Shown here: piece by piece, positions 1-64,000 of the stretch
How positions within the stretch are numbered: position 1 is the first letter of the stretch
Layout of the letters: every line of letters begins with the position of its first letter
Source: Pseudomonas arsenicoxydans
Lineage (GTDB): Bacteria > Pseudomonadota > Gammaproteobacteria > Pseudomonadales > Pseudomonadaceae
NCBI RefSeq assembly: GCF_900103875.1
Contig: NZ_LT629705.1
Location: forward strand, 3,295,001-3,359,000
Direction of reading: 5' to 3'
Length of the DNA stretch: 64,000 bases
Translations under genes and position numbers: made by a program
The notes under the pieces: generated by a model
Databases searched by the model: none
What the model was told of the DNA's origin: nothing
The model's input: only the letters and a program-made list of their open reading frames with translations

Positions 1-654
1 GGCGAGTCTGCGCATCAGCGCGGGCTCGTTGACTGTCCATACCGACACATGCAATCCCTGACGCTGCGCCTTTTGCAGGCGTTCCGGCGTACACAGGGTC
101 CAGTTCAGCGCCAGAATCTCGCAGCCATAGCTTTGCGCGACCTTCAACGGGTCGAGCCAGGCGTACTCGGCCACCAATCCGCGGGATACGTCCGGCACCA
201 GGTCCAGCGCGGCTTTCAACACTTCGCGCGAACTTGAGGTGATGGTCACTTTATCCAGCAGGCCGAAACGCTGAGCCATCTCGCGAATCGCCAGCACGGT
301 CGTCGCGGCGCGGGTACGTGAAGCGCTTTTGACTTCCAGCTGCCAATGCTCGAAATCGCATTTCTCGAACAGTTCTTCCAGTGTCGGAATCGGGCAGGGC
401 TTGATCCAGCCCGGGCCGCCCTTGCGCGCGTCATAGGTCACCAGCTCGGCCGCCGTGTGCTCGACGACCTTGCCGCGCCGTTCCGTGGTGCGTTTGAGTG
501 TCGGGTCGTGGATGACCATCAACTCGTTGTCCTTGGACAGGTGCAGGTCCAGTTCGCAACGGCGCACGCCGTGCTTGAGACATTCCTGAAAACTGGTGAG
601 GGTATTTTCCGGTGCTTCGCCCTTGGCGCCGCGATGGCCGTAGATGAGGGTCAC
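1..654 (-). CDS. Glycerophosphodiester phosphodiesterase (3' part beyond window)
   Basis: Reading from a GTG at 654, the protein opens with a GHRGAKGEAPENT motif, then RRCELDLHLSKD and VIHDP. These are the catalytic His/Arg and metal-binding Glu/Asp/His of the GDPD family, which hydrolyse glycerophosphodiesters to glycerol-3-phosphate and an alcohol. There is no signal peptide, so it is a cytoplasmic UgpQ-like form. About 218 codons are visible, and the C-terminus lies off the left edge. The GTG is the first start in frame next to the conserved motif. The divergent order GDPD, PilZ, lolC matches what I recall from PAO1. Family assignment is firm; substrate is not. Confidence 0.88.
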   Translation of the reverse strand, partial: MTLIYGHRGAKGEAPENTLTSFQECLKHGVRRCELDLHLSKDNELMVIHDPTLKRTTERRGKVVEHTAAELVTYDARKGGPGWIKPCPIPTLEELFEKCDFEHWQLEVKSASRTRAATTVLAIREMAQRFGLLDKVTITSSSREVLKAALDLVPDVSRGLVAEYAWLDPLKVAQSYGCEILALNWTLCTPERLQKAQRQGLHVSVWTVNEPALMRRLA

Positions 655-668
655 GGTTCTTCCTTAAA

Positions 669-1247
669 TTAAATGCCTGATTCGTTTTCGCGGGCCAGAC
701 GTCGTTCCTGGGCCTGCTTCTGCAATATGTAACGGGCCAGCAACTGGCGCTGGGCATCGGTCGGGTACTCGAACTCGGTGCCAACGTCGTAGCCTTCGCC
801 CTTGCGATCGCAATGGGTCACGCGCGCGCGCAACAACAGGCCGAGGGCTTGCGGCATCAACACCAGTTTGACCGACAGGTGCGCGCCCACGGCGATGGGG
901 GTCGGGTGCTGAAAGTCGATACCGCCTTCGGAAATGATCACCGGCTGCGGTTCGCCAATCTGCCCGAGCACGGTGATGGCGATCACCTGGCTCAGTAAAT
1001 CGATGCGTTTGTTCTGGGATTTCAGGAACGCCGCGAGGTTGCGGTCACGCTCGCTGATCTGGCGCAGCAGGTGCTGCGACTCGAATTCGCTCAGGTGCAG
1101 CTCGCTGAGCAAGTTGAATAGTGGGGAAGCATCCTGCAACACTTCCTGGCCTGCGGCTTCGGGAGCGGAGAGGGGCCGAATTTCCAGTGCGATCATGTCC
1201 TCGATACGGTAGTATTCGCGGCGATCTTCTTCATCTAATGTCGACAT
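669..1247 (-). CDS. PilZ domain protein, probable c-di-GMP effector
   Basis: The protein has 192 residues. The N-terminus carries an RxxxR-type motif (REYYR, about residues 10-14), as in c-di-GMP-binding PilZ proteins. A helical stretch of about 80 residues follows, then a beta-rich C-terminal half with ISEGGIDF where a PilZ domain normally has (D/N)xSxxG. The Asp/Asn is replaced by Ile, so ligand binding may be altered. There are no membrane segments or signal peptide, so it should be cytosolic. It ends 14 bases before the GDPD start on the same strand, so the two are probably co-transcribed. Divergent from lolC. Confidence 0.75.
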   Translation of the reverse strand: MSTLDEEDRREYYRIEDMIALEIRPLSAPEAAGQEVLQDASPLFNLLSELHLSEFESQHLLRQISERDRNLAAFLKSQNKRIDLLSQVIAITVLGQIGEPQPVIISEGGIDFQHPTPIAVGAHLSVKLVLMPQALGLLLRARVTHCDRKGEGYDVGTEFEYPTDAQRQLLARYILQKQAQERRLARENESGI

Positions 1248-1341
1248 GGCGAACCCATGGTAGCGGCGGTGGTCTGAGTGTAAAGCTGGTTACCGACCCC
1301 CGCCACAAGGACGTTCCTTTTCCCTCCGAACAAGCCCCGAC

Positions 1342-2592
1342 ATGTTCAGACCTCTCTTCGTATTTATTGGCACGCGTTATACCCGTGCAAAGCGTCGCAA
1401 TCATTTTGTGTCGTTCATTTCCCTGACTTCAATGATCGGACTGGCCCTCGGCGTGGTCGTGATGATTGTCGTGCTGTCGGTCATGAACGGCTTCGATCAT
1501 GAGATGCGCACCCGCGTGCTGGGCATGGTGCCCCACGCGACCATCGAGTCCAGTGAACCGATCAGCGACTGGCAAAGCCTGGCCGCTAAGGTCAAGCAGA
1601 ACCCGCAGGTGACGGCCGTTGCGCCATTCACCCAGATGCAGGGCCTGCTGACCAACAACGGCAAGGTGTCCAAAGTGCTGCTCAATGCCGTCGACCCTGC
1701 GCTGGAACGGCAGGTCTCGATCATCGACAAGTTCATGCTCCAGGGCAAACTCGACGATCTGGCGCCAGGCAGCTTCGGCATCGTCATTGGCGACAAGGCC
1801 GCGGCCAAGCTCGGTGCAGCCATCGGCGACAAGCTGACGTTTGTCGCGCCCGAAGTCACGGTGACCCCGGCCGGCATGTTCCCGCGCATGAAACGCTTTA
1901 CCGTCGTCGGCATCTTCCATGTCGGCGCTGGCGAGATCGACGGTTACCTGGGCGTCACCAACCTGCAGGATCTAGCGAAGCTGCATCGCTGGAAGCCGGA
2001 TCAGGTCCAGGGCATCCGCCTGAAGTTCGACGACCTGTTCCAGGCGCCACGCGTGGCGTGGACGATCGCCCAGCAGCTCGGTGAAGACCGCTTCTATGCC
2101 CGCGACTGGACGCGCACCCACGGCAACCTGTATCAGGCGATCCGCATGGAAAAAGCCATGATCGGCCTGCTGTTGCTGCTGATCGTCGCCGTCGCGGCCT
2201 TCAACATCATTTCCACGCTGGTGATGGTGGTCAACGACAAGAAGGGCGACATCGCGATCCTGCGCACCCTTGGCTCCACGCCGGGGCAGATCATGGCGAT
2301 CTTCATGGTGCAGGGCACGGTCATCGGTGTGATCGGTACGCTGATCGGCGCCGTGGTCGGGATCATCGCCGCGCTGAACGTCAGCGCCGCGATCTCGGTC
2401 CTCGAAGGCTTGATCGGGCATAAATTCCTCAACGCCGACGTTTACTTCATCGATTACCTGCCGTCGCAAGTGCAGAGCCAGGATGTATTGATGGTCTGCG
2501 CCGCCGCGTTGGTCCTGAGTTTCCTCGCCACCCTGTATCCAGCCTGGCGTGCCGCGCGCACCCAGCCTGCGGAGGCGCTACGTTATGAGTGA
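1342..2592 (+). CDS. lolC: LolC-type permease of the lipoprotein-releasing ABC transporter
   Basis: The 416-residue protein has the LolC/LolE layout. One N-terminal membrane segment (about 25-47) follows the conserved [20 protein letters not shown] opening, then a periplasmic domain of about 200 residues, then three C-terminal membrane segments (roughly 270-300, 315-345, 380-400). LolCDE extracts outer-membrane lipoproteins from the inner membrane and passes them to LolA. It overlaps lolD by 8 bases, which suggests translational coupling. It is clearly paralogous to the permease at 3350-4594, so which is LolC and which LolE is taken from gene order. Confidence 0.93.
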
Positions 2593-3283
2593 GTCGGGCA
2601 TGAGTGATAAAGCAATCTTGAGCTGCCGCAACCTGGGCAAATCCTATGAGGAAGGCCCGGAGTCGGTAGAAGTTCTGGCAGGGCTGCAACTGGAGCTGCA
2701 TCCGGGTGAGCGCGTGGCGATTGTCGGCACCTCCGGTTCGGGCAAAAGCACTTTGCTCAACCTGTTGGGCGGTCTCGACACGCCAACCAAGGGCAGCGTC
2801 TGGCTTGACGGTGAAGAGCTGTCGGCCCTGAGCGAGAAGAATCGCGGCCTGTTGCGCAACCGGTCGCTGGGTTTCGTTTACCAGTTCCACCACTTGCTGC
2901 CGGAATTCACCGCACTGGAAAACGTCTGCATGCCGCTGCTGATCGGCAAGACGGCGATCCCGGAGGCGCGTCAGCGTGCGACGGCATTGCTGGAGCGGGT
3001 AGGGCTGGGCCATCGCCTGGAACACAAACCGTCCGAATTGTCCGGCGGCGAACGTCAGCGCGTGGCCATCGCCCGCGCCCTGGTGAACAAGCCGGGCCTG
3101 GTGATGCTCGACGAGCCGACCGGCAACCTCGACTCCCACACCGCCCAGGGCATTCAGGATTTGATGCTGGAACTCAGCACCTCGATGCGCACGGCGTTCC
3201 TGGTGGTGACTCACGACATGAACCTGGCCCGCCAGATGGATCGCGTCCTGCATTTGCAGGAAGGTTGCCTGACCCCCATCTGA
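2585..3283 (+). CDS. lolD: LolD, ATPase of the lipoprotein-releasing ABC transporter
   Basis: This is the cytoplasmic ATPase that powers LolCDE. It contains Walker [10 protein letters not shown], the Q-loop region [16 protein letters not shown], the ABC signature LSGGERQRV, Walker [13 protein letters not shown] and the H-loop VVTHD. I place the start at ATG 2585, overlapping the lolC stop; a second in-frame ATG at 2600 is also plausible (232 or 227 residues). A terminator-like hairpin lies right after it, before lolE. Confidence 0.95.
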
Positions 3284-3292
3284 CTGGCCGAA

Positions 3293-3331
3293 ACCCGACG
3301 GCACTGAACAGTGCGTCGGGTCTTTTATTTT
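3293..3331 (+). terminator. Hairpin and T-run between lolD and lolE
   Basis: ACCCGACGGCACTG (3293-3306) pairs with CAGTGCGTCGGGT (3309-3321), with one bulged G. It is followed by TCTTTTATTTTT. This has the form of an intrinsic terminator or attenuator inside the lolCDE operon, 19 bases before the lolE start. Confidence 0.7.
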
Positions 3332-3349
3332 TATACGGTGCCCCAGCGA

Positions 3350-4594
3350 ATGTTCAGACCGTTATCGATCTTTATCGGCATGCGCTATACCCGCGCCAAG
3401 CGCCGCAATCGCTTTGTTTCCTTCATCTCGATGACCTCGATGATCGGCCTCGCCCTTGGCGTGCTGGCGATGATCGTGGTGCTGTCGGTGATGAACGGCT
3501 TCCAGCGCGAAATGAGCTCCCGCATCCTCGGCATGGTGCCGCACGCGACCATCGTCGGCGTCAATCCGATTGACGATTGGCAGCCGGTGGCCGCCGCCGC
3601 GATGAAGAACCCGGAAGTCACCGCCGCTGTGCCGTTCACTGAAATGGAAGGCATGCTCTCCTATAAAGGCACGATGCAACCGATCCAGGTCAGCGGTGTC
3701 GATCCCGCGCTGGAAGGCAAGGTGTCGATCGTTGCCAAGCACATTGTGCAGGGCAGTCTCGAGGCCTTGAAGCCGGGCGAATTCGGCGTGGTGATCGGCG
3801 AGATCACCGCGCGGCGTTTCCGCTTGAATGTCGGCGACAAGATCACCTTGATCGTGCCGGAAGTCAGCACCGCGCCGGGTGGCATCACCCCGCGCATGCA
3901 GCGGCTGAACGTGGTCGGCGTGTTCAAGGTGGGCGCCGAACTGGACGGTTCGATGGCGTTGATCCACATGGCCGATGCTGCACAGATGCAGCATTGGCAG
4001 CCGAATCAGGTGCAAAGCGTGCGCCTGGCGGTGAAGGATTTGTACGCCGCGCCGAAGGTCTCCAGCGATATTGCCGGCGCCCTGGGCACTGCTTACAAGG
4101 CTGACGACTGGACCCACACCCAGGGCAGCCTGTTCAGTGCGATGAAGATGGAAAAAACCATGATCGGCCTGCTGTTGCTGATGATCGTTGCCGTGGCCGC
4201 GTTCAATATCATTGCAACCCTGATCATGGTGGTGAACGACAAGGGCGCGGACATCGCGATCCTGCGCACCATCGGTGCGACACCCCGGGAAATCATGGCG
4301 ATCTTCATGGTGCAGGGCACTGTGATCGGGATTGTCGGCACCTTGATTGGCGGCGTGCTTGGCGTGATTGCGGCGTTGAACGTCAGTGCGCTGGTGGGCT
4401 GGATGGAGCGGGTGAGCGGGCAGCACATCTTCAGTTCGGATGTGTATTTCGTCAGCAATCTGCCGTCGGAACTGCAGGGCGGGGATGTCTTGTTGATCTG
4501 CTCCGCCGGTTTCATCATGAGCTTTTTGGCGACGGTTTATCCGGCGTGGCGGGCGGCGAAAGTCGAGCCGGCTACCGCGTTGCGGTATTCGTAA
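3350..4594 (+). CDS. lolE: LolE-type permease of the lipoprotein-releasing ABC transporter
   Basis: The 414-residue protein shares the opening [19 protein letters not shown] and overall topology with the permease at 1342-2592: one N-terminal membrane segment, a large periplasmic domain, and three C-terminal segments ending in YPAWRAAKVEPATALRYS. I chose the ATG at 3350 because it aligns exactly with the start of the paralogue; upstream in-frame codons fall in the terminator hairpin. It is the second permease of the LolCDE heterodimer. The hairpin upstream suggests its level may be set separately from lolC and lolD. Confidence 0.92.
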   Translation: MFRPLSIFIGMRYTRAKRRNRFVSFISMTSMIGLALGVLAMIVVLSVMNGFQREMSSRILGMVPHATIVGVNPIDDWQPVAAAAMKNPEVTAAVPFTEMEGMLSYKGTMQPIQVSGVDPALEGKVSIVAKHIVQGSLEALKPGEFGVVIGEITARRFRLNVGDKITLIVPEVSTAPGGITPRMQRLNVVGVFKVGAELDGSMALIHMADAAQMQHWQPNQVQSVRLAVKDLYAAPKVSSDIAGALGTAYKADDWTHTQGSLFSAMKMEKTMIGLLLLMIVAVAAFNIIATLIMVVNDKGADIAILRTIGATPREIMAIFMVQGTVIGIVGTLIGGVLGVIAALNVSALVGWMERVSGQHIFSSDVYFVSNLPSELQGGDVLLICSAGFIMSFLATVYPAWRAAKVEPATALRYS

Positions 4595-4608
4595 TCTGTC
4601 AGACCTCA

Positions 4609-4696
4609 TCGCGGGCAAGCCCGCTCCCACAGTGACCGAGTTGAGCCACAAATTTGTGAACGACTCCGGACCTTGTGGGAGCGGGCTTGCCCGCGA
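4609..4696. repeat. Inverted REP pair
   Basis: A 23-bp arm (4609-4631, core GCGGGCAAGCCCGCTCCCAC) is repeated as its perfect reverse complement at 4674-4696, with 42 bases between. This is the typical paired REP element of fluorescent pseudomonads. It sits between the convergent lolE and copS 3' ends and may act as a bidirectional terminator or mRNA stabiliser. Confidence 0.9.
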
Positions 4697-4716
4697 AGAG
4701 GCCAGACCTGCTGGCC

Positions 4717-6066
4717 TCAATCCCCCTTCGGCAACTCAATCACAAACCGCGTCCATCCCTCCTCCGACTCACAATGAATCTGCCCACCATGGGCACGGAT
4801 GATTGACTGGGTGATCGCCAGCCCCAATCCCGCATGTTCGCTACTGCCTTCCTGGCGCGCCGGATCAGCGCGGTAGAAGCGATCGAACAAGCGCGGCAGC
4901 AACGCCTCATCTATCCCATCCCCGCTGTTTTCAATCGTCAGGCTCAAGCCGTTGAGCTGATCGGCAATCCGCACCCGAATCTCGCCATCGGCGGGGGTAA
5001 AGCGCAATGCGTTATCCAACAGATTGGAAAGCGCTCGACGCAACATGTTTCGGTCGCCTTCCATGTGCGCGCTTCCTTCGCGGCTCAGCGCCACACGAGC
5101 GTCTTCGGCCAGCGGCGCAAAGTACTCCAGCAACACATCCACTTCCTCTGCCAGCTCCAATGGCTCTCGATTGGGCGTCAGCAATCCATGGTCAGCCTTG
5201 GCCAGGTACAGCATGTCGTTGACCAATTGCGCCATCCATTGCAGCTCTTCGAGGTTGCTGTGCAGCGCTTCGCGGTAATCCTCGAGGGCGCGCGGGCGGG
5301 TGAGGGTGACTTGGGTGTGGGTCAACAAGTTCGACAGCGGGGTGCGCAGTTCATGAGCGATGTCGGCGGAAAACGCCGACAGGCGTTGGAAGGAATCGTC
5401 CAGGCGTCCGAGCATGGCGTTAAAACTGTGGGCCAATTCCGTGAGTTCTGACGGCATATTCTCTTCGGGCAGTCGGGCATTCAGCGATTGCGCCGAAACC
5501 CCGCTGGCAATCGCACTCATCCTGCGCAACGGCCGCAACCCGCTACGCGCCGCCCATGCACCCAGCAGCGCCGTGGCCAGCGCTGACAACCCGACGGTCA
5601 GCCAGATCAGGTGCTGCATGCGTTGTAAAAAATGCTGGTGATGGGTGATGTCCAGCAGCAGGGTCAGTTGGGGCGAGTCGGGCTTGTCGAGATACAGCGG
5701 AGCATTCAATACGCGATAGTCCGTGCCTTCGTCGCTGACCGTCGACAGGCCCGGCTGATGCGGCAAATCCTCGGGCAAACCTGTCGAGCTGTCATACCAG
5801 CGCTTGCCGTCGCTGCCGGTGATCCGCAGCGACAGATCAGCTTGTCGACTCAGTTCATCGGCCAGCCTGATTTCGCTTTCGCTCGATTGAATGTCGTGAA
5901 GTGCCCGGCGCAGACCAATCAGTTTGCCGTCCAGCAACTGCTGGTCCAGTTCAACGAAGTGCGCCTCGCTGGCTCGACTGAACAACACCCCGGCGAACAG
6001 TGAAACCACGGCGGTGCACGCGGCAAACAACAGCGCGAGGCGACTGCTTAAAGAAAGCCGGCGCAT
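4717..6066 (-). CDS. copS: Heavy-metal (copper) sensor histidine kinase CopS
   Basis: The 449-residue protein has an N-terminal membrane helix (about 8-30), a periplasmic sensor domain (about 31-152), a second helix (about 153-175) and a HAMP region. The kinase core has H-box DIAHELRTPLSNLL (His238), N-box DNALRFTP, an ENSGDGID ATP lid and GLGLAI. This is the CusS/CopS/IrlS architecture. It autophosphorylates on periplasmic copper and passes phosphate to CopR. Its start touches the copR stop (shared base 6066), so the pair is co-translated. The metal is inferred from the neighbouring copI. Confidence 0.88.
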   Translation of the reverse strand: MRRLSLSSRLALLFAACTAVVSLFAGVLFSRASEAHFVELDQQLLDGKLIGLRRALHDIQSSESEIRLADELSRQADLSLRITGSDGKRWYDSSTGLPEDLPHQPGLSTVSDEGTDYRVLNAPLYLDKPDSPQLTLLLDITHHQHFLQRMQHLIWLTVGLSALATALLGAWAARSGLRPLRRMSAIASGVSAQSLNARLPEENMPSELTELAHSFNAMLGRLDDSFQRLSAFSADIAHELRTPLSNLLTHTQVTLTRPRALEDYREALHSNLEELQWMAQLVNDMLYLAKADHGLLTPNREPLELAEEVDVLLEYFAPLAEDARVALSREGSAHMEGDRNMLRRALSNLLDNALRFTPADGEIRVRIADQLNGLSLTIENSGDGIDEALLPRLFDRFYRADPARQEGSSEHAGLGLAITQSIIRAHGGQIHCESEEGWTRFVIELPKGD

Positions 6067-6746
6067 CAGGCAGGGCGCTCTTCAAGGACGTAACCCATGC
6101 CGCGCACGGTGTGAATCAGCTTGTTGGGGAATTCATCGTCGATCTTCAGGCGCAAACGACGGATCGCGACTTCGATGACATTGGTGTCGCTGTCGAAATT
6201 CATGTCCCAGACCTGAGAGGCGATCAGCGATTTGGGCAGTACCTCGCCCTGGCGCCGCAGGAGCATTTCCAGCAGGGCGAACTCCTTGGCGGTCAAGTCG
6301 ATGCGCTGACCGCTACGCTCTACCCGGCGCCGGACCAGGTCCAGGCGCAAGTCGGCCAGTTGCAGGCTGGTTTCCTGGGGCGAGGCGCTGCCACGGCGCA
6401 ACAGGCTGCGGACCCGGGCCAGCAACTCGGAGAAGGCGAAAGGCTTGACCAGATAGTCGTCGGCCCCCAGTTCGAGGCCGTGGACTCTGTCCTCCACCGC
6501 ATCTCGCGCGGTCAGAAACAGTACCGGCGTATCGAGACCGGCGCCGCGCACGGCTTGCAGAATCTGCCAGCCATCGCGCCCGGGCAGCATCACGTCGAGA
6601 ATCAACAGCGCGTAATCGCCGCTCAACGCCAGTTGCTGTCCGGTGTTGCCGTCGGCCACCAGTTCCGTGTTGAAGCCGGCCTCGGTCAGGCCTTGGCGCA
6701 GGTAGTGGCCGGTTTTCGGTTGGTCTTCGACAATCAGCAGTTTCAT
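6066..6746 (-). CDS. copR: Copper response regulator CopR (OmpR family)
   Basis: The 226-residue protein has a receiver domain with acidic pocket ED (7-8), phospho-acceptor Asp51 in [13 protein letters not shown], the switch Thr in FLTARD and Lys in LVKPF. A C-terminal winged helix ends in [17 protein letters not shown] chose ATG 6746 (MKLLIVEDQ); an in-frame TTG lies two codons upstream. It forms an operon with copS and diverges from copI across a CusR/CopR-like palindrome, which it probably binds. Confidence 0.9.
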
Positions 6747-6809
6747 GGGCAACTCGAGGCAAGTGGAACGAACGCTTTATACCGTGGGCAGCGTTATTAC
6801 AGGTCAACC

Positions 6810-6824
6810 TGACAAAGTTGTAAT
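6810..6824. promoter_or_regulatory. Putative CopR/CusR box
   Basis: TGACAAAGTTGTAAT is a near-palindrome (TGACAA-N2-TTGTAA) of the kind bound by CusR/CopR-type regulators. It lies in the 155-bp divergent copR-copI intergenic region and could control both genes. Confidence 0.65.
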
Positions 6825-6901
6825 CTGGCTGTCAGCTTGCGGGCAGCGGTAGCAGTTTAGAGTTTTCCACAGGCTGAACCTTATCTTGTTGGAGTACGAC
6901 T

Positions 6902-7426
6902 ATGTTTTTGCGCAAACCGCTGCTGCTGGCCGCCTGTTTGCTGGTGCTGAGCTCGCCGGTATGGGCCTCGCCTGCGTCGACCTACGATTTCGGTCAACCG
7001 GCCCCTGCGTCCAAGGCGACCCGCAGTGTCGAGGTGGTGATGGGCGACATGTCTTTCACCCCCAAGGCCATCGATATCAAGGCCGGTGAGACGGTGCGTT
7101 TTGTTCTGGTGAACAAAGGCCAGCTGTTGCATGAATTCAACCTCGGCGATGCGGCGATGCATGCCAGGCACCAGCAGGAAATGCTGAAGATGCAGCAGAG
7201 TGGCATGCTCACGCCGACCGGCATGAAGGAAATGGACCACGGCTCGATGGCTGGCATGGACCATGGAATGATGAAACACGACGATCCCAATAGCGTCCTC
7301 GTCGAACCGGGCAAAACAGCTGAACTGACCTGGACCTTTACTAAGGCCACCAACCTGGAGTTTGCCTGCAATATTCCAGGCCACTATCAGGCCGGTATGG
7401 TCGGTAAGTTGACTGTCAGTCAGTAA
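6902..7426 (+). CDS. copI: Periplasmic cupredoxin CopI, copper tolerance
   Basis: The 174-residue secreted protein has a signal peptide ending near AWA (about 22). The plastocyanin-like fold shows type 1 copper ligands: His in GQLLHEF, then Cys, His and Met in FACNIPGHYQAGM near the C-terminus. A Met/His-rich insertion (about residues 80-125, with DHGSMAGMDHGMM) could bind extra copper. It matches CopI-type copper-resistance cuproproteins. A GTTGGAG ribosome site precedes the ATG. It diverges from copRS with a CopR-like box between, so copper induction is likely. Confidence 0.85.
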   Translation: MFLRKPLLLAACLLVLSSPVWASPASTYDFGQPAPASKATRSVEVVMGDMSFTPKAIDIKAGETVRFVLVNKGQLLHEFNLGDAAMHARHQQEMLKMQQSGMLTPTGMKEMDHGSMAGMDHGMMKHDDPNSVLVEPGKTAELTWTFTKATNLEFACNIPGHYQAGMVGKLTVSQ

Positions 7427-7487
7427 GCACTCAAAGGCGGGAGCAAAGGCTGGTAGAATCCGCTGATTCTTCAGTCAGGTTTCCGCC

Positions 7488-8318
7488 ATGCATCCCGCAG
7501 CCGAACACTCGCCGCTGGGCAAATCCAGCGAATACATCGCCACTTACACGCCGTCTTTGCTGTTCCCGATCCCGCGCACCGCGAAATGGGCGGAGCTGGG
7601 CCTGACCGCTGAAACCCTGCCATATAAGGGCGTGGACTTCTGGAACTGCTTTGAGCTGTCATGGCTGCTGCCGTCCGGCAAACCCGTGGTGGCGATTGGT
7701 GAGTTCAGCATTCCGGCAGATTCGCCGAACATCATCGAATCGAAGTCGTTCAAGCTGTACCTGAACTCCTTGAACCAGACGCCGTTCGCCGATACCGCCA
7801 CCCTTGAAACAACCCTGGTGAAAGACCTGTCGGCGGCTGCCGGCAAACCGGTCGGCGTGCGCATCCGCAGCCTCAAGGAGGTTGAAGCCGAAGGTGTCGT
7901 GGCGTTGCCGGGCGTATGCATCGACGACCTGGAGATCAGCGTCAGCAATTACGAGCATCCGCGCCCTGAGCTGCTGCGCTGCGATCAATCGCGCATTGTG
8001 GAAGAGAGCGTGCACAGTCACCTGCTCAAATCCAATTGCCCGGTGACCAGCCAGCCGGACTGGGGCAGCGTAGCGGTGGAGTACCGTGGCGCGGCGCTGG
8101 ATCACGCTAGTCTGCTGGAATACATCGTGAGCTTCCGCCAGCACTCGGACTTCCATGAGCAGTGCGTGGAGCGGATTTTCCTCGACCTGCAGCGCTTGCT
8201 GAAACCCGAGAAACTGACTGTATATGCGCGGTATGTGCGCCGCGGTGGGTTGGACATCAACCCGTATCGCAGTACCGAAGACGTGCAACTGCCGAACCAT
8301 CGCCTGGTCCGCCAGTAA
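7488..8318 (+). CDS. queF: QueF, NADPH-dependent 7-cyano-7-deazaguanine reductase
   Basis: The 276-residue protein is the long bimodular QueF type. The N-terminal half has the substrate/NADPH motif [11 protein letters not shown] (84-94). The C-terminal half has the catalytic Cys in [12 protein letters not shown] (Cys184) and an [14 protein letters not shown] helix. It reduces preQ0 to preQ1 in queuosine synthesis. It is followed by a strong intrinsic terminator, so it is probably monocistronic. Confidence 0.96.
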
Positions 8319-8381
8319 ACAGCCGATGCGGGGGCGAGCAGGCTCGCTTCCACAGGGATTGCATTGCACATCACGGATATG

Positions 8382-8413
8382 AAAAAGCCCCGCTAGCGAT
8401 AGCGGGGCTTTTT
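8382..8413. terminator. Bidirectional intrinsic terminator after queF
   Basis: AAAAAGCCCCGCT (8382-8394) pairs with AGCGGGGCTTTTT (8401-8413) around a 6-base loop. It serves queF on + and the convergent DUF4404 gene on -. Confidence 0.88.
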
Positions 8414-8427
8414 TGCATCTGCGGGAT

Positions 8428-8691
8428 TCAGATTCCGATATTACCCAGGGTCTGCGCGATGCTGCGCAAGGTGCCGGCAATAACGGGGTGTTCGAGTTCG
8501 AAGCGTTCGACGGCCAGGTTTACACCGTCGGCGAGGTTGGAATCCTTGGTTTTGGTTTCGAGCTCAAGTTCGAGTTCGATCTGTTGCATCAGCGCGTGCA
8601 GGTCGGCGCGCTCGGCTTCGGACAGCGGTGGATTCTGTTCCAGTTGCTCGCGCAGAGTATTGAGCTGTTCTTGCAGTTCGCGGGCAGGCAT
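8428..8691 (-). CDS. DUF4404 family small protein
   Basis: The 87-residue acidic protein begins MPARELQEQLNTLREQLEQ and is mostly amphipathic helix with Leu/Glu heptads, so a coiled-coil dimer is likely. It matches what I know as DUF4404, function unknown, commonly beside queF in Pseudomonas. The start at 8691 has a GGAAG ribosome site 6 bases upstream; the longer frame to 8739 has none. No signal peptide or membrane segment is seen. Confidence 0.8.
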   Translation of the reverse strand: MPARELQEQLNTLREQLEQNPPLSEAERADLHALMQQIELELELETKTKDSNLADGVNLAVERFELEHPVIAGTLRSIAQTLGNIGI

Positions 8692-8800
8692 GGCGTTCTT
8701 CCTTTTATCGATAGGCACTGGCATAGACCGCAGCAGCACGCCAAAGGTCTATGGCTGACCTTTAGATTAATCCACTCGCGCGCAACGTGCATGATCTCAG

Positions 8801-9418
8801 TCAGGGCTTTTCGCCCTTTAGCCGACGCAGGCTGATATCGGCCAGGCAGGTGTCGAGTTCCCCCAGGTGATCGATGACCGAGTGCACACCGAGGCCGAAC
8901 AGCTGCACCGTTGCCTGGCCGCGCAAGTGTTCGCGCTCCTTCGGGCTCAAGGCGAGCCACTCATTGGGTGCCAATCCGCAGAGCGAGCCGCAGGAGGCCA
9001 GGCCGATGGTCCACAGCCCGGCATTCAGGCCTGACTGCAACAAGCGAGGCTCGCCACTGACCAGCACGCAGCCATCCAGTTGCCCGACGTTCAACGCCAT
9101 CAGGGCTTGCCAACAAGCGTTCGGCGCCGGCCAGGGATTGTTCGTTGCAAGGTGTTGTGAAGATTTGATCCACGAAGGCAGGGCAGCGGCCAGCGAGTGG
9201 GTGAGGGTGGGGGGCAATTCGTCGAGCCAGGCACACGGAATCTGCTGACGCTGCAAGCTGCGCAGGCTGTCCAGCGCGCCGGGCGTGGCCTCGGCATGTT
9301 CGGGGGCGGGGTTGCCGTGGCGTGTCCGGGCACCGAAATCCACCAGGCAACCACTGAGACCGAACAACACGGCGGTCAGGCTGGGTGCAGCGAGGGGCAA
9401 GGTTTCGGCGTGCGGCAT
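8801..9418 (-). CDS. HAD-superfamily protein lacking catalytic aspartates
   Basis: The 205-residue protein resembles phosphonoacetaldehyde-hydrolase-like HAD proteins. The segment AVLFGLSGCLVDFG (about 16-29) sits where active HADs have hhhDxDGTL. Gly replaces the nucleophile Asp and Ser the second Asp. A later LVSGEPRLLQSGLNAGLWTIGLASCGS segment matches the motif III/IV region (GDxxxDxxxGxNAGxxxxG) but again lacks acidic metal ligands. The fold is probably kept and the phosphatase activity probably lost, which suggests a binding or regulatory role. It precedes mlaA divergently. Confidence 0.7.
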   Translation of the reverse strand: MPHAETLPLAAPSLTAVLFGLSGCLVDFGARTRHGNPAPEHAEATPGALDSLRSLQRQQIPCAWLDELPPTLTHSLAAALPSWIKSSQHLATNNPWPAPNACWQALMALNVGQLDGCVLVSGEPRLLQSGLNAGLWTIGLASCGSLCGLAPNEWLALSPKEREHLRGQATVQLFGLGVHSVIDHLGELDTCLADISLRRLKGEKP

Positions 9419-9552
9419 ATCAACGTCCTTGAAATAGCCATAAAGCTAGGCGTCCTCCATGACAGTTGAGTGACAGGGATATGAAGCGCTCCTGATCCTG
9501 TGATTCATCTGTAGCCTGTTGCGCGTGAGGCTGCCTAAACCGGCGTTTCCGT

Positions 9553-9558
9553 CTTATA
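9553..9558 (+). promoter_or_regulatory. Possible -10 element of mlaA
   Basis: TATACT lies 59 bases before the mlaA start in the divergent HAD-mlaA region. A convincing -35 is not evident, so this is a weak prediction. Confidence 0.35.
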
Positions 9559-9617
9559 CTAACCAGCTTAACGCCTGGGCTCATGCGCCCGTGCCAGTAC
9601 AATCCAAGGAGTTTTCT

Positions 9618-10307
9618 ATGCGCTGGAGCAATCATCTAGCTCAGTTTTGTGTGTGTGCCAGTGTAGTACTGGTTCCGTTTGTAGCCCAGGCTGCTACGGA
9701 AGAAGACCCTTGGGAAAGCGTCAACCGTCCGATCTACCAGTTCAATGACTTCGTCGATACTTATGCACTCAAGCCCATCGCGCAGGGCTATGAGTTCGTG
9801 ACGCCGCAGTTTCTGGAAGACGGCATCCACAACATGTTCCGCAACGTGGGTGATGTCACCAACCTTGCCAACAACATCTTGCAGGCCAAACCAGCCGCCG
9901 CGGGCGTCGACACGGCTCGCCTGATCTTCAACACCACCTTCGGCCTGCTGGGCTTCTTCGATGTAGGCACCAAAATGGGCCTGAATCGCAGCGACGAAGA
10001 CTTCGGCCAGACCCTCGGGTATTGGGGCGTGGGCAGCGGTCCGTACGTGATGCTGCCGCTGTTGGGCCCAAGCACGTTGCGTGATGCGCCATCCAAGGTC
10101 GTCGACAACTACACCGGCCCATACCCGTACATCAACGATGTGCCTGTACGTAACTCGGTCTTCGGCCTGAACATTGTCGACACCCGCGCCAGTCTGCTGT
10201 CGAGCGAGAAGTTGATCACCGGCGACAAATACACCTTCATTCGCAATGCGTATTTGCAGAACCGCGAATTCAAAGTCAAAGACGGCAAGGTCGTCGACGA
10301 TTTTTGA
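9618..10307 (+). CDS. mlaA: MlaA/VacJ outer-membrane phospholipid-removal protein
   Basis: The 229-residue protein has an N-terminal signal sequence followed by EEDPWESVNRPIYQFND, the MlaA hallmark, and later DFGQTLGYWGVGSGPYVMLPLLGPS. MlaA removes misplaced phospholipids from the outer leaflet and passes them to the MlaFEDB system. The start at 9618 is set by AAGGAG 8 bases upstream. The signal reads VAQA before ATEEDP, a signal peptidase I style site. I see no lipobox Cys, although MlaA is a lipoprotein in E. coli. Confidence 0.93.
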   Translation: MRWSNHLAQFCVCASVVLVPFVAQAATEEDPWESVNRPIYQFNDFVDTYALKPIAQGYEFVTPQFLEDGIHNMFRNVGDVTNLANNILQAKPAAAGVDTARLIFNTTFGLLGFFDVGTKMGLNRSDEDFGQTLGYWGVGSGPYVMLPLLGPSTLRDAPSKVVDNYTGPYPYINDVPVRNSVFGLNIVDTRASLLSSEKLITGDKYTFIRNAYLQNREFKVKDGKVVDDF

Positions 10308-10325
10308 TCTCGAGCGGTAAAACGA

Positions 10326-10353
10326 AGAAGGCGGCCAATTGGCCGCCTTCTTT
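10326..10353. terminator. Bidirectional terminator between mlaA and PilZ gene
   Basis: AGAAGGCGGCC (10326-10336), loop AATT, GGCCGCCTTCT (10341-10351), then TT. A perfect 11-bp stem between convergent genes. Confidence 0.85.
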
Positions 10354-10365
10354 GCGTTTGGGGAG

Positions 10366-10665
10366 TTATTTCATCTTCAAGATTGTAAGCCCGAGTTTCT
10401 GACTGCCACCGTCCTGTTCCTTCACCCACACCACCTCAGTGTCAGCCTCAAGCCCTTTGAGTGCTGCATGATCGGAATCGATCCGCACGCTGAGCCGGTC
10501 TCCGACCTTGAACAAACGCGGCGCCTCGACCTGCATGCCGCTGCTGGAAAGGTCGATGCAGACGGCTTGCACCTCATCGCCTTCATGAATCAGCGACACA
10601 TCGGCATCGACCCGCATGCGGATGAAATCGCGCTTTTCGCTGTAGTCCCGATCGGTTTGAGGCAT
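10366..10665 (-). CDS. PilZ domain protein, stand-alone
   Basis: The 99-residue protein is a single PilZ domain with both c-di-GMP-binding motifs: RDFIR (RxxxR, near residue 13) and DLSSSGMQVE ((D/N)xSxxG, near 40). It should therefore bind c-di-GMP, unlike the PilZ protein at 669-1247, which has lost the Asp. I chose ATG 10665 because AAGGA lies 8 bases upstream; ATG 10674 is three codons earlier and too close to that site. It diverges from rssB. Confidence 0.85.
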   Translation of the reverse strand: MPQTDRDYSEKRDFIRMRVDADVSLIHEGDEVQAVCIDLSSSGMQVEAPRLFKVGDRLSVRIDSDHAALKGLEADTEVVWVKEQDGGSQKLGLTILKMK

Positions 10666-10940
10666 GGTCTCCATCCTTCCATTGGGTTACGGTTTTGTCT
10701 GTTCTTATAACTCCCGGTGATTTGACAAGTAAAGTCGTCAAGCGACCATCGGCGTGAGCTTGAAACGCCCCGCGGATGGGAGTACCGTCTGCGCCTTAGA
10801 AGGGCACCTCTGGTGGACCTGTGAGTAGGGCGGATGCTCGAAAATGGTGCGACAGAGAGGCTAGAAAGCGAATCCAGTAGTGTGAGCCGGGCCACAGCCC
10901 CGCCTGCTACGCCAACCTAATTCTGGCGCCGTTTGCCCAC

Positions 10941-12122
10941 ATGCCAAAAACCAGTGCCACGCTGCTGATAATCGATGATGACGAAGTAGTGCGCGCGAGC
11001 CTCGCGGCCTATTTGGAAGACAGTGGTTTCAGTGTCCTGCAGGCCAGTAACGGCCAGCAGGGTCTTCAGGTATTCGAGCAAGACAAGCCCGACCTGGTCA
11101 TCTGCGATCTGCGCATGCCGCAGATGGGCGGTCTCGAACTCATTCGCCAGGTCACCGAGCGGTCACCGCAAACGCCGGTGATCGTGGTGTCGGGTGCCGG
11201 GGTGATGAACGACGCGGTCGAGGCCTTGCGCCTGGGCGCTGCGGATTACCTGATCAAGCCTCTCGAAGATCTGGCTGTGCTCGAGCACTCCGTGCGCCGG
11301 GCCCTGGATCGCGCACGCTTGCTGGTGGAAAACCAGCGGTACCGCGAGAAGCTGGAAAAAGCCAACCGCGAGCTCGCCGCCAGCCTGAACCTGCTCCAGG
11401 AAGACCAGAACGCCGGTCGCCAGGTGCAGATGAACATGCTGCCGGTCAGCCCCTGGACCATCGATGAGTTCCAGTTTGCTCACCAGATCATCCCGTCGCT
11501 GTACCTGTCGGGTGATTTCGTTGACTACTTTCGGGTCGACGAGCGTCGGGTAGCGTTCTACCTGGCGGACGTTTCCGGTCATGGCGCTTCCTCAGCCTTC
11601 GTCACTGTGCTGCTGAAATTCATGACCACGCGCTTGCTGTTCGAGTCCAAGCGCAGCGGTACATTGCCGGAATTCAAGCCTTCAGAGGTTCTTGGTCATA
11701 TCAACCGGGGCCTGATCAGTTGTAAGCTGGGTAAACACGTCACAATGGTCGGTGGAGTCATCGACGAGGAGACAGGTTTGTTGACCTATAGCATCGGTGG
11801 TCATTTGCCGTTGCCAGTGTTGTACACGCCAGACAGTGTTCGTTATCTGGAAGGGCGTGGCCTGCCGGTGGGCCTCTTCAATGAAGCCACCTACGAAGAC
11901 CACGTACTGGAGCTGCCGCCGACGTTCAGCCTGACGCTGATGTCCGATGGCATTTTGGACCTTTTGCCAGAACCTACACTCAAAGAAAAAGAAGCGGCTT
12001 TGCCCCAACGGGTCAAGGCAGCGGGCGGCAGCCTGGATGGTCTGCGGCAGGTTTTTGGATTGGCCACGCTAGGGGAGATGCCGGATGATATCGCCCTGTT
12101 GGTGTTGAGCAGGAATCTTTAA
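10941..12122 (+). CDS. rssB: RssB-type response regulator with PP2C-like phosphatase domain
   Basis: The 393-residue protein has a receiver domain (1-125) with acidic pocket DDD (12-14), Asp56 in VICDLRMPQMGG and Lys in LIKPL. A coiled-coil linker (about 130-165) is followed by a SpoIIE/PP2C-like serine phosphatase domain with FYLADVSGHGASSAF and LMSDGILDL metal-binding acids. In pseudomonads this pairs with a STAS protein in general stress sigma-factor control. It overlaps the stop-start junction with rssC (TAATG). The 275-base leader upstream is long, and I see no clear element in it. Confidence 0.85.
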   Translation: MPKTSATLLIIDDDEVVRASLAAYLEDSGFSVLQASNGQQGLQVFEQDKPDLVICDLRMPQMGGLELIRQVTERSPQTPVIVVSGAGVMNDAVEALRLGAADYLIKPLEDLAVLEHSVRRALDRARLLVENQRYREKLEKANRELAASLNLLQEDQNAGRQVQMNMLPVSPWTIDEFQFAHQIIPSLYLSGDFVDYFRVDERRVAFYLADVSGHGASSAFVTVLLKFMTTRLLFESKRSGTLPEFKPSEVLGHINRGLISCKLGKHVTMVGGVIDEETGLLTYSIGGHLPLPVLYTPDSVRYLEGRGLPVGLFNEATYEDHVLELPPTFSLTLMSDGILDLLPEPTLKEKEAALPQRVKAAGGSLDGLRQVFGLATLGEMPDDIALLVLSRNL

Positions 12123-12604
12123 TGAGTACCGGTAGAATCCAGTTCGCCGAGCAGGACGGCACCTTCGTTCTGAAGTTCGTCGGTGAAGTTCGCCTGACCC
12201 TGTGTTCGGCGTTGGATGCGACTATTGATCGGATCTTCACAGCGTTGAACTTCAACGCGATCGTGATCGACCTGACCGAAACCCGCAGCATCGACAGCAC
12301 CACCCTTGGCCTGCTGGCCAAATTGTCGATCCTGTCGCGGCAAAAGGTCGGCCTGTTGCCGACCGTCGTCACCACCCACGAAGACATCACGCGTCTGCTG
12401 GAGTCCATGGGCTTCGAGCAAGTGTTCAACATTGTTGACCGCCCGATTCCGTGCCCTGAGTGCCTGACTGACTTGCCGGATCAGGACCAGTCCGAAGAAG
12501 TGGTGCGAATCAAAGTGCTGGAAGCGCACAAGATCCTCATGGGCCTGAACGACTCCAATCGTGAAGCGTTCCATGACCTGGTGAACGCTCTCGAGCGCCA
12601 CTGA
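12122..12604 (+). CDS. rssC: RssC, STAS-domain anti-anti-sigma-type partner of RssB
   Basis: The 160-residue protein has an N-terminal STAS domain. The segment VIDLTETRSIDSTTLGLLAKLS (49-70) holds the phosphorylatable Ser59 position used in SpoIIAA-like proteins. The C-terminal 60 residues include PCPECL and an acidic helical tail. The RssB phosphatase domain probably sets its phosphorylation state. Translationally coupled to rssB by TAATG. Confidence 0.85.
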   Translation: MSTGRIQFAEQDGTFVLKFVGEVRLTLCSALDATIDRIFTALNFNAIVIDLTETRSIDSTTLGLLAKLSILSRQKVGLLPTVVTTHEDITRLLESMGFEQVFNIVDRPIPCPECLTDLPDQDQSEEVVRIKVLEAHKILMGLNDSNREAFHDLVNALERH

Positions 12605-12664
12605 CGTCTGGCGAGGGAGCAAGCTCCCCCTAGGCTGCGCGACAAGCGCCAAAACCAACGCATA

Positions 12665-12698
12665 AAAAAGGGCGAACTCGTCAAGGTTCGCCCTTTTT
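12665..12698. terminator. Terminator after rssC
   Basis: AAAAAGGGCGAAC (12665-12677) pairs with GTTCGCCCTTTTT (12686-12698), perfect 13 bp. It was probably the shared rssC/tal terminator before the IS element landed just beyond it. Confidence 0.88.
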
Positions 12699-12713
12699 GC
12701 GTTTGCCTGTCCC

Positions 12714-12734
12714 GTCCTGAATAAGGTTTACACC
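12714..12734 (+). repeat. Left terminal inverted repeat of the IS
   Basis: Begins GTCCTGAATAAGG and ends TTTACACC. It differs from the right repeat only at its ninth and tenth bases. Confidence 0.85.
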
Positions 12735-12761
12735 TTCTGATCTGTTTTTCAGGAGGACGTA

Positions 12762-13163
12762 ATGGAATCCGCAAAAAGGCGTAGTCAGCGAGACTACACG
12801 CTGACCTTTAAATTGTCGGTCGTCGACCAGGTCGAAAAAGGCGAGCTGAGTTATAAAGAGGCTCAGGAGCGCTACGGGATTCAAGGCAAAACGACCGTTC
12901 TGACATGGTTACGCAAGCACGGTCGTCAAGATTGGAGCCCCGGCACCTACATTGGCTCGCCGAGGATGGGGTCTATGCCCGACAAAAACCGACCATTAAC
13001 GCCAGAGCAGCGCATCAAAGAGCTTGAAGAGCAGTTGGCGCTGTCCAATCAGAAAGCGCAGTTTTTCGAGGCCGTCGTGGACGTCTTGAAAAATGACTAC
13101 GGTCTCTCTGTCGTAAAAAAGCGTCCCGGCAAGTCCTCGCGCAAAAACGAATCCAAAACCTGA
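12762..13163 (+). CDS. IS3-family OrfA, transposase N-terminal part
   Basis: The 133-residue protein has a helix-turn-helix (about 10-55, with FKLSVVDQVEKGELSYKEAQ) for binding the inverted repeats. A Leu-zipper-like helix (about 83-110) contains IKELEEQLALSNQKAQFFE. OrfA alone usually acts as a repressor. AGGAGG stands 5 bases before the ATG. A slippery site at 13115-13121 lets ribosomes shift into the OrfB frame to make the OrfAB transposase. Confidence 0.92.
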   Translation: MESAKRRSQRDYTLTFKLSVVDQVEKGELSYKEAQERYGIQGKTTVLTWLRKHGRQDWSPGTYIGSPRMGSMPDKNRPLTPEQRIKELEEQLALSNQKAQFFEAVVDVLKNDYGLSVVKKRPGKSSRKNESKT

Positions 13164-13987
13164 GCATCAGCAGGGCTTGCCAGTTCATGGGGATAAGCCG
13201 ACAGGCTTACTACAAACGCAATCGCGCCGATGCTGCTCGTCTGATTCTGGATCAGAAAGTTGCCGATTTCGTTCAGCAAAAGCGCCTGCGGCAGCCGCGG
13301 TTGGGCACTAGAAAGCTGCATTACCTGCTGCAATGTCAGCCGCTGCTTGAGCTGCAAGTAGGGCGAGATCGCCTGTTTTCGATTCTGCGCGAACGGCGTT
13401 TATTGGTAGCGCGAAAGCGGGCGTATCACAAGACAACCGACAGTCATCATCGCTTTCGACGCCATCCGAACCTGCTCAAACCGGGGCCTGAACAGGTTGT
13501 TCCCAGCGGCCCGGAACAGGTTTGGGTGGCTGACATCACCTATCTGCCCACTCAGGAAGGCGTGGCCTATCTGAGCCTTGTGACGGATGCTTTTTCGCGA
13601 AAGATCGTGGGCTATCACGTCCATGAAAGCCTGCACACCGAGTCGGTCGCGCAAGCGCTGCGCCGGGCGGTGAAGCACCGTCGAACGGAGCAGCCACTGG
13701 TTCATCACTCGGACAGAGGCAGCCAGTATTGCTCGGGAATGTACCAGGAACTGCACGCGAAACACGGCATCAGGTGTTCGATGACGGACGGCTATGACTG
13801 CTACCAAAATGCCTTGGCAGAGCGGGTCAACGGGATATTGAAGACGGAGCTTTTGCTCCAGCGACCACAGGATTTAACGCAGGCGAAGAAGATGGTGAGC
13901 GAGTCGGTATCGATCTACAACCGCGAGCGTCCGCACCTGTCGTTGAAATACAAAACGCCCGAGGCGATGCATCGGGCGTTAGGGTGA
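13097..13987 (+). CDS. IS3-family OrfB, DDE catalytic part of transposase (frameshift product)
   Basis: The frame is open from 13097, in -1 relative to OrfA; its first ATG is at 13187. The rve integrase core shows the DDE triad: Asp in VWVADITYL, Asp in HHSDRGSQY and Glu in NALAERVNGILK, with the E followed 7 residues later by K. All catalytic residues and both inverted repeats are present, so the element looks competent. It is probably made mainly as OrfAB through the A_AAA_AAG shift rather than from the internal ATG. Confidence 0.92.
   Translation, partial: LRSLCRKKASRQVLAQKRIQNLSISRACQFMGISRQAYYKRNRADAARLILDQKVADFVQQKRLRQPRLGTRKLHYLLQCQPLLELQVGRDRLFSILRERRLLVARKRAYHKTTDSHHRFRRHPNLLKPGPEQVVPSGPEQVWVADITYLPTQEGVAYLSLVTDAFSRKIVGYHVHESLHTESVAQALRRAVKHRRTEQPLVHHSDRGSQYCSGMYQELHAKHGIRCSMTDGYDCYQNALAERVNGILKTELLLQRPQDLTQAKKMVSESVSIYNRERPHLSLKYKTPEAMHRALG
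13115..13121 (+). promoter_or_regulatory. Programmed -1 frameshift site A_AAA_AAG
   Basis: The heptamer AAAAAAG lies in the OrfA frame as A AAA AAG, exactly where a -1 slip joins the OrfB frame (open since 13097). This is the standard IS3-family fusion signal. Confidence 0.85.
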
Positions 13988-13991
13988 AACA

Positions 13992-14012
13992 GGTGTAAAC
14001 CTATTTCAGGAC
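13992..14012 (-). repeat. Right terminal inverted repeat of the IS
   Basis: Reads GGTGTAAACCTATTTCAGG plus AC on the + strand, the reverse complement of the left end with two mismatches. Confidence 0.85.
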
Positions 14013-14029
14013 TAGACAGCCTTACCGGA

Positions 14030-14956
14030 TCAGAGCTTGGCTTGCAGCAATGCTTCGAGTTTTTCCTGGTCGCGAGCGAACTGGCGAATACCTTCAGCCA
14101 GTTTCTCGGTCGCCATCGCATCTTCGTTGGACAACCAGCGGAACTGCGCTTCATTCAAGCTCAAACGCGCTTCACCGGCATGACCCGGCGCGAGTTTGCG
14201 CTCCAGCTTGCCAGTGTCGGCCGCCAGCTTCTCCAGCAGATCCGGGCTGATGGTCAGGCGATCGCACCCGGCCAACTGCTCGATCTGATTCAGGTTGCGG
14301 AAGCTTGCGCCCATGACCACGGTCTTGTAGTCGTTGGCCTTGTAGTAGTTGTAGATGCGCGTCACCGACTGCACGCCCGGATCATCCGCGCCGGTGTAGT
14401 CGTTGCCGTTGGCTTTCTTGTACCAGTCGTAGATACGACCGACGAAAGGCGAAATCAGAAACACGCCCGCATCGGCGCACGCGGCAGCCTGGGCAAACGA
14501 GAACAACAACGTCAGGTTGGTCTGGATGCCTTCTTTTTCCAGGATCTCGGCAGCGCGGATGCCTTCCCAGGTGGAAGCGATCTTGATCAGTACGCGGTCG
14601 CGGCCAATGCCGGCTTTGTCATACAACTCGATCAGACGGTGCGCGCGCTTCAATACGGCGTCAGTGTCGAACGACAAGCGTGCATCCACTTCGGTGGAAA
14701 TGCGACCCGGTATGACCTTCAGGATTTCCTGGCCGACGGCAACGCCAAAACGGTCGCTGGCCAGGCCTACATCACCTTTGCAGTCGTGAACGCAGGCGTT
14801 CAGCAACTCGGCATAACCGGAAATGGCTGCGGCTTTGAGCAGCAGGGAAGGGTTGGTGGTAGCGTCCACGGGTTTAACGCGAGCGATAGCTTCGAAGTCG
14901 CCGGTGTCGGCAACCACGGTAGTCATTTGTTTGAGTTGTTCCAGCTTGGAGGTCAT
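14030..14956 (-). CDS. tal: Transaldolase
   Basis: The 308-residue protein is of the TalB class. [13 protein letters not shown] near the N-terminus holds the active-site Asp and Asn. [15 protein letters not shown] holds the Schiff-base Lys125, and the C-terminal half has [27 protein letters not shown] in overlapping segments. It interconverts sedoheptulose-7-P/glyceraldehyde-3-P and erythrose-4-P/fructose-6-P in the pentose phosphate pathway. I chose ATG 14956 because [10 protein letters not shown] is the family N-terminus; the frame extends upstream to 15109 without homology. The IS element ends 18 bases beyond its stop. It marks the left border of the accessory region. Confidence 0.96.
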
Positions 14957-15274
14957 GGGCGTGCTCTGTCCTATGGGTCTAATGACATTACCCGAGCGCT
15001 GACAGCCACTCAAGGGCGCATGTACGTATCGAGGGTCCCTGCGGCAACAACCGGAAAACGGATGTTTGAAAGGCGGGGCACGGTAGTGATGAATACGATG
15101 CCAAAACAAGGCACAGGTTCAAAGCGATTGACCGTTGGCATTGCTCGATCAGCGCCAGTGCGTCCACTTCCAGGCCTGCATTTGAGCCATTGCCGTTGTT
15201 AAAAAGGGTCGGGTGCAGGCGTTATAAGATGTCAAATAGAGAGGTGCGGATGCCGTGTAATGTGCTGCTGATAA
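14957..15274. other. Intergenic region tal / hypothetical gene
   Basis: A 318-base divergent region. I see no gene, RNA or strong hairpin in it; it should hold the tal promoter. Confidence 0.5.
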
Positions 15275-15682
15275 ATGGACGCAGTGGATCGGAACATGGC
15301 TTCACAGGAGCAACAAGCGTGCGTCAGTGTGGAGGTCGTCGATAACCTGATTCTGGGTTATGTCCTGAAAAAACTGACCGACGTTTTTGAAACGTTGATG
15401 GAAGTCTCCAGGCAACACCACCCGGACAATATGCAAGGTTTGCTGGAGATGGGGAGTGTCAAAGGCGCAGCCCTCATTCCCTTCTGGCTGAAACGCGTGG
15501 AATCCAGCACACCCCTCCAGGTCTCCCATGTGTTGATCGAGCAAATGAACGATGCGCAGACGTTCAAGCAAGACCAGCGTTTTCAAGCGCAAGTCGTTCT
15601 GCTTGATGCGCTGGTGGAGGCATCGCTGGCGATGGACATCGAGCGTTATTCGCAGTTGGACAGAGAAGCCCCTCTCCCATAA
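15275..15682 (+). CDS. Hypothetical helical protein
   Basis: I do not recognise this 135-residue protein. It is predicted mostly helical, acidic and cytosolic, without signal peptide or membrane segment. Two starts are possible: ATG 15275, or ATG 15296 (seven residues shorter). It stands alone between tal and the exopolysaccharide region and converges with the glycosidase gene, their stops 15 bases apart. Codon use looks like that of its neighbours. It could be a conserved Pseudomonas core gene or the first gene of the inserted region. Confidence 0.6.
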   Translation: MDAVDRNMASQEQQACVSVEVVDNLILGYVLKKLTDVFETLMEVSRQHHPDNMQGLLEMGSVKGAALIPFWLKRVESSTPLQVSHVLIEQMNDAQTFKQDQRFQAQVVLLDALVEASLAMDIERYSQLDREAPLP

Positions 15683-15697
15683 AGGGGCACTGATTGA

Positions 15698-16666
15698 CTA
15701 GTGTGATTTTAATAATGACTTGACCGCGATTCCCGCAGGTTTTGAAGTCCCGTCCGACGACAAGATCCCAAAACTTCTCTCGCGATCGTTGCCTCCAGAA
15801 TCGCTGTTCTTCCATTCGTAGATAGACGTCAGCGGTATGTTCAGTTTTTGCGTGTCGCTGATGAACTGGGTGATTCGCGAGGCTTGCCCGGTGGTACCGC
15901 CGATGGAGCTGAGCGATGGCACGCCCCATTCGCTGATGACACCCGGCAGATGAAAGTTATCGAGTATGAAGGCTTGAGCATCGCTGATTTGCGCGCTCGA
16001 CATGCCGTAGGGGTGATAGGACACCGCGCTCAGGCACTTTGGATGGTCATTGATGATTTTGTTCAGTGCGACGGTAGCCTTGGAACCCTGGACAGGTGCC
16101 TTTGCAAATCCAAAGCCGATCAGCGGGGTTGAAGTGTCGCGTTTTTGCAGCCCGCTGCACACGGCGTTCATGAATGGCGCAAACGTGACTTCGAAGTCTT
16201 GAGTCGGCCAATATTTCGGCAAGTCCGGTTCATTCCAAATTTCGATGGCGACAAGTTGGGTGCGGTATGCGTTGTCCAGGCTGATGACTGAGCGGGCGAA
16301 TGCCTCACCTGCCGTGGCGAGATCGCTGTCACTGCTGGTTGTCGTGCTGGTCAAAGGTTTGGTTGAGCGGACGGTCATCAATACCGGTAGATCAGCAGTT
16401 TTGGCAGCGGCGAAAGCTTCGCTGATCTGCTGTTGATACGACGGGGTGCCCAAGCTGTTGGTCCATACGCCAAAGCGCACGAATCCAAACCCTGAGGCTT
16501 TGATCTGTTGGGCATCGTTAGCGGTGAAATTCTGGATTTTTACCTGAACGCCTATTGTCTTGTGGTCTTTCGCCAGTGCTGCAAAAGGCTGCCCGGCGTA
16601 AGCAGGACTGGCGGCGAATAGAAAGAGCATGGAAGTTGTAATCAGTCGATAGCGCGTCAAGGTCAT
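15698..16666 (-). CDS. Secreted clan-A glycoside hydrolase (PslG/GH39-like)
   Basis: The 322-residue protein has a signal peptide (about 1-24, cleavage after AYA). The TIM-barrel hydrolase motifs are IEIWNEPDLP, with the acid/base Glu146, and GVISEWGVP, with the nucleophile Glu246. SYHPYG between them is also typical. It resembles cellulase-like/GH39 enzymes such as PslG that sit in exopolysaccharide operons and cut the polymer in the periplasm. It diverges from wzb-wzc across the region with the GTTA-N6-GTCGG repeats, so co-regulation is likely. It may trim or release polymer; the substrate is unknown. Confidence 0.75.
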   Translation of the reverse strand: MTLTRYRLITTSMLFLFAASPAYAGQPFAALAKDHKTIGVQVKIQNFTANDAQQIKASGFGFVRFGVWTNSLGTPSYQQQISEAFAAAKTADLPVLMTVRSTKPLTSTTTSSDSDLATAGEAFARSVISLDNAYRTQLVAIEIWNEPDLPKYWPTQDFEVTFAPFMNAVCSGLQKRDTSTPLIGFGFAKAPVQGSKATVALNKIINDHPKCLSAVSYHPYGMSSAQISDAQAFILDNFHLPGVISEWGVPSLSSIGGTTGQASRITQFISDTQKLNIPLTSIYEWKNSDSGGNDRERSFGILSSDGTSKPAGIAVKSLLKSH

Positions 16667-16776
16667 TGGCAGTTTTCCTGGTAATCAAGTATATCGTCCC
16701 GGTGTTAGTCGAATGAAAGTAACATCGGTCAGTCGATACAGCCATACCCTTAATCGTTTACTTAAAACACGCCATT

Positions 16777-16791
16777 GTTATTTTTTGTCGG
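16777..16791 (+). promoter_or_regulatory. GTTA-N6-GTCGG motif, copy 1 (exact)
   Basis: GTTATTTTTTGTCGG. It shares the word with copies upstream of galE and gfcA. Confidence 0.5.
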
Positions 16792-16815
16792 ATAAACAAC
16801 GACAAGAATGCTGTT

Positions 16816-16830
16816 GTTATTTTTGGTCCA
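16816..16830 (+). promoter_or_regulatory. GTTA-N6-GTCGG motif, near copy
   Basis: GTTATTTTTGGTCCA matches 13 of 15 bases of the galE copy at 27984 and is 39 bases downstream of copy 1. Confidence 0.45.
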
Positions 16831-16982
16831 GTTATTCTGGTTGGGCGTTTTTTGTGGGTCATGGTATTTAATACACTTGTAATTTCATGATGGGTCCAGC
16901 GCTGAATGCGGGACGATCTTATGGGTTCACTCAACTCCCGCTGCACATTGGCCAATTCGACACTACAACGGGAAGAGTAGCC

Positions 16983-17420
16983 TTGTTCAAAAAAATTCTT
17001 GTCGTTTGCGTCGGCAATATTTGCCGAAGTCCCACAGCCGAAATGTTGCTGCGCAATGCGCTGGAACCTTCAATTTCAGTGACCTCTGCGGGCCTCGCCG
17101 CGCGGGTGGGCGAGTCTATGGCGCCTGACGCACTTTCGGTACTGGAAGAACATGGGCGCGCCGCGCCGAACTTTAAAGCACGGCAGATAACAGCGGCCAT
17201 CGTTAATGAATCAGACCTCGTTCTGGTCATGGAAAAAGAGCATGTAAAAGGCGTGCTCGATATTGCATCACATGCCAGAGGCAAAGTGTTTCTTCTGGGG
17301 AAGTGGCAGCGTGAGCGCGAAATAAAGGATCCGTATCGTCAAGGAAAAGCTGCTTTTGTCCATGCCCATGCATTGATTGAAGAGGCTGTTTGCTCATGGG
17401 CGCAGCGCCTCGGACGTTGA
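16983..17420 (+). CDS. wzb: Wzb-type low-molecular-weight protein tyrosine phosphatase
   Basis: The protein has about 145 residues from TTG 16983. The P-loop CVGNICRS (C9-x5-R15-S) follows immediately, and the general acid is Asp in KDPYRQG. It dephosphorylates the tyrosine kinase Wzc encoded next, cycling polymer assembly. The TTG is preferred because GGGAAG stands 7 bases upstream and the family begins MFKKILVVC; an ATG at 16887 would add 32 unrelated residues. Its stop overlaps the wzc start (TGATG), so the two are coupled. Confidence 0.9.
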   Translation: MFKKILVVCVGNICRSPTAEMLLRNALEPSISVTSAGLAARVGESMAPDALSVLEEHGRAAPNFKARQITAAIVNESDLVLVMEKEHVKGVLDIASHARGKVFLLGKWQREREIKDPYRQGKAAFVHAHALIEEAVCSWAQRLGR

Positions 17421-19693
17421 TGGATGATTTTCAGATTAGCAATAATGGTAAAAGAATAGACCTTATGCAGTTACCGTCAGTAATCAGCACCCGGGATAAA
17501 GATAGAGACGAGATTGATCTTCTCGGTTTACTCGGCACATTGATTGACCACAAATGGTTAATAGGTGCTATCACCGGTGCGTTCATGGTGACCGGTGCCG
17601 CGTATTCGGTTTTATCAGCGCCCGTGTATCTGGCGAACGCGCTGGTACAGGTCGAGCCGAAAAAGAACGACATGTTGGGCTTCTCGGATATCAGCAGCAT
17701 GCTTGGCGGACAATCGCCAGCGGCTACCGAGATTGGCATCATCAAGTCCCGCGCAGTCATTGGTAAAACGGTCGATGATCTGCGCCTGGATATTGTGGTC
17801 ACGCCCAACACCTTTCCCGTAGTGGGTGGCTTTCTGGCGCGTCGTTATAAAAGCGCTCCTGATCAACCGGTGTCACCTGCACGCTTTGGGTTGAGCAGTT
17901 TTGCCTGGGGCGGTGAGCGCCTCGAGATCGAGAAGCTCAAACTGCCCGATGAGTTGTTGGGCAAGAAGCTGATGCTGATTGCCGGCGAGCAAAACCGGTT
18001 CCAGCTGTTTGATGACAACGGCGGTTTGTTGGCCAGCGGTGCCGCAGGCGTTGCTGTCGCAGAGAATGGCGTCGAGATGCTCGTAACGGGGATGGCCGCC
18101 AACCCGGGGACGAAATTCGAGGTGGTGCGCAATCCACGTATCGTCACCATTCAAAGTTACCAGGACGCCCTGGATGTCTCCGAGCAAGGTAAGGAGTCGG
18201 GCATCATCAGCCTGGCCCTGGCCAGCACCGACTACGCCCTGGCGGTGAAAATACTCAACAAGATATCGACCCTGTATGTGCAGCAGAACGTGCAACGCAC
18301 GTCTGCCGAGGCGGCCCAGAGTCTGGACTTCCTGCAGGCACAACTTCCTCAAGTCAAAGACGATCTGGTCAAAGCCAGCAACGCGCTCAACAGCTACCAG
18401 ACTCGCGGCAATACCGTGAATATCTCCCTGGAAACCAAGTCTGTCCTGGAACAGATTGTGGTGCTGGACACGCGCCTCTCGGATTTGAAGCTGCAGCAAG
18501 CCGACCTTGATCGAAAATTCACCCGCGAGCACCCGGCATACCGCGCGTTGATGGCTCAGATGGGCGATTTGAACAGCCAGCGCCGAGCACTGGAGAAGAA
18601 GGTTCAGGGGCTGCCGGCGACGCAACAAGAGTTGTTGAACCTCACCCGTGATGTCGAAGTGGCAACGCAGATCTACACCCAACTTTTGAACAAATCCCAG
18701 GAGTTGGACATCGTGCGGGCCGGTGCGGTCGGCAACGCGCGGCTCATTGATACGGCGGATGTCGACATCACCACCCCGGTCAAGCCACGTAAAATCCTTA
18801 TCGTGCTTATTGCGACTTTCCTGGGAGCGTTTGTCGGTGTTGCCCTGGTGTTGGTGCGCAAATCCCTAAGCCGAGGACTTGAAGGCCCCGAAGCCATCGA
18901 GCAACTTGGGCTGCCCGTTTACGCCTCTATTCCGTACAGCGCGTTGCAGCAGGAAGAGGACACCAAGAAACTCCGGCTGGGCGACGGTAGCCCTAACCAG
19001 GGCTTTCTATTGGCGCTGCGTAACCCCACCGATTTGTCCATCGAATCGATACGCAGCCTGCGAACCTGTTTGCATTTTGCGGGGCTGGACGCGACCAACA
19101 ATCGCATCATGATTTCCGGGCCAAGCCCTCAGGTCGGCAAGACATTTGTCTCCTCTAACCTGGCCGCTGTCATGGCTCAAAGCGGGCAGCGGGTCATCCT
19201 GATCGATGCGGATATGCGTAAAGGTCATTTGCACAAGACGTTGGCGACCCCGATCAACAATGGCTTGTCGGACCTGTTGGTCAAACGCTGCAGTCTGGAC
19301 CAGGCGATCAATAAACTTGAGATCGAAAACCTGCACTTCATCAGCCGTGGCCAAGTACCGCCTAATCCCTCGGAACTGCTGATGCATGCCAACTTCCGAG
19401 AGCTGATGGCGGAACTCAGCGAACGCTACGATGTGGTCATCGTCGACACACCACCGCTTTTGGCTGTCACCGATGCGGCCATTGTCGGACGTGAAGCGGC
19501 AATCAATCTGATCGTGACGCGTTTTGGCGTTAACCCGGCCAAAGAGATCGAGTTGACCATGCGCCGGTTTGCTCAAAACGGCATCGAGTTGAAGGGCGCC
19601 ATTTTCAATGGCGTCGAGAAACGGGCGTCCAGTTATTACGGTAATAGCAGCTACGGCTATTACAACTATGAATACGCCTCCGACAAGGCGTGA
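17420..19693 (+). CDS. wzc: Wzc-type polysaccharide co-polymerase and tyrosine autokinase
   Basis: The 757-residue protein has an N-terminal Wzz domain with TM1 (about 47-67), a long periplasmic coiled-coil part (about 300-430) and TM2 (about 458-478). The cytoplasmic BY-kinase has Walker A GPSPQVGKT (about 567), Walker A' VILIDADMRKG (about 592) and Walker B VVIVDTPP (about 672). The tail has seven tyrosines between 739 and 752. It controls Wzy chain length and couples to Wza. The start overlaps the wzb stop; in-frame codons at 17390/17396 lie inside wzb. Confidence 0.95.
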   Translation: MDDFQISNNGKRIDLMQLPSVISTRDKDRDEIDLLGLLGTLIDHKWLIGAITGAFMVTGAAYSVLSAPVYLANALVQVEPKKNDMLGFSDISSMLGGQSPAATEIGIIKSRAVIGKTVDDLRLDIVVTPNTFPVVGGFLARRYKSAPDQPVSPARFGLSSFAWGGERLEIEKLKLPDELLGKKLMLIAGEQNRFQLFDDNGGLLASGAAGVAVAENGVEMLVTGMAANPGTKFEVVRNPRIVTIQSYQDALDVSEQGKESGIISLALASTDYALAVKILNKISTLYVQQNVQRTSAEAAQSLDFLQAQLPQVKDDLVKASNALNSYQTRGNTVNISLETKSVLEQIVVLDTRLSDLKLQQADLDRKFTREHPAYRALMAQMGDLNSQRRALEKKVQGLPATQQELLNLTRDVEVATQIYTQLLNKSQELDIVRAGAVGNARLIDTADVDITTPVKPRKILIVLIATFLGAFVGVALVLVRKSLSRGLEGPEAIEQLGLPVYASIPYSALQQEEDTKKLRLGDGSPNQGFLLALRNPTDLSIESIRSLRTCLHFAGLDATNNRIMISGPSPQVGKTFVSSNLAAVMAQSGQRVILIDADMRKGHLHKTLATPINNGLSDLLVKRCSLDQAINKLEIENLHFISRGQVPPNPSELLMHANFRELMAELSERYDVVIVDTPPLLAVTDAAIVGREAAINLIVTRFGVNPAKEIELTMRRFAQNGIELKGAIFNGVEKRASSYYGNSSYGYYNYEYASDKA

Positions 19694-19796
19694 CGCGATT
19701 TCTATCTGCCAGGAAATTGAACCGAGCGTGGGGTGAAGCAATACCCACGCTCAGCGCTTTATCGCCTGCGACTACGATCATGGAGATGGATAGATT

Positions 19797-20879
19797 GTGA
19801 AAAAAATACTGCACGTGGCCGAAACGATTAAAGGCGGAGTGGCAACGGTCATTCGTACGATATCGACTCCCCCCGAGGGCGACGCTCGTCAATATGAGTT
19901 GGTGTATCTGATCCCGTTCGATCAGAAAAAAGAACTGCACGGTATTGATGAAAAAGACATCAGGACCTTCTCGAGGAATAAGCGGGATGTGATCTCCCTC
20001 CTGCGGTTTGCCTGGCAACTGATCCGGGTGATCTTCAAGGAAAAGCCTGATGTCGTGCACCTGCACAGTACATTTTCCGGTGTTATTGGCCGGTGTGTCT
20101 GTCTGCTCATGCGTCCATGGCGTGCCCCCAAGATCATCTACTGCCCGCACGCATTTTCTTTCTTGATGGAGAGCTCTCCGGTCAAACAGAAAGTGTATTC
20201 ACTGGTCGAGCGGCTTTTGCAGAAAGTCACCGACGTCATTATCTGTGTCAGCCAGTACGAAATGGATAAGGCCGCCTCGTTCGGTATCGACCGGCACCGG
20301 ATGAAGCTGATCTACAACGGTATTCATTACAGAAGCGATGAGAACAAGTCTGGCGAGAGCACGGACATTCAGCTGCTGTTCGTGGGGCGACTCGACTATC
20401 AGAAAGGCTTCGATGTCCTGCTGAAGGCGTTTGCTGAAGTCGAGCGAACGGACTTGCGGCTTACGGTTGTGGGGAGTGCGGTCAATGAAGAGTCCGTCGA
20501 GTGCCCGGCCATCGATGCCGTGGAATACCTGCCTTGGGTGACGCCTGCGGAAGTCAACGAGCTGTATAAAACAGCCGACGCCCTGATTGTTCCCAGTCGT
20601 TGGGAAGGCTTTGCCATGGTGCCGCTTGAAGGCATGGCCATGGGCGTGCCAGTGATTGCCAGTGACTGCACTTCGCTGCCTGAACTGGTGACGGACAACA
20701 TCACCGGCTACTTGTTTTCGACGGGCGATTACCAGGCGCTGGCCAACATTCTACTGAACATCAAAAAGCAAAAATTGTTCGAGCTCGGGACCGAAAGCCG
20801 CAAGAAAGTGCGCGAGCGGTTCAGTGCGACCTTGATGATTCAGCAAACCTACGACGTGTATTCCGCTCAAACTTATTAA
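19797..20879 (+). CDS. GT4-family glycosyltransferase
   Basis: The 360-residue GT-B enzyme starts at GTG 19797, with GGAGATGG 7 bases upstream. The N-terminal domain has a Gly-rich loop ETIKGGVATV, and the C-terminal domain has LFVGRLDYQKGFDVLL and the E-x7-E motif PSRWEGFAMVPLEGMAMG. It uses an NDP-sugar at the cytoplasmic face to extend the lipid-linked unit. It is the only non-initiating glycosyltransferase seen in the locus, so the repeat may hold just two sugars. With galE nearby, UDP-galactose is a reasonable donor; this is inference. Confidence 0.88.
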   Translation: MKKILHVAETIKGGVATVIRTISTPPEGDARQYELVYLIPFDQKKELHGIDEKDIRTFSRNKRDVISLLRFAWQLIRVIFKEKPDVVHLHSTFSGVIGRCVCLLMRPWRAPKIIYCPHAFSFLMESSPVKQKVYSLVERLLQKVTDVIICVSQYEMDKAASFGIDRHRMKLIYNGIHYRSDENKSGESTDIQLLFVGRLDYQKGFDVLLKAFAEVERTDLRLTVVGSAVNEESVECPAIDAVEYLPWVTPAEVNELYKTADALIVPSRWEGFAMVPLEGMAMGVPVIASDCTSLPELVTDNITGYLFSTGDYQALANILLNIKKQKLFELGTESRKKVRERFSATLMIQQTYDVYSAQTY

Positions 20880-20891
20880 GTAGAAATCAAG

Positions 20892-22007
20892 ATGATGAAC
20901 GTAACTATTTTGCATGGCTACAGTGCGTCCAACTCGGGCGATGGCCTTCTCGTGGATTTGGCAATCGCCTTGGTGCTGCGAAATTTCGGGCCTGACACTT
21001 TAATCAACGTAGTTGCGTCGGACCCCCAATCATTTAGTTATCTTCCCTATAAACGGTATGACGCACCTGTCATGGCGGCTAAAGGATTTGGCCGGGTCAA
21101 GGAAGCGGTGTTTCTCAACCAGTCTTACACCGCGCTGGCTGATCTGTTGAGCACCTGTGATTTGATTGTAGGGGTCGGCGGTGGGTACATGCGCTCCAAA
21201 AGCGCCTTTGAACATATCAAGCTGAAATTGGGGCATGCCAAGCAACTCGAAACGGCCATCTTGAGCAAGGTGCCGTCGGTTTACCTGCCGCAAAGTATCG
21301 GTCCGTTCCATGGCCAGAGCAGCAAGATCGTCGAGCACTACGCCAGTGCCGATGCAGTGTTTGTCCGGGACAACCGTTCTTCAGCCATTTTCGCGGCCCA
21401 TGAAAACGTGTATCGCGCGCCGGATCTGGCGGTCCAGGCGTTGGCCAAGAAGATCCTGCTGCAACCCAAGTTCACCCGCTGTGCAGCTTCGCCGGCCGTA
21501 GTTTGCGTGGTGTTACGCAAACCGCCGCAATGGAGCAAAGACAAGAAAGTCGGCTACGTGGCCAATCTGAAACTTCTTCTGCAGCGATTGCGGGCCAAGA
21601 GCAAAGTGGTGTGCGCGGTACAAAGCGCCGTGCGCGGCAACGATGACGGAGCTTTTTATCGTGAACTCGGTATTACCGAGGACCTGCTGCCGTTGAAGGC
21701 GACGCTGGCCAAGTATCAGCCCGACCTGGTCATTTCCGTCAGACTGCACGGCGCCATCGAGTCGCTGCTGGCCGGCGTACCGGCGTTCCATATCAGTTAT
21801 GAGCGCAAAGGCTTTGGCGCCTATGAAGACATGGGCGTGGAAGACTGGGTGATCAATGGTGCAGACATCAACGTCGACACCATCATCGACACTGTCTATG
21901 CGCCGAATGCTCTGAGCCGATTCGGTAAAAGACTCACGGACACCTGTAAGGAAATCGAAGCCAAAACGCTGCAGATGGACACTATCATCAAAGGGATTGT
22001 TCGATGA
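20892..22007 (+). CDS. Polysaccharide pyruvyl transferase family protein
   Basis: The 371-residue protein has the PS_pyruv_trans pattern: HGYSASNSGDGLL at the N-terminus, LIVGVGGGYMR in the middle, VYLPQSIGPF, then VISVRLHGAIESLLAGVPAFHISYERKG. Such enzymes transfer pyruvate from PEP as a ketal onto a sugar, giving an acidic polymer. No signal or membrane segment is seen, so it is cytosolic and acts on lipid-linked repeats. Its stop overlaps the wzx start (ATGA). Confidence 0.88.
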   Translation: MMNVTILHGYSASNSGDGLLVDLAIALVLRNFGPDTLINVVASDPQSFSYLPYKRYDAPVMAAKGFGRVKEAVFLNQSYTALADLLSTCDLIVGVGGGYMRSKSAFEHIKLKLGHAKQLETAILSKVPSVYLPQSIGPFHGQSSKIVEHYASADAVFVRDNRSSAIFAAHENVYRAPDLAVQALAKKILLQPKFTRCAASPAVVCVVLRKPPQWSKDKKVGYVANLKLLLQRLRAKSKVVCAVQSAVRGNDDGAFYRELGITEDLLPLKATLAKYQPDLVISVRLHGAIESLLAGVPAFHISYERKGFGAYEDMGVEDWVINGADINVDTIIDTVYAPNALSRFGKRLTDTCKEIEAKTLQMDTIIKGIVR

Positions 22008-23224
22008 TATTCCGGCTGTTGCTGCGGGGCGGCGCACTCGGCGCCAAGTTTTTGCTGGTGTTGGCCATTACTCATTATCTGGGCTATGACGCATTGGGCT
22101 TTTACGGCGTCGTGGTGGCGGCCTCACTGATAGCCTCGAAGTTTTACAGCGTCGGATTCAGTTCCGAGATCAACCGGCTGATCAGTGTTGGCGGCAGTTC
22201 GCGAGGTGTCGTCGATAAGGTGCTGATCCTGTACCTGGCTGTGGGTTTGTTGTTGTCGGTGGTAACGGTCACGCTTTACTCATTGATCGGTGATGTCGAG
22301 GCGAGTGCTGCGTTGATCGCTTGCGTGACGCTGTTGTTGCTCAGTGAGCATCTGTCCTTTGAAATCAATTCGTTTGTCTTTTCCGCACAGAAAGCCAACT
22401 GGGGCGCGTTGCTGTTCTTCATAAAAACCGGGCTCTGGGCTCTCATTGCCGTGGGCGGACTCATGACGGGCGTCGTGTCTTCCATCGCCAGTGTTCTGTG
22501 GTTGTGGGTGGTCACCAACGTGCTGGTGATCCTGGCCGGCTACTTCATTGTGGTTAACGTTCACCGGGAGCGGGAGGTCAGTGCCGTCACCACGGTGTCC
22601 GTCTGGAAAGCCGGGCTGCCTTTTTATCTGGGCGGCGGCTTGATTGCGTTGAGCCAATACGCCGAGCGCTTTCTTATTCTGGACATCGAGCCCTACGCGA
22701 GCCTTGGCAAGTACGTGTATTCCTGGTCCGCCGCCAATACCCTGCAAGCGCTGTCCTACGCGGTTGTTGCTGTCGTCGGCATTCCCGTGCTCGCCAAGCG
22801 CTACAAGAATAATCCACAGGCCCTCACGGTTCGGCAGTTGTTCCTGAATCAATGGGTGCTGCGATCCTTGGTGGTTTCCGGCGCCGTGGCGGTGGCGATC
22901 TACGCCTTTTTCAACATCCTGCTGGATTATGTCGATGCAGCTGTTCCGCGGCCGGACAACAGGATTTTAGCGGTGCTGATTTTTTCGTTTGCGCTTCGTG
23001 CCATTGGCGACATCGTTTGGGGAGGCCTTATCGCTTCGAAGAACAGTCGAGTGTCATTGGCCAGTGCGGCGATCTGCCTGGTGATTTCGCTGCCCGTCAG
23101 CTACGTGCTGATCAAGCACTATTCAATCTATGGCGCGGCGTGGGGCAATGTCTTTTCGATTACGGTGCAACTGGTCGTTATTGCGTTGCTGACTCAGTTT
23201 GCCCGGACGAAGGGGACTGTGTAA
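22004..23224 (+). CDS. wzx: Wzx-like flippase (MOP/polysaccharide transporter)
   Basis: The 406-residue protein is very hydrophobic, with about 12 predicted membrane helices spread evenly and few charged residues. The start has the typical RLLLRGGALGAKFLLVLAITHYLGYDALGFYG pattern seen in two overlapping pieces in MOP flippases. It would flip undecaprenyl-PP-linked repeats to the periplasm. It overlaps the pyruvyltransferase by ATGA and the next gene by TAATG, so it is fully coupled. It could be confused with a polymerase, but regular TM spacing and the N-terminus favour Wzx. Confidence 0.82.
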   Translation: MIFRLLLRGGALGAKFLLVLAITHYLGYDALGFYGVVVAASLIASKFYSVGFSSEINRLISVGGSSRGVVDKVLILYLAVGLLLSVVTVTLYSLIGDVEASAALIACVTLLLLSEHLSFEINSFVFSAQKANWGALLFFIKTGLWALIAVGGLMTGVVSSIASVLWLWVVTNVLVILAGYFIVVNVHREREVSAVTTVSVWKAGLPFYLGGGLIALSQYAERFLILDIEPYASLGKYVYSWSAANTLQALSYAVVAVVGIPVLAKRYKNNPQALTVRQLFLNQWVLRSLVVSGAVAVAIYAFFNILLDYVDAAVPRPDNRILAVLIFSFALRAIGDIVWGGLIASKNSRVSLASAAICLVISLPVSYVLIKHYSIYGAAWGNVFSITVQLVVIALLTQFARTKGTV

Positions 23225-24327
23225 TGGCGTTATCCCTGCCTTCCATCGAGTTTCGCGGCAGAAAACTGGATTCGTCCATTTCCTTCCTGATTCTGTTCTG
23301 CGGTCTTTTCCTGTCCATTGCGATGCCGCTGTTGATGCACCGCGATCCTGGCCCTGATGCGATGACCTTGTGGACGTCCTACGCTCGCTCGGACAACTGC
23401 AACTTCTGGAATCCGTTTTCGCCAGACCGCTCTTCCTACGAATGTTCCGCCTACCTGTTGCGTCCCACCGGGATCAACCTGGACAACGCGTGGGCCTACG
23501 GCATGTTGTGCAACTTGTTCCTGACGTCTATCCCGATCTTCATCTTCAGAAGAATACCGCTGACGATCTTTCTGACCCTGTGCCTGTGGGGCGTGGTCAG
23601 GTCGTTTTTTCTGGATAACCTGACCAAGGAAATCATTGTTTCGGTGGCGGTCATCGTCATCCTGTTTTTTTCCTTTTCGAAGCGCTACCGGGCGGGCTTT
23701 TTTCTTTCTGCGCTGTTCTATGGCGTGCTGATTCGACCCTACTGGATATTGTTTTCGCTGGTCTGGGTCGGTGTGTGCGTGATGAAGAAGCGTGTATCGC
23801 GCTTCAGCTTTTTCGTGATGTTGTTCATGTTCTACCTGGTGATTGCCACCGCGATTCAACTGCTGGTCGGTTATTCGGTGTCGTCCATTCGCGCCAGTAA
23901 CAACGAACAGCGGACCCTGGGGGAGGAGGGCTCGAAGTCATTGATCGTGTCGTGGCTCAGCGGCGGTGACTTCGTTTCCCAGGCTGTGGACTCGATGAGC
24001 ATCTTCTTCAGGTTGTCGTTCCCGGTGGAGTTGATCCTGTTGTCTGGACTGGGCCAGATCATCTTTGTCGTGCTGATGATGATGACCTCGTTGTTGATCT
24101 TCAAAATGATGACGTCGAGTCACTACAAGGGCTCGTTCATCGAACCGAAAGTCAAAGAGCTGATTGCGATCCCGCTGTCGTTTTTGTTGGTGCAGGGCTT
24201 GTTCGAGCCTGACTTCGGCTCGTTCGCACGACACTTCTCCATGGTGGTGCCGGTGCTCTTTCTGGGGCTCGGGCTGCAATTGCGCGCAAGAAAACCCGAG
24301 CCGGTTGAATCACGGGTCTTGAACTGA
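23224..24327 (+). CDS. wzy: Wzy-like polysaccharide polymerase (membrane protein)
   Basis: The 367-residue integral membrane protein has about 9-10 hydrophobic segments. One larger hydrophilic loop early on (about 45-95, with RDPGPDAMTLW and Cys residues) and another in the middle (about 225-260, RASNNEQRTLGEEGS) would be periplasmic. No database-like motif is recognised; Wzy proteins are poorly conserved. The call rests on topology and on being the only polymerase candidate between wzx and the acyltransferase. I chose ATG 23224 at the TAATG overlap with wzx; the frame is open further upstream inside wzx. Confidence 0.62.
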   Translation: MALSLPSIEFRGRKLDSSISFLILFCGLFLSIAMPLLMHRDPGPDAMTLWTSYARSDNCNFWNPFSPDRSSYECSAYLLRPTGINLDNAWAYGMLCNLFLTSIPIFIFRRIPLTIFLTLCLWGVVRSFFLDNLTKEIIVSVAVIVILFFSFSKRYRAGFFLSALFYGVLIRPYWILFSLVWVGVCVMKKRVSRFSFFVMLFMFYLVIATAIQLLVGYSVSSIRASNNEQRTLGEEGSKSLIVSWLSGGDFVSQAVDSMSIFFRLSFPVELILLSGLGQIIFVVLMMMTSLLIFKMMTSSHYKGSFIEPKVKELIAIPLSFLLVQGLFEPDFGSFARHFSMVVPVLFLGLGLQLRARKPEPVESRVLN

Positions 24328-24339
24328 GGTTTGTGCTGT

Positions 24340-25377
24340 ATGCAAAGCAAGAAGAAGTCGTTGGAAATAGAAACCCTCAGAGGCCTGGCGTGTTTGCTGT
24401 TGGTGCTCTATCACGTGATCGGGCCGTTGGGCGGCGGATTGAAAATAGATTTGGGGTCGCCGTTTCGAGTGCTGGCTGACTCGATGGTGTACGTCCGGAT
24501 GCCGCTGTTTACCTTCATATCGGGCTACATCTATTCCATCTACAAAATCAGAGGCAATGATTTTTCCGCTTACTGCACAGGCAAGGTGAGACGGTTGATC
24601 GTGCCGTTGTTTTTTGTCGGTGTTCCATTTTCGGTGTTGCAGGCTGTCGCGCCGGGTGTGAACAAGGACGTCGGTTTAATCCAGGCCTTGTTGTCGTTTT
24701 ATGTGCCGGTTAACCATTTTTGGTTTTTGCAGGCGGTGTTCATCATTTTCATGTTTGTCGGTTTTCTTCAGTGGCGTGGGCTGTTGCAGACGACGACGCG
24801 GCTGTACCTGTTGTTCCTGTTTTCAGCGGTGGCGTTCTTGTTGCCGCCCTTTGCGGTCGATGCGTTTGGCATTAATGGCGCGTTCTATTTGCTGCCGTTT
24901 TTCGTCACGGGGATGATCTGCCACGAAAAGGTCGCGGTGATAAAGCAATCGCTCAAAGTGATCGGGCCGGTGGTGTTTGTGTTGATCTCCATCGCATTGC
25001 TCTACATTGCTGCGGTGGACCGCGAACTGATCGTCGATCGCAGAAGCCTTGTCGGATTACTTGTCGGCTGTGCGTCCTGCGTGGCGCTGCTGTCGAGTGA
25101 CATGCGTTCAAAAGCACTGATCTGGCTGGGCGGATACTCTTACGCGATCTTCCTGTTTCACGTGTTGTTTGCGGCCAGTTCACGGTTCGCGTTCGGTCGT
25201 CTGGGCATTACGGACGACAGCATCCTGGTCATCGGCGGAGTGCTCTGCGGACTGTTGGGGCCGGTACTGTTGTCGAATGTGTTCAGTCGTTTCGCCCTGA
25301 CGTCCATGCTGTTTCTGGGTGAACGCGCGACCGGTAAAAAGACGCCAACACCCGAGTTGAAAGTGTCTCAATCCTGA
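24340..25377 (+). CDS. Acyltransferase family 3 membrane protein
   Basis: The 345-residue protein has about 10 membrane segments. It begins with the family signature KSLEIETLRGLACLLLVLYHV (split: EIETLRG and LVLYHV), holding the conserved Arg and His, and has RMPLFTFISGYIYS (the FFxxSG-like motif). Such proteins acetylate or succinylate surface polysaccharides. It lacks a fused periplasmic SGNH domain, but a separate SGNH gene follows directly. ATG 24340 is preferred; GAGGT lies about 9 bases upstream. Confidence 0.88.
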   Translation: MQSKKKSLEIETLRGLACLLLVLYHVIGPLGGGLKIDLGSPFRVLADSMVYVRMPLFTFISGYIYSIYKIRGNDFSAYCTGKVRRLIVPLFFVGVPFSVLQAVAPGVNKDVGLIQALLSFYVPVNHFWFLQAVFIIFMFVGFLQWRGLLQTTTRLYLLFLFSAVAFLLPPFAVDAFGINGAFYLLPFFVTGMICHEKVAVIKQSLKVIGPVVFVLISIALLYIAAVDRELIVDRRSLVGLLVGCASCVALLSSDMRSKALIWLGGYSYAIFLFHVLFAASSRFAFGRLGITDDSILVIGGVLCGLLGPVLLSNVFSRFALTSMLFLGERATGKKTPTPELKVSQS

Positions 25378-25414
25378 GCAGCGTTCAGCGGGTGATTTGA
25401 TAAGGGATGAGCCA

Positions 25415-26560
25415 ATGGCCTATGTCGATGATGTGCGTCCCGTGCCGGCTCCGGTTGTCGAGGTGCGCAGTTCCAGCGAACGACTTGCCGGGCTGGGCAA
25501 GGGTAAAGCAGGGGATGTGCTGGACATCTCGGTGATTGGCGACAGCTACAGCGCCGGGCAGGACTTTTATCTGAACGCCCTGACTCAGCGTTTGGCCAAG
25601 GATTTCGGTTTCGCCGGGCCCGGTTATGTCGGGTTCAACCACGGCGCCGCGCTCGGCGGTACCAACGTCAAGTACACCCGCAGCAGCGAGAAGTACTTCA
25701 GTGGTGATTGGGACGTTTCCAGGCTAGGCCAAGCGAGCCCGGACAGCCGCACCGTGACCGGCCGTGCGGGGGCCTGGCTTGAGGTGGATTCCAGTCGAAC
25801 GGCCGTGATCGATACCTCTATTGCCCAAGCCAGATTGCTCTATCTGGGCGACGGTAAAACCAATGAGTTGCGCTATCGGTGGTCACCTTCAGACCCTTGG
25901 CAGGCGTTGACGATGGCGGGCTCCGGGGTTCAGGAAGTGCAATTGAGCGTCCCCGCCAGCGCGGATTGGGCGTTAAGGCTCGAAGTGGTGAAGGGTGCGC
26001 CGACGTTGTTCGGGTTATGGCTGGCCAATAACCGTGGTGGCGTCAGGGTCTCCAAACTCGCCGCTTCCGGCGCCGCTTCCGCTGACTTTTATAAAGACGA
26101 CAACCAGTGGCAAACCCAGTGGAAGGCCGTTGTTTCAAAGATACCGGCGGACGTGTACCTGATTATGTTGGGCGGTAACGATCAAGGTTTCGGCGTAAAG
26201 CCCCAGGACTATCTGGAGAATATGAAAGGACTGGTACGGATGATTCGCGAGATCCATCCGGCGGCGAGCATCAACGTGATTCTGCGTCAGGACACCACGC
26301 GATCCAGTGCCTATCCGATGTCGGATTATGCCCGTGTGCTGGAACCCTGGGCACGTTCGCAGAACATCACGTATTCAAGTTTGCAGTGTGCGTTCGGCCC
26401 TGACTTCAAACGCTATGCCAGCGACGGGCCGACCCCGATGATCGGCCCGGACAAGATACATCCCATCCCCGGTTCGGGCGGTCGGCTGATCGCCGATCAT
26501 CTTTATCGACTGATCGTCGGTGGGGTCGAGGAGCAGGGGTGCGCTGGGGGTTTGAAATAA
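25415..26560 (+). CDS. SGNH/GDSL-family hydrolase-like protein
   Basis: The 381-residue protein has block I ISVIGDSYSAGQ (Ser44), block III MLGGNDQG and block V PDKIHPIPG (Asp and His). A beta-rich insertion of about 100 residues sits between blocks I and III. The start ATG 25415 has AAGGGATGAG upstream. I see no signal peptide. That is odd, because SGNH partners of acyltransferase-3 proteins usually act in the periplasm. It probably works with the preceding acyltransferase on O-acyl decoration or its removal; a cytoplasmic role on lipid-linked repeats is also possible. Confidence 0.75.
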   Translation: MAYVDDVRPVPAPVVEVRSSSERLAGLGKGKAGDVLDISVIGDSYSAGQDFYLNALTQRLAKDFGFAGPGYVGFNHGAALGGTNVKYTRSSEKYFSGDWDVSRLGQASPDSRTVTGRAGAWLEVDSSRTAVIDTSIAQARLLYLGDGKTNELRYRWSPSDPWQALTMAGSGVQEVQLSVPASADWALRLEVVKGAPTLFGLWLANNRGGVRVSKLAASGAASADFYKDDNQWQTQWKAVVSKIPADVYLIMLGGNDQGFGVKPQDYLENMKGLVRMIREIHPAASINVILRQDTTRSSAYPMSDYARVLEPWARSQNITYSSLQCAFGPDFKRYASDGPTPMIGPDKIHPIPGSGGRLIADHLYRLIVGGVEEQGCAGGLK

Positions 26561-26563
26561 TCG

Positions 26564-26929
26564 TCACCGCTCAAAATGCTCCAGATGACCCAGCAGCTCT
26601 GCGGTTTTCAACGGCATCAGATCCGCATCGCAGCGTGTTTCAATCGTGATCACGACAACCGGGTCGCTGTCGTGGGGGCGAACCCGGAATCGCCAGTCGT
26701 TGAATATCATTTTAAGTCCGTTGTGCTCCTCGATATCCAGCGCCTGGTGAACGTACAGGCTCTTCAGGTGAGCGAGCAGGGGAAGCAACTCCTTGACCGG
26801 GCGAAGGAGATCGCCCGACGAGGGAAACACCCCGATACGCTCCACCAGCAGGCTGGTGCCCAGCCAGGCCATCACTGCGAAGTTGCTCGCCTTCGGTTCG
26901 ATGTCTGCCGAGCGTTTTGCGGTGGTCAT
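26564..26929 (-). pseudogene. Isolated C-terminal domain of a ManB/CpsG-type phosphomannomutase
   Basis: The 121 residues correspond only to the end of a hexose-phosphate mutase of about 455 residues. VERIGVFPSSGDL matches the FPASGE(I/L) stretch, and FNDWRFRVRPHDSDPVVVITIETRCD matches the [25 protein letters not shown] region of CpsG in overlapping pieces. The phosphoserine, metal and sugar-binding domains are absent, and the usual SNTEP is DSDP. It has an ATG and its own frame, so it may be a relic or a stand-alone domain. It lies between the SGNH gene and galU on the galU strand, its start 54 bases after the galU stop. Confidence 0.6.
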
Positions 26930-26983
26930 AGTGGCCTGCCTGGATGAATGGGTTCGATGACGGATGCGCAGGGTGAGCAGTGC

Positions 26984-27817
26984 TTAAAGACCGTTGAGGT
27001 ACAGCTGCTCATAGCAAAAATTGGTCGCGTCGATATAGCCTTCCGCACCACCGCAATCAAAGCGCAGGCCTTCAAACTTGTAGGCCAGCACGCAGCCATT
27101 TTGCGCCTGCTTCATCAGTGCGTCGGTGATCTGGATTTCGCCACCCTTGCCCGGTTGCGTGTCGGCGATCAGGTCGAAGATGTCCGGGGTCAGAATGTAG
27201 CGGCCGATGATTGCCAGGTTGGACGGCGCATCCTCAGGGGCCGGCTTCTCGACCATGCTGTTGACCCGGTAGATCCCTTCGGAAATCAGTTCGCCGGCAA
27301 TGACGCCGTACTTGTGCGTCTGATCACGGGGGACTTCTTGAATGGCCACGATCGAGCAGCGGAATTTTTTGTAGAGCTTGATCATCTGCGCCAGGACGCC
27401 GTCGCCTTGCAGGTTCAGGCACAAGTCATCGGCCAGCACGACGGCAAATGGTTCATCGCCGATCAAGGGGCGCCCGCTGAGAATCGCGTGGCCCAGGCCT
27501 TTCATTTCGACCTGGCGGGTGTAGGCGAAAGTGCAGGTTTCAATCAACTCGCGGGTGCCGGCCAGAAACTTCTCTTTTTCGGTGCCGCGAATCTGGTGTT
27601 CCAGTTCATAGCTGATATCGAAATGGTCTTCCAGTGCACGTTTGCCCCGGCCAGTCACAATTGCCATGTGCTGCAAGCCGGCATCTCGAGCTTCTTCAAC
27701 GGCGTATTGAATTAAAGGCTTGTTGACGATCGGCAGCATTTCCTTTGGCATTGCTTTGGTAGCAGGCAAGAAGCGCGTGCCATAGCCAGCGGCGGGGAAC
27801 AAGCATTTACGAATCAT
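26984..27817 (-). CDS. galU: GalU, UTP-glucose-1-phosphate uridylyltransferase
   Basis: The 277-residue protein has the nucleotidyltransferase motif FPAAGYGTRFLPATKAMPKEM, VLADDL and EKP. It makes UDP-glucose, the precursor for the WcaJ step and, through GalE, for UDP-galactose. I chose ATG 27817 (MIRKCLFPAAG) with AGGAA about 8 bases upstream. It diverges from galE across the AT-rich region with two GTTA-N6-GTCGG copies. Fluorescent pseudomonads usually have a housekeeping galU elsewhere, so this may be a locus-dedicated copy (inference). Confidence 0.95.
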   Translation of the reverse strand: MIRKCLFPAAGYGTRFLPATKAMPKEMLPIVNKPLIQYAVEEARDAGLQHMAIVTGRGKRALEDHFDISYELEHQIRGTEKEKFLAGTRELIETCTFAYTRQVEMKGLGHAILSGRPLIGDEPFAVVLADDLCLNLQGDGVLAQMIKLYKKFRCSIVAIQEVPRDQTHKYGVIAGELISEGIYRVNSMVEKPAPEDAPSNLAIIGRYILTPDIFDLIADTQPGKGGEIQITDALMKQAQNGCVLAYKFEGLRFDCGGAEGYIDATNFCYEQLYLNGL

Positions 27818-27953
27818 AGATATTTCCTGGAAAGTCATTGTTCACAGATCACAAAAGACGGAACTGTGAATATCGATGTAATACAGCGTTTGTACTTTAA
27901 TACCCCAGCAGTGGTTTCATGGCAATTAGTGGCACGCTTGTAACTTTGTAAAT

Positions 27954-27968
27954 GTTATTAGTTGTCGG
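27954..27968 (+). promoter_or_regulatory. GTTA-N6-GTCGG motif, copy 2 (exact)
   Basis: GTTATTAGTTGTCGG, 30 bases upstream of copy 3. Confidence 0.5.
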
Positions 27969-27983
27969 TCCTGCACGGTTTTA

Positions 27984-27998
27984 GTTATTTTTGGTCGG
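27984..27998 (+). promoter_or_regulatory. GTTA-N6-GTCGG motif, copy 3 (exact)
   Basis: GTTATTTTTGGTCGG, 130 bases before the galE start; almost identical to the copy at 16816. Confidence 0.5.
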
Positions 27999-28128
27999 TC
28001 TCTGTTAATAGTGTTAGTTGGGGTGAGGTGCTAATAAGTAGTGGGCGTCACTGTGTGATGTGTGCCGGAGGTTATATACCCGGCGCCGGACAGTTGAACA
28101 CTTAAATACCCCCACTATGGACCGCTCT

Positions 28129-29151
28129 ATGAAGATTCTGGTAACGGGTGGAACCGGTTATATCGGTTCTCACACCACACTTGCGCTGCTTGAAGCGGGC
28201 TTCGAAGTGGTCGTGCTGGACAACCTGTGCAACAGCTCTGACGCCGCGCTGCACGCGGTAGAAGCCATCTGCGGGAAATCCGCGTTAATGATTCACGGGG
28301 ACGTGTGCGACAGACCCTTGCTGGACCGGATTTTTCAGCAGCATTCCATTGATGCCGTTCTGCATTTTGCCGGCCTCAAGGCTGTCGGCGAGAGCGTGCG
28401 CAAGCCGCTTGAATATTACGAATCCAACGTCTGCGGGAGCATCACGCTGTGCCAGGCGATGGCCGCGGCCGGTGTGTTCCGGCTGGTGTTCAGTTCGTCG
28501 GCCACGGTGTACGGCGCGCCCGAGCAAATGCCGATTCGCGAGGATTTCCCCACGGGCACGCCGACCAATCCTTACGGGCAATCCAAGCTGATCATCGAAA
28601 ACGTGTTGCGTGACCTGTGCGCGGCAGAGCCGAAATGGAGCATCGCGCTGTTGCGTTACTTCAACCCGATCGGCGCTCACGCCAGTGGGCATATGGGTGA
28701 AGATCCTAGCGGGATTCCCAATAACCTGGTGCCTTACATCAGCCAGGTCGCAGTCGGCAGTCTGCAGGAACTGTCGATATTCGGCGACGATTACCCCACG
28801 GTCGATGGCACCGGCGTGCGCGACTATATTCATGTGGTGGACTTGGCGGACGGGCATCTCAAGGCACTGCAATCGATCTCGACGCGCAGCGGAATCAATG
28901 TCTGGAACCTCGGCACCGGCGATGGTTACAGCGTGCTGCAGGTGGTACGGGCATTCGAGCAGGCCTCGGGGCGGTCGGTGCCTTATCGCGTGATGCCGCG
29001 CCGCTCGGGCGATGTCGCCGAGTGTTGGGCCGATTCCTCCAAGGCGCAGAAGGAACTGGGTTGGAAGGCCACGCGCAGTTTGCAGGAAATGATGACGGAC
29101 ACCTGGCGCTGGCAATCGAACCATCCCAGGGGATACCTCGATCAAGGCTGA
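28129..29151 (+). CDS. galE: GalE, UDP-glucose 4-epimerase
   Basis: The 340-residue SDR enzyme has NAD-binding VTGGTGYIGSHT at the N-terminus, SSSATVYG (catalytic Ser), NPYGQSK (Tyr-x3-Lys) and RYFNPIGAH. It interconverts UDP-glucose and UDP-galactose. I chose ATG 28129 (MKILVTGG); upstream in-frame codons lack homology. Being inside the locus, it points to galactose in the polymer. The gap to gfcA is 135 bases with its own motif copy. Confidence 0.95.
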   Translation: MKILVTGGTGYIGSHTTLALLEAGFEVVVLDNLCNSSDAALHAVEAICGKSALMIHGDVCDRPLLDRIFQQHSIDAVLHFAGLKAVGESVRKPLEYYESNVCGSITLCQAMAAAGVFRLVFSSSATVYGAPEQMPIREDFPTGTPTNPYGQSKLIIENVLRDLCAAEPKWSIALLRYFNPIGAHASGHMGEDPSGIPNNLVPYISQVAVGSLQELSIFGDDYPTVDGTGVRDYIHVVDLADGHLKALQSISTRSGINVWNLGTGDGYSVLQVVRAFEQASGRSVPYRVMPRRSGDVAECWADSSKAQKELGWKATRSLQEMMTDTWRWQSNHPRGYLDQG

Positions 29152-29205
29152 TAGGCGTGCGTTCAACGCGGTGTTTTCAGCCCGATTGTTATATCCGGCA
29201 GTGAT

Positions 29206-29220
29206 GTTAATTAAGGTCGG
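29206..29220 (+). promoter_or_regulatory. GTTA-N6-GTCGG motif, copy 4 (exact)
   Basis: GTTAATTAAGGTCGG, 66 bases before the gfcA start. A partial copy (GTTATATCCGGCAGT, 29188-29202) lies just upstream. Confidence 0.5.
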
Positions 29221-29286
29221 GAAAATTGACTGGAAACAGCACCGGCAAGTCCGTAGATATAAAGAACACGCCGGAAGGAGTTTGAT

Positions 29287-29532
29287 ATGAAAAAGATAAT
29301 GCTAATTGCCTTGTTGTCCATGACGAGCGGCTGGGCACTCGCCGCGGAAGAGGCGCTCACCCTGGACACTAAAGTTGTGGGTGACGTGACGGCTGGCCAA
29401 GCGGCGCTGGCCAGCACCGCATTGGTGGCCGCTGCCGTGGCCGCGTCCAACAGCGGCGGAAGTTCCAATGGCGGAACAACCGGCAGCACCGGGACAACGG
29501 GCACTACCGGGACGACCGGCACAAGTAACTGA
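29287..29532 (+). CDS. gfcA: GfcA-like Thr/Gly-rich small membrane or secreted protein
   Basis: The 81-residue protein has a signal peptide (about 1-20, ALA), a hydrophobic Ala-rich stretch (about 40-54) and a low-complexity Gly-Ser-Thr tail (GSTGTTGTTGTTGTS). E. coli GfcA (YmcD), the first gene of the group 4 capsule operon, has the same make-up, and the genes that follow are Wza, GfcB, GfcC and GfcD homologues. AAGGAG precedes the ATG by 7 bases. The role of GfcA is not settled even in E. coli; similarity is by composition and position. Confidence 0.65.
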   Translation: MKKIMLIALLSMTSGWALAAEEALTLDTKVVGDVTAGQAALASTALVAAAVAASNSGGSSNGGTTGSTGTTGTTGTTGTSN

Positions 29533-29618
29533 TAAATATCGCAGGTGTCATACAAGATTGCCCGGCTAACACTGGGCGATCTTGTTTTGGGTTTGCCCTT
29601 GAATAGCGTAGTGCCATT

Positions 29619-30728
29619 ATGATTCGTAGTGTTCCATTTTTAATGCTGGCAAGTATTGCTTTGCAAGGTTGTATGTTTTCTCCGGGTCAACATCTGAGTA
29701 CCAGCGAGATTACGCGTGAAGGTGCCAGCGAAAGCAGTCGGGTCGAGCTTATTCCGATTACTCCCAAGCTCATCGCCATGGACAGGGCCACGCAGAAACA
29801 TGAGTCACTGCCCGCAGAATTGTTGACCCCGCCCGAGGAGTACCGCATCGGTAACAACGATGTCTTGTACATCACGGTATGGGATCACCCGGAACTGACC
29901 GCCCCCTCGGGGGCGCAACAGCAAATCGATGCCAACGGCCGCCTGGTTCGTTCCGACGGCACGCTCTATTACCCCTACATCAAAGAAGTCCAGGCCGCCG
30001 GCAAGACCGTCCAGCAACTGCGATCCGATATCGCCGAGAAGTTGTCGACTTTCATCTCGGACCCGCAAGTGGATGTCGCTGTGCTGCGCTTTGCCAGTCA
30101 GAAAGTAGTGGTCTCGGGCGCCGTATTGAAAGCCGGTCCGCAAGCGATTTCCACCAATGCGCTCAATGTGGTCGAAGCCTTGGGTTCGGCCGGCATCGAC
30201 CCGGTGAATGCCGACTTGTCCGGATTGCTGTTGACGCGCAACGGGCGGGTGTACCCGCTGAATCTCGATGCGATCAATCAACAGGATGCCGAGCTGCAAA
30301 AGGTCTACCTCAAGGGCGGCGACCAGTTGTACCTGCCGTACAACGACAGCAAAAAGATTTACGTGATGGGCGAGGTCAATCAGCCGCGCGCGTTGACCTT
30401 CAGGACCCGCACCATGAACCTGTCTGACGTCATCGGCTCGGTCGGTGGCCTGAACCAGACCACGTCGAACGGCAACGCCGTATACGTCATCCGGGGTGTG
30501 GAAAACCTTGATGTAGAACCTGCAAAAATCTATCAGTTGCAAGCTGAGTCGCCGTCCGCCATGGCGCTCGCCACTCACTTCGATGTTCGCCCGCAAGACA
30601 TTGTCTACGTGGGCCCTGCCAACGTCACCCGCTGGAACCGCTTCATCAGTCAGTTGGTGCCATCCGCCTCGATTCTCGGTATGGGCGCAGCGGCACAAAA
30701 CAATTTAAGTGAAGCCAACAGCAGATAA
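29619..30728 (+). CDS. wza: Wza-type outer-membrane polysaccharide export lipoprotein
   Basis: The 369-residue protein has a lipobox (ALQGC, Cys18) and a Poly_export domain starting at EEYRIGNNDVLYITVWDHPELT. Two SLBB-type repeats follow (VVVSGAVLKAGPQAIS and IYVMGEVNQPRALTF). The C-terminus RWNRFISQLVPSASIL would be the amphipathic helix that crosses the outer membrane. It forms the export channel and docks on Wzc. Start ATG 29619 lacks a strong ribosome site. Confidence 0.95.
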   Translation: MIRSVPFLMLASIALQGCMFSPGQHLSTSEITREGASESSRVELIPITPKLIAMDRATQKHESLPAELLTPPEEYRIGNNDVLYITVWDHPELTAPSGAQQQIDANGRLVRSDGTLYYPYIKEVQAAGKTVQQLRSDIAEKLSTFISDPQVDVAVLRFASQKVVVSGAVLKAGPQAISTNALNVVEALGSAGIDPVNADLSGLLLTRNGRVYPLNLDAINQQDAELQKVYLKGGDQLYLPYNDSKKIYVMGEVNQPRALTFRTRTMNLSDVIGSVGGLNQTTSNGNAVYVIRGVENLDVEPAKIYQLQAESPSAMALATHFDVRPQDIVYVGPANVTRWNRFISQLVPSASILGMGAAAQNNLSEANSR

Positions 30729-30742
30729 GGCCTGGTCCCACT

Positions 30743-31408
30743 GTGAGAACGTTGAACGTTAGCGTCTGCTTGATGGCGGCCTTGCTGTTGTGTGGATGTA
30801 ATCCCCTGATGAAGGCCACGCTGGCGAACTTCAAAGCCGTGGCCAGCGGACCCGACGACCTGGAACTGACCCCGGCCCAAGTGGCCGAGGTTCGATACCC
30901 CCAACTCAAGTTGACCACCCCGTCCGGCGTCGGGGTGTTGGCAATGGTGCGCGCCCGAGGCGACTTGCAGTACTGGGTCGCGTCCGGCAAGCAAGTGCTG
31001 ATGCTGCGCGATGGACTGGCGGTTCGCAGTGTCGGTCTGGGCTTTGCTGGTGATCTGGACGGGACCCGTTTTGACGCGGTCTCGCCGTTCAGGCAAGGCC
31101 TTCATCGGCTGCCCGACGGTTACACCAGCCAGCGCTGGATCGATCTCTATCACGGCTACGAAGTGGGAGTAGCGGTGAACAGTCGCTTCACCCGCCAAGC
31201 CATGGAAACCATCAGGATTCTGGACAAGGAATACGCTGTGCTGCGTGTCGATGAGCAGATTGATGCGCCGGCGATCGGCCTGCGCGCGACTAATCATTTT
31301 TGGGTCGATCCCGACAGTGGTTTCATCCTGCAAAGTGAGCAGCAACTGACGACGCAATTGCGGGTGAAGATCGTGCAGTTGACCGCTGAACGCGGGGCGG
31401 TCCGTTGA
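30743..31408 (+). CDS. gfcB: YjbF/GfcB family lipoprotein
   Basis: The 221-residue protein starts at GTG 30743, 15 bases after wza. It has a lipobox LLLCGC (Cys19) and a beta-rich domain with SRFTRQAMETIRILDKEY in the usual GfcB/YjbF place. It is a periplasmic lipoprotein in the assembly or export part of group 4 capsules. Its exact role is unknown. The stop overlaps the TTG start of gfcC (TTGA). Confidence 0.85.
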   Translation: MRTLNVSVCLMAALLLCGCNPLMKATLANFKAVASGPDDLELTPAQVAEVRYPQLKLTTPSGVGVLAMVRARGDLQYWVASGKQVLMLRDGLAVRSVGLGFAGDLDGTRFDAVSPFRQGLHRLPDGYTSQRWIDLYHGYEVGVAVNSRFTRQAMETIRILDKEYAVLRVDEQIDAPAIGLRATNHFWVDPDSGFILQSEQQLTTQLRVKIVQLTAERGAVR

Positions 31409-32172
31409 AGCTTTCAAAGGTGTTATGCACGTGTCTGTTGTGGGTCGCGGGAGGCACGAGTCAGGCGGCGGTCAGCGTCGATGGCGACGTCGGCCATCCG
31501 GGGCCGGTCGACCTGCAACCCGGTGGCCGCGCGCTGGATGTGATGCGCTTGGCGCGGCCCAATCCTGAAGGCTACTGGCTGGCGGCGGCCTGGCTGCGAC
31601 GGTCGCTGCTCGAAGAGCAGACCCGGCTCAAAGCCGGCGTCTTGTTCGATTTGAAAGTGCTGCAGCGCACAGCGTTGCTCTTTGATCGCCCCAGCCGCGC
31701 GGCACTGGCGCTGCAGATGTACGAGCACGTCAGTCGCTTGCCGGTGACCGGGCGTCAGGTGGCCGTGCTGGACCCGGTCGCGGTCGAGGTTGGGTTCGCG
31801 CGCAACTTTCGCCTCGATGACGGCGACAGCCTGATCTACCCGATGCGTTCGAATGTGGTTGAAGTGTTGGGCGCGGTCGCCGAACCGTGCGAGCTCGCGT
31901 ATCGCCCGATGCAAGAGGCTCGTGATTACTTGCAAGCGTGTTCTCCGCTGAGCGGCGACGCCGAAGCCGATTACCTGTGGATCATTCAGCCCGATGGCAT
32001 CACCCGACGGGTCGGCATCGCGCCGTGGAATCGCGAAAGCGGTCAGGTGCCTGCCGCGGGCAGCAAGATCCTGGTCCCCGTCAAAAACGATGATCTTAAT
32101 CCGCCTATACCTGAACTGAATCAGCAGTTGGCCGAATTTCTTGCCACGCAACTGGCTGAGGTGGTTCCTTGA
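31405..32172 (+). CDS. gfcC: GfcC/YjbG family periplasmic protein
   Basis: The 255-residue protein starts at TTG 31405, overlapping the gfcB stop. A signal peptide (about 1-22, SQAA) is followed by two ubiquitin-like beta-grasp regions (VSVDGDVGHPGPVDLQPG, and near 150 DSLIYPMRSNVVEVLGAV). The C-terminal amphipathic helix (ELNQQLAEFLATQLAEV) resembles the Wza helix, as described for E. coli GfcC. It ends in another TTGA overlap with gfcD. Confidence 0.85.
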   Translation: MKLSKVLCTCLLWVAGGTSQAAVSVDGDVGHPGPVDLQPGGRALDVMRLARPNPEGYWLAAAWLRRSLLEEQTRLKAGVLFDLKVLQRTALLFDRPSRAALALQMYEHVSRLPVTGRQVAVLDPVAVEVGFARNFRLDDGDSLIYPMRSNVVEVLGAVAEPCELAYRPMQEARDYLQACSPLSGDAEADYLWIIQPDGITRRVGIAPWNRESGQVPAAGSKILVPVKNDDLNPPIPELNQQLAEFLATQLAEVVP

Positions 32173-34247
32173 ATTTACGTTTTGCAGCAGTGTTGTTATT
32201 GCCGTGTGGTCTGGCTCACGCAGAGCCGCGATTGACTCAGAGTGATTTCGGCGGCGTGGGCTTGATGCAGACGCCGACCGCCCGAATGGCCCCGGCCGGC
32301 GAGTTGAGTGTGAACGCCAGTCGGACCAGCCCCTACAGTCGCTACAGCGTTTCATTGCAGCCGTTTGAATGGCTGGAAGGCTCGTTTCGCTACACCGCCA
32401 TCACCAACCGCAGGTACGGTCCCGAATCGTTGAGCGGCGACCAGAGCTATAAAGACAAGGCCGTGGACCTCAAGGTGCGCCTGTGGCAAGAAACCCACTG
32501 GGCACCTGATGTGGCCCTGGGTTTTCGCGACGTGGGCGGCACAGGTCTGTTCTCCAGCGAGTTCCTGGTCGCCAACAAACGCTATGACGACTTCGATTTC
32601 AGCGCGGGCATTGCCTGGGGCTATATCGGCAATCGAGGCGATTTCGAAAACCCGTTGGGTTGGGCGGATGATCGCTTCAAGACCCGGCCGGACGGCGAGG
32701 GCACCGGTGACGTCAACACCAATGCCTATTTCCGTGGACGTCCCTCGTTGTTTGGCGGCGTGACCTACCAGACTCCCTGGGAGCCGCTCAGCCTGAAACT
32801 CGAGTACGAAGGCAACGACTATAAAAACGAACCGAAGGACAACGTGATCAAGCAAGACTCGCCCATCAACCTGGGCGCGGTGTTCAAGCTGACCGATTCG
32901 GTTGATCTGAGCGCTGGCTGGGAACGCGGCAATACTGCGATGTTCGGCATCACCTTGCACACCAACTTCGTCAGCCGCAAGGCGCCGGCCAAGACTTACG
33001 ATCCGCCGGCGGAGCGTCTGCCGGCACACGCACCCAACACGGCGCCGGACCAGGTCAATTGGGCCAACGTGTCGCAACGATTGCAGAAAAACGCCGGCTA
33101 CAACGTCGAGCGCATTACCCAGCGCGGCTCAGAGTTGTTTGTGTATGGCGAGCAGACGAATTATTTCTATGCGGCAAAAGCGGTCGGCCGCGCCAGCCGG
33201 ATTCTGGACAACAGCGTCAACGACGACATCGACTGGTTCACCCTGGTGAACAAGCGCTACGACATGCCGCTGGAGGAAACCAGCGTGCCGCGCGAGACCT
33301 TTCGCGAAGTGGTCAACAATGAGGAGACGCTACAAACCCTGCACCGCAGCACCGAGGTCAATGCGGCGATGCCCCATACCGAGACCACGCTCTATACCGC
33401 AGCGCGTGATCCGTTCAACTACGGTGTCGGGCTGGGCTACAAACAGAACATCGGTGGCCCCGATGGTTTGCTCTATCAATTGAGCGTCGATGCGGACGCC
33501 GAGTATCGCTTCACGCGCAACACTTGGTGGAGCGGCATGCTCAGCGCCAATCTGGCGAACAACTACGACCACTTCACCTACGACGCGCCAAGTGGCTTGC
33601 CCCGAGTGCGCACCGACCTGCGCAAGTACCTGACGACCTCTGACGTCACCATGCCGACGTTCCAGCTCAGCCATGCCGAGCAGCTCGATAAAGACCTGTT
33701 TGGCATGGTCTACGGCGGTTATTTGGAATCGATGTTCGCCGGCGTTGGCGGTGAGGTGCTGTTTCGTCCGACGGGCCAGCGCTGGTCGGTGGGCGCGGAC
33801 CTGAACTACGTGCGTCAGCGCGAGTTCAATCAGGGCTTTGGCCTGCGGGATTACTCGACCGTGACAGGCCACATCACCGGCTACACAGATTTGCCTTTTG
33901 ATACCCAGGCAGCCGTCAGCGTTGGACGTTACCTGGCTCGGGATTGGGGCACCACGATCGACCTGTCGCGGGAGTTTGCCAATGGCGTGCGATTCGGTGC
34001 CTGGGCCACGTTGACCACTGCAACCACAGCAGAATATGGCGAAGGCAGCTTCGACAAAGGCATCTACCTTTCGATTCCTTTTGACGAACTCATGAGCATG
34101 TCGACGATGCGTCGAGCGAATATCGTCTGGTCACCCCTGACCCGGGACGGTGGCGCGCGGCTCAATCGCAGCTACTATCTACACTCCATGACCGATAGCC
34201 GTGACAGCGACATGTTCTACCGCAACTTCGACAAGATCACTGAGTGA
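32169..34247 (+). CDS. gfcD: YjbH/GfcD family outer-membrane beta-barrel protein
   Basis: The 692-residue protein starts at TTG 32169 and has a signal peptide (AHA, about 18). The family opening RLTQSDFGGVGLMQTPTARM and many amphipathic strands follow; YxxF-rich strands predict a large outer-membrane barrel, possibly two linked barrels. It is believed to help polysaccharide secretion together with GfcB and GfcC. It closes the operon and is followed by a hairpin at 34258-34282. Confidence 0.88.
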   Translation: MNLRFAAVLLLPCGLAHAEPRLTQSDFGGVGLMQTPTARMAPAGELSVNASRTSPYSRYSVSLQPFEWLEGSFRYTAITNRRYGPESLSGDQSYKDKAVDLKVRLWQETHWAPDVALGFRDVGGTGLFSSEFLVANKRYDDFDFSAGIAWGYIGNRGDFENPLGWADDRFKTRPDGEGTGDVNTNAYFRGRPSLFGGVTYQTPWEPLSLKLEYEGNDYKNEPKDNVIKQDSPINLGAVFKLTDSVDLSAGWERGNTAMFGITLHTNFVSRKAPAKTYDPPAERLPAHAPNTAPDQVNWANVSQRLQKNAGYNVERITQRGSELFVYGEQTNYFYAAKAVGRASRILDNSVNDDIDWFTLVNKRYDMPLEETSVPRETFREVVNNEETLQTLHRSTEVNAAMPHTETTLYTAARDPFNYGVGLGYKQNIGGPDGLLYQLSVDADAEYRFTRNTWWSGMLSANLANNYDHFTYDAPSGLPRVRTDLRKYLTTSDVTMPTFQLSHAEQLDKDLFGMVYGGYLESMFAGVGGEVLFRPTGQRWSVGADLNYVRQREFNQGFGLRDYSTVTGHITGYTDLPFDTQAAVSVGRYLARDWGTTIDLSREFANGVRFGAWATLTTATTAEYGEGSFDKGIYLSIPFDELMSMSTMRRANIVWSPLTRDGGARLNRSYYLHSMTDSRDSDMFYRNFDKITE

Positions 34248-34257
34248 AAGCGAGCGG

Positions 34258-34282
34258 GCTACAGGGCGATCAGTGCTGTAGC
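34258..34282 (+). terminator. Weak hairpin after gfcD
   Basis: GCTACAG and CTGTAGC, 11 bases apart. There is no clear T-run, so termination is uncertain. Confidence 0.35.
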
Positions 34283-34462
34283 TCGCGATGCATTCAACCG
34301 TAAGGGCCATGCCCTGAAGGTCGTACGGTAAAGCCTCTTCTGTGCAGCGTTCGCTGCGTTATCCCGCCCCACTGAGAACCGTCAGCCAGATCCCTCGGCA
34401 GCGGTCTAGTCACGCTCGGTCAATGGTCTTGATAGGTCGGCAAAGCTTGATAGACGCCCACG

Positions 34463-34485
34463 AAAAAGGGGACTTGCGTCCCCTT
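34463..34485 (-). terminator. Intrinsic terminator of wcaJ
   Basis: AAGGGGAC (34466-34473), loop TTGC, GTCCCCTT (34478-34485). The A-run at 34463-34467 gives a T-tract on the - strand, just past the wcaJ stop. Confidence 0.75.
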
Positions 34486-34515
34486 GTCATTCTGCTGCGC
34501 CCGGTCACCAAGCCA

Positions 34516-35910
34516 TCAATAGATGTCTTTGGAGAGCAGGGTGAACGGTGTCTTCACCAGGATCTTCAGGTCCAGCCACAACGACCAGTTGTTGATGTAC
34601 TTGAGGTCGATTTCCACGCGTTTCTGCATCTTGTCGAGGGTGTCGGTCTCGCCGCGGCATCCGTTGATCTGAGCCAGGCCGGTAATCCCCGGTTTGATTC
34701 GGTGACGGGCCATGTAGGCGAGAATTTTTCCGGAGTAGTAATCGTTGTGCGCAACCGCGTGCGGACGTGGACCCACCAGGGCCATATGGCCTTGCAGCAC
34801 GTTGAACAGTTGCGGCAACTCATCCAGCGAGGTACGGCGGATAAACCTTCCGACCGCGGTGATCCGCGAGTCGTTTCGACTGGCTTGTTTGACTTCATGG
34901 TCGTCGTGCACGCGCATCGAGCGGAACTTCCAGACCTGGATCACCTTGCCATTCCATCCGTGACGGTCCTGTTTGAAGAACACCGGCCCTGGAGAGTTGA
35001 GTTTCACGGCCAGGGCAATCAGCAACAGCAGGGGGCTGAGCAGGACAATGGCCAACAGCGCCACGCTCTTTTCCAACAGGCTTTTACTCAGTGCGGCGGT
35101 GGGCTGGCTGGTCAGTGGGCTTTCGTTCAAGTAGATCGCCGGCAAACCGTCCACGACCCGTACCGAGTGATTGAGCAGCGTCAGGCTGTTCAAATCCGGC
35201 ACCCAGACCACATCGACATTGGCCCCCAGCAGATCGATGTACATGGCTTCGATTTTTGCCGCTTCGCTCAGGGGTAGTGTTATGTACAAACGACGGATGT
35301 CGTGGGCTTTTATCAACTCCAGCAGTTGTTCCTGAGGACCGACGATACGCGGTGCCCCCAAGCCCAGCGGAAGCGTGGTGTCCGTGCTGACCAAACCCAC
35401 CAGCGGAAAGTGCTCAAGGCTGCGCAGCTTTCTGGCGAGCCCCAATGCCAACTCGCCTGTGCCGACGATCAGGGTTTTATGCTCGCTCTGAAGTGACCGT
35501 TGATAGTATTGCGAGAATCCATGCAATGGCACGTACAGCAGCGCTTGCCCGAGGTAACCGACTGCCGCCCATACCAGGATGATCTCGCGTGAAAACAGCT
35601 CATCAGCCTTGCAGATAAACGCCACGCAGGCCAATGCCGCGAGTGTCATTGACCAGCCCATCAGCAAACGTCCCAATCCCGCCAGGTAGTTGTCCTTCTT
35701 GGCATAGACGCCACACCATGTATAAGCGGGTACCGAGGCCAATACCGTCAGAATGGCGCAGACTCGATAATAAAACTCCAGCGTTCCGGTCTGGTAATAA
35801 ACCAATAAAAACAACAGGGCCGTTACATAGCCCTGACCCAATGCCCACTGTCCCCAGAAGGTCAGTCCTTTGAGGTGGGTATTTCGATTGATACGAAGAT
35901 TGTTAACCAT
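34516..35910 (-). CDS. wcaJ: WcaJ-type undecaprenyl-phosphate glucose-1-phosphate transferase
   Basis: The 464-residue PHPT protein has four N-terminal membrane segments (about 15-120), a CoA-binding-like domain (about 140-250), a fifth hydrophobic segment (about 275-305) and the sugar transferase domain. That domain has SPGPVFFKQDRHG, WKFRSMR, SLDELPQLFNVLQGHMALVGPRP and KPGITGLAQINGCRGET in adjacent stretches. It attaches Glc-1-P to undecaprenyl phosphate, the first step of repeat synthesis. ATG 35910 has GGGGAT 6 bases upstream; the frame extends to 36021 without support. It faces the gfc operon. Confidence 0.92.
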   Translation of the reverse strand: MVNNLRINRNTHLKGLTFWGQWALGQGYVTALLFLLVYYQTGTLEFYYRVCAILTVLASVPAYTWCGVYAKKDNYLAGLGRLLMGWSMTLAALACVAFICKADELFSREIILVWAAVGYLGQALLYVPLHGFSQYYQRSLQSEHKTLIVGTGELALGLARKLRSLEHFPLVGLVSTDTTLPLGLGAPRIVGPQEQLLELIKAHDIRRLYITLPLSEAAKIEAMYIDLLGANVDVVWVPDLNSLTLLNHSVRVVDGLPAIYLNESPLTSQPTAALSKSLLEKSVALLAIVLLSPLLLLIALAVKLNSPGPVFFKQDRHGWNGKVIQVWKFRSMRVHDDHEVKQASRNDSRITAVGRFIRRTSLDELPQLFNVLQGHMALVGPRPHAVAHNDYYSGKILAYMARHRIKPGITGLAQINGCRGETDTLDKMQKRVEIDLKYINNWSLWLDLKILVKTPFTLLSKDIY

Positions 35911-36260
35911 GCGATATCCCCAAAATACGTCCATTTGCGCGTCGACAGACAACAGCCAAAGTTGATAAATCAGCGTTATTGTTTTTATAGGATGGCGCCG
36001 CGTTGACGATCGAAACGCCACTGTGCGGCGCGCTCGTCAGTGAATAGATTAATTGATCGATCTAAAAGCAGTCTGACGACTTCTAACGGAGTGTTAGTTG
36101 CTGTTTCTATTGCGATTTATGAACGGTGTTAGAAATGGTCGATAATTAAAGAGGGGGCGCAAGGCCGGTCGGTATGAAATAAATCAGGGGCATGAAGGGG
36201 GTAGAGTCATGAAGTGCTTTCTTATTTTTGTAGTGCACTATCAAAAGGATTGTTAGTCGC
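35911..36260. other. Intergenic region wcaJ / regulator
   Basis: A 350-base AT-rich stretch. It holds the wcaJ promoter, several GTTAG words, an inverted TTCTAAC...GTTAGAA pair (about 36079-36134) and a divergent motif copy, GTTAGAAATGGTCGA (36128-36142). A 15-codon frame at 36209 is not convincing as a gene. Confidence 0.5.
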
Positions 36261-36938
36261 TCAGATGTTATTTTTCCCTCGGGTGATTTTCTGTATCAGG
36301 CAATAGCCACGGTTTCGAACTGCGCGGAAAAGGCGCTCGCCATTACTGGCATTTTTAAATTTTTCCTGTAATCGACTGAGGCACATTTCGAGACCGCGAT
36401 AGTGCTCGGGTTCTCTGCCAATGCTGCGAATCAGATCATCTTTGCTGACCACTCGATCATCATGGTGGAGCATTTTCTCGACCAGCGTCGCCTCAAGACC
36501 GGTCAAGACAATCTCGACATCATCTTTGATCAGCGCGCCATTACCGTTGCTCAGTTGCCAGGCGTCCGAGCACGGATAGTGAGCTTTCACATTCATTGAG
36601 ACGGACTCGTCCCGAGTGTCACCTGTCGGTGAAGTGATGTTATTAAAAGATGTGTCGGATTGCGCGGCTAACCACTCGGACTCAAATGTCGAGAGTATGC
36701 GCTGAGTGTCATGTTTGATAACAGGCGGGACATTTATGTCCAGATGAGGGGAGATAAACTCCATGAGTTTGGGCGTTGAAGAGGGAAGGGTAACACCTTC
36801 GACAAACATTTTTGCCTGTGACGTGCCGAATGAGTTATATCGCTCGCTCGAGAGTAAGGCTTCAAGCTCAAGTTGTAATGCCGGGCTGTGGGTAACGACG
36901 ACAAAGTATTTTCTGGGGAGGGGTGTACTGCTTTCCAT
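36261..36938 (-). CDS. Winged-helix (OmpR-type) regulator, third gene of triad
   Basis: The 225-residue protein has a C-terminal Trans_reg_C domain (about 140-218: VLTGLEATLVEKMLHHDDRVVSKDDLIRSIG, then LSRLQEKFK and RAVRNRGYCLIQK, split for brevity). The N-terminal 110 residues begin like a receiver (KYFVVVTHSPALQLELEALL) but show no phospho-acceptor Asp or Lys, so control is probably not by phosphorylation. It is distantly paralogous to the regulator at 37747-38487. It follows the EAL-like gene by 28 bases, in one operon. Confidence 0.72.
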   Translation of the reverse strand: MESSTPLPRKYFVVVTHSPALQLELEALLSSERYNSFGTSQAKMFVEGVTLPSSTPKLMEFISPHLDINVPPVIKHDTQRILSTFESEWLAAQSDTSFNNITSPTGDTRDESVSMNVKAHYPCSDAWQLSNGNGALIKDDVEIVLTGLEATLVEKMLHHDDRVVSKDDLIRSIGREPEHYRGLEMCLSRLQEKFKNASNGERLFRAVRNRGYCLIQKITRGKNNI

Positions 36939-36966
36939 GTCTCTCTCCTGAAGGGTACGCTCGATT

Positions 36967-37716
36967 TCAGTTTAATAGGATGTCGGCAGGGGAGTAATGG
37001 CTCCCTTGAAAGTATTCAAACGGCAATGCGCGAGCCAGTATATGGCTAGCAGCTTGCTCCACTCTGTCCGCAATAAATGCAACTTTTGTGGTATGCGTCA
37101 GCATCGTCATGCGTTCGTGGAGTCGATTGAAAAGTTCTGGGTTGCCAGTGAGTTTAAGACTCAAGTCTAGGGTTGAAAGCGGGATCTTTATATAGTCGAA
37201 TAAATTCAGGGTTGTAAACATCTCGATACTTTCATCGTCGATGTTGTAATTGTCGAAGGCGATTTCAATGCCGTGATCTTTCAACAGGTACAGGTTGTTG
37301 AGGATTTTCTTTTTTTCGACGAAGCTGACCGCCGAGAGGGGTAGCTCATTGAGTGCGATCACCAGCGTCTGGCCAAGATTTCCCAGCGCATCGCCGCACT
37401 GGATCAGCTCTTCAGCGAGGGCGGAGCTGGCGAGATCCGACTGCCTGACGCAGACGAATCGACGGCTCAGGTACTTGCTTTCGCTTGAGGTATTGCGATC
37501 TTTAAGCGAGCAGGCAATCTGCCGGGTTTGCGTGAGTACTTCACTGTAAAGTCCGCTCATCGGGTTCACCCGTGCAGGAGTGGGCTGAGCCTGAAGGTCG
37601 TCAAACTGTATTCTGATCTCGCTGCCAAAAGGGCAGTCATCGCGAGTGAGGATCAATTGTCGAGACAAATAATGACTCGCAGGATAGACGTAAGACGCGC
37701 TCCCCGGTGCGTTCAT
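36967..37716 (-). CDS. Degenerate EAL-domain protein
   Basis: The 249-residue protein has an EAL-like second half: GIEIAFDNYNIDDESIEMFTTLNLFDYIKIP stands where active enzymes have GVxIAlDDFGTGYSSLxxLxxLPxDxIKID. FIADRVEQ replaces IAEGVE, and EYFQGSHYS replaces the QGYxfs end. The EAL signature and the DD pair are missing, so c-di-GMP hydrolysis is unlikely and a binding or protein-contact role (as in YdiV or BvgR) is likelier. GGGAG precedes ATG 37716. It lies between two winged-helix regulators with gaps of 28 and 30 bases. Confidence 0.68.
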   Translation of the reverse strand: MNAPGSASYVYPASHYLSRQLILTRDDCPFGSEIRIQFDDLQAQPTPARVNPMSGLYSEVLTQTRQIACSLKDRNTSSESKYLSRRFVCVRQSDLASSALAEELIQCGDALGNLGQTLVIALNELPLSAVSFVEKKKILNNLYLLKDHGIEIAFDNYNIDDESIEMFTTLNLFDYIKIPLSTLDLSLKLTGNPELFNRLHERMTMLTHTTKVAFIADRVEQAASHILARALPFEYFQGSHYSPADILLN

Positions 37717-37746
37717 AATGCAATAACTCCCTTGCTTGTTAACTCG

Positions 37747-38487
37747 TCAAGCGGTCGCGATCAGACCCCTGATTAGACGATATCCATGACCACGAATACT
37801 TTGAATGGCGTTGGTGCCGTACATGCCTTTTATTTTGCCGCGAAGGCGGCTTATCGATTTTTCCAAGGCTCTTGGGTCATAAAAATTTATATTTAGCCCC
37901 ATGATTCTGGCGATTTCGTCGTGGCTCAATATTTGGTTTCTGGTTTCAGAAAATGCTTCAAGAATTTTCATTTCGGGAAACGAAACGTCCAGCTTTTTAT
38001 AATCTCCAATCAGGCACATGCGCGTCGGATCGAGAAGCAAGCTGTGCTTCTTCTGCCACTCTGCACTGTCGAAAAAATCAGCAAGTACGTCGCAGTTTTC
38101 ACTCGGTAAAGTCGTGAATTTAACGCAGTGGTCGGCGCCGGCAAGATAATATTTCATCTTGTTGTAAGTGCCTTTTCCTGTGATCGCTACAAATATGATA
38201 CTGGCCTGGTTGTGGGCGCGAATACTTTCTACCAGCGCAAGGCTTTCAATAAACACCTGGGGGCTGTCAATCACAATGAAGATTGCGCGATACGAATGAG
38301 TATTCCTGTTTTTTCTAAATGGGTTGTTGTAGCACATTGTATCGACGGGTATATCACGGGCAATGTGGCTGGCAACTAAAGTTCTAAAATCCTCTGCTAT
38401 TGAATGGGTCCGCCCCATGGTGAGAATGCCTGGCACCTCCTTCACGTGGTTGTGGCGGGTCGTCGTTATTTTCCCTGTAAGCATCAT
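37747..38487 (-). CDS. Winged-helix (OmpR-type) regulator, first gene of triad
   Basis: The 246-residue protein has a receiver-like middle part (about 65-130: RAIFIVIDSPQ, FVAITGKGT, AGADHCVKF) that keeps a candidate Asp and Lys but not the rest of the pocket. A C-terminal winged helix follows (about 165-240: FPEMKILEAFSE, EIARIMG, SRLRGKIKG, IRGHGYRLIRG). It is the promoter-proximal gene of the three-gene - strand operon beside the exopolysaccharide genes, and the best candidate for their local regulator. The target is unknown. Confidence 0.72.
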   Translation of the reverse strand: MMLTGKITTTRHNHVKEVPGILTMGRTHSIAEDFRTLVASHIARDIPVDTMCYNNPFRKNRNTHSYRAIFIVIDSPQVFIESLALVESIRAHNQASIIFVAITGKGTYNKMKYYLAGADHCVKFTTLPSENCDVLADFFDSAEWQKKHSLLLDPTRMCLIGDYKKLDVSFPEMKILEAFSETRNQILSHDEIARIMGLNINFYDPRALEKSISRLRGKIKGMYGTNAIQSIRGHGYRLIRGLIATA

Positions 38488-38985
38488 GCTTTGACTCGGC
38501 TGGGTGCTGACATTTGGATGTTAAAGCACCAATTCTCATTTGTGACTGACAATTGGTAACATTTCACGGAATTTTCCAGCGGTCATCACATATTTTTTAA
38601 CATTGCAGGGGGCTACGACGTGATTCTTCGCGGTTCCGGCATGCAGCACGTGGATGGCAAAAGAGTGTCATTGTGCCATCTTTTTTCGTGATCTCTCGCT
38701 TTTCCAGAACAATGAACGTTACACGCGGCTCACACATTCAGTTACATACCGATTTCCAAGGACGTTAATAATGGCCACGGCAGGTCTAGTTGGAAGAGAG
38801 GTTTTGGCGTTTCTTCGGCTCCCCTATAACTCGTGTTTGTTGTTATATAACATCCCTCTTGATAAGGGGTGGCTGGACATTTAATAACATTAAGTTTTAA
38901 TACGTGGCTGGATGCGTTTTAATTTCTCGTTGGCGACACATCTTAAGCAGATCAGTTGATGTGCTTTTGTCAGTGAGAGGAACTA
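38488..38985. other. Long AT-rich intergenic region before uppP
   Basis: A 498-base divergent region between the regulator triad and uppP. ACCAATT and AATTGGT words at about 38528-38556 form an inverted repeat. A 37-codon frame from ATG 38771 to the stop at 38884 has AAGGACG upstream and could be a small gene, but I do not recognise it. Otherwise no feature is seen. Confidence 0.45.
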
Positions 38986-39819
38986 ATGGATTTTTGGACG
39001 ACAGTGGCGGTATTGATATTGGGTGTGGTCGAAGGGCTGACGGAGTTTTTGCCCATATCAAGTACAGGGCACCAGATTATTGTCGCGGACTTACTCGACT
39101 TCGGCGGTGAACGTGCGATGGCGTTCAACATCATTATTCAACTGGGCGCCATTTTGGCGGTCGTCTGGGAGTTTCGGCGCAAGATCTTCGAGATTATCAA
39201 AGGCTTGCCAACGCAACATAACGCGCAACGTTTTACTTTCAACGTATTGATCGGCTTTATACCGGCTGTTGTCTTGGGCGTATTGTTCGCCGACAAGATT
39301 CATGAATATTTGTTTAACCCAATTACCGTCGCGGTGGCTTTGGTTGTAGGCGGTATCGTCATGTTGTGGGCAGAACGGCGGGAGCACGTGGTGTATGTCG
39401 ACCATGTTGACGACATGCGCTGGACTGACGCGCTTAAAGTCGGCTTCGCCCAATGCCTGGCGATGATACCGGGCACCTCGCGTTCCGGCTCGACCATTAT
39501 CGGTGGGCTGCTGTTCGGCCTGTCACGCAAGGCCGCCACCGAATTCTCATTCTTCCTGGCCATGCCAACCATGGTCGGTGCGGCGATCTACTCAGGCTAC
39601 AAGTACCGGGATCTATTCCAGGCCGCTGACCTGCCAGTCTTTGCCCTGGGTTTCGTGACCGCGTTCTTTTTCGCCATGATCGCCGTGCGCGGCTTGCTCA
39701 AGTTCATCGCCAGCCACAGTTACGCCGCATTCGCCTGGTATCGGATCGTCTTTGGGTTGTTGATTCTGGCTACATGGCTGTTCGGTTGGGTCAACTGGAC
39801 TGAAGCTGCAGCGCTCTGA
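38986..39819 (+). CDS. uppP: UppP/BacA undecaprenyl-diphosphatase
   Basis: The 277-residue membrane protein has the two family signatures: [17 protein letters not shown] (about 13-29) and [12 protein letters not shown] (about 163-174). The catalytic Glu, Ser, Arg and His are present. It recycles undecaprenyl-PP released by Wzy polymerisation and peptidoglycan synthesis. GAGGAA precedes the ATG. Its place at the edge of the locus fits a supply role; whether it is locus-specific or the housekeeping copy cannot be told here. Confidence 0.95.
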
Positions 39820-39824
39820 CACTA

Positions 39825-39856
39825 ACCACCAGGCTGTCGATCAACAGCCTGGTGGT
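39825..39856. terminator. Strong hairpin between uppP and dusA
   Basis: ACCACCAGGCTGT (39825-39837), 6-base loop, ACAGCCTGGTGGT (39844-39856), perfect 13 bp. It has no long T-run on either side, so it may be a REP-like hairpin or factor-assisted terminator. Confidence 0.6.
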
Positions 39857-39870
39857 AACGCGGATAGTTT

Positions 39871-40881
39871 TTAACGCCCTTCAAGCAGCGCCGCTGCCTG
39901 ATCCAGCAACGCCAAAGGCTCTTTCGCCTTGTGAATATCCACCGACAACAATTGCCGGAACTTGCGCGCCCCCGGAAATCCGGTGCCCAATCCCAGTACA
40001 TGTCGGGTGATGTGGTGCATCGAACCACCCGCATCAATGTGCGCGGCGATATAAGGGCGCAACTGGGCCAGCGCTTCGGCCCGACTGATCACCGGGGCTG
40101 TACTGCCGAACAGTTGCTGGTCCACTTCAGCCATCACATAAGGATTGTGATAAGCCTCACGACCCAACATCACGCCGTCAAACGTCTGCAAATGCGCATG
40201 ACAGGCCTCCAGCGTCTTGATTCCGCCGTTGAGAATGATCTCCAACTCCGGAAAGTCCGCCTTCAGCCGTGCCGCCACGTCATAACGCAACGGCGGAATG
40301 TCACGGTTTTCCTTCGGCGACAGCCCCTCCAGAATCGCAATCCGCGCATGCACGGTAAAACTCGTGCACCCGGCATCCCGAACCGTGCCGACGAAATCAC
40401 ACAGCTGCTCGTAACTGTCGCGCCCGTTGATCCCGATCCGATGCTTTACCGTCACCGGAATCGACACCGCATCGCGCATCGCCTTCACACAATCGGCCAC
40501 CAACTGCGGATGCCCCATCAGGCACGCACCAATCATGTTGTTCTGCACCCGATCACTCGGGCAGCCGACATTCAGATTGACCTCGTCATAACCATGTTCC
40601 TGAGCCATGCGCGCGCACGCGGCCAGGTCCAGCGGAACGCTACCGCCAAGTTGCAGCGCAAGCGGGTGCTCGGCTTCGTTATGTCGCAGGAAACGCTCGT
40701 GATCGCCGTTGAGCAACGCGCCGGTGGTGACCATTTCGGTGTAGAGGAGCGCGTGTTTTGAGAGCAGGCGCAGGAAGAACCGGCAGTGGCGGTCTGTCCA
40801 ATCCATCATCGGCGCAACACTAAACCGCCGAGACAGCGCAGTGCTTGTGTTTTGTGGGGTTGTCACAGTTTTAGCTAGCAT
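39871..40881 (-). CDS. dusA: DusA, tRNA-dihydrouridine synthase A
   Basis: The 336-residue FMN-dependent TIM-barrel enzyme has VAPMMDWTDRHCRFF near the N-terminus, LNVGCPSDRVQNNMIGACLMG with the catalytic Cys, HARIAILEGLSPKENR and NGGIKTLE. It reduces uridine 20/20a in the tRNA D-loop. The DusA-type insertion and C-terminal helical domain are present. It marks the right border of the accessory region: in PAO1, as I recall, dusA and tal are neighbours. Confidence 0.95.
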   Translation of the reverse strand: MLAKTVTTPQNTSTALSRRFSVAPMMDWTDRHCRFFLRLLSKHALLYTEMVTTGALLNGDHERFLRHNEAEHPLALQLGGSVPLDLAACARMAQEHGYDEVNLNVGCPSDRVQNNMIGACLMGHPQLVADCVKAMRDAVSIPVTVKHRIGINGRDSYEQLCDFVGTVRDAGCTSFTVHARIAILEGLSPKENRDIPPLRYDVAARLKADFPELEIILNGGIKTLEACHAHLQTFDGVMLGREAYHNPYVMAEVDQQLFGSTAPVISRAEALAQLRPYIAAHIDAGGSMHHITRHVLGLGTGFPGARKFRQLLSVDIHKAKEPLALLDQAAALLEGR

Positions 40882-41078
40882 TTTTCTCTGCGCATTCTGG
40901 GTCGTTTTCAGGCGTCTTTAGTCCGCCTGAAAACAAAGGGTCACCAGTTTACCAAGAGTGCCGGACATTCGCCCGCAAACAGGCCGCCCCGGCACGGGAA
41001 CGTACAGCTGAAACGGCCAAATCATCAACAGCGCCCGTTAACTGTCGCTCCAGGCACCCAACGTCGACTCAACTCATA

Positions 41079-41999
41079 TCAGGAGACATGCCTCGGCATG
41101 TCTTCCAAAGACTCTCCACGTAGAGCGTTCAGCACTAGCGAAAAGGCGGGTGTTGGCAAGCGACGACTTGGGTAGTACAGGTGATAACCCGAAAACAGAG
41201 GGCACCAGTCCTCCAGGACGCGTACCAGGCGGCCATCCTCAAGATGCGGTGCAAATTCTTCTTCCGGCAAGTAGGCGATACCCAAGCCGTTGACTGCCGC
41301 CGCCGGGACATGGGCGCTGGTGTTCACAATGACCTGGCCCGTGACACGCACGTTGAGCTTTCGACCACGCTTTTCGAATTCCCAGGCGTCAACTCCGCCA
41401 AGGGTTGGATAGCGTATGTCGATGCATTGGTGATTCACCAGATCCTGCGGTTTTTTGGGCATGCCCTTGCGTGCGAAATACGCAGGCGATGCCACAGCGG
41501 CCATCCGTACCTGAGGTCCGATTGGAGCGGCGATCATATCTTTATCGACGGTGTCACCAAATCGGATGCCCGCATCGAAGCGGTCAGCGACGATGTCCCG
41601 GAAGCCATAGTTGATATCAAACTCAACCTTGATGTCAGGGTATTCGAGGAGCAGTGGAGTGAGTCGCGGAAGCAGGATGGTCTTCAGGACAAAATCTCCG
41701 CAGGTAATGCGCACCGTACCTGCAGGCTTGTCACGAAGCTCCGTCAAAGCATCCAGCTCTAACTCGATTTCGTCGAAACGATGACCGATGGCCTGCATCA
41801 GGCGTTCACCTGCGCTGGTCGGCGAAACGCTACGAGTGGTGCGCGTAAGCAGGCGAATTTTCAGCCGTTTTTCAAGTGCGGAAATCGTCTGGCTCAGGGC
41901 GGACTGCGTGACACCCAGATGGGCGGCCGCTCGGGTAAAGCTGCCTTCTCTGGCGACCGTCACAAAGGCCAGAAGGTCGTTCAGGTTATGTCGTGACAT
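41079..41999 (-). CDS. LysR-family transcriptional regulator
   Basis: The 306-residue protein has an N-terminal HTH (LNDLLAFVTVAREGSFTRAAAHLGVTQSALS in adjacent pieces) and a LysR substrate-binding domain. The inducer is unknown. It resembles the CrgA-like group in which proteins read DRFDAGIRFGD and control a divergent gene. The divergent alpha/beta hydrolase and MFS genes 192 bases away are the probable targets. Confidence 0.92.
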   Translation of the reverse strand: MSRHNLNDLLAFVTVAREGSFTRAAAHLGVTQSALSQTISALEKRLKIRLLTRTTRSVSPTSAGERLMQAIGHRFDEIELELDALTELRDKPAGTVRITCGDFVLKTILLPRLTPLLLEYPDIKVEFDINYGFRDIVADRFDAGIRFGDTVDKDMIAAPIGPQVRMAAVASPAYFARKGMPKKPQDLVNHQCIDIRYPTLGGVDAWEFEKRGRKLNVRVTGQVIVNTSAHVPAAAVNGLGIAYLPEEEFAPHLEDGRLVRVLEDWCPLFSGYHLYYPSRRLPTPAFSLVLNALRGESLEDMPRHVS

Positions 42000-42191
42000 C
42001 GAAGCCCGCCTATCCGGATTGATTAGCTGTGCTTATAACTTCAACAAGCTTTCATTAGATTATCAAGCATGACGTATTCCCAGAGAATAGGGCAAGCCTC
42101 GCCTGTCGCTACAGGTATTGCTCATACCACTCGCTGATTCAGACCCTGGAAAGCAGGTCGATCAGCACCTACTCACTGATGGAAGCACCTC

Positions 42192-43220
42192 ATGAGAAAC
42201 CTGGTTTTGTTGCTCGGCCTTCTGATGGCGTCGCTCTGCGCACTGGGAGCAGACATGTCCAACGGAGCCGATAATTTTTACAAAAGCGAGAAGGTCACGA
42301 TGCAAAAGGTGACCTTCAAAAATCAGTACCGGATGAACACGGTAGGCAATCTGTTTGTCCCTAAAGATCTGAAGCCCGGTAGCAAAAGTGCGGCAATCAT
42401 CGTTGGCCATCCCATGGGGGCGGCCAAAGAGCAAAGTTCGAACCTGTATGCCCAGAAACTGGCGGAGCAGGGCTTCGTGACACTTGCTATCGATCTGTCG
42501 TTCTGGGGCGAAAGTGAGGGGCAACCGCGCAATGCGGTTGCGCCAGACATCTATGCTGAAGACTTCAGTGCTGCAGTGGATTACCTCGGCACACAGACAT
42601 TTGTTGATCGCAATCGCATAGGCGTCCTGGGCATTTGTGGTAGCGGCGGCTTCGTCATTAGCGCGGCCAAGATCGACCCTCGGATGAAGGCCGTTGCCAC
42701 GGTCAGCATGTACGACATGGGCGCAGCCAACCGAAACGGCTTGAAGCATTCCGTCACTGTCGAGCAGAGGAAGCAAGCTATCGCCGCTGCTGCCGAGCAG
42801 CGATATGTCGAGTTCACAGGTGGCGAAACCCAGTACACCAGCGGAACGGTCCATGAGCTCACTGACACATCCAACCCCATCGAGCGCGAGTTCTACGATT
42901 TCTACCGCACACCACGCGGTGAGTTCACACCCAAAGGTCAGTCACCGTTACTGACCACTCATCCGACGCTCACCAGCAACGCCAAGTTCATGAACTTCTA
43001 TCCGTTCAACGATATCGAGACGATCTCGCCGCGCCCAATGCTGTTCATTGCCGGTGAAAATGCTCACTCGCGTGAGTTCAGTGAAGAGGCCTATCGACTG
43101 GCCGGCCAACCCAAAGAGCTTGTCATCATTCCAGGTGCAGGCCACGTGGATCTCTATGACCGGGTCGATCTTATTCCGTTTGCCAAGCTGACCTCGTTCT
43201 TCCGAACCCACCTTAAGTGA
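42192..43220 (+). CDS. Secreted alpha/beta hydrolase
   Basis: The 342-residue protein has a signal peptide (about 1-20) and an alpha/beta fold with IIVGHPMGAAKEQ (oxyanion region), the nucleophile elbow VLGICGSGGF and a late Asp/His pair (PGAGHVDLYD). The elbow reads like that of dienelactone-hydrolase relatives, where Cys or Ser can be the nucleophile; which residue acts is not clear. It is likely expressed with the MFS gene 66 bases downstream and under the divergent LysR protein. Substrate unknown. Confidence 0.85.
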   Translation: MRNLVLLLGLLMASLCALGADMSNGADNFYKSEKVTMQKVTFKNQYRMNTVGNLFVPKDLKPGSKSAAIIVGHPMGAAKEQSSNLYAQKLAEQGFVTLAIDLSFWGESEGQPRNAVAPDIYAEDFSAAVDYLGTQTFVDRNRIGVLGICGSGGFVISAAKIDPRMKAVATVSMYDMGAANRNGLKHSVTVEQRKQAIAAAAEQRYVEFTGGETQYTSGTVHELTDTSNPIEREFYDFYRTPRGEFTPKGQSPLLTTHPTLTSNAKFMNFYPFNDIETISPRPMLFIAGENAHSREFSEEAYRLAGQPKELVIIPGAGHVDLYDRVDLIPFAKLTSFFRTHLK

Positions 43221-43286
43221 CCAAAAGACGATTCCGACGCCACGTGCTCCTTGCTGGCGTTGGAGCTTTTCGTGTTGGAGAAAATC

Positions 43287-44480
43287 ATGAGCAGCACCAC
43301 CTTTCCTATCCAGGCCGCGAGTCGACAGGTATGGGGAGCCGTCCTCGCGATGTCTCTGTGCGCCTTTGCCCTGGTGACTTCGGAGTTTCTGCCGGTGAGC
43401 TTGCTCACACCGATTGCGACTGATCTTGCCCTGACGGAGGGGCAGGCCGGACAAGCGATTTCCATCTCAGGCCTCTTCGCGGTCGTCACCAGTCTCTTCA
43501 TCTCTTCAGTCATCCGTCGACTCGACCGAAGGCCCGTTTTGCTTTTCCTGACCGGCTTGATGATTGCCTCAGGCGCGCTCGTCGCCTTTGCCCCGAACTA
43601 CTCGACACTGATGGTGGGCCGAGCCATTTTGGGAATCGCTATTGGTGGCAGTTGGTCGATGTCGACTGCCGTCATGATGCGGATTGCACCTGAGCATTTT
43701 GTGCCTAAGGCTATCGCTTTGATTCAGGGCGGCACGGCACTCGCAACGGCTGTCGCGGCTCCCATTGGCAGTTACATGGGTGGGCTGATCGGCTGGCGAG
43801 GTGCATTTTTCTGCGTGGTTCCACTCGCCGCGTTGGCGCTCTGTTGGCAAGCATTTACGTTGCCGAAAATGCCTGGGCAAAATGAGTCTGGCTCCGTAAC
43901 GGATGTGTTTCGGCTACTGGCTAACGCCAAAGTCTCGCTGGGCATGGCCGCAGTGGCATTTTTGTTTATGGGGCAGTTCGCGTTGTTCACCTATCTGCGT
44001 CCATTCCTGGAGTTGGTGACCCGCGTTGATGTGTCTGGACTCTCCCTGCTATTGCTGATTATCGGAATGGCCGGATTGCTGGGCACCATGGTGATCGGCT
44101 CGGTGTTGAACACAAGTCTTCATCGAGTGCTGATGATCATCCCATTGTTGATGTCGGGGATTGCTGCGGCGCTACTCGTATTTGGCAGCTCGATGTGGGC
44201 GACCGCCGTCCTGCTGGGCATGTGGGGCCTGATTGCTACGTGTGCACCTGTCGGTTGGTTCACATGGTTATCGCGCACGCTTCCGGACGATGCCGAAACC
44301 GGAGGTGGCCTGATGGTGGCGGTGATTCAGTTGGCGATCACGCTCGGCGCGACGGTGGGCGGTTTGCTCTATGACGGAGTTGGCTACCAGGCAACGTTCA
44401 TCGCAAGTGGAGTATTTCTTTTACTGGCTGCGGTGCTCGCATTGTTTGTATCGAGATCGGATTTGCCGTCATTGCGATGA
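43287..44480 (+). CDS. MFS transporter (DHA1-type exporter)
   Basis: The 397-residue protein has 12 predicted membrane helices. The MFS loop 2-3 signature appears as RRLDRRPVLL, and TM4-5 carry AILGIAIGGSWSMSTA and GGTALATAVAAPIGSY, as in sugar- or drug-efflux proteins of the AraJ/NepI group. I chose ATG 43287 with GGAG 7 bases upstream over an earlier frame start at 43251. With the hydrolase it may make a small detoxification or export unit. Confidence 0.88.
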   Translation: MSSTTFPIQAASRQVWGAVLAMSLCAFALVTSEFLPVSLLTPIATDLALTEGQAGQAISISGLFAVVTSLFISSVIRRLDRRPVLLFLTGLMIASGALVAFAPNYSTLMVGRAILGIAIGGSWSMSTAVMMRIAPEHFVPKAIALIQGGTALATAVAAPIGSYMGGLIGWRGAFFCVVPLAALALCWQAFTLPKMPGQNESGSVTDVFRLLANAKVSLGMAAVAFLFMGQFALFTYLRPFLELVTRVDVSGLSLLLLIIGMAGLLGTMVIGSVLNTSLHRVLMIIPLLMSGIAAALLVFGSSMWATAVLLGMWGLIATCAPVGWFTWLSRTLPDDAETGGGLMVAVIQLAITLGATVGGLLYDGVGYQATFIASGVFLLLAAVLALFVSRSDLPSLR

Positions 44481-44606
44481 CAATGCCGCAGCAGCTGAAC
44501 AGATCCTGTCGACCCGTCAGATTTCATCTTGTCTGACGCATTTGCGGCCTAGGATGAAGTGCGCACATTCGTATGGCCACGCGTCGAACCCACAGGAAAC
44601 TGAAAA

Positions 44607-44807
44607 ATGATCCCGAACCTCCTCAAAGTCGTGATGATCGCCGGTGCTTTGCTGTTGAGCGCTTGCTCGGGCGTGAGTACCAACACGTGTTTTTCACAAG
44701 GTTGCCAATCTTTCGACGGCCATGGTGCCAACCAGTTGAAGTTCGGTGGAAGTGCAATCGGCAACAGTTTCAGTCAGTACAGTTCGGGTTTGTTGCACGA
44801 TGACTGA
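44607..44807 (+). CDS. Small predicted lipoprotein
   Basis: The 66-residue protein has a clear lipoprotein signal, MIPNLLKVVMIAGALLLSAC (Cys20). The 46-residue mature part has two further Cys (TCFSQGC) and ends GLLHDD. AGGAAACTG lies upstream of the ATG. I do not recognise the family. It stands alone between the MFS gene and the PheC-like gene. Confidence 0.7.
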   Translation: MIPNLLKVVMIAGALLLSACSGVSTNTCFSQGCQSFDGHGANQLKFGGSAIGNSFSQYSSGLLHDD

Positions 44808-44914
44808 GGTGTGACGCGACGGCGGGGGAAATCTGGCCTGCTCACGTCATTGCCTGATGCCCCGTCGACCACCGCGCAGTCGGACGCAGGCTGCGGGGAT
44901 CGCGCATGTTGCGG

Positions 44915-45706
44915 CTATTTGGAGGCGGGCGTTGCGATCCATTGACCCAGAATTTTCTGGTAGTTGCCGGTGACCTTCGTCAGGTGCAGCCACTGATCGA
45001 CGTACAACTTCCAGGTGATGTCATCACGGGGTAGCAAGTAGGCTTTCTCGCCGTACTGCATGAATTGGCTCGGGTTCACCGCGCACAAACCGGGTTTGAG
45101 TTTCTGCTGGTACAGCGCTTCCGACGCATCGGTAATCATCACGTCGGCCTTCTTGTCCAGCAGCTCCTGGAAGATCGTCACGTTGTCGTGAAGGCTTAAC
45201 TGCGCCTTGGGAAGAAAGGCGTGGACAAACGCTTCGTTGGTGCCGCCGGCCGGTTCAACCAGGCGAACCGCAGGCTGGTTGATCTGCTCGACCGTCTGGT
45301 ACAGCGCCTGATCTTCGCAACGCACCAGCGGGATCTTGCCGTCGACGTCCAACGTGGTGCTGAAGAAGGCTTTTTTCTGGCGTTCCAGCGTGACGGAGAT
45401 GCCGCCGACACCGATATCGCACTTGCCCGCCAGCATGTCGGGCATCAGGGTTTTCCAGGTGGTCTGCACCCACTCGACCTTGACGCCGAGGCTGTCGGCC
45501 AGCGTGCGAGCCATCGCGATGTCGATGCCCGAGTATTCGCCGTCTTCGGCTTTGTAGGTATAGGGTTTGTAGTCGCCCGTGGTGCAAACCCGCAATTGGC
45601 CTTGCTGGATGACGCTGTCCAGATGCGAGGGGCCTTCCGCTGCCTGAGCACTGAGGGACAATGCAAGCAGGCCACCTAGCATCATTGTGCTTGTTATGGT
45701 TTTCAT
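44915..45706 (-). CDS. PheC-like periplasmic cyclohexadienyl dehydratase / solute-binding protein
   Basis: The 263-residue protein has a signal peptide (about 1-21, AQA) and a type 2 periplasmic-binding fold. Its motifs agree closely with P. aeruginosa PheC as I remember it: RVCTTGDYKPYTY, GGISVTLERQKKAFFS, GGTNE, DNVTIFQELLDKKAD and KAYLLPRDD...YVDQWLHL. PheC converts prephenate or arogenate to phenylpyruvate or phenylalanine in the periplasm. No ABC permease genes flank it, which favours an enzyme over a transporter subunit. ATG 45706 gives the signal peptide. Confidence 0.75.
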   Translation of the reverse strand: MKTITSTMMLGGLLALSLSAQAAEGPSHLDSVIQQGQLRVCTTGDYKPYTYKAEDGEYSGIDIAMARTLADSLGVKVEWVQTTWKTLMPDMLAGKCDIGVGGISVTLERQKKAFFSTTLDVDGKIPLVRCEDQALYQTVEQINQPAVRLVEPAGGTNEAFVHAFLPKAQLSLHDNVTIFQELLDKKADVMITDASEALYQQKLKPGLCAVNPSQFMQYGEKAYLLPRDDITWKLYVDQWLHLTKVTGNYQKILGQWIATPASK

Positions 45707-45867
45707 TTCTGGCGGGCTTTTGTGATGGAGTGGGGGTGAAGGAAGGGGAGTGTAGTAAAACAGTTTCTCGGCTGTCATCCATGACGAAAAAGAGCGCTCA
45801 TTGTGGGAGCGCCCTTTTTTCAACAGTGTGTCCCGTCTGGACGCGATGTGGCCCTTGCCGTTCGGAC

Positions 45868-46137
45868 TCAGCGACAGCAGCAGCTGGAACCGCCGCACCC
45901 CGACTTTTTCTGTACGGGTTCGGGTGTTTGTACTGCCCGCACGCTTGCCGGATACCCTGCCTCCTTCAGTGCCGACAACAGGTCATCGCTGTCGGTGTTG
46001 CCGGTCACTTTGACCCGGCCGGACGCCAGATCGACCGTCACTTCCCCCACTCCGGCAAGCGGTTGCAACGCAGCATTGACATGTTTGACGCAGCTGCCGC
46101 AGCTCATGCCTTCGACTTGTAGTTCAGTACCGTTCAT
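45868..46137 (-). CDS. HMA-domain copper-binding protein with Cys-rich tail
   Basis: The 89-residue protein is a single heavy-metal-associated domain with the GMSCGSC metal site (residues 11-17) and the ferredoxin-like fold pattern of CopZ chaperones. The C-terminal tail PVQKKSGCGGSSCCCR adds four Cys, unusual for CopZ, and may form a second metal site. AGAGGT precedes ATG 46137. The next gene upstream encodes a Met-rich periplasmic protein, so a copper role is likely; no P-type ATPase is in the window. Confidence 0.8.
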   Translation of the reverse strand: MNGTELQVEGMSCGSCVKHVNAALQPLAGVGEVTVDLASGRVKVTGNTDSDDLLSALKEAGYPASVRAVQTPEPVQKKSGCGGSSCCCR

Positions 46138-46235
46138 TGCGTGTACCTCTTTTGCCGTGAGTAGCGTTGATGTGATGACATGGATCGATGGTTGACCTTG
46201 CCACGATGGCAAGGTCAAGCGCTTGTTTCAGCACG

Positions 46236-46640
46236 TTAGTTGCTCATTGGCATCTTCATCATGCTCGACTGCTGATCCATCATTTTCATCATCATGCCCA
46301 TCATCTGGTCTGGGCCGTCCTTGCTGCCGGACATGCCTTTGCCCATGCTCATGCCTTCGCAGTTTTTGTGCATCATGCCCATGCTGTCCTTCATCGTTGC
46401 CATGCCTTCCTGCATGGCGATCTGGCGTTCGGCAGGGGTTTTGGCAGCGGCCATTTTTTCGTGGGCCGCCCGCATTTTCTGCATCTGTTCGCTCATGGCC
46501 TTGTCTTGTGCGGGCGCGGCTTGAGAGGTGGCGGCCGGAGTGGTGGGCGCTGTGTCGGAGGACTGTTCGTCGAGGGCCATGGCCATTAATGGGCTGCTGA
46601 TGAGCAGTGCGGCGACGACGGATTTGAGGTGCTTGTGCAT
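46236..46640 (-). CDS. Met-rich periplasmic protein
   Basis: The 134-residue protein has a signal peptide (about 1-22, AMA) and an Ala/Pro/Thr linker. A helical part is very rich in Met with some His (EQMQKMRAAHEKMAAAKT, MKDSMGMMHKNCEGMSMGKG, and QMMGMMMKMMDQQSSMMKM near the C-terminus). Met clusters like these bind Cu(I) in periplasmic copper proteins. The family is not recognised. Position between the HMA protein and the copA relic supports a copper function. Confidence 0.72.
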   Translation of the reverse strand: MHKHLKSVVAALLISSPLMAMALDEQSSDTAPTTPAATSQAAPAQDKAMSEQMQKMRAAHEKMAAAKTPAERQIAMQEGMATMKDSMGMMHKNCEGMSMGKGMSGSKDGPDQMMGMMMKMMDQQSSMMKMPMSN

Positions 46641-46804
46641 GGCAATCTCCAGGGAGTCAGGGACGTGACGCGCCAGAGAGGCGCAACCAAAACGTAAGGA
46701 CGGCTAGCCGGCACGCGCAGGTGGGTTTTAATCGTTGAATCGAGCCCGATCCAAGAGGGATATCTTGAGGTTAGTCCTGAGCGAAAGGCTGTCATTGATC
46801 CATA

Positions 46805-47086
46805 TCAAGTGACGCCCCTTTGCGTTAGTTTTCGCTCATTTGCGGGCTTAAAGTCCCCAGCCAGGCGACCAACCCTACTGTTGGTGGTCATGGCGGTGCG
46901 CGGATTGCCGGTAATGTTGACCGCGGTTTCGCCGATCGACAGCTCGAACTCGGTGCCCGCTAGCACCTGAGGTTCGCCAGGGCTGGTAACCGCCCAGACA
47001 GGCGTGCGCCATAAACCGAGGCCGGCGAGCAATCCGCTCGCGGCCGGGCCTTTAACGAAGGTGCGTCTTGTGGTGCTGGAGTGCAT
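46805..47086 (-). pseudogene. copA: Truncated copA relic (multicopper oxidase N-terminus)
   Basis: From ATG 47086 the first about 65 residues match the start of CopA-type multicopper oxidases. A Tat signal, SSTTRRTFVKG, is followed by GLLAGLGLWRTPVWAVTSPGEPQVLAGTEF in parts, then ELSIGETAVNITGNPRTAMT. A normal CopA of about 600 residues would continue into INGSxPGPxLRWREGD. Here it reads TNSRVGRLAGDFKP and stops after 93 residues. All copper ligands are gone, so this is a deletion remnant. Confidence 0.75.
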
Positions 47087-47193
47087 GCCGTTTACCCGGT
47101 CCGTCAACTTGGGAAGTTGACGGGGAGGCTAACGAGCGCTGCCTTTCAGAAGTCTGAGGCGGGGATTACAGTTTTGACAGGTTCACGCCGGGT

Positions 47194-47898
47194 TTACTTG
47201 CGCACGGTGTTTTTGCCGGCTGAGGCCATCGTGCCGCTGCCACAATTGATGTACGAAGAGGACTTCAGCCAGCGCTGATCCGGATAATAGGAAAACAGAA
47301 GCTGCCCATCTTTCATCGAATCGATCAGTCGACGAGCTACCGCCGGTCGGACGGCGGGGCAACCGAGGCTCCTGCCGATCCGCCCGTTGATGCGGGCAAG
47401 TACCGGACTGACGTAAGGTGCGCCGTGGATGACGATTGCACGGTCAAACGCGTTGTCATTGAAACCAGGCTCCAGGCCTTCCATGCGCAACGAGTAGCCG
47501 TTTTGTCCGACATAGCTCTGTTGCGTACGATATAAGCCGAGACTGGTGGCAAAGCTCTCGTTTTGATTGGAGAAGTTGACGGCCATGTTTTCGCCGCTGT
47601 TGCGTCCATGGGCGACGAGTTCATGAAACAGCAACTTGCGCTTCTTTAAATCGAACACCCACAGGCGTTGTTCGGTCGAAGGCAGCGAATAATCGATGAT
47701 CGCCAGTCTTTGCACCGGGCCAGCGCCTTGAGCGATGCTGCATTGTGAAGCGCGAACGGCGAGGTTGATGACGTTGGCGTTAGCGTTCGGAGCCGCTTTG
47801 ATGAGGGCGGCGGAGAGCGAATCGGCGTAGGCTGACGGTACGGACATTGCAGTCAAAAGCAGGCCCGCAAGTAGATAGCCAAAACGTAGTGGCGCCAT
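47194..47898 (-). CDS. Murein L,D-transpeptidase catalytic-domain protein
   Basis: The 234-residue protein has a signal peptide (about 1-25, AYA). The catalytic region VIHGAPYVS (His159) and GRSLGCPAVRP (Cys180) matches the YkuD_2-type L,D-transpeptidase fold. It would cross-link or modify peptidoglycan in the periplasm. No peptidoglycan-binding domain is attached. It diverges from the larger L,D-transpeptidase with 82 bases between. Confidence 0.85.
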   Translation of the reverse strand: MAPLRFGYLLAGLLLTAMSVPSAYADSLSAALIKAAPNANANVINLAVRASQCSIAQGAGPVQRLAIIDYSLPSTEQRLWVFDLKKRKLLFHELVAHGRNSGENMAVNFSNQNESFATSLGLYRTQQSYVGQNGYSLRMEGLEPGFNDNAFDRAIVIHGAPYVSPVLARINGRIGRSLGCPAVRPAVARRLIDSMKDGQLLFSYYPDQRWLKSSSYINCGSGTMASAGKNTVRK

Positions 47899-47980
47899 AT
47901 AGATGTCTCATCATGTTAAGTTCGAGTCTAGCAGGGGCATTGAAAGCTGGACGTTGAATGCGGGAGATTAAGGATTATTC

Positions 47981-49723
47981 ATGGTGCTTTTAACAAGGTT
48001 ATTCTTCATAAGCCGCATATTTTTTATGGGCTTTCTGATCAGCGGCACGGCCTTTGCGGAAACTTCGCCGATTGAGCCTGTAGATGCGCCTATCTCCGTT
48101 ATCGAGGCGGCAGCGGACGATAACGTCGCTCAATCGATTCAGGCGTCGCTCGAGCCCTTGAAAAGCGCGTTCCCACCGCTGCTCACGGCGCCACGCTATC
48201 GGCGGGTGGACGTCAGCCGTCTGGTCATGGATTTTTATACGCACCGTGCTTATCGCGCCGCGTGGACCGATGACAGCGATGTCGCACAATTGATCGCCAG
48301 CCTGAACGCGACCGACGCCGATGGCTTGATCCCCGCGGATTTTCATGTCGATGAGTTGGTCCGCTCCCACGCCGCTATACAGGCGACCCCGGTAACGCCC
48401 GAGCAACGCGCGGCGTTCGATGTGGCGACCACGCATACGTTTATCACCGCGCTGTTGCAGCTGCGCCGGGGTAAGGTCGATCCTTCGCGGCTCGATATCC
48501 ACTGGAATTTTGATTCCAATGGCGTCGACCCCCGTGACGACGTCAACACCTTCTTCGCCGCGCTCGACCATCACGACGTGGCGAAGGCGTTTGCTCTAGC
48601 GCCGCCGCAAGAGGCGGTGTACGTCGGCTTGCGTCAGGCCCTGGCGCAATTGCGTGGTATTCGGGATCGGGGCGGTTGGCCGAAAGTGGCGGTGGACCAT
48701 TCGCTCAAACCGGGCATGGACGAACCGGCTGTCGCGCAGTTGCGCGCGAGGATGGTCGCAGCCGGTTTCCTCGACCCTCGATTGATCCACGGCACGAAAT
48801 ACGACGGCGCCGTCACCGCGGCGGTGAAAAAGTATCAAAACGAGCAATACCTGGGCGCGGACGGCATGGCCGGGGCGACAACTCTGGCCGCGCTGAACGT
48901 GCCCGTGCAGGCGCGAATCGATCAGGTGCGGGTGAACATGGAGCGGGCGCGCTGGCTGCTCTACAAACTCCAGGGCACTTTCGTCATTGTCGATATCGCC
49001 GGCTATAAGGTGGCGATGTACCGCGATGGTCAACCGATCTGGCGGTCCCGGGTGCAGGTCGGTAAAACGGCGCGCAACACGCCGATCTTCCAGGCGCAGA
49101 TTAGCTACATCACGTTCAACCCGACCTGGACCGTGCCGCCGACGATCCTCAAGGAGGACGTGCTGCCCAAGATCCAGAACAATCCCGGCTACCTGGCCGC
49201 CAACCGTATTCGCGTGCTGGACCGGGAAGGCAATGTGCTTGATCCCTCGACCGTCGACTGGAGCAACCCGCGCGGGCTGACCCTGCGCCAGGACGCAGGA
49301 CCGGACAGCTCGCTGGGTCAAGTGGTGATCCGTTTTCCCAACGAGTATTCGATTTACCTTCACGACACACCGCACCGCGAGCTGTTTGCCAAAACCGTGC
49401 GCGCCACCAGTTCCGGCTGCATTCGGGTAGAGAATCCGCTGCAACTGGTGGAGCTGTTGTTCAACGACCCGGTTAAATGGAACAGCGAAGGCATTCAAAA
49501 GCAGTTGGCCAACGGCAAGACCGAGAACATCCGGCTTCCGGTCAAAGTGCCGGTGTTGCTGGCCTACTGGACCGTTGATCTGGGAAGTGACGGACGAGTG
49601 GTGTTCAAACCTGATGTGTATGGGTACGACGAACCGGTATTGCGGGCACTGAACCGGCCTTCGCCGATGCCCGTGCTGGATTTGCACTCGGCGGTCGGTT
49701 CAGTGGCGTCGGCACGGCAGTAG
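47981..49723 (+). CDS. YcbB/LdtD-type L,D-transpeptidase
   Basis: The 580-residue protein has a signal segment (about 8-27), a scaffold domain, a PG_binding_1 domain (about 245-310, with YDGAVTAAVKKYQNEQYLGADGMAG in pieces) and a YkuD catalytic domain. That domain has IYLHDTPHRELF and ATSSGCIRVENP (Cys480). This is the LdtD (YcbB) layout that makes 3-3 peptidoglycan cross-links. Length fits the family (about 600). It is divergent from another L,D-transpeptidase. Confidence 0.92.
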   Translation: MVLLTRLFFISRIFFMGFLISGTAFAETSPIEPVDAPISVIEAAADDNVAQSIQASLEPLKSAFPPLLTAPRYRRVDVSRLVMDFYTHRAYRAAWTDDSDVAQLIASLNATDADGLIPADFHVDELVRSHAAIQATPVTPEQRAAFDVATTHTFITALLQLRRGKVDPSRLDIHWNFDSNGVDPRDDVNTFFAALDHHDVAKAFALAPPQEAVYVGLRQALAQLRGIRDRGGWPKVAVDHSLKPGMDEPAVAQLRARMVAAGFLDPRLIHGTKYDGAVTAAVKKYQNEQYLGADGMAGATTLAALNVPVQARIDQVRVNMERARWLLYKLQGTFVIVDIAGYKVAMYRDGQPIWRSRVQVGKTARNTPIFQAQISYITFNPTWTVPPTILKEDVLPKIQNNPGYLAANRIRVLDREGNVLDPSTVDWSNPRGLTLRQDAGPDSSLGQVVIRFPNEYSIYLHDTPHRELFAKTVRATSSGCIRVENPLQLVELLFNDPVKWNSEGIQKQLANGKTENIRLPVKVPVLLAYWTVDLGSDGRVVFKPDVYGYDEPVLRALNRPSPMPVLDLHSAVGSVASARQ

Positions 49724-49754
49724 TAGCGGGCGACCTTGAGGTCGCCCGCAGGTC

Positions 49755-50219
49755 TCAGAGCTCTAGCCCCTCCTGCACCACCGCCAGCAGGTTATGCTCG
49801 GTCAACGCCACCGCATCCGGTTGTTGCCCGTAATGTTCAATCGCCTGCAACCACCAATGCGTCTCGCCGTGTTCACCTACGGTGCGCAGTAGGGCAAGCT
49901 CCCTGTTTTTGGCGTGAATCTCCACGCGGCCCGCACCATCTTCGGTGAAACGCGCAACAGGATCGAAAGTGATGCGATGATCATTACCCTCGATCAGCAA
50001 TTGATCGATCGCATAGTCGAACGTTTCACCATCCAAATCGCGCTCAAAGACATGAGTGGGATTGCGCCGCAGGACCAGGCCCACTTCGGTTACGGGCACC
50101 AGCCACGCCTCGATCTGATGGTACAGCTCGTAGACCTGGCCCGGCCAACTGTCGATCACCTGCTCAGCATGGGGCTGCCGTTGTTTCAACTTCGCCGCGA
50201 GTTCGTCTGCCTTACTCAT
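49755..50219 (-). CDS. Conserved hypothetical protein
   Basis: I do not recognise this 154-residue protein. From ATG 50219 (AGGGAATCG upstream) it begins MSKADELAAKLKQRQPHAEQ and looks cytosolic, with an alpha-helical start and a beta-rich middle (TFDPVARFTEDGAGRVEIHAK). It converges with the L,D-transpeptidase gene (stops 31 bases apart). The frame extends further upstream to 50327 but without ribosome-site support. Confidence 0.7.
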   Translation of the reverse strand: MSKADELAAKLKQRQPHAEQVIDSWPGQVYELYHQIEAWLVPVTEVGLVLRRNPTHVFERDLDGETFDYAIDQLLIEGNDHRITFDPVARFTEDGAGRVEIHAKNRELALLRTVGEHGETHWWLQAIEHYGQQPDAVALTEHNLLAVVQEGLEL

Positions 50220-50513
50220 TTCGATTCCCTGTGGTGGTCTATGAGTAATCGTAGCTGCTTGAGCGTAACCCTGGTTTTGCCCTGCGTCATGTCGGCTACA
50301 CAATCGTGACAAATCATCTCTGGGCAAATGCTCTGTTCTGCGACACCGCTAGCTCTAGGGACAAAAACTCCACCAGATCACACGGGCGCATATGCACAGT
50401 GCGATGCACCGGCTATCCAAAGGACAATTGCCCCTCACTCTTGCGTAGACTAAGCTCACAAAAAATAAGGGCTTTGGGCCGTTGCCCATGCCTTGCCCTT
50501 ACAGGAAGAGCTT

Positions 50514-52085
50514 TTGCCTATCCCCATTCAAGACCCTGATCAAGCCCCGGGCGGTGCGTTGAAACGGTTGCCGCTGCTCAAGGCGGCGGTGCTGTTTATC
50601 GTGACGGTGTGCCTCTGTCTCTGTGCGCTTCTGTATCTGCAGCTGGAGCAATCGCGCCGCCACGATCTGGAATTGGCGCGAGTGGCGTCGTCGAACCTGA
50701 CTCGCGCAATGGCGCAGCAGGCCGAAGACGCTTTAATGAAAGCCGATCTGGTGTTGACCAGTCTGGTGGACTGGATCCAGATCGATGGCTACGGCACCGC
50801 GCAACGGCCTCGCTTACAGAAAACCTTGGCCCGGCGGGCGCAGGCGCTTGGGCAGTTGCACGGGATTTTCCTGTTCGACAAGCAGGGACAGTGGATTGTC
50901 ACCTCGTTCGAGGATATGCCCCGAGGCCCGGGCGTTGCGGATCGGGAATACTTCAAATTCCACCAGCAGAACGCCTCCACGGTCGCGCACATCGGGCCGG
51001 CGATTCGCAGTCGGCAGAATGGCGAGTGGATCATTCCGGTCTCCAAGCGGGTGAACGACAAGAACGGCAACTTCCAGGGCGTGTTGTTGGCCGGGATCAA
51101 AATGTCCTACTTCGATCAGTTCTTCAAAAGCTTCAGCATCGATGACAACGGTTCGATGTTTTTGGCGTTGACCGACGGCACGTTACTGGCGCGCCGGCCG
51201 TTTGTGGAGTCGCAGATCGGCTCATCGTTGGCCAAGGGTGACATCTTTCAGAAACACTTGATCAACGCGCCCGCCGGCAACGCGATGATCAACTCGGTCG
51301 TGGATGGCACTGTGCGCTTGTATGGCTACCGTCAACTCGATGCTTATCCGCTGGTGGTGTCGGCGGCGTCGTCCAGGGATTCGATTCTCAAGGATTGGTA
51401 TGGCACGGCGTTTCAATCCAGCGTGATCGTGGCGCTGGTTTTGATGGGTATCGGTTTGTTCGGTTGGGTGTTCGTGCGTCAGGTGCGCCTCGGCGAACGA
51501 GTCGAGGCGGATTTGCGCAAGGCCAAGGACGCGCTGAAGCTGATTGCCACTCACGATAGCCTGACGGGGCTGGCCAATCGCCGGCTGTTCGAGCAGGCGT
51601 TGGACATCGAGTTCGGCCGGGGTGCCCGGCAGTCGAGTTCGTTGAGCCTGATCATGCTCGATATCGATTATTTCAAGCGTTACAACGATGCTTACGGTCA
51701 CGTGGCGGGGGACCATTGCCTGGCTGAGGTGGCGCGAGCCGTCAAGAGTTGCTGCCATCGAAAAGCCGATCTGGCGGTGCGTTATGGCGGGGAGGAGTTT
51801 GCCGTATTGCTGCCCGACACCAACATTCATGGCGCGCTGGTCATTGCCGAACAGATCCGCCGCAGCGTCATGGGCAAGAACATCACCCACAGTGGTTCAC
51901 CGACGGGCTATCTGACGGTCAGTCTTGGCTGCTATGCGTTTGTGCCGACCGCGCTCGACACCATCGAAGTGTTCATCGAACGCGCCGATGCGGCGTTGTA
52001 TCAGGCCAAGCATTCGGGGCGAAATCGTGCAGCCGTGTTGTCGATGGAAGGCGGGGTGGAGGCGCTGATGCGCTCCGATCGTTGA
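50514..52085 (+). CDS. Cache-GGDEF diguanylate cyclase
   Basis: The 523-residue membrane protein has TM1 (about 22-44), a periplasmic dCache-type sensor (about 45-300, with IFLFDKQGQWI and DREYFKFHQ), TM2 (about 305-325) and a GGDEF domain. The active site RYGGEEF is intact (GGEEF 425-429), and the inhibitory I-site RKAD (416-419) lies five residues before it. It should make c-di-GMP with product inhibition in response to an external ligand. TTG 50514 is preferred because AGGAAG stands about 6 bases upstream. Confidence 0.9.
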   Translation: MPIPIQDPDQAPGGALKRLPLLKAAVLFIVTVCLCLCALLYLQLEQSRRHDLELARVASSNLTRAMAQQAEDALMKADLVLTSLVDWIQIDGYGTAQRPRLQKTLARRAQALGQLHGIFLFDKQGQWIVTSFEDMPRGPGVADREYFKFHQQNASTVAHIGPAIRSRQNGEWIIPVSKRVNDKNGNFQGVLLAGIKMSYFDQFFKSFSIDDNGSMFLALTDGTLLARRPFVESQIGSSLAKGDIFQKHLINAPAGNAMINSVVDGTVRLYGYRQLDAYPLVVSAASSRDSILKDWYGTAFQSSVIVALVLMGIGLFGWVFVRQVRLGERVEADLRKAKDALKLIATHDSLTGLANRRLFEQALDIEFGRGARQSSSLSLIMLDIDYFKRYNDAYGHVAGDHCLAEVARAVKSCCHRKADLAVRYGGEEFAVLLPDTNIHGALVIAEQIRRSVMGKNITHSGSPTGYLTVSLGCYAFVPTALDTIEVFIERADAALYQAKHSGRNRAAVLSMEGGVEALMRSDR

Positions 52086-52226
52086 TAAATTTCGTGTGTT
52101 TGTTTCAGGCTTGCAACAGTTTTTGGCCGTTTGTCTCCCTGTCATATCCGTCTGTTTTGATCGTCTAGAGTTGCGGTAGCTCTGCCGAGCCCGGCGGATC
52201 TCCCCACAGCACGGACGATTGCCAAC

Positions 52227-53633
52227 ATGTTGATCACTCAAACATTGACAGCTGTTGCTCTAAGCCTTGCCGCCTGCGCCGTCTTCCCATTGGCCAGCCA
52301 GGCTCAATCGAAAATCACACCTGCAGAGGCTCACACCATCGGTGTTGATGCCTACCTGTATTTTTACCCGCTGTTGACCATGGACATCACCCGCAAGCAG
52401 TTCACCAATATCGAACCCGGCAAGGAGTTCGGTAAAGGCCCGATGAACATGTTTGTGAGTGTGCCGCAGTACCCGCCCGCCAATTTCAAGGGCGTGGTGC
52501 GGCCGAACTTCGACACGCTGTATTCCATCGCGTGGCTCGACTTGACCAAGGAGCCGCTGGTGATCAGCGCACCGGACACCGCCGGGCGGTTTTACCTGCT
52601 GCCGATGCTCGACATGTGGAGCGATGTGTTCGCCTCGCCGGGTTGGCGCACGACTGGCACCGAGGCCAGTCAGTTCCTGGTGACACCGCCGGGATGGACT
52701 GGAATGGTGCCGCCCGGATTGAATCAATTGCCGGCGCCCACGCCCTTCGTCTGGGTCATTGGTCGCACCAAGACCGACGGGGCAGCGGACTACGACGCGG
52801 TGCATAAAATCCAGGCGGGCTACACCGTGACCCCGTTGTCGCAAATGGGCAAAAAAGCCGAGCCGGTCAAGGTGGTCATCGACCCGACGGTGGACATGAA
52901 AACGCCGCCGAAGATTCAGGTCGATACGATGTCGGCAGCCAATTACTTCACCTACGCCGCCGCGTTGCTCAAGGTCCATCCACCTCACATCACCGATCAA
53001 CCGATCCTGGCGCAGATGCAGCGCATCGGTATCGAAGCCGGCAAGCCGTTCAATATCGATGCGCTCGATCCCGACGTAAAAGCAGCGCTTCAAACGGTGC
53101 CCGAGGAGGCCCAGGCGTTGATGAAGTGGAAGGTCGCAACCCTTGCGCGGGTGGTCAACGGTTGGTCGATGAACACCGACACGATGGGGGTCTATGGCAA
53201 CTACTACCTCAAGCGCGCGATCGTTGCACAAGTGGGGCTGGGCGCGAACTTGCCCGAGGATGCGATTTATCCGTTGAACATGGGCGACGACACCGGCAAG
53301 CCGCTCGAAGGGGCTAACCGGTACGTGCTGCATTTCAACAAAGGCGAAGCGCCGCCGGTCAATGCGTTCTGGTCGATCACCTTGTACGACCCTGAAGGTT
53401 TCCAGGTCGGCAATGAGCTCAACCGTTTTGCGGTCAGTAGCTGGATGCCGTTCAAGGCCAACGCGGATGGATCGCTGGATATCTACTTCCAGAACGAAAG
53501 CCCGGGAAAGGAACTTGAAGCCAATTGGCTTCCCGCGCCCAAAGGCCCGTTCAACCTGACCATGCGCCTATATGGGCCCAAGCCTGAAGCGCTCAATGGC
53601 AAATGGGAGCCACCTCCCATCAAGCGCCTGTAA
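52227..53633 (+). CDS. DUF1254/DUF1214 domain secreted protein
   Basis: The 468-residue protein has a signal peptide (about 1-26, SQAQ). DUF1254 (about 35-170) carries DAYLYFYPLLTMDITRKQ and RPNFDTLYSIAWLDL. DUF1214 near the C-terminus carries NAFWSITLYDPEGF and SLDIYFQNESPGKELEANWLPAPKGPF. Members are widespread secreted proteins of unclear function. It stands alone with its own terminator. Confidence 0.88.
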   Translation: MLITQTLTAVALSLAACAVFPLASQAQSKITPAEAHTIGVDAYLYFYPLLTMDITRKQFTNIEPGKEFGKGPMNMFVSVPQYPPANFKGVVRPNFDTLYSIAWLDLTKEPLVISAPDTAGRFYLLPMLDMWSDVFASPGWRTTGTEASQFLVTPPGWTGMVPPGLNQLPAPTPFVWVIGRTKTDGAADYDAVHKIQAGYTVTPLSQMGKKAEPVKVVIDPTVDMKTPPKIQVDTMSAANYFTYAAALLKVHPPHITDQPILAQMQRIGIEAGKPFNIDALDPDVKAALQTVPEEAQALMKWKVATLARVVNGWSMNTDTMGVYGNYYLKRAIVAQVGLGANLPEDAIYPLNMGDDTGKPLEGANRYVLHFNKGEAPPVNAFWSITLYDPEGFQVGNELNRFAVSSWMPFKANADGSLDIYFQNESPGKELEANWLPAPKGPFNLTMRLYGPKPEALNGKWEPPPIKRL

Positions 53634-53646
53634 ATACCGCGCGTAA

Positions 53647-53682
53647 AAAAGCAGCCCACGATGTTCATCATGGGCTGCTTTT
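53647..53682. terminator. Bidirectional terminator, DUF1254 / Gly-Ser-rich gene
   Basis: AAAAGCAGCCCA (53647-53658) pairs with TGGGCTGCTTTT (53671-53682), with an inner GATG/CATC stem. The stop codon of the - strand gene (53668-53670) lies inside the hairpin. Confidence 0.8.
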
Positions 53683-53979
53683 ATGCGTCCAGCTGCCAGT
53701 GCCACCTCCGGCGCCCCCGGTCCCGCCGCCGGCAGCCCCCGTGCCACCGCCCGCGCCGGACCCTGAACCGCTGGCGCCGGCAGACGTGCCGGTGCCACTG
53801 CCTGCGCTGCTGCCGGATGCCGGTGAGCCTGGAGTGTTGTCGGGCGGCACCGACGAGCCGCGAGTTGCGCCGGACTGGATTCCGGTCGCGTCAGCGCCGT
53901 TGCCGGAGACTGCATAAGCAGCCCCGGTTGCCGCACACAGCAAACCGATCAACAGCAGCGAGGTGATTTTGATGTTCAT
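53668..53979 (-). CDS. Gly/Ser/Thr-rich secreted low-complexity protein
   Basis: The 103-residue protein has a signal peptide (about 1-23, AYA) followed by a low-complexity mature part rich in Gly, Ser, Ala and Thr (SAGSGTGTSAGASGSG and GAGGGTGAAGGGTGGAGGG). It was probably expanded by short DNA repeats. No family is recognised. ATG 53979 gives the signal peptide. Its last codons are part of the terminator hairpin. Confidence 0.65.
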   Translation of the reverse strand: MNIKITSLLLIGLLCAATGAAYAVSGNGADATGIQSGATRGSSVPPDNTPGSPASGSSAGSGTGTSAGASGSGSGAGGGTGAAGGGTGGAGGGTGSWTHKSSP

Positions 53980-54175
53980 CGGGGCACGCCTCCCAGTATG
54001 AGTCGTTACCTGATGATGGTGTGCCGGGGAGGGTGGTGGGTGTTGGCTGGATGACGAGTGGTCGAAAACAGCTTTCACTGACACCTCAAAGGCAGTGACC
54101 AAGGAGGACTGCTATGGTCAATGGACGCTTGCCTGTCATGCACCGGATCAGGCAATCGATTGACAGGATTTGTGC

Positions 54176-56761
54176 ATGGAAATGACTGCCGTTACCACTG
54201 CCGCCCCTGCGCGCCATACCCCGATCACACGTAACCTGGTCTGGGCCGTCGGGCTGGTATTTGTCCTCGGGGTGCTGATTGCCCTGGTTGCACTGTTCAA
54301 CATTGCCGGCCGGCTCGATGCCCAGGACCTGGCCAAGACTACTTTCTACACCCAGCGTGCGCTGGAAAACCGCATCTCCGCCTCGAAAAACTACGTCGCC
54401 AGTTACGCCACCTGGACAACCGCCTACGATCACCTGAACGGTGAGGTCGATGTGCAGTGGGCGTATACCGAGCAGAACATGGGTAAAACCCTGTTCACCA
54501 CGGACCATTACGACGCTGTCCTGGTGGTCGACCCTCAGCGGACCAAATACGCGGTGGTGCGCGGCGTTCAATCGCACGATGACGCTGCAGCCTTAGTGTC
54601 GACATCGATGGCGGAGCTGATCAAGGTCGTGCAGGCGCAGGAGAGCCTGCTCGTTCCGGTCTGCCAGTTCACGATGTTCGAAGGCCAGCCCGCGTTGTTG
54701 ACGGCTGCCGCGATCACCCCCAATGACGAGCGGCCAGCGGTCGATCCCCACAGCACCTCGGTGCTGGTGTTCGTCGATCAATTGAGCCCTCAAAAGCTCA
54801 ATGACTTGAGCACCGATTACGGTTTGCATGACTTGAGCCTTGCAGCTGACAACACCCTCGTTCCCGGTCAGCCTGCAGTGGCACTCACGGGCACCGGTTT
54901 CAGCCTGGTGTCCCGGCTCGAACGGCCAGGCCATCAACTACTCTGGTCGCTGCTGCCACCGTTGGGTGGCGCCTTACTGATCCTTGCGTTGTTGACGGTC
55001 TATTTCTTCCGCTATGTGTTGCGCGCGTCCGGCCACGTGGATGCCAGCTACATCAACCTCGACCTGTCGAACCAGGCGCTGGAGGCCAGTGAAGAACGTT
55101 TTCGCGCGGTGGCCGAGGCGGCTTCCGACTGGATCTGGGAAATCGACGACAGGCATCACATCACGTACCTGTCCGGGCGCTTCGGTGCCGTCACCGGGTA
55201 TTCCGAGCAGCAATGGCTGGGGCAAGACATCGAGCAATTGCTATTTTGTGATACCACGTCCTTGTCACTGTGGCTGAACAGGCTCAATGAAGAACACAAC
55301 GTCAGTCACCTGCGTTGTTCCTATCGTGATCAATCCGGGCAGCAGCGCATCTGCCGGGTGTCGGCCCGCCCGATCCATAACAAAGGCACCGTAGTGGGTT
55401 ATCGCGGGACGGCCAGTGACATCACCGATGAAGTGGCCGCCCACGCGCAAATCCAGCACTTGTCGTTGCACGATGCCCTGACTGGCCTGCCCAATCGCAA
55501 CAAGCTGGCGCGTTACCTCGAAGAGGCATTGGTGCTCAAGGAGCATTCGGCGGCGTTGACGCTGTTAATGATCGACCTGGACAACTTCAAGCCGATCAAT
55601 GATTCCCTCGGCCACCCGGCCGGCGATGCAGTACTGCTGGAGGTTGCCGCGCGCTTGCGTGAGTGCACGCGGGATATCGATCTGGTCGCCCGACTGGGCG
55701 GTGACGAGTTTGTGCTGGTGCTCAATGGCATGGACAGCCACACGGAAATCGACCGGATCTGCGAGCGTGTTCTCGAGAGCCTGCAACAGCCGATCCACTA
55801 TGACCATCACACGCTGCACATCGGCGCGAGTATCGGGATCGCCTTGAGCAGGCGTCAGGGGCACATGCCGGAAGAGCTGATCCGGTGTGCCGACATTGCG
55901 CTGTATCAGGCCAAATCCGACGGCAAGAAAACCTGGTGCTACTTTGCGCCGCACATGAACGATCAGATCCAGCATCGACGCAAACTGGAAAACGACTTGC
56001 GCCAGGCGATCAAGAACAACGAGTTCGTGATGCACTATCAGCCGCGTTATCACGTTGATGGCAAGCAGATTGTCTCGGTCGAAGCGTTGTTGCGCTGGCA
56101 GCATCCGGTGCAGGGTTTGCTGGCGCCCGATACGTTCATTCCATTGGCGGAGCAAACCGATCTGATCGTGCCGTTGGGACGCTGGGTGCTGCGCGAAGCT
56201 TGCGAGACGGCACTGAGCTGGCCGGGTGAGCTGATGGTGTCGGTCAATCTGTCTCCCGTGCAGTTTATTCGCAGTGACGTGGTGGAGGATGTCAGGGAGG
56301 CATTGATCCACAGCCGGTTGCCGGCCAGTCGGCTGGAACTGGAGATCACCGAAAACGTCATGCTCAATGATGTCGATGGCGCCCTGGCGACCATGAACGC
56401 ACTGAAAGAATTGGGCGTGCGGCTGAACATGGACGACTTCGGCACCGGCTATTCGTCGCTGGGTTACTTGCGCACATACCCGTTCGACGGGATCAAGATC
56501 GACAAGCGTTTCATTTCCTCCATGGGGGGCGCCGGTAATGACCGTGCCGTGGTGCAGGCGATCATCAATCTGGGCAAGGCGATGGGCCTGACCGTGACTG
56601 CAGAGGGGGTCGAAACACTGGAGCAACTGGACTTCCTGATCTCTGACGAGTGCCACGAGGTGCAGGGTTTCTACCTCAGTCGGCCGATGGAAAAACAGGC
56701 GCTGTTGCCGTTGCTCAAGGCTTCGCAAGACGACTATCCGACACAGGACTCACACCTTTAG
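54176..56761 (+). CDS. CHASE4-like-PAS-GGDEF-EAL c-di-GMP protein
   Basis: The 861-residue protein has TM1 (about 22-44), a CHASE4-like periplasmic sensor (about 50-260; YATWTTAYDHL is typical), TM2 (about 265-285), PAS (about 305-430), GGDEF and EAL. GGDEF is intact (508-512). The EAL motif EALLRW starts at 636, and ENV, DDFGTGYSSL, KIDKRF and AEGVE are present, so phosphodiesterase activity is expected. Cyclase activity is possible; the sequence before GGDEF (RDID) keeps an RxxD I-site. ACAGGA precedes ATG 54176. Confidence 0.92.
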   Translation: MEMTAVTTAAPARHTPITRNLVWAVGLVFVLGVLIALVALFNIAGRLDAQDLAKTTFYTQRALENRISASKNYVASYATWTTAYDHLNGEVDVQWAYTEQNMGKTLFTTDHYDAVLVVDPQRTKYAVVRGVQSHDDAAALVSTSMAELIKVVQAQESLLVPVCQFTMFEGQPALLTAAAITPNDERPAVDPHSTSVLVFVDQLSPQKLNDLSTDYGLHDLSLAADNTLVPGQPAVALTGTGFSLVSRLERPGHQLLWSLLPPLGGALLILALLTVYFFRYVLRASGHVDASYINLDLSNQALEASEERFRAVAEAASDWIWEIDDRHHITYLSGRFGAVTGYSEQQWLGQDIEQLLFCDTTSLSLWLNRLNEEHNVSHLRCSYRDQSGQQRICRVSARPIHNKGTVVGYRGTASDITDEVAAHAQIQHLSLHDALTGLPNRNKLARYLEEALVLKEHSAALTLLMIDLDNFKPINDSLGHPAGDAVLLEVAARLRECTRDIDLVARLGGDEFVLVLNGMDSHTEIDRICERVLESLQQPIHYDHHTLHIGASIGIALSRRQGHMPEELIRCADIALYQAKSDGKKTWCYFAPHMNDQIQHRRKLENDLRQAIKNNEFVMHYQPRYHVDGKQIVSVEALLRWQHPVQGLLAPDTFIPLAEQTDLIVPLGRWVLREACETALSWPGELMVSVNLSPVQFIRSDVVEDVREALIHSRLPASRLELEITENVMLNDVDGALATMNALKELGVRLNMDDFGTGYSSLGYLRTYPFDGIKIDKRFISSMGGAGNDRAVVQAIINLGKAMGLTVTAEGVETLEQLDFLISDECHEVQGFYLSRPMEKQALLPLLKASQDDYPTQDSHL

Positions 56762-56845
56762 TCGCCTGCCTGGTGTGTCGTGGCAACTGCCACGACGCGC
56801 CCCGGTCACAACTGGATACCGTCAATCCGTTACGAGCCCGGGACC

Positions 56846-57640
56846 ATGAAGAACCTGAAAATCGCCACCTTCAACGTCAACGGCATGCGTGCCCGCTTGC
56901 CCAACTTGCTTGCCTGGCTTGAACGAGAAAAACCGGACATTGCCTGTTTGCAGGAACTCAAATCGGTCGACAGCGCATTCCCTGCCGCCGAACTTGAAGC
57001 GGCAGGTTACGGTGCCATCTGGCAAGGCCAGTCGTCGTGGAACGGGGTGGCGATTCTGGCGCGTGGTGCCCAGCCTTTGGAGAGTCGGCGTGGTCTGCCG
57101 GGGGATGACACCGATACCCATAGCCGCTACTTGGAGGCTGCGGTGCATGGGATTTTGGTGGGTTGCCTGTATTTGCCTAACGGCAATCCACAGCCGGGGC
57201 CCAAGTTCGATTACAAACTGGCGTGGTTCGAACGGCTGATCGCCTATGCCAAGGACCTCCAGAGCAGCGACCATCCGGTGGTGCTGGCCGGTGACTACAA
57301 CGTCGTGCCCACCGACCTGGACATCTACAACCCGCGCTCATGGCTTAAGGACGCCTTGCTGCAACCGGAAAGTCGCGAGTGTTACCAGCGCTTGCTGGAA
57401 CAGGGCTGGACCGATTCCCTGCGTCATCTGTATCCAGAGGATCGGCTTTACACCTTCTGGGATTATTTCAGGCAGCACTGGCAGACAAACTCCGGACTGC
57501 GCATCGATCACCTGCTGCTTAACCCGGCGTTGAGTCCTTATCTGCAAGAGGCCGGTGTGGACGCGTGGGTGCGCAACGAACCGCACGCCAGCGATCACGC
57601 ACCGACATGGATTCGACTGGGTTCGCGCAAGCGGCGTTGA
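56846..57640 (+). CDS. xth: Exodeoxyribonuclease III
   Basis: The 264-residue EEP-fold enzyme has ATFNVNGMRARLP, LQELKS (catalytic Glu37), VLAGDYNVVPTDLD and the final HASDHAPTW. It acts in base-excision repair as AP endonuclease and 3'-5' exonuclease. I chose ATG 56846 because MKNLKIATFNVNG is the family N-terminus. Length is typical. It is 112 bases upstream of the nat gene. Confidence 0.95.
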   Translation: MKNLKIATFNVNGMRARLPNLLAWLEREKPDIACLQELKSVDSAFPAAELEAAGYGAIWQGQSSWNGVAILARGAQPLESRRGLPGDDTDTHSRYLEAAVHGILVGCLYLPNGNPQPGPKFDYKLAWFERLIAYAKDLQSSDHPVVLAGDYNVVPTDLDIYNPRSWLKDALLQPESRECYQRLLEQGWTDSLRHLYPEDRLYTFWDYFRQHWQTNSGLRIDHLLLNPALSPYLQEAGVDAWVRNEPHASDHAPTWIRLGSRKRR

Positions 57641-57752
57641 TTTCAATGAGCCAGGCGATTGGCTAAATCAATTGTCAGTCGGGCCGCTTTATCCCTTATA
57701 CATGGCGCCCATCGGCGGAGAGATCCGCGGCCCGATGCATAAGGACTGAGCA

Positions 57753-58580
57753 ATGAGCGAGCCACGCCTGACCAACCGTGCGTTATACCTGCAACGCCTG
57801 GGCTTCGACGCGCCACCGGCGCCAACCCTGGAGACCCTGCGCCTACTTCAGCTGCGCCACACCGGTGCCTTCCCGTTCGAAAACCTCACCACGCTGTCAG
57901 GCGATCCGGTGCTCATCGATCTGCCATCCATCGAGCAGAAAATTCTGCACGCGGGGCGCGGCGGTTATTGCTACGAGCTCAACAATGCGTTCCTGGCCTT
58001 GCTCCAGGAACTGGGTTTCGAGGCGCGCGGCATCACCGGTCGCGTGGTCATGGGGCAGCCCGAAGGCGCCTGGACCGCCCGCACACATCGCTTGAGCCTG
58101 GTCACGCTGGACGGCGTGCGCTACATCACCGATGTGGGTTTCGGCGGGATGGTGCCGACCGCACCGCTGGTGCTCGACACCAATGCCGAACAACGCACGC
58201 CACACGAACCGTATCGCGTCGAGCGCCATGAAGACGGCTACACCTTGCGCGCCAATGTCGGCGGCGAATGGCGGGCGATGTACATTTTCGACCTGCAACG
58301 CCAGGAAGACATCGATTACGCCCTAGGCAACTGGTACGTCTCGACCCATCCCGACTCCTTGTTTGCCAGGCAACTGATGGTCGCGCGAACTGGTGAGGGT
58401 TGGAGGCGCACGTTGAACAATGGCAGTTTTGCGATCCATCGAGTGGGTGCCGAGAGCGAGCGGCGGCAGGTGGCGGATGTCGAGGAGTTGATTGAGGTGC
58501 TTGAGCGTGAGTTCGGCATTCTGCTGCCGGAGCATGCGGGCTTGAAACAGGTGCTTGGGCGATTGATCGCCGCGGCATAG
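57753..58580 (+). CDS. nat: Arylamine N-acetyltransferase
   Basis: The 275-residue NAT has the Cys-His-Asp triad: Cys73 in RGGYCYELN, His112 in THRLSL and Asp127 in TDVGFGG. It transfers acetyl from acetyl-CoA to arylamines and hydrazines. PFENLT near the N-terminus is also typical. AAGGACTGAGCA precedes the ATG. Confidence 0.95.
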   Translation: MSEPRLTNRALYLQRLGFDAPPAPTLETLRLLQLRHTGAFPFENLTTLSGDPVLIDLPSIEQKILHAGRGGYCYELNNAFLALLQELGFEARGITGRVVMGQPEGAWTARTHRLSLVTLDGVRYITDVGFGGMVPTAPLVLDTNAEQRTPHEPYRVERHEDGYTLRANVGGEWRAMYIFDLQRQEDIDYALGNWYVSTHPDSLFARQLMVARTGEGWRRTLNNGSFAIHRVGAESERRQVADVEELIEVLEREFGILLPEHAGLKQVLGRLIAAA

Positions 58581-58723
58581 GCGTCTAATTGCACACAACG
58601 AGAGAATCTTCCGTGCCGCCGGTCGCTTTGAATTCTGAAGACTAGCGGGCAGGGGAGCGGGCAGAGGAATGATGTATTTCAAAAATTTTTACGTGGGGGA
58701 GGCCGCACAGGTAGAGGGCCGTG

Positions 58724-58782
58724 TGGACACATGTCCATAATCTGACCGGTCAGTTGTATACAACTCTATGGACATTTGTCCT
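58724..58782. promoter_or_regulatory. Palindrome array upstream of NCS2 permease
   Basis: Four symmetric elements are packed into 59 bases: TGGACA-CA-TGTCCA (58724-58737), CTGACCGGTCAG (58742-58753), AGTTGTATACAACT (58752-58765, perfect) and TGGACA-TT-TGTCCT (58769-58782). The third fits the GntR/FadR consensus TnGTnnnACnA. The first and fourth are copies of one another, 45 bases apart. It reads as a multi-regulator operator. Confidence 0.6.
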
Positions 58783-58833
58783 GAGTCTTGCATACAGTGT
58801 GCGCATAACAAAAAACCAGGGAACCCCCCAACC

Positions 58834-60351
58834 ATGAAAACGCCCCATGTTTCACACCAACGGCCCGAGGACGAAAACCTCGGGGTCGGCGCGAATATGG
58901 CTTACGGCCTGCAACACGTTCTGACCATGTATGGCGGCATCGTCGCAGTCCCATTGATCATTGGTCAGGCAGCCGGGCTTTCGCCGGCGGACATCGGTTT
59001 GTTGATTGCTGCTTCATTGTTTGCGGGGGGCTTGGCGACATTGCTGCAAACCCTCGGGTTACCGTTTTTCGGTTGTCAGTTGCCGCTGGTGCAGGGCGTG
59101 TCTTTCTCGGGCGTCGCGACGATGGTGGCGATCGTCAGCAGTGGCGGGGAGGGCGGGTTCCAGTCGATTCTCGGGGCGGTGATTGCCGCGTCGTTGATCG
59201 GGTTGCTGATCACGCCGGTGTTCTCGCGAATCACCAAGTTCTTCCCGCCGCTGGTCACGGGCATTGTGATCACCACCATCGGCCTGACGCTGATGCCAGT
59301 GGCCGCTCGCTGGGCCATGGGCGGCAACAGCCATGCCCCGGACTTCGGCAGCATGGCTAACATTGGTCTGGCGGCGGTTACGCTGGTGCTGGTTCTGCTG
59401 CTGAGCAAGATCGGCAGCGCGACCATCTCCCGATTGTCGATCCTGCTGGCAATGGTGATCGGCACCGTCATCGCGGTGTTCCTCGGCATGGCGGACTTCT
59501 CGTCGGTCACGCAAGGCCCGATGTTCGGCTTCCCGACGCCGTTCCACTTCGGCATACCGACGTTCCACTTCGCCGCGATCCTGTCGATGTGCATCGTGGT
59601 CATGGTGACCCTGGTGGAGACCTCGGCGGACATCCTGGCGGTCGGTGAAATCATCGGCACCAAGGTCGACTCCAAGCGCTTGGGCAACGGTCTGCGCGCC
59701 GACATGCTATCGAGCATGATCGCGCCGATCTTCGGCTCCTTCACCCAGAGCGCCTTCGCCCAGAACGTCGGGCTGGTAGCCGTCACCGGTATCAAGAGCC
59801 GCTTTGTGGTCGCCACCGGCGGCTTGTTCCTGGTGATCCTTGGTTTGCTGCCCTTCATGGGCCGGGTTATTGCCGCGGTGCCGACGTCTGTCCTTGGCGG
59901 CGCTGGCATCGTGCTGTTCGGCACCGTGGCGGCCAGCGGTATTCGTACGCTGTCCAAGGTCGATTACCGCAACAACGTCAACCTGATCATCGTCGCCACC
60001 TCCATCGGTTTCGGCATGATCCCGATCGCCGCACCGAACTTCTACGACCACTTCCCAAGCTGGTTCGCCACGATCTTCCACTCGGGCATCAGCTCCTCGG
60101 CAATCATGGCCATCGTGCTCAACCTGACCTTCAACCACCTGACTGCCGGCAACTCCGATCAGCAGTCGGTGTTCGCGGCCGGCACTGAACGCGTTTTGCG
60201 TTATCAGGATCTGGCGGCGTTGCGCGAAGGAGATTATTTCAGCGAAGGCAAACTGCGTGACTGTGACGGGAATGAGATTCCGGTGGTGGAGGCGGGGCAT
60301 GAGTCGGGTGAGCATCGAGCGGCTCATGCCAAAAGCAGTGAGCATGTCTGA
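58834..60351 (+). CDS. NCS2-family xanthine/uracil permease
   Basis: The 505-residue protein has about 14 membrane helices. NCS2 signatures are GLQHVLTMYGGIVAVPLIIG at the start, a TLVETSADILAVGEI-like TM8 segment and the NVGLVAVTGIKSRFV TM10 region. Within the family the sequence is closer to the xanthine/urate (XanP/UacT) than the uracil branch, by impression only. ATG 58834 has AGGGA upstream. The soluble C-terminal tail (about 450-505) is His/Glu-rich. A dense palindrome array lies upstream. Confidence 0.88.
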   Translation: MKTPHVSHQRPEDENLGVGANMAYGLQHVLTMYGGIVAVPLIIGQAAGLSPADIGLLIAASLFAGGLATLLQTLGLPFFGCQLPLVQGVSFSGVATMVAIVSSGGEGGFQSILGAVIAASLIGLLITPVFSRITKFFPPLVTGIVITTIGLTLMPVAARWAMGGNSHAPDFGSMANIGLAAVTLVLVLLLSKIGSATISRLSILLAMVIGTVIAVFLGMADFSSVTQGPMFGFPTPFHFGIPTFHFAAILSMCIVVMVTLVETSADILAVGEIIGTKVDSKRLGNGLRADMLSSMIAPIFGSFTQSAFAQNVGLVAVTGIKSRFVVATGGLFLVILGLLPFMGRVIAAVPTSVLGGAGIVLFGTVAASGIRTLSKVDYRNNVNLIIVATSIGFGMIPIAAPNFYDHFPSWFATIFHSGISSSAIMAIVLNLTFNHLTAGNSDQQSVFAAGTERVLRYQDLAALREGDYFSEGKLRDCDGNEIPVVEAGHESGEHRAAHAKSSEHV

Positions 60352-60380
60352 TTGTTGTATTGCTTGAAAAGCGAGTAGAT

Positions 60381-60474
60381 CAAAAGATCGCAGCCTCGTT
60401 TCACTCGACAGCTCCTACAGGTTTACGCGATCCCCTGTAGGAGCTGTCGAGTGAAACGAGGCTGCGATCTTTTG
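60381..60474. repeat. 41-bp perfect inverted repeat (REP-like doublet)
   Basis: The arm at 60381-60421 (contains GATCGCAGCCTCG and GACAGCTCCTACAGG) is repeated as a perfect 41-base reverse complement at 60434-60474 around a 12-base loop. The GATCGCAGCCT and AGCTCCTACAGG words are typical of P. fluorescens-group intergenic repeats. Confidence 0.88.
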
Positions 60475-60481
60475 GCCACAA

Positions 60482-60515
60482 AAAAGCCCCTGAACCTTTC
60501 GATTCAGGGGCTTTT
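60482..60515. terminator. Terminator of tRNA-Asn (bidirectional)
   Basis: AAAAGCCCCTGAA (60482-60494) pairs with TTCAGGGGCTTTT (60503-60515), perfect 13 bp, with an A-run at 60478-60485 that gives T's on the - strand. Confidence 0.85.
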
Positions 60516-60528
60516 CGATTTTGCTGTC

Positions 60529-60604
<76 letters not shown>

Positions 60605-60831
60605 ATGGCGTGTATGTTACTGATTCAAAAAGAGAAGTCAAGCGTCTGTGTAGAACATGACAGGTTCATGGGGACGGACGGTGGTTTATCGACCGTGGGC
60701 GGTTACCAGAATCGCCTCAGAGGTCTACCATGGCCGCCCGGAAGTGGTTACACGCGCTGCCGGCCATTCGCCGAAAAGGTACGCGCCATGAATCACCCAA
60801 TCCTCTCCTCTCAAATCAACGGGGTGTTCGC

Positions 60832-61062
60832 ATGAGCATCGCTCAGATCAGCCTGCCCAAAGGTGTCGGCCCGCACGCCGAGAAACTGTTCGATGCAATC
60901 ACCCAGGCCAGCACCGCAGACGATTTGAATCGTGCAGGCGGCAAGGCTGAAGGTTTTGTACTTGGTCTGGAAAGCGCCAAAGCCATCAAGAGTCAGGTTG
61001 CCGAATCGCTCTACGTCGCCTATGACGACGCTGCCAGTCAGCGTGCCGGCGAACTGGCTTAA
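60832..61062 (+). CDS. Small conserved hypothetical protein
   Basis: The 76-residue protein begins MSIAQISLPKGVGPHAEKLFDAI and looks cytosolic and helical; no family is recognised. The start at 60832 is favoured by composition; an in-frame start at 60730 adds unlikely Arg-rich residues. Its stop overlaps the convergent small gene by 4 bases. Confidence 0.6.
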   Translation: MSIAQISLPKGVGPHAEKLFDAITQASTADDLNRAGGKAEGFVLGLESAKAIKSQVAESLYVAYDDAASQRAGELA

Positions 61063-61259
61063 CCGCCGAACGTCACTGTGGCGAGCATCAGTTTGGCGTA
61101 CAGCATCGTAGCGCCCAGCTGCACCAGCCACAGCGCCAGGCCGCCGAGAAATACGCCAGCGGCCACTTGCAACACCAGGTTGTTACCGCGTTTGGCCGGG
61201 GTGCGAGGGACGAAATCGTCCAGCTCGTCACGGTCGGCGCGTAGGTCATCGTTTTTCAT
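61059..61259 (-). CDS. Small single-pass membrane protein
   Basis: The 66-residue protein has a charged N-terminus (MKNDDLRADRDELDDFV, then RTPAKR) and one or two hydrophobic segments (about 28-63). It looks like an inner-membrane protein; the family is unknown. It overlaps the end of the convergent gene by 4 bases. Confidence 0.6.
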   Translation of the reverse strand: MKNDDLRADRDELDDFVPRTPAKRGNNLVLQVAAGVFLGGLALWLVQLGATMLYAKLMLATVTFGG

Positions 61260-61353
61260 GTGGGTTCTCTGAAGAATTCTCGGGTGTACACAATATCTGT
61301 GGGAGCAGTTTAAAGGTCTCGTTCCAGTTACCGAGAATTATCTGCGAACAATA

Positions 61354-61385
61354 AAAAACGGGAAGCCACTTGGCTTCCCGTTTTT
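61354..61385. terminator. Terminator of the aminotransferase gene
   Basis: AAAAACGGGAAGCCA (61354-61368), loop CT, TGGCTTCCCGTTTTT (61371-61385): a perfect 15-bp stem with T-runs both ways. Confidence 0.88.
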
Positions 61386-61401
61386 CATATCACGCAACCA
61401 C

Positions 61402-62598
61402 TCAGATCACCGCAACGATGGCCTTGGTCACTGCATCAATGTTGCTCTGGTTCAACGCAGCCACGCAGATGCGGCCGGTGTCCAGGGCGTAGATGCCGAA
61501 CTCGTTGCGCAAGCGGGTGACTTGCTCAACGGTCAGGCCGGAGTAGGAGAACATGCCGCGCTGACGACCGACGAAGCTGAAATCACGCTGTGGTGCGTTT
61601 TTCGCCAGCAGGTCGACCATCTGGGTGCGCATGCCGCGAATCCGCAGACGCATTTCGGCCAGTTCTTCTTCCCACTGTGCGCGCAGTACCGGGCTGTTGA
61701 GCACGGCAGCGACGATGCTTGCACCGTGGGTCGGCGGGTTGGAGTAGTTGGTGCGGATCACGCGTTTGACTTGCGACAGCACGCGCGCGCTTTCTTCTTT
61801 CGATTCGCTGACGATCGACAGGGCGCCAACGCGCTCGCCGTACAGCGAGAAGGATTTGGAGAACGAGCTGGAGACGAAGAAGGTCAGGCCCGATTCAGCG
61901 AACAGGCGCACGGCCGCCGCGTCTTCGTCGATGCCGTCGCCAAAGCCCTGGTAGGCCATGTCGAGGAATGGCACGTGACCTTTGGCTTTAACCACTTGCA
62001 GAACGTTGTTCCAGTCCGCCGGGCTCAAGTCCACGCCGGTCGGGTTGTGGCAGCACGCGTGCAGCACAACGATCGAGCCGGACGGCAGGGCGTTCAGGTC
62101 TTCGAGCAGGCCGGTGCGGTTAACGTCATGGGTCGCGGCGTCGTAGTAGCGATAGTTCTGCACCGGGAAACCGGCGGTTTCGAACAGGGCGCGGTGGTTT
62201 TCCCAGCTAGGGTCACTGATGGCCACGACGGCGTTCGGCAGCAGTTGCTTGAGGAAATCGGCACCGATTTTCAGGGCGCCCGTACCGCCAACGGCCTGGG
62301 TGGTGATGACGCGGCCAGCATCGATCAGCGGCGAATCATTGCCAAACAGCAGTTTTTGAACGGCCTGGTCATAGGCGGCAATGCCGTCGATGGGCAAGTA
62401 GCCACGGGAAGCGTGCTGAGCGACGCGAATCGTCTCGGCTTCGACAACGGCGCGCAGGAGTGGAATTCGCCCCTCCTCGTTGCAGTAAACACCGACCCCC
62501 AGGTTGACCTTGGTGGTGCGTGTATCGGCGTTGAATGCTTCGTTGAGGCCCAGGATTGGATCGCGTGGTGCCATTTCGACAGCGGAGAACAGGCTCAT
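61402..62598 (-). CDS. tyrB: Aromatic amino acid aminotransferase (class I)
   Basis: The 398-residue PLP enzyme has NLGVGVYCNEEGRIPLL, HACCHNPTGVD, DMAYQGFGDG and the Schiff-base Lys248 in SSSFSKSFSLYGERVG. This is the AspC/TyrB subgroup Ia. It transaminates aromatic amino acids and probably aspartate. Position beside uvrB and tRNA-Asn matches the tyrB locus I recall in PAO1; aspC versus tyrB cannot be settled from sequence alone. Confidence 0.9.
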   Translation of the reverse strand: MSLFSAVEMAPRDPILGLNEAFNADTRTTKVNLGVGVYCNEEGRIPLLRAVVEAETIRVAQHASRGYLPIDGIAAYDQAVQKLLFGNDSPLIDAGRVITTQAVGGTGALKIGADFLKQLLPNAVVAISDPSWENHRALFETAGFPVQNYRYYDAATHDVNRTGLLEDLNALPSGSIVVLHACCHNPTGVDLSPADWNNVLQVVKAKGHVPFLDMAYQGFGDGIDEDAAAVRLFAESGLTFFVSSSFSKSFSLYGERVGALSIVSESKEESARVLSQVKRVIRTNYSNPPTHGASIVAAVLNSPVLRAQWEEELAEMRLRIRGMRTQMVDLLAKNAPQRDFSFVGRQRGMFSYSGLTVEQVTRLRNEFGIYALDTGRICVAALNQSNIDAVTKAIVAVI

Positions 62599-62935
62599 TT
62601 TTGCGGCGGCTCTGAATGGAGAGTGGAGGGACGTGTCGCGCTCCAGCCGAATGCACTAGAGCGGTGCACAAACGGGGAGCTAGTATAGAGGCCATCTGCG
62701 ATTGAAGGCGACAGACGATTCGGCTTTTAAGTTAAGTTTTTCCGATTATTTTTCGACCGTTAGTCGAATGGCATCGTCAAAGTCTTTACGCGATGTAGGA
62801 CGTTTGCCTTGAAAGCGAAGGCATTCGGCTCCACATTGAGCACAATCCAGTTTTTTCCTCGGGCGACGTCAGTCGTTTGCGGCCTTTCTCGTTGCTGCCG
62901 GTTTGACCGCGCTGGCGCGATATCAGAGGTATTTC
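62599..62935. other. tyrB-uvrB divergent intergenic region
   Basis: A 337-base stretch with promoters for both genes. I see no LexA-type CTG-N10-CAG box in it and no small gene. Confidence 0.5.
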
Positions 62936-64000
62936 ATGTCTGAATTCCAGCTAGTCACCCGCTTCGAGCCCGCCGGCGACCAGCCGGAAGCCATTCGCCT
63001 GATGGTCGAGGGCATTGAAGCCGGGCTGGCGCACCAGACCTTGCTCGGTGTGACCGGCTCAGGCAAGACATTCAGCATCGCCAATGTGATCGCGCAAGTT
63101 CAGCGTCCGACTCTGGTGCTGGCGCCGAACAAGACCCTGGCTGCGCAGTTGTACGGCGAGTTCAAGGCGTTCTTCCCGAACAACGCCGTCGAGTATTTCG
63201 TTTCCTATTACGACTACTACCAGCCGGAAGCGTATGTGCCGTCGTCGGACACCTTTATCGAGAAAGATGCGTCGATCAACGACCACATCGAGCAGATGCG
63301 GCTGTCGGCGACCAAAGCCTTGCTGGAGCGTAAAGACGCGATCATCGTCACCACGGTGTCGTGCATCTACGGCTTGGGCAGCCCGGAAACCTATTTGAAA
63401 ATGGTTTTGCACGTGGATCGCGGCGACAAGCTCGATCAGCGCGCCTTGCTACGACGCCTGGCGGACCTGCAATACACCCGCAACGACATGGAATTTGCCC
63501 GGGCGACCTTCCGGGTGCGCGGCGATGTAATCGACATTCACCCGGCCGAATCCGATTTCGAAGCGATCCGCATCGAGCTGTTCGATGACGAAGTCGAAAG
63601 CTTGTCTGCTTTCGATCCGCTGACCGGCGAGGTCATCCGCAAGCTGCCGCGTTTCACGTTCTACCCGAAAAGCCACTACGTGACGCCGCGAGAAACCCTG
63701 CTCGGCGCTGTGGAAGGTATCAAGGTCGAGCTGCAGGAGCGTCTGGACTACCTGCGCTCCAACAACAAACTGGTGGAAGCCCAGCGTCTGGAGCAGCGCA
63801 CCCGTTTCGACCTGGAAATGATCCTCGAGCTTGGTTATTGCAACGGCATCGAAAACTATTCGCGCTACCTGTCGGGCCGTGAGTCCGGCCAGGCGCCACC
63901 CACCTTGTTCGACTACCTGCCGGCCGATGCCTTGCTGGTGATCGACGAATCCCACGTCAGCGTGCCGCAGGTCGGCGCCATGTATAAGGGCGACCGCTCG
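62936..64000 (+). CDS. uvrB: UvrB, excinuclease ABC subunit B (5' part)
   Basis: The first 355 codons are visible. They include Walker [11 protein letters not shown] (38-47), the DNA-inserting beta-hairpin [21 protein letters not shown] in overlapping parts, and DESHVSVPQ near the window edge (Walker B DESH). It is the damage-verifying helicase of nucleotide excision repair. GAGGT stands 6 bases before ATG 62936. The 3' part lies beyond the right edge. Confidence 0.97.

Follow-up and report, generated by a model that had tools for sequence, protein, structure and literature searches.

The analysed window is a 64,000-nucleotide stretch of the Pseudomonas arsenicoxydans genome. Judged by its genes, the block between tal and dusA (positions 15698-39819) holds the full gene set of a Wzx/Wzy exopolysaccharide locus, bounded by a PslG-like hydrolase (15698) and uppP (39819). 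All the genes named in the original prediction were found in the block by Pfam and NCBIfam profile searches, with Wzx and Wzy inferred. At the left edge, on the minus strand, lies the gene for the secreted PslG-like glycoside hydrolase (15698-16666; PslG in the PDB, E 3.9e-8; Pfam Cellulase below the cut-off), which was present in 67/67 of the Pseudomonas loci compared. On the plus strand follow wzb (16887-17420; low molecular weight tyrosine phosphatase, PF01451, with a possible alternative start near 16983), the tyrosine autokinase/copolymerase gene wzc (17390-19693; PF02706, PF13807 and TIGR01007, likely ATG near 17420), the single non-initiating glycosyltransferase, GT4 (19797-20879; PF00534, PF13439), and a polysaccharide pyruvyltransferase (20892-22007; PF04230) with Burkholderiales relatives among the matches listed (120 of 687). 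Two ORFs without a Pfam match at E 1e-3 come next: the putative Wzx flippase (22004-23224), assigned from 10 hydrophobic segments, gene order and 33-36% identity to a Burkholderia homologue, and the putative Wzy polymerase (23221-24327), assigned from hydropathy, position and 27-28% identity to ORFs in Enterobacterales EPS loci. An acyltransferase (24331-25377; PF01757, no match in the NCBIfam search) and an SGNH/GDSL protein (25397-26560; PF13472) end this run. On the minus strand, a stand-alone phosphohexomutase C-terminal-domain ORF (26564-26929), whose match to the CpsG model covers residues 364-454 and scores well under the cut-off, adjoins galU (26984-27838; TIGR01099, 394 bits against a cut-off of 327). 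This ORF was found in 65 of the 67 loci, without an internal stop, and in all four of the tested loci with swapped polymer genes described below.

The plus-strand gene galE (28060-29151; TIGR01179, 460 against a cut-off of 262, likely start near 28117) is followed on the same strand by an 81-residue gfcA/yjbE-like small secreted ORF (29287-29532), wza (29619-30728; PF02563, PF22461, PF18412), gfcB/yjbF (30743-31408; PF11102), gfcC/yjbG (31405-32172; PF06251) and gfcD/yjbH (32169-34247; PF06082). The gfcA-like ORF, assigned from its translation by size and composition only, gave no match in the NCBIfam search and had a counterpart in 65 loci and in 5/5 swapped loci. The minus strand then carries wcaJ for an undecaprenyl-phosphate glucose phosphotransferase (34516-36021; TIGR03023, 441 against a cut-off of 411), whose start is probably internal, the alignments of relatives beginning at residue 23 or later. 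Beyond it on this strand are two winged-helix regulators, reg2 (36261-36938; PF00486, alignment A2) and reg1 (37747-38487; PF00486), on either side of an EAL-like protein (36967-37716) that matched PF00563 at positions 87-235 only and is presumed inactive, as the first third of the domain is missing. The plus-strand gene uppP/bacA (38986-39819; PF02673) closes the block. The gfcA-like ORF, gfcB, gfcC, gfcD, the hydrolase, the phosphohexomutase domain, uppP and the reg1/EAL-like/reg2 triplet are additions to the genes originally listed. The group 4 capsule export genes of E. coli are gfcABCDE-etp-etk, and homologues of all seven types (gfcA-like, gfcB, gfcC, gfcD, wza, wzb and wzc) were found in the locus. 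However, the gene order differs, and here the export set is paired with an EPS-type WcaJ initiator.

GT4 was detected in 28 of 199 genomes of the genus (E 1e-60), which agrees with the accessory status predicted for the locus. The proposed comparison of tal-dusA regions across Pseudomonas was made in the 89 of 199 searched genomes with tal at an identity of at least 88%, and it bore out the predicted site: the GT4 block lies between tal and dusA in some close genomes, while the two genes are adjacent in others. The two genes were adjacent (less than 1.8 kb) in 56/89 genomes, none of which had GT4, and 23.9-26.4 kb apart in 23/89, all with GT4. They were about 4 kb apart in two genomes, 31.8 kb apart without GT4 in one (G088), and on separate contigs in seven, five of which had GT4. 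Among the relatives of the locus (the best 80 of 99 were kept), the order and strands of all mapped genes were identical in the 67 named Pseudomonas loci. The block extends to galU-galE-wza in 65 of these, L024 and L029 stopping earlier, and tal adjoins it in 66; in L024, tal was not matched within 10 kb upstream. The largest gap from the hydrolase to wza across the mapped loci was 998 bases, and therefore there is hardly room for an extra glycosyltransferase in this interval.

The function of the locus is probably largely known already, through the mucoid polymer cluster of P. fluorescens Pf0-1. In published work, Pfl01_3834 (deleted with galE primers) is needed for the RsmE-repressed mucoid polymer (PMC4748119), transposons in the EPS cluster abolish this polymer (PMC4748119, PMC9578434), and the terms applied to it are "glucose-based" and "glucose-rich" (PMC4748119, PMC9578434). 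The Pf0-1 orthologue of reg1 is Pfl01_3827 (61% identical). The near relative G084 carries the same locus. Counting its genes from reg1, and leaving out gfcA and the remnant of the EAL-like gene, puts galE in eighth place, in agreement with the Pf0-1 numbering from 3827 to 3834. Unlike in the source locus, the EAL-like gene of this relative is down to a 47-residue match. The probable likeness to the Pf0-1 cluster is drawn from the reg1 orthologue, the G084 locus and the published reports.

From its gene content, the product of the locus is probably a simple two-sugar, pyruvate-bearing polymer. GalU and GalE would provide UDP-Glc and UDP-Gal, WcaJ would form Und-PP-Glc, and the single GT4 would attach one hexose, most likely Gal, although the library matches of GT4 do not predict its donor specificity. 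The repeat unit would be pyruvylated and acylated before Wzx flips it and Wzy polymerises it. Export would proceed via Wzc-Wza with GfcABCD, the PslG-like hydrolase may trim the polymer, and UppP would recycle the carrier. The predicted end product is an acidic galactoglucan with a disaccharide repeat. The original reasoning from one glycosyltransferase to a disaccharide gained from the conservation of the single GT in 67 loci and from a colinear one-GT cluster in Burkholderia. The term "glucose-based" for the Pf0-1 polymer agrees imperfectly with Glc:Gal 1:1. A glucose-rich or longer repeat, in which GT4 adds Glc or works repeatedly, or unlinked glycosyltransferases finish the unit and Gal is minor, would account for that term. 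Since the source genome holds 18 PF00534 and 16 PF00535 regions, one of which is the locus GT4, unlinked enzymes may contribute. However, galE lies inside the locus in 65/65 loci reaching that far, Pf0-1 mucoidy depends on the gene removed with galE primers (PMC4748119), and Burkholderia has a colinear set with one GT; we consider the glucose-rich or longer repeat rather unlikely. No published structure for the polymer of this locus was found in the literature searched.

The Burkholderia cluster (B. ubonensis pRF23, B. stagnalis) is of the pyruvylated-EPS type and has a single annotated GT. Its initiator, wza, wzb, wzc, GT, pyruvyltransferase and Wzx are colinear with those of the locus, and its initiator passes TIGR03023 (glucose-type) like WcaJ. 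Because this colinear cluster is also one-GT and glucose-first, it supports a decorated disaccharide. The identities are, however, 30-47%, galE, galU and gfc are not annotated beside the cluster, and the locus Wzy and acyltransferase had no tblastn match in it. Enterobacterales loci with a 41-45% identical GT4 were also considered; the three examined (L083, L088 and L089) carry other ORFs, and L083 and L088 further GT4-like proteins, so a structure by analogy is unavailable from them. Klebsiella and Pantoea plasmid loci were set aside as analogues, further GTs being present. The Pap polymer of F113 was likewise rejected as an identity for the product, as a counterpart of the UDP-glucose/GDP-mannose dehydrogenase PapA (PMC7716237) is absent between tal and dusA.

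Marginalan has Glc:Gal 1:1 with pyruvate and succinate, and is similar in structure to EPS II. The locus might make marginalan itself, a Glc-Gal(pyruvate) disaccharide with succinate, and both the gene set and the presence of an acyltransferase fit that structure. We nevertheless regard this identity as unlikely: P. marginalis was absent from the 67 named loci (one genome per species, short-pattern scan), and genes for marginalan were not found in the literature searched, where the one paper naming the polymer gives none. In the EPS II of S. meliloti, acetylated Glc and pyruvylated Gal form a disaccharide (PMC5748678), which resembles the pyruvylated, acylated one predicted here. The original suggestion of a kinship with rhizobial EPS II did not gain support, because the pyruvyltransferase and acyltransferase matched no Sinorhizobium plasmid at E 1e-5 in a collection containing such plasmids.

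A short box, TGTTA-N5-KGTCV, recurs in the intergenic regions of the locus, where 8 of its 21 genome-wide matches fall within 24.9 kb. By pattern match, two boxes 39 bases apart lie in the wzb promoter region (16776-16829, plus strand; a box here in 64/67 loci), and single plus-strand boxes lie in the galE promoter region (27953-27967; 63/65 loci), before gfcA-wza (29205-29219; 22/65 loci), between reg2 and wcaJ (36127-36141) and upstream of a 135-residue ORF at 15275-15682 (15197-15211). On the minus strand, one box is in the reg1 promoter region (38547-38561) and a second between reg1 and uppP (38875-38889). Across the 67 loci, 153 of 156 boxes were outside mapped genes. The pattern was picked by eye, tuned on this locus and fixed after longer and looser versions, both uninformative: the longer one had 4 matches, a number reached by 10 of 100 shuffles, and the looser one (two mismatches) had 36 against 34 expected. 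No mention of the box was found in the literature searched.

We propose TGTTA-N5-KGTCV as the putative operator of a polymer-independent capsule switch. In this model reg1/reg2 would drive transcription via the boxes in their own, wzb, galE and gfcA-wza promoters, with Rsm repression on top as published for Pf0-1. Alternatively, some other factor may bind at the box, or it may be a promoter element that is AT-rich, as would suit its selection by eye, its AT-rich N5 and the one exact copy each in two of the swapped loci (G183, and 20 kb of G059). This is quite improbable in our judgement. Four genomes without a reg1 match showed 12-15 scattered copies, and in two further gaps of the mapped loci a box was present in 0/67 and 0/65. 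The N5 was conserved at 0.97 and 0.91 against 0.70-0.82 in the flanks, and the box recurs before reg1, wza and wzb in the swapped loci G165 and G171. The winged-helix domains were the best-conserved parts of reg1 and reg2 (reg1 alignment A1 contained 12 proteins, with G165, G002, G005 and G067 left out). A candidate Rsm GGA motif at the reg1 start was dropped, because in the three relatives closest to Pf0-1 it is replaced by GGT; the reg1 leader comparison covered 14 of 16 sources. The gene set, its conservation, the site and the boxes are the parts of our best explanation read from the DNA itself.

Regulators, WcaJ, GfcABCD and Wza/Wzb/Wzc form a frame that is also seen enclosing other sets of polymer genes, in one case at the same site. 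The genomes with such a swapped locus are G088, G183, G171 and G165, and G059 has part of the frame; in G132 and G037, reg1, reg2 and wcaJ were present and gfc genes were not found after wcaJ. In P. fluorescens SBW25, the published locus for CAP, a colanic acid-like polymer (pflu3655-3678), starts with the regulators pflu3655-3657, which activate capsule genes, followed by wcaJ, with wzb last (PMC4357382, PMC6519391). CAP holds Fuc, GlcA and GalA, and the customary UDP-Gal genes are reported missing in SBW25 (PMC4357382). By printed gene order only, a regulator triplet adjoining wcaJ and wzb at the far end are shared with our locus. A CAP-type locus would be expected to carry precursor genes for fucose, GlcA and GalA and several GTs, but the block has one GT4 and no UGD or GDP-sugar genes.

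Our best explanation, held with moderate confidence, is an accessory, switchable mucoid-capsule locus that would make an acidic disaccharide-repeat galactoglucan under reg1/reg2 and the boxes, in a frame common to loci for other polymers. With a chance only slightly better than even, this is part of a Pseudomonas K-locus-like system of one frame with TGTTA-N5-KGTC operators and swappable polymer modules, in which the SBW25 capsule and Pf0-1 mucoidy come from the same switch acting on distinct polymers, and this locus carries the minimal module, for a decorated disaccharide. No account of polymer-gene exchange in this frame was found in the literature searched. If true, it would bring together two systems used in experimental evolution, SBW25 with its bistable capsule and Pf0-1 with its RsmE-selected mucoidy. 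The analysis offers a structural prediction for a polymer already employed in social-evolution work, and its proposal is that a single operator and a single pair of regulators underlie capsule switching in different Pseudomonas lineages. An exchange of polymer genes beneath a fixed switch would bear on phage and host recognition, and also on the formulation of biocontrol strains.

The original prediction of an exopolysaccharide locus between tal and dusA was right, and all of the genes it listed were found by ORF calls and Pfam and NCBIfam scans. The block encodes a single initiator, WcaJ, which scored above the TIGR03023 cut-off (NCBIfam), one non-initiating glycosyltransferase (GT4), a pyruvyltransferase, an acyltransferase, an SGNH protein, Wzb, Wzc and Wza, while GalU and GalE each scored above the equivalog cut-off. 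Two membrane proteins were taken as the predicted Wzx and Wzy; the Pfam scan gave no match for either. The block also holds genes beyond that list: gfcB, gfcC and gfcD (profile scan of the window), a gfcA-like ORF of 81 aa, a secreted PslG-like hydrolase, the winged-helix regulators reg1 and reg2, and an EAL-like regulator. A further ORF of 121 aa (window 26564-26929, -) resembles only the C-terminal domain of phosphomannomutase. It had no internal stop in 65 loci, was also present in all four of the capsule loci tested that carry other polymer genes, and is a conserved stand-alone domain. Just past tal lies an IS3-like transposase pair (window 12762-13987, +), with an HTH_Tnp_1 match below cut-off and an rve integrase core. 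Another EPS locus lies elsewhere in the genome: a second WcaJ-type initiator (G000:C1:5049996-5056022), 55% identical to the first, in the neighbourhood of two GT4 regions and one GT2 region.

Comparison of tal-dusA regions across Pseudomonas showed that the block is accessory. Among the 89 genomes whose tal is ≥88% identical, the two genes were adjacent in 56, none with the GT4, and separated by 23.9-26.4 kb in 23, all with it. The spacing was about 4 kb in two genomes and 31.8 kb without GT4 in one (G088); the region was split over contigs in seven, five of which carry the GT4. Overall, 28 of 199 genus genomes have the GT4. In a scan of named genomes, the best 80 of 99 relatives were kept, and the order and strand of mapped genes were constant in all 67 Pseudomonas loci among them: tal, hydrolase, wzb, wzc, GT4, pyruvyltransferase, wzx, wzy, acyltransferase, SGNH, galU, galE, wza. 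Two loci (L024 and L029) stop short of galU, and no tal match was found upstream of L024. All gaps from hydrolase to wza were ≤998 bases in the 67 loci, and therefore no further glycosyltransferase gene is hidden there. A close relative of the locus (L016, GT4 92%) is carried by P. mucoides, and pyruvyltransferase relatives of 89-90% (P0123, P0126) by P. mucidolens; both names hint at slimy growth.

A disaccharide repeat, as originally proposed, is plausible, and the polymer could be marginalan. Pyruvyltransferase relatives outside Pseudomonas with an organism name were mostly from Burkholderiales, at 41-50% identity (among 120 of 687 listed). A partial gene table of plasmid pRF23 from B. ubonensis lists, in order, glucose-type initiator (479 bits on TIGR03023), wza, wzb, wzc, the single annotated glycosyltransferase, pyruvyltransferase, Wzx-like protein, hypothetical protein and acyltransferase; a B. 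stagnalis replicon has the same core order (tblastn). pRF23 (L118) is typed as a conjugative plasmid. For a disaccharide, the strongest sequence argument is that two genera share this colinear, glucose-first set with one glycosyltransferase. One might guess that the Burkholderia cluster makes the B. cepacia EPS with the unit ->3)-bGal-(1->3)-4,6Pyr-aGal-(1-> (cited in PMC6801904), but this unit, as cited, has no Glc and would not fit a glucose initiator.

The P. fluorescens Pf0-1 polymer argues partly against a 1:1 galactoglucan, since it is described as glucose-based or glucose-rich (PMC4748119; PMC9578434). The same papers report that mutation of rsmE makes Pf0-1 mucoid, that three transposon insertions abolishing mucoidy map to a single EPS cluster, and that mucoidy is also lost when Pfl01_3834 is deleted (primers named galE). 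The Pf0-1 counterpart of reg1, Pfl01_3827, is 61% identical to it, within the 55-82% range of other same-type loci. The same locus occurs in genome G084, where reg1 and Pfl01_3827 share 95% identity. The EAL gene of G084 has shrunk to a match of 47 residues. With this remnant and gfcA left out of the count, galE comes eighth from reg1, which fits the 3827-to-3834 numbering. Hence, as judged by the reg1 match and this gene order, the literature appears already to assign this locus type a mucoid EPS function controlled by RsmE.

With an E-value threshold of 1e-15, 48 of 199 genomes have reg1: all 28 GT4-bearing genomes and 20 without GT4. Of the latter, 18 have a wcaJ relative (64-86%) within about 3 kb. 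We examined such swapped loci across their whole length in G088, G183, G171 and G165, and in part in G059. All five retain the regulators, wcaJ, gfcD-gfcC-gfcB-wza and a gfcA-like ORF, and the first four also wzc and wzb; in G165, reg1 contains an in-frame TAG. Following wcaJ, the export frame was missing from G132 and G037. In G005, otherwise same-type, reg1 is split into two fragments lying apart, and one of them contains a stop (G005:C1:4763898-4766062).

The polymer genes in the middle vary. In G088 they encode ManC, a UGD-type dehydrogenase, an epimerase, Wzx and a pyruvyltransferase, together with two GT4 and a DUF1800/DUF1501 pair (L099:7038-9847). G165 has RmlA-, RmlD- and GDP-mannose-dehydratase-like proteins, ManC, at least two glycosyltransferases, a pyruvyltransferase, a GH5-type hydrolase, a Wzy_C protein and an acyltransferase. 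The G088 locus occupies the tal-dusA site, as in the window. Compared with the window, its dusA, uppP, wcaJ and gfcD are 87-94% identical and its regulators 69-78%. Its gfcB, wza, wzb and wzc are 59%, 73%, 60% and 58% identical to those of the window, versus 73%, 85%, 78% and 79% for same-type G084, and gfcC is alike in both (69 and 70%). Such a pattern fits an exchange through recombination that begins at about gfcB and runs inward.

Aligning the reg1 leaders revealed a conserved block, which reads AATGTTACCAATTGTCA in nine loci at the same site and AATGTTAAAATTTGTCA in four swapped ones. Exact matches to TGTTA-N5-KGTCV number 21 across the 6.5 Mb genome; eight of these fall in the 24.9 kb block, and all eight are intergenic; simulated 64 kb sequences gave a mean of 0.37 and a maximum of 2 (60 runs). 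Of 156 exact boxes across the 67 named loci, 153 lie outside mapped genes, which make up 67% of bases. The box was found at the promoters of wzb (64/67), galE (63/65) and gfcA-wza (22/65), and in neither control gap (wzc-GT4, 0/67; SGNH-galU, 0/65). The free N5 positions are conserved at 0.97 and 0.91, versus 0.70-0.82 in 50-base flanks. Since the pattern was tuned on the window's own locus, independent support comes from swapped loci, control gaps and control genomes. Boxes precede reg1, gfcA-wza and wzb in G165 (4/17 genome-wide) and G171 (3/21), and G183 and G059 have only one box each. Same-type genomes have 7/21 (G049), 4/15 (G100) and 5/20 (G036) in the block, and in four genomes where reg1 had no match the copies, 15, 15, 14 and 12 in number, are scattered. 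Across types, reg1 and reg2 show higher conservation in their winged-helix regions than at the N-termini. We infer from these sequence patterns that the box is a candidate operator bound by the regulators. A copy of the reg1-promoter box (TGTTAAAATTTGTCA) at G171:C1:6380077-6380091, distant from the capsule locus, possibly marks a further regulon member.

The SBW25 capsule locus is printed in the order regulators (pflu3655-3657), wcaJ (pflu3658), to wzb (pflu3678), and its regulators are proposed to activate their own transcription through positive feedback (PMC4357382; PMC6519391). By this printed order, the SBW25 locus would share the frame. Noteworthy here are a frame holding exchangeable polymer genes and a common box, which would tie the SBW25 capsule system to that of Pf0-1.
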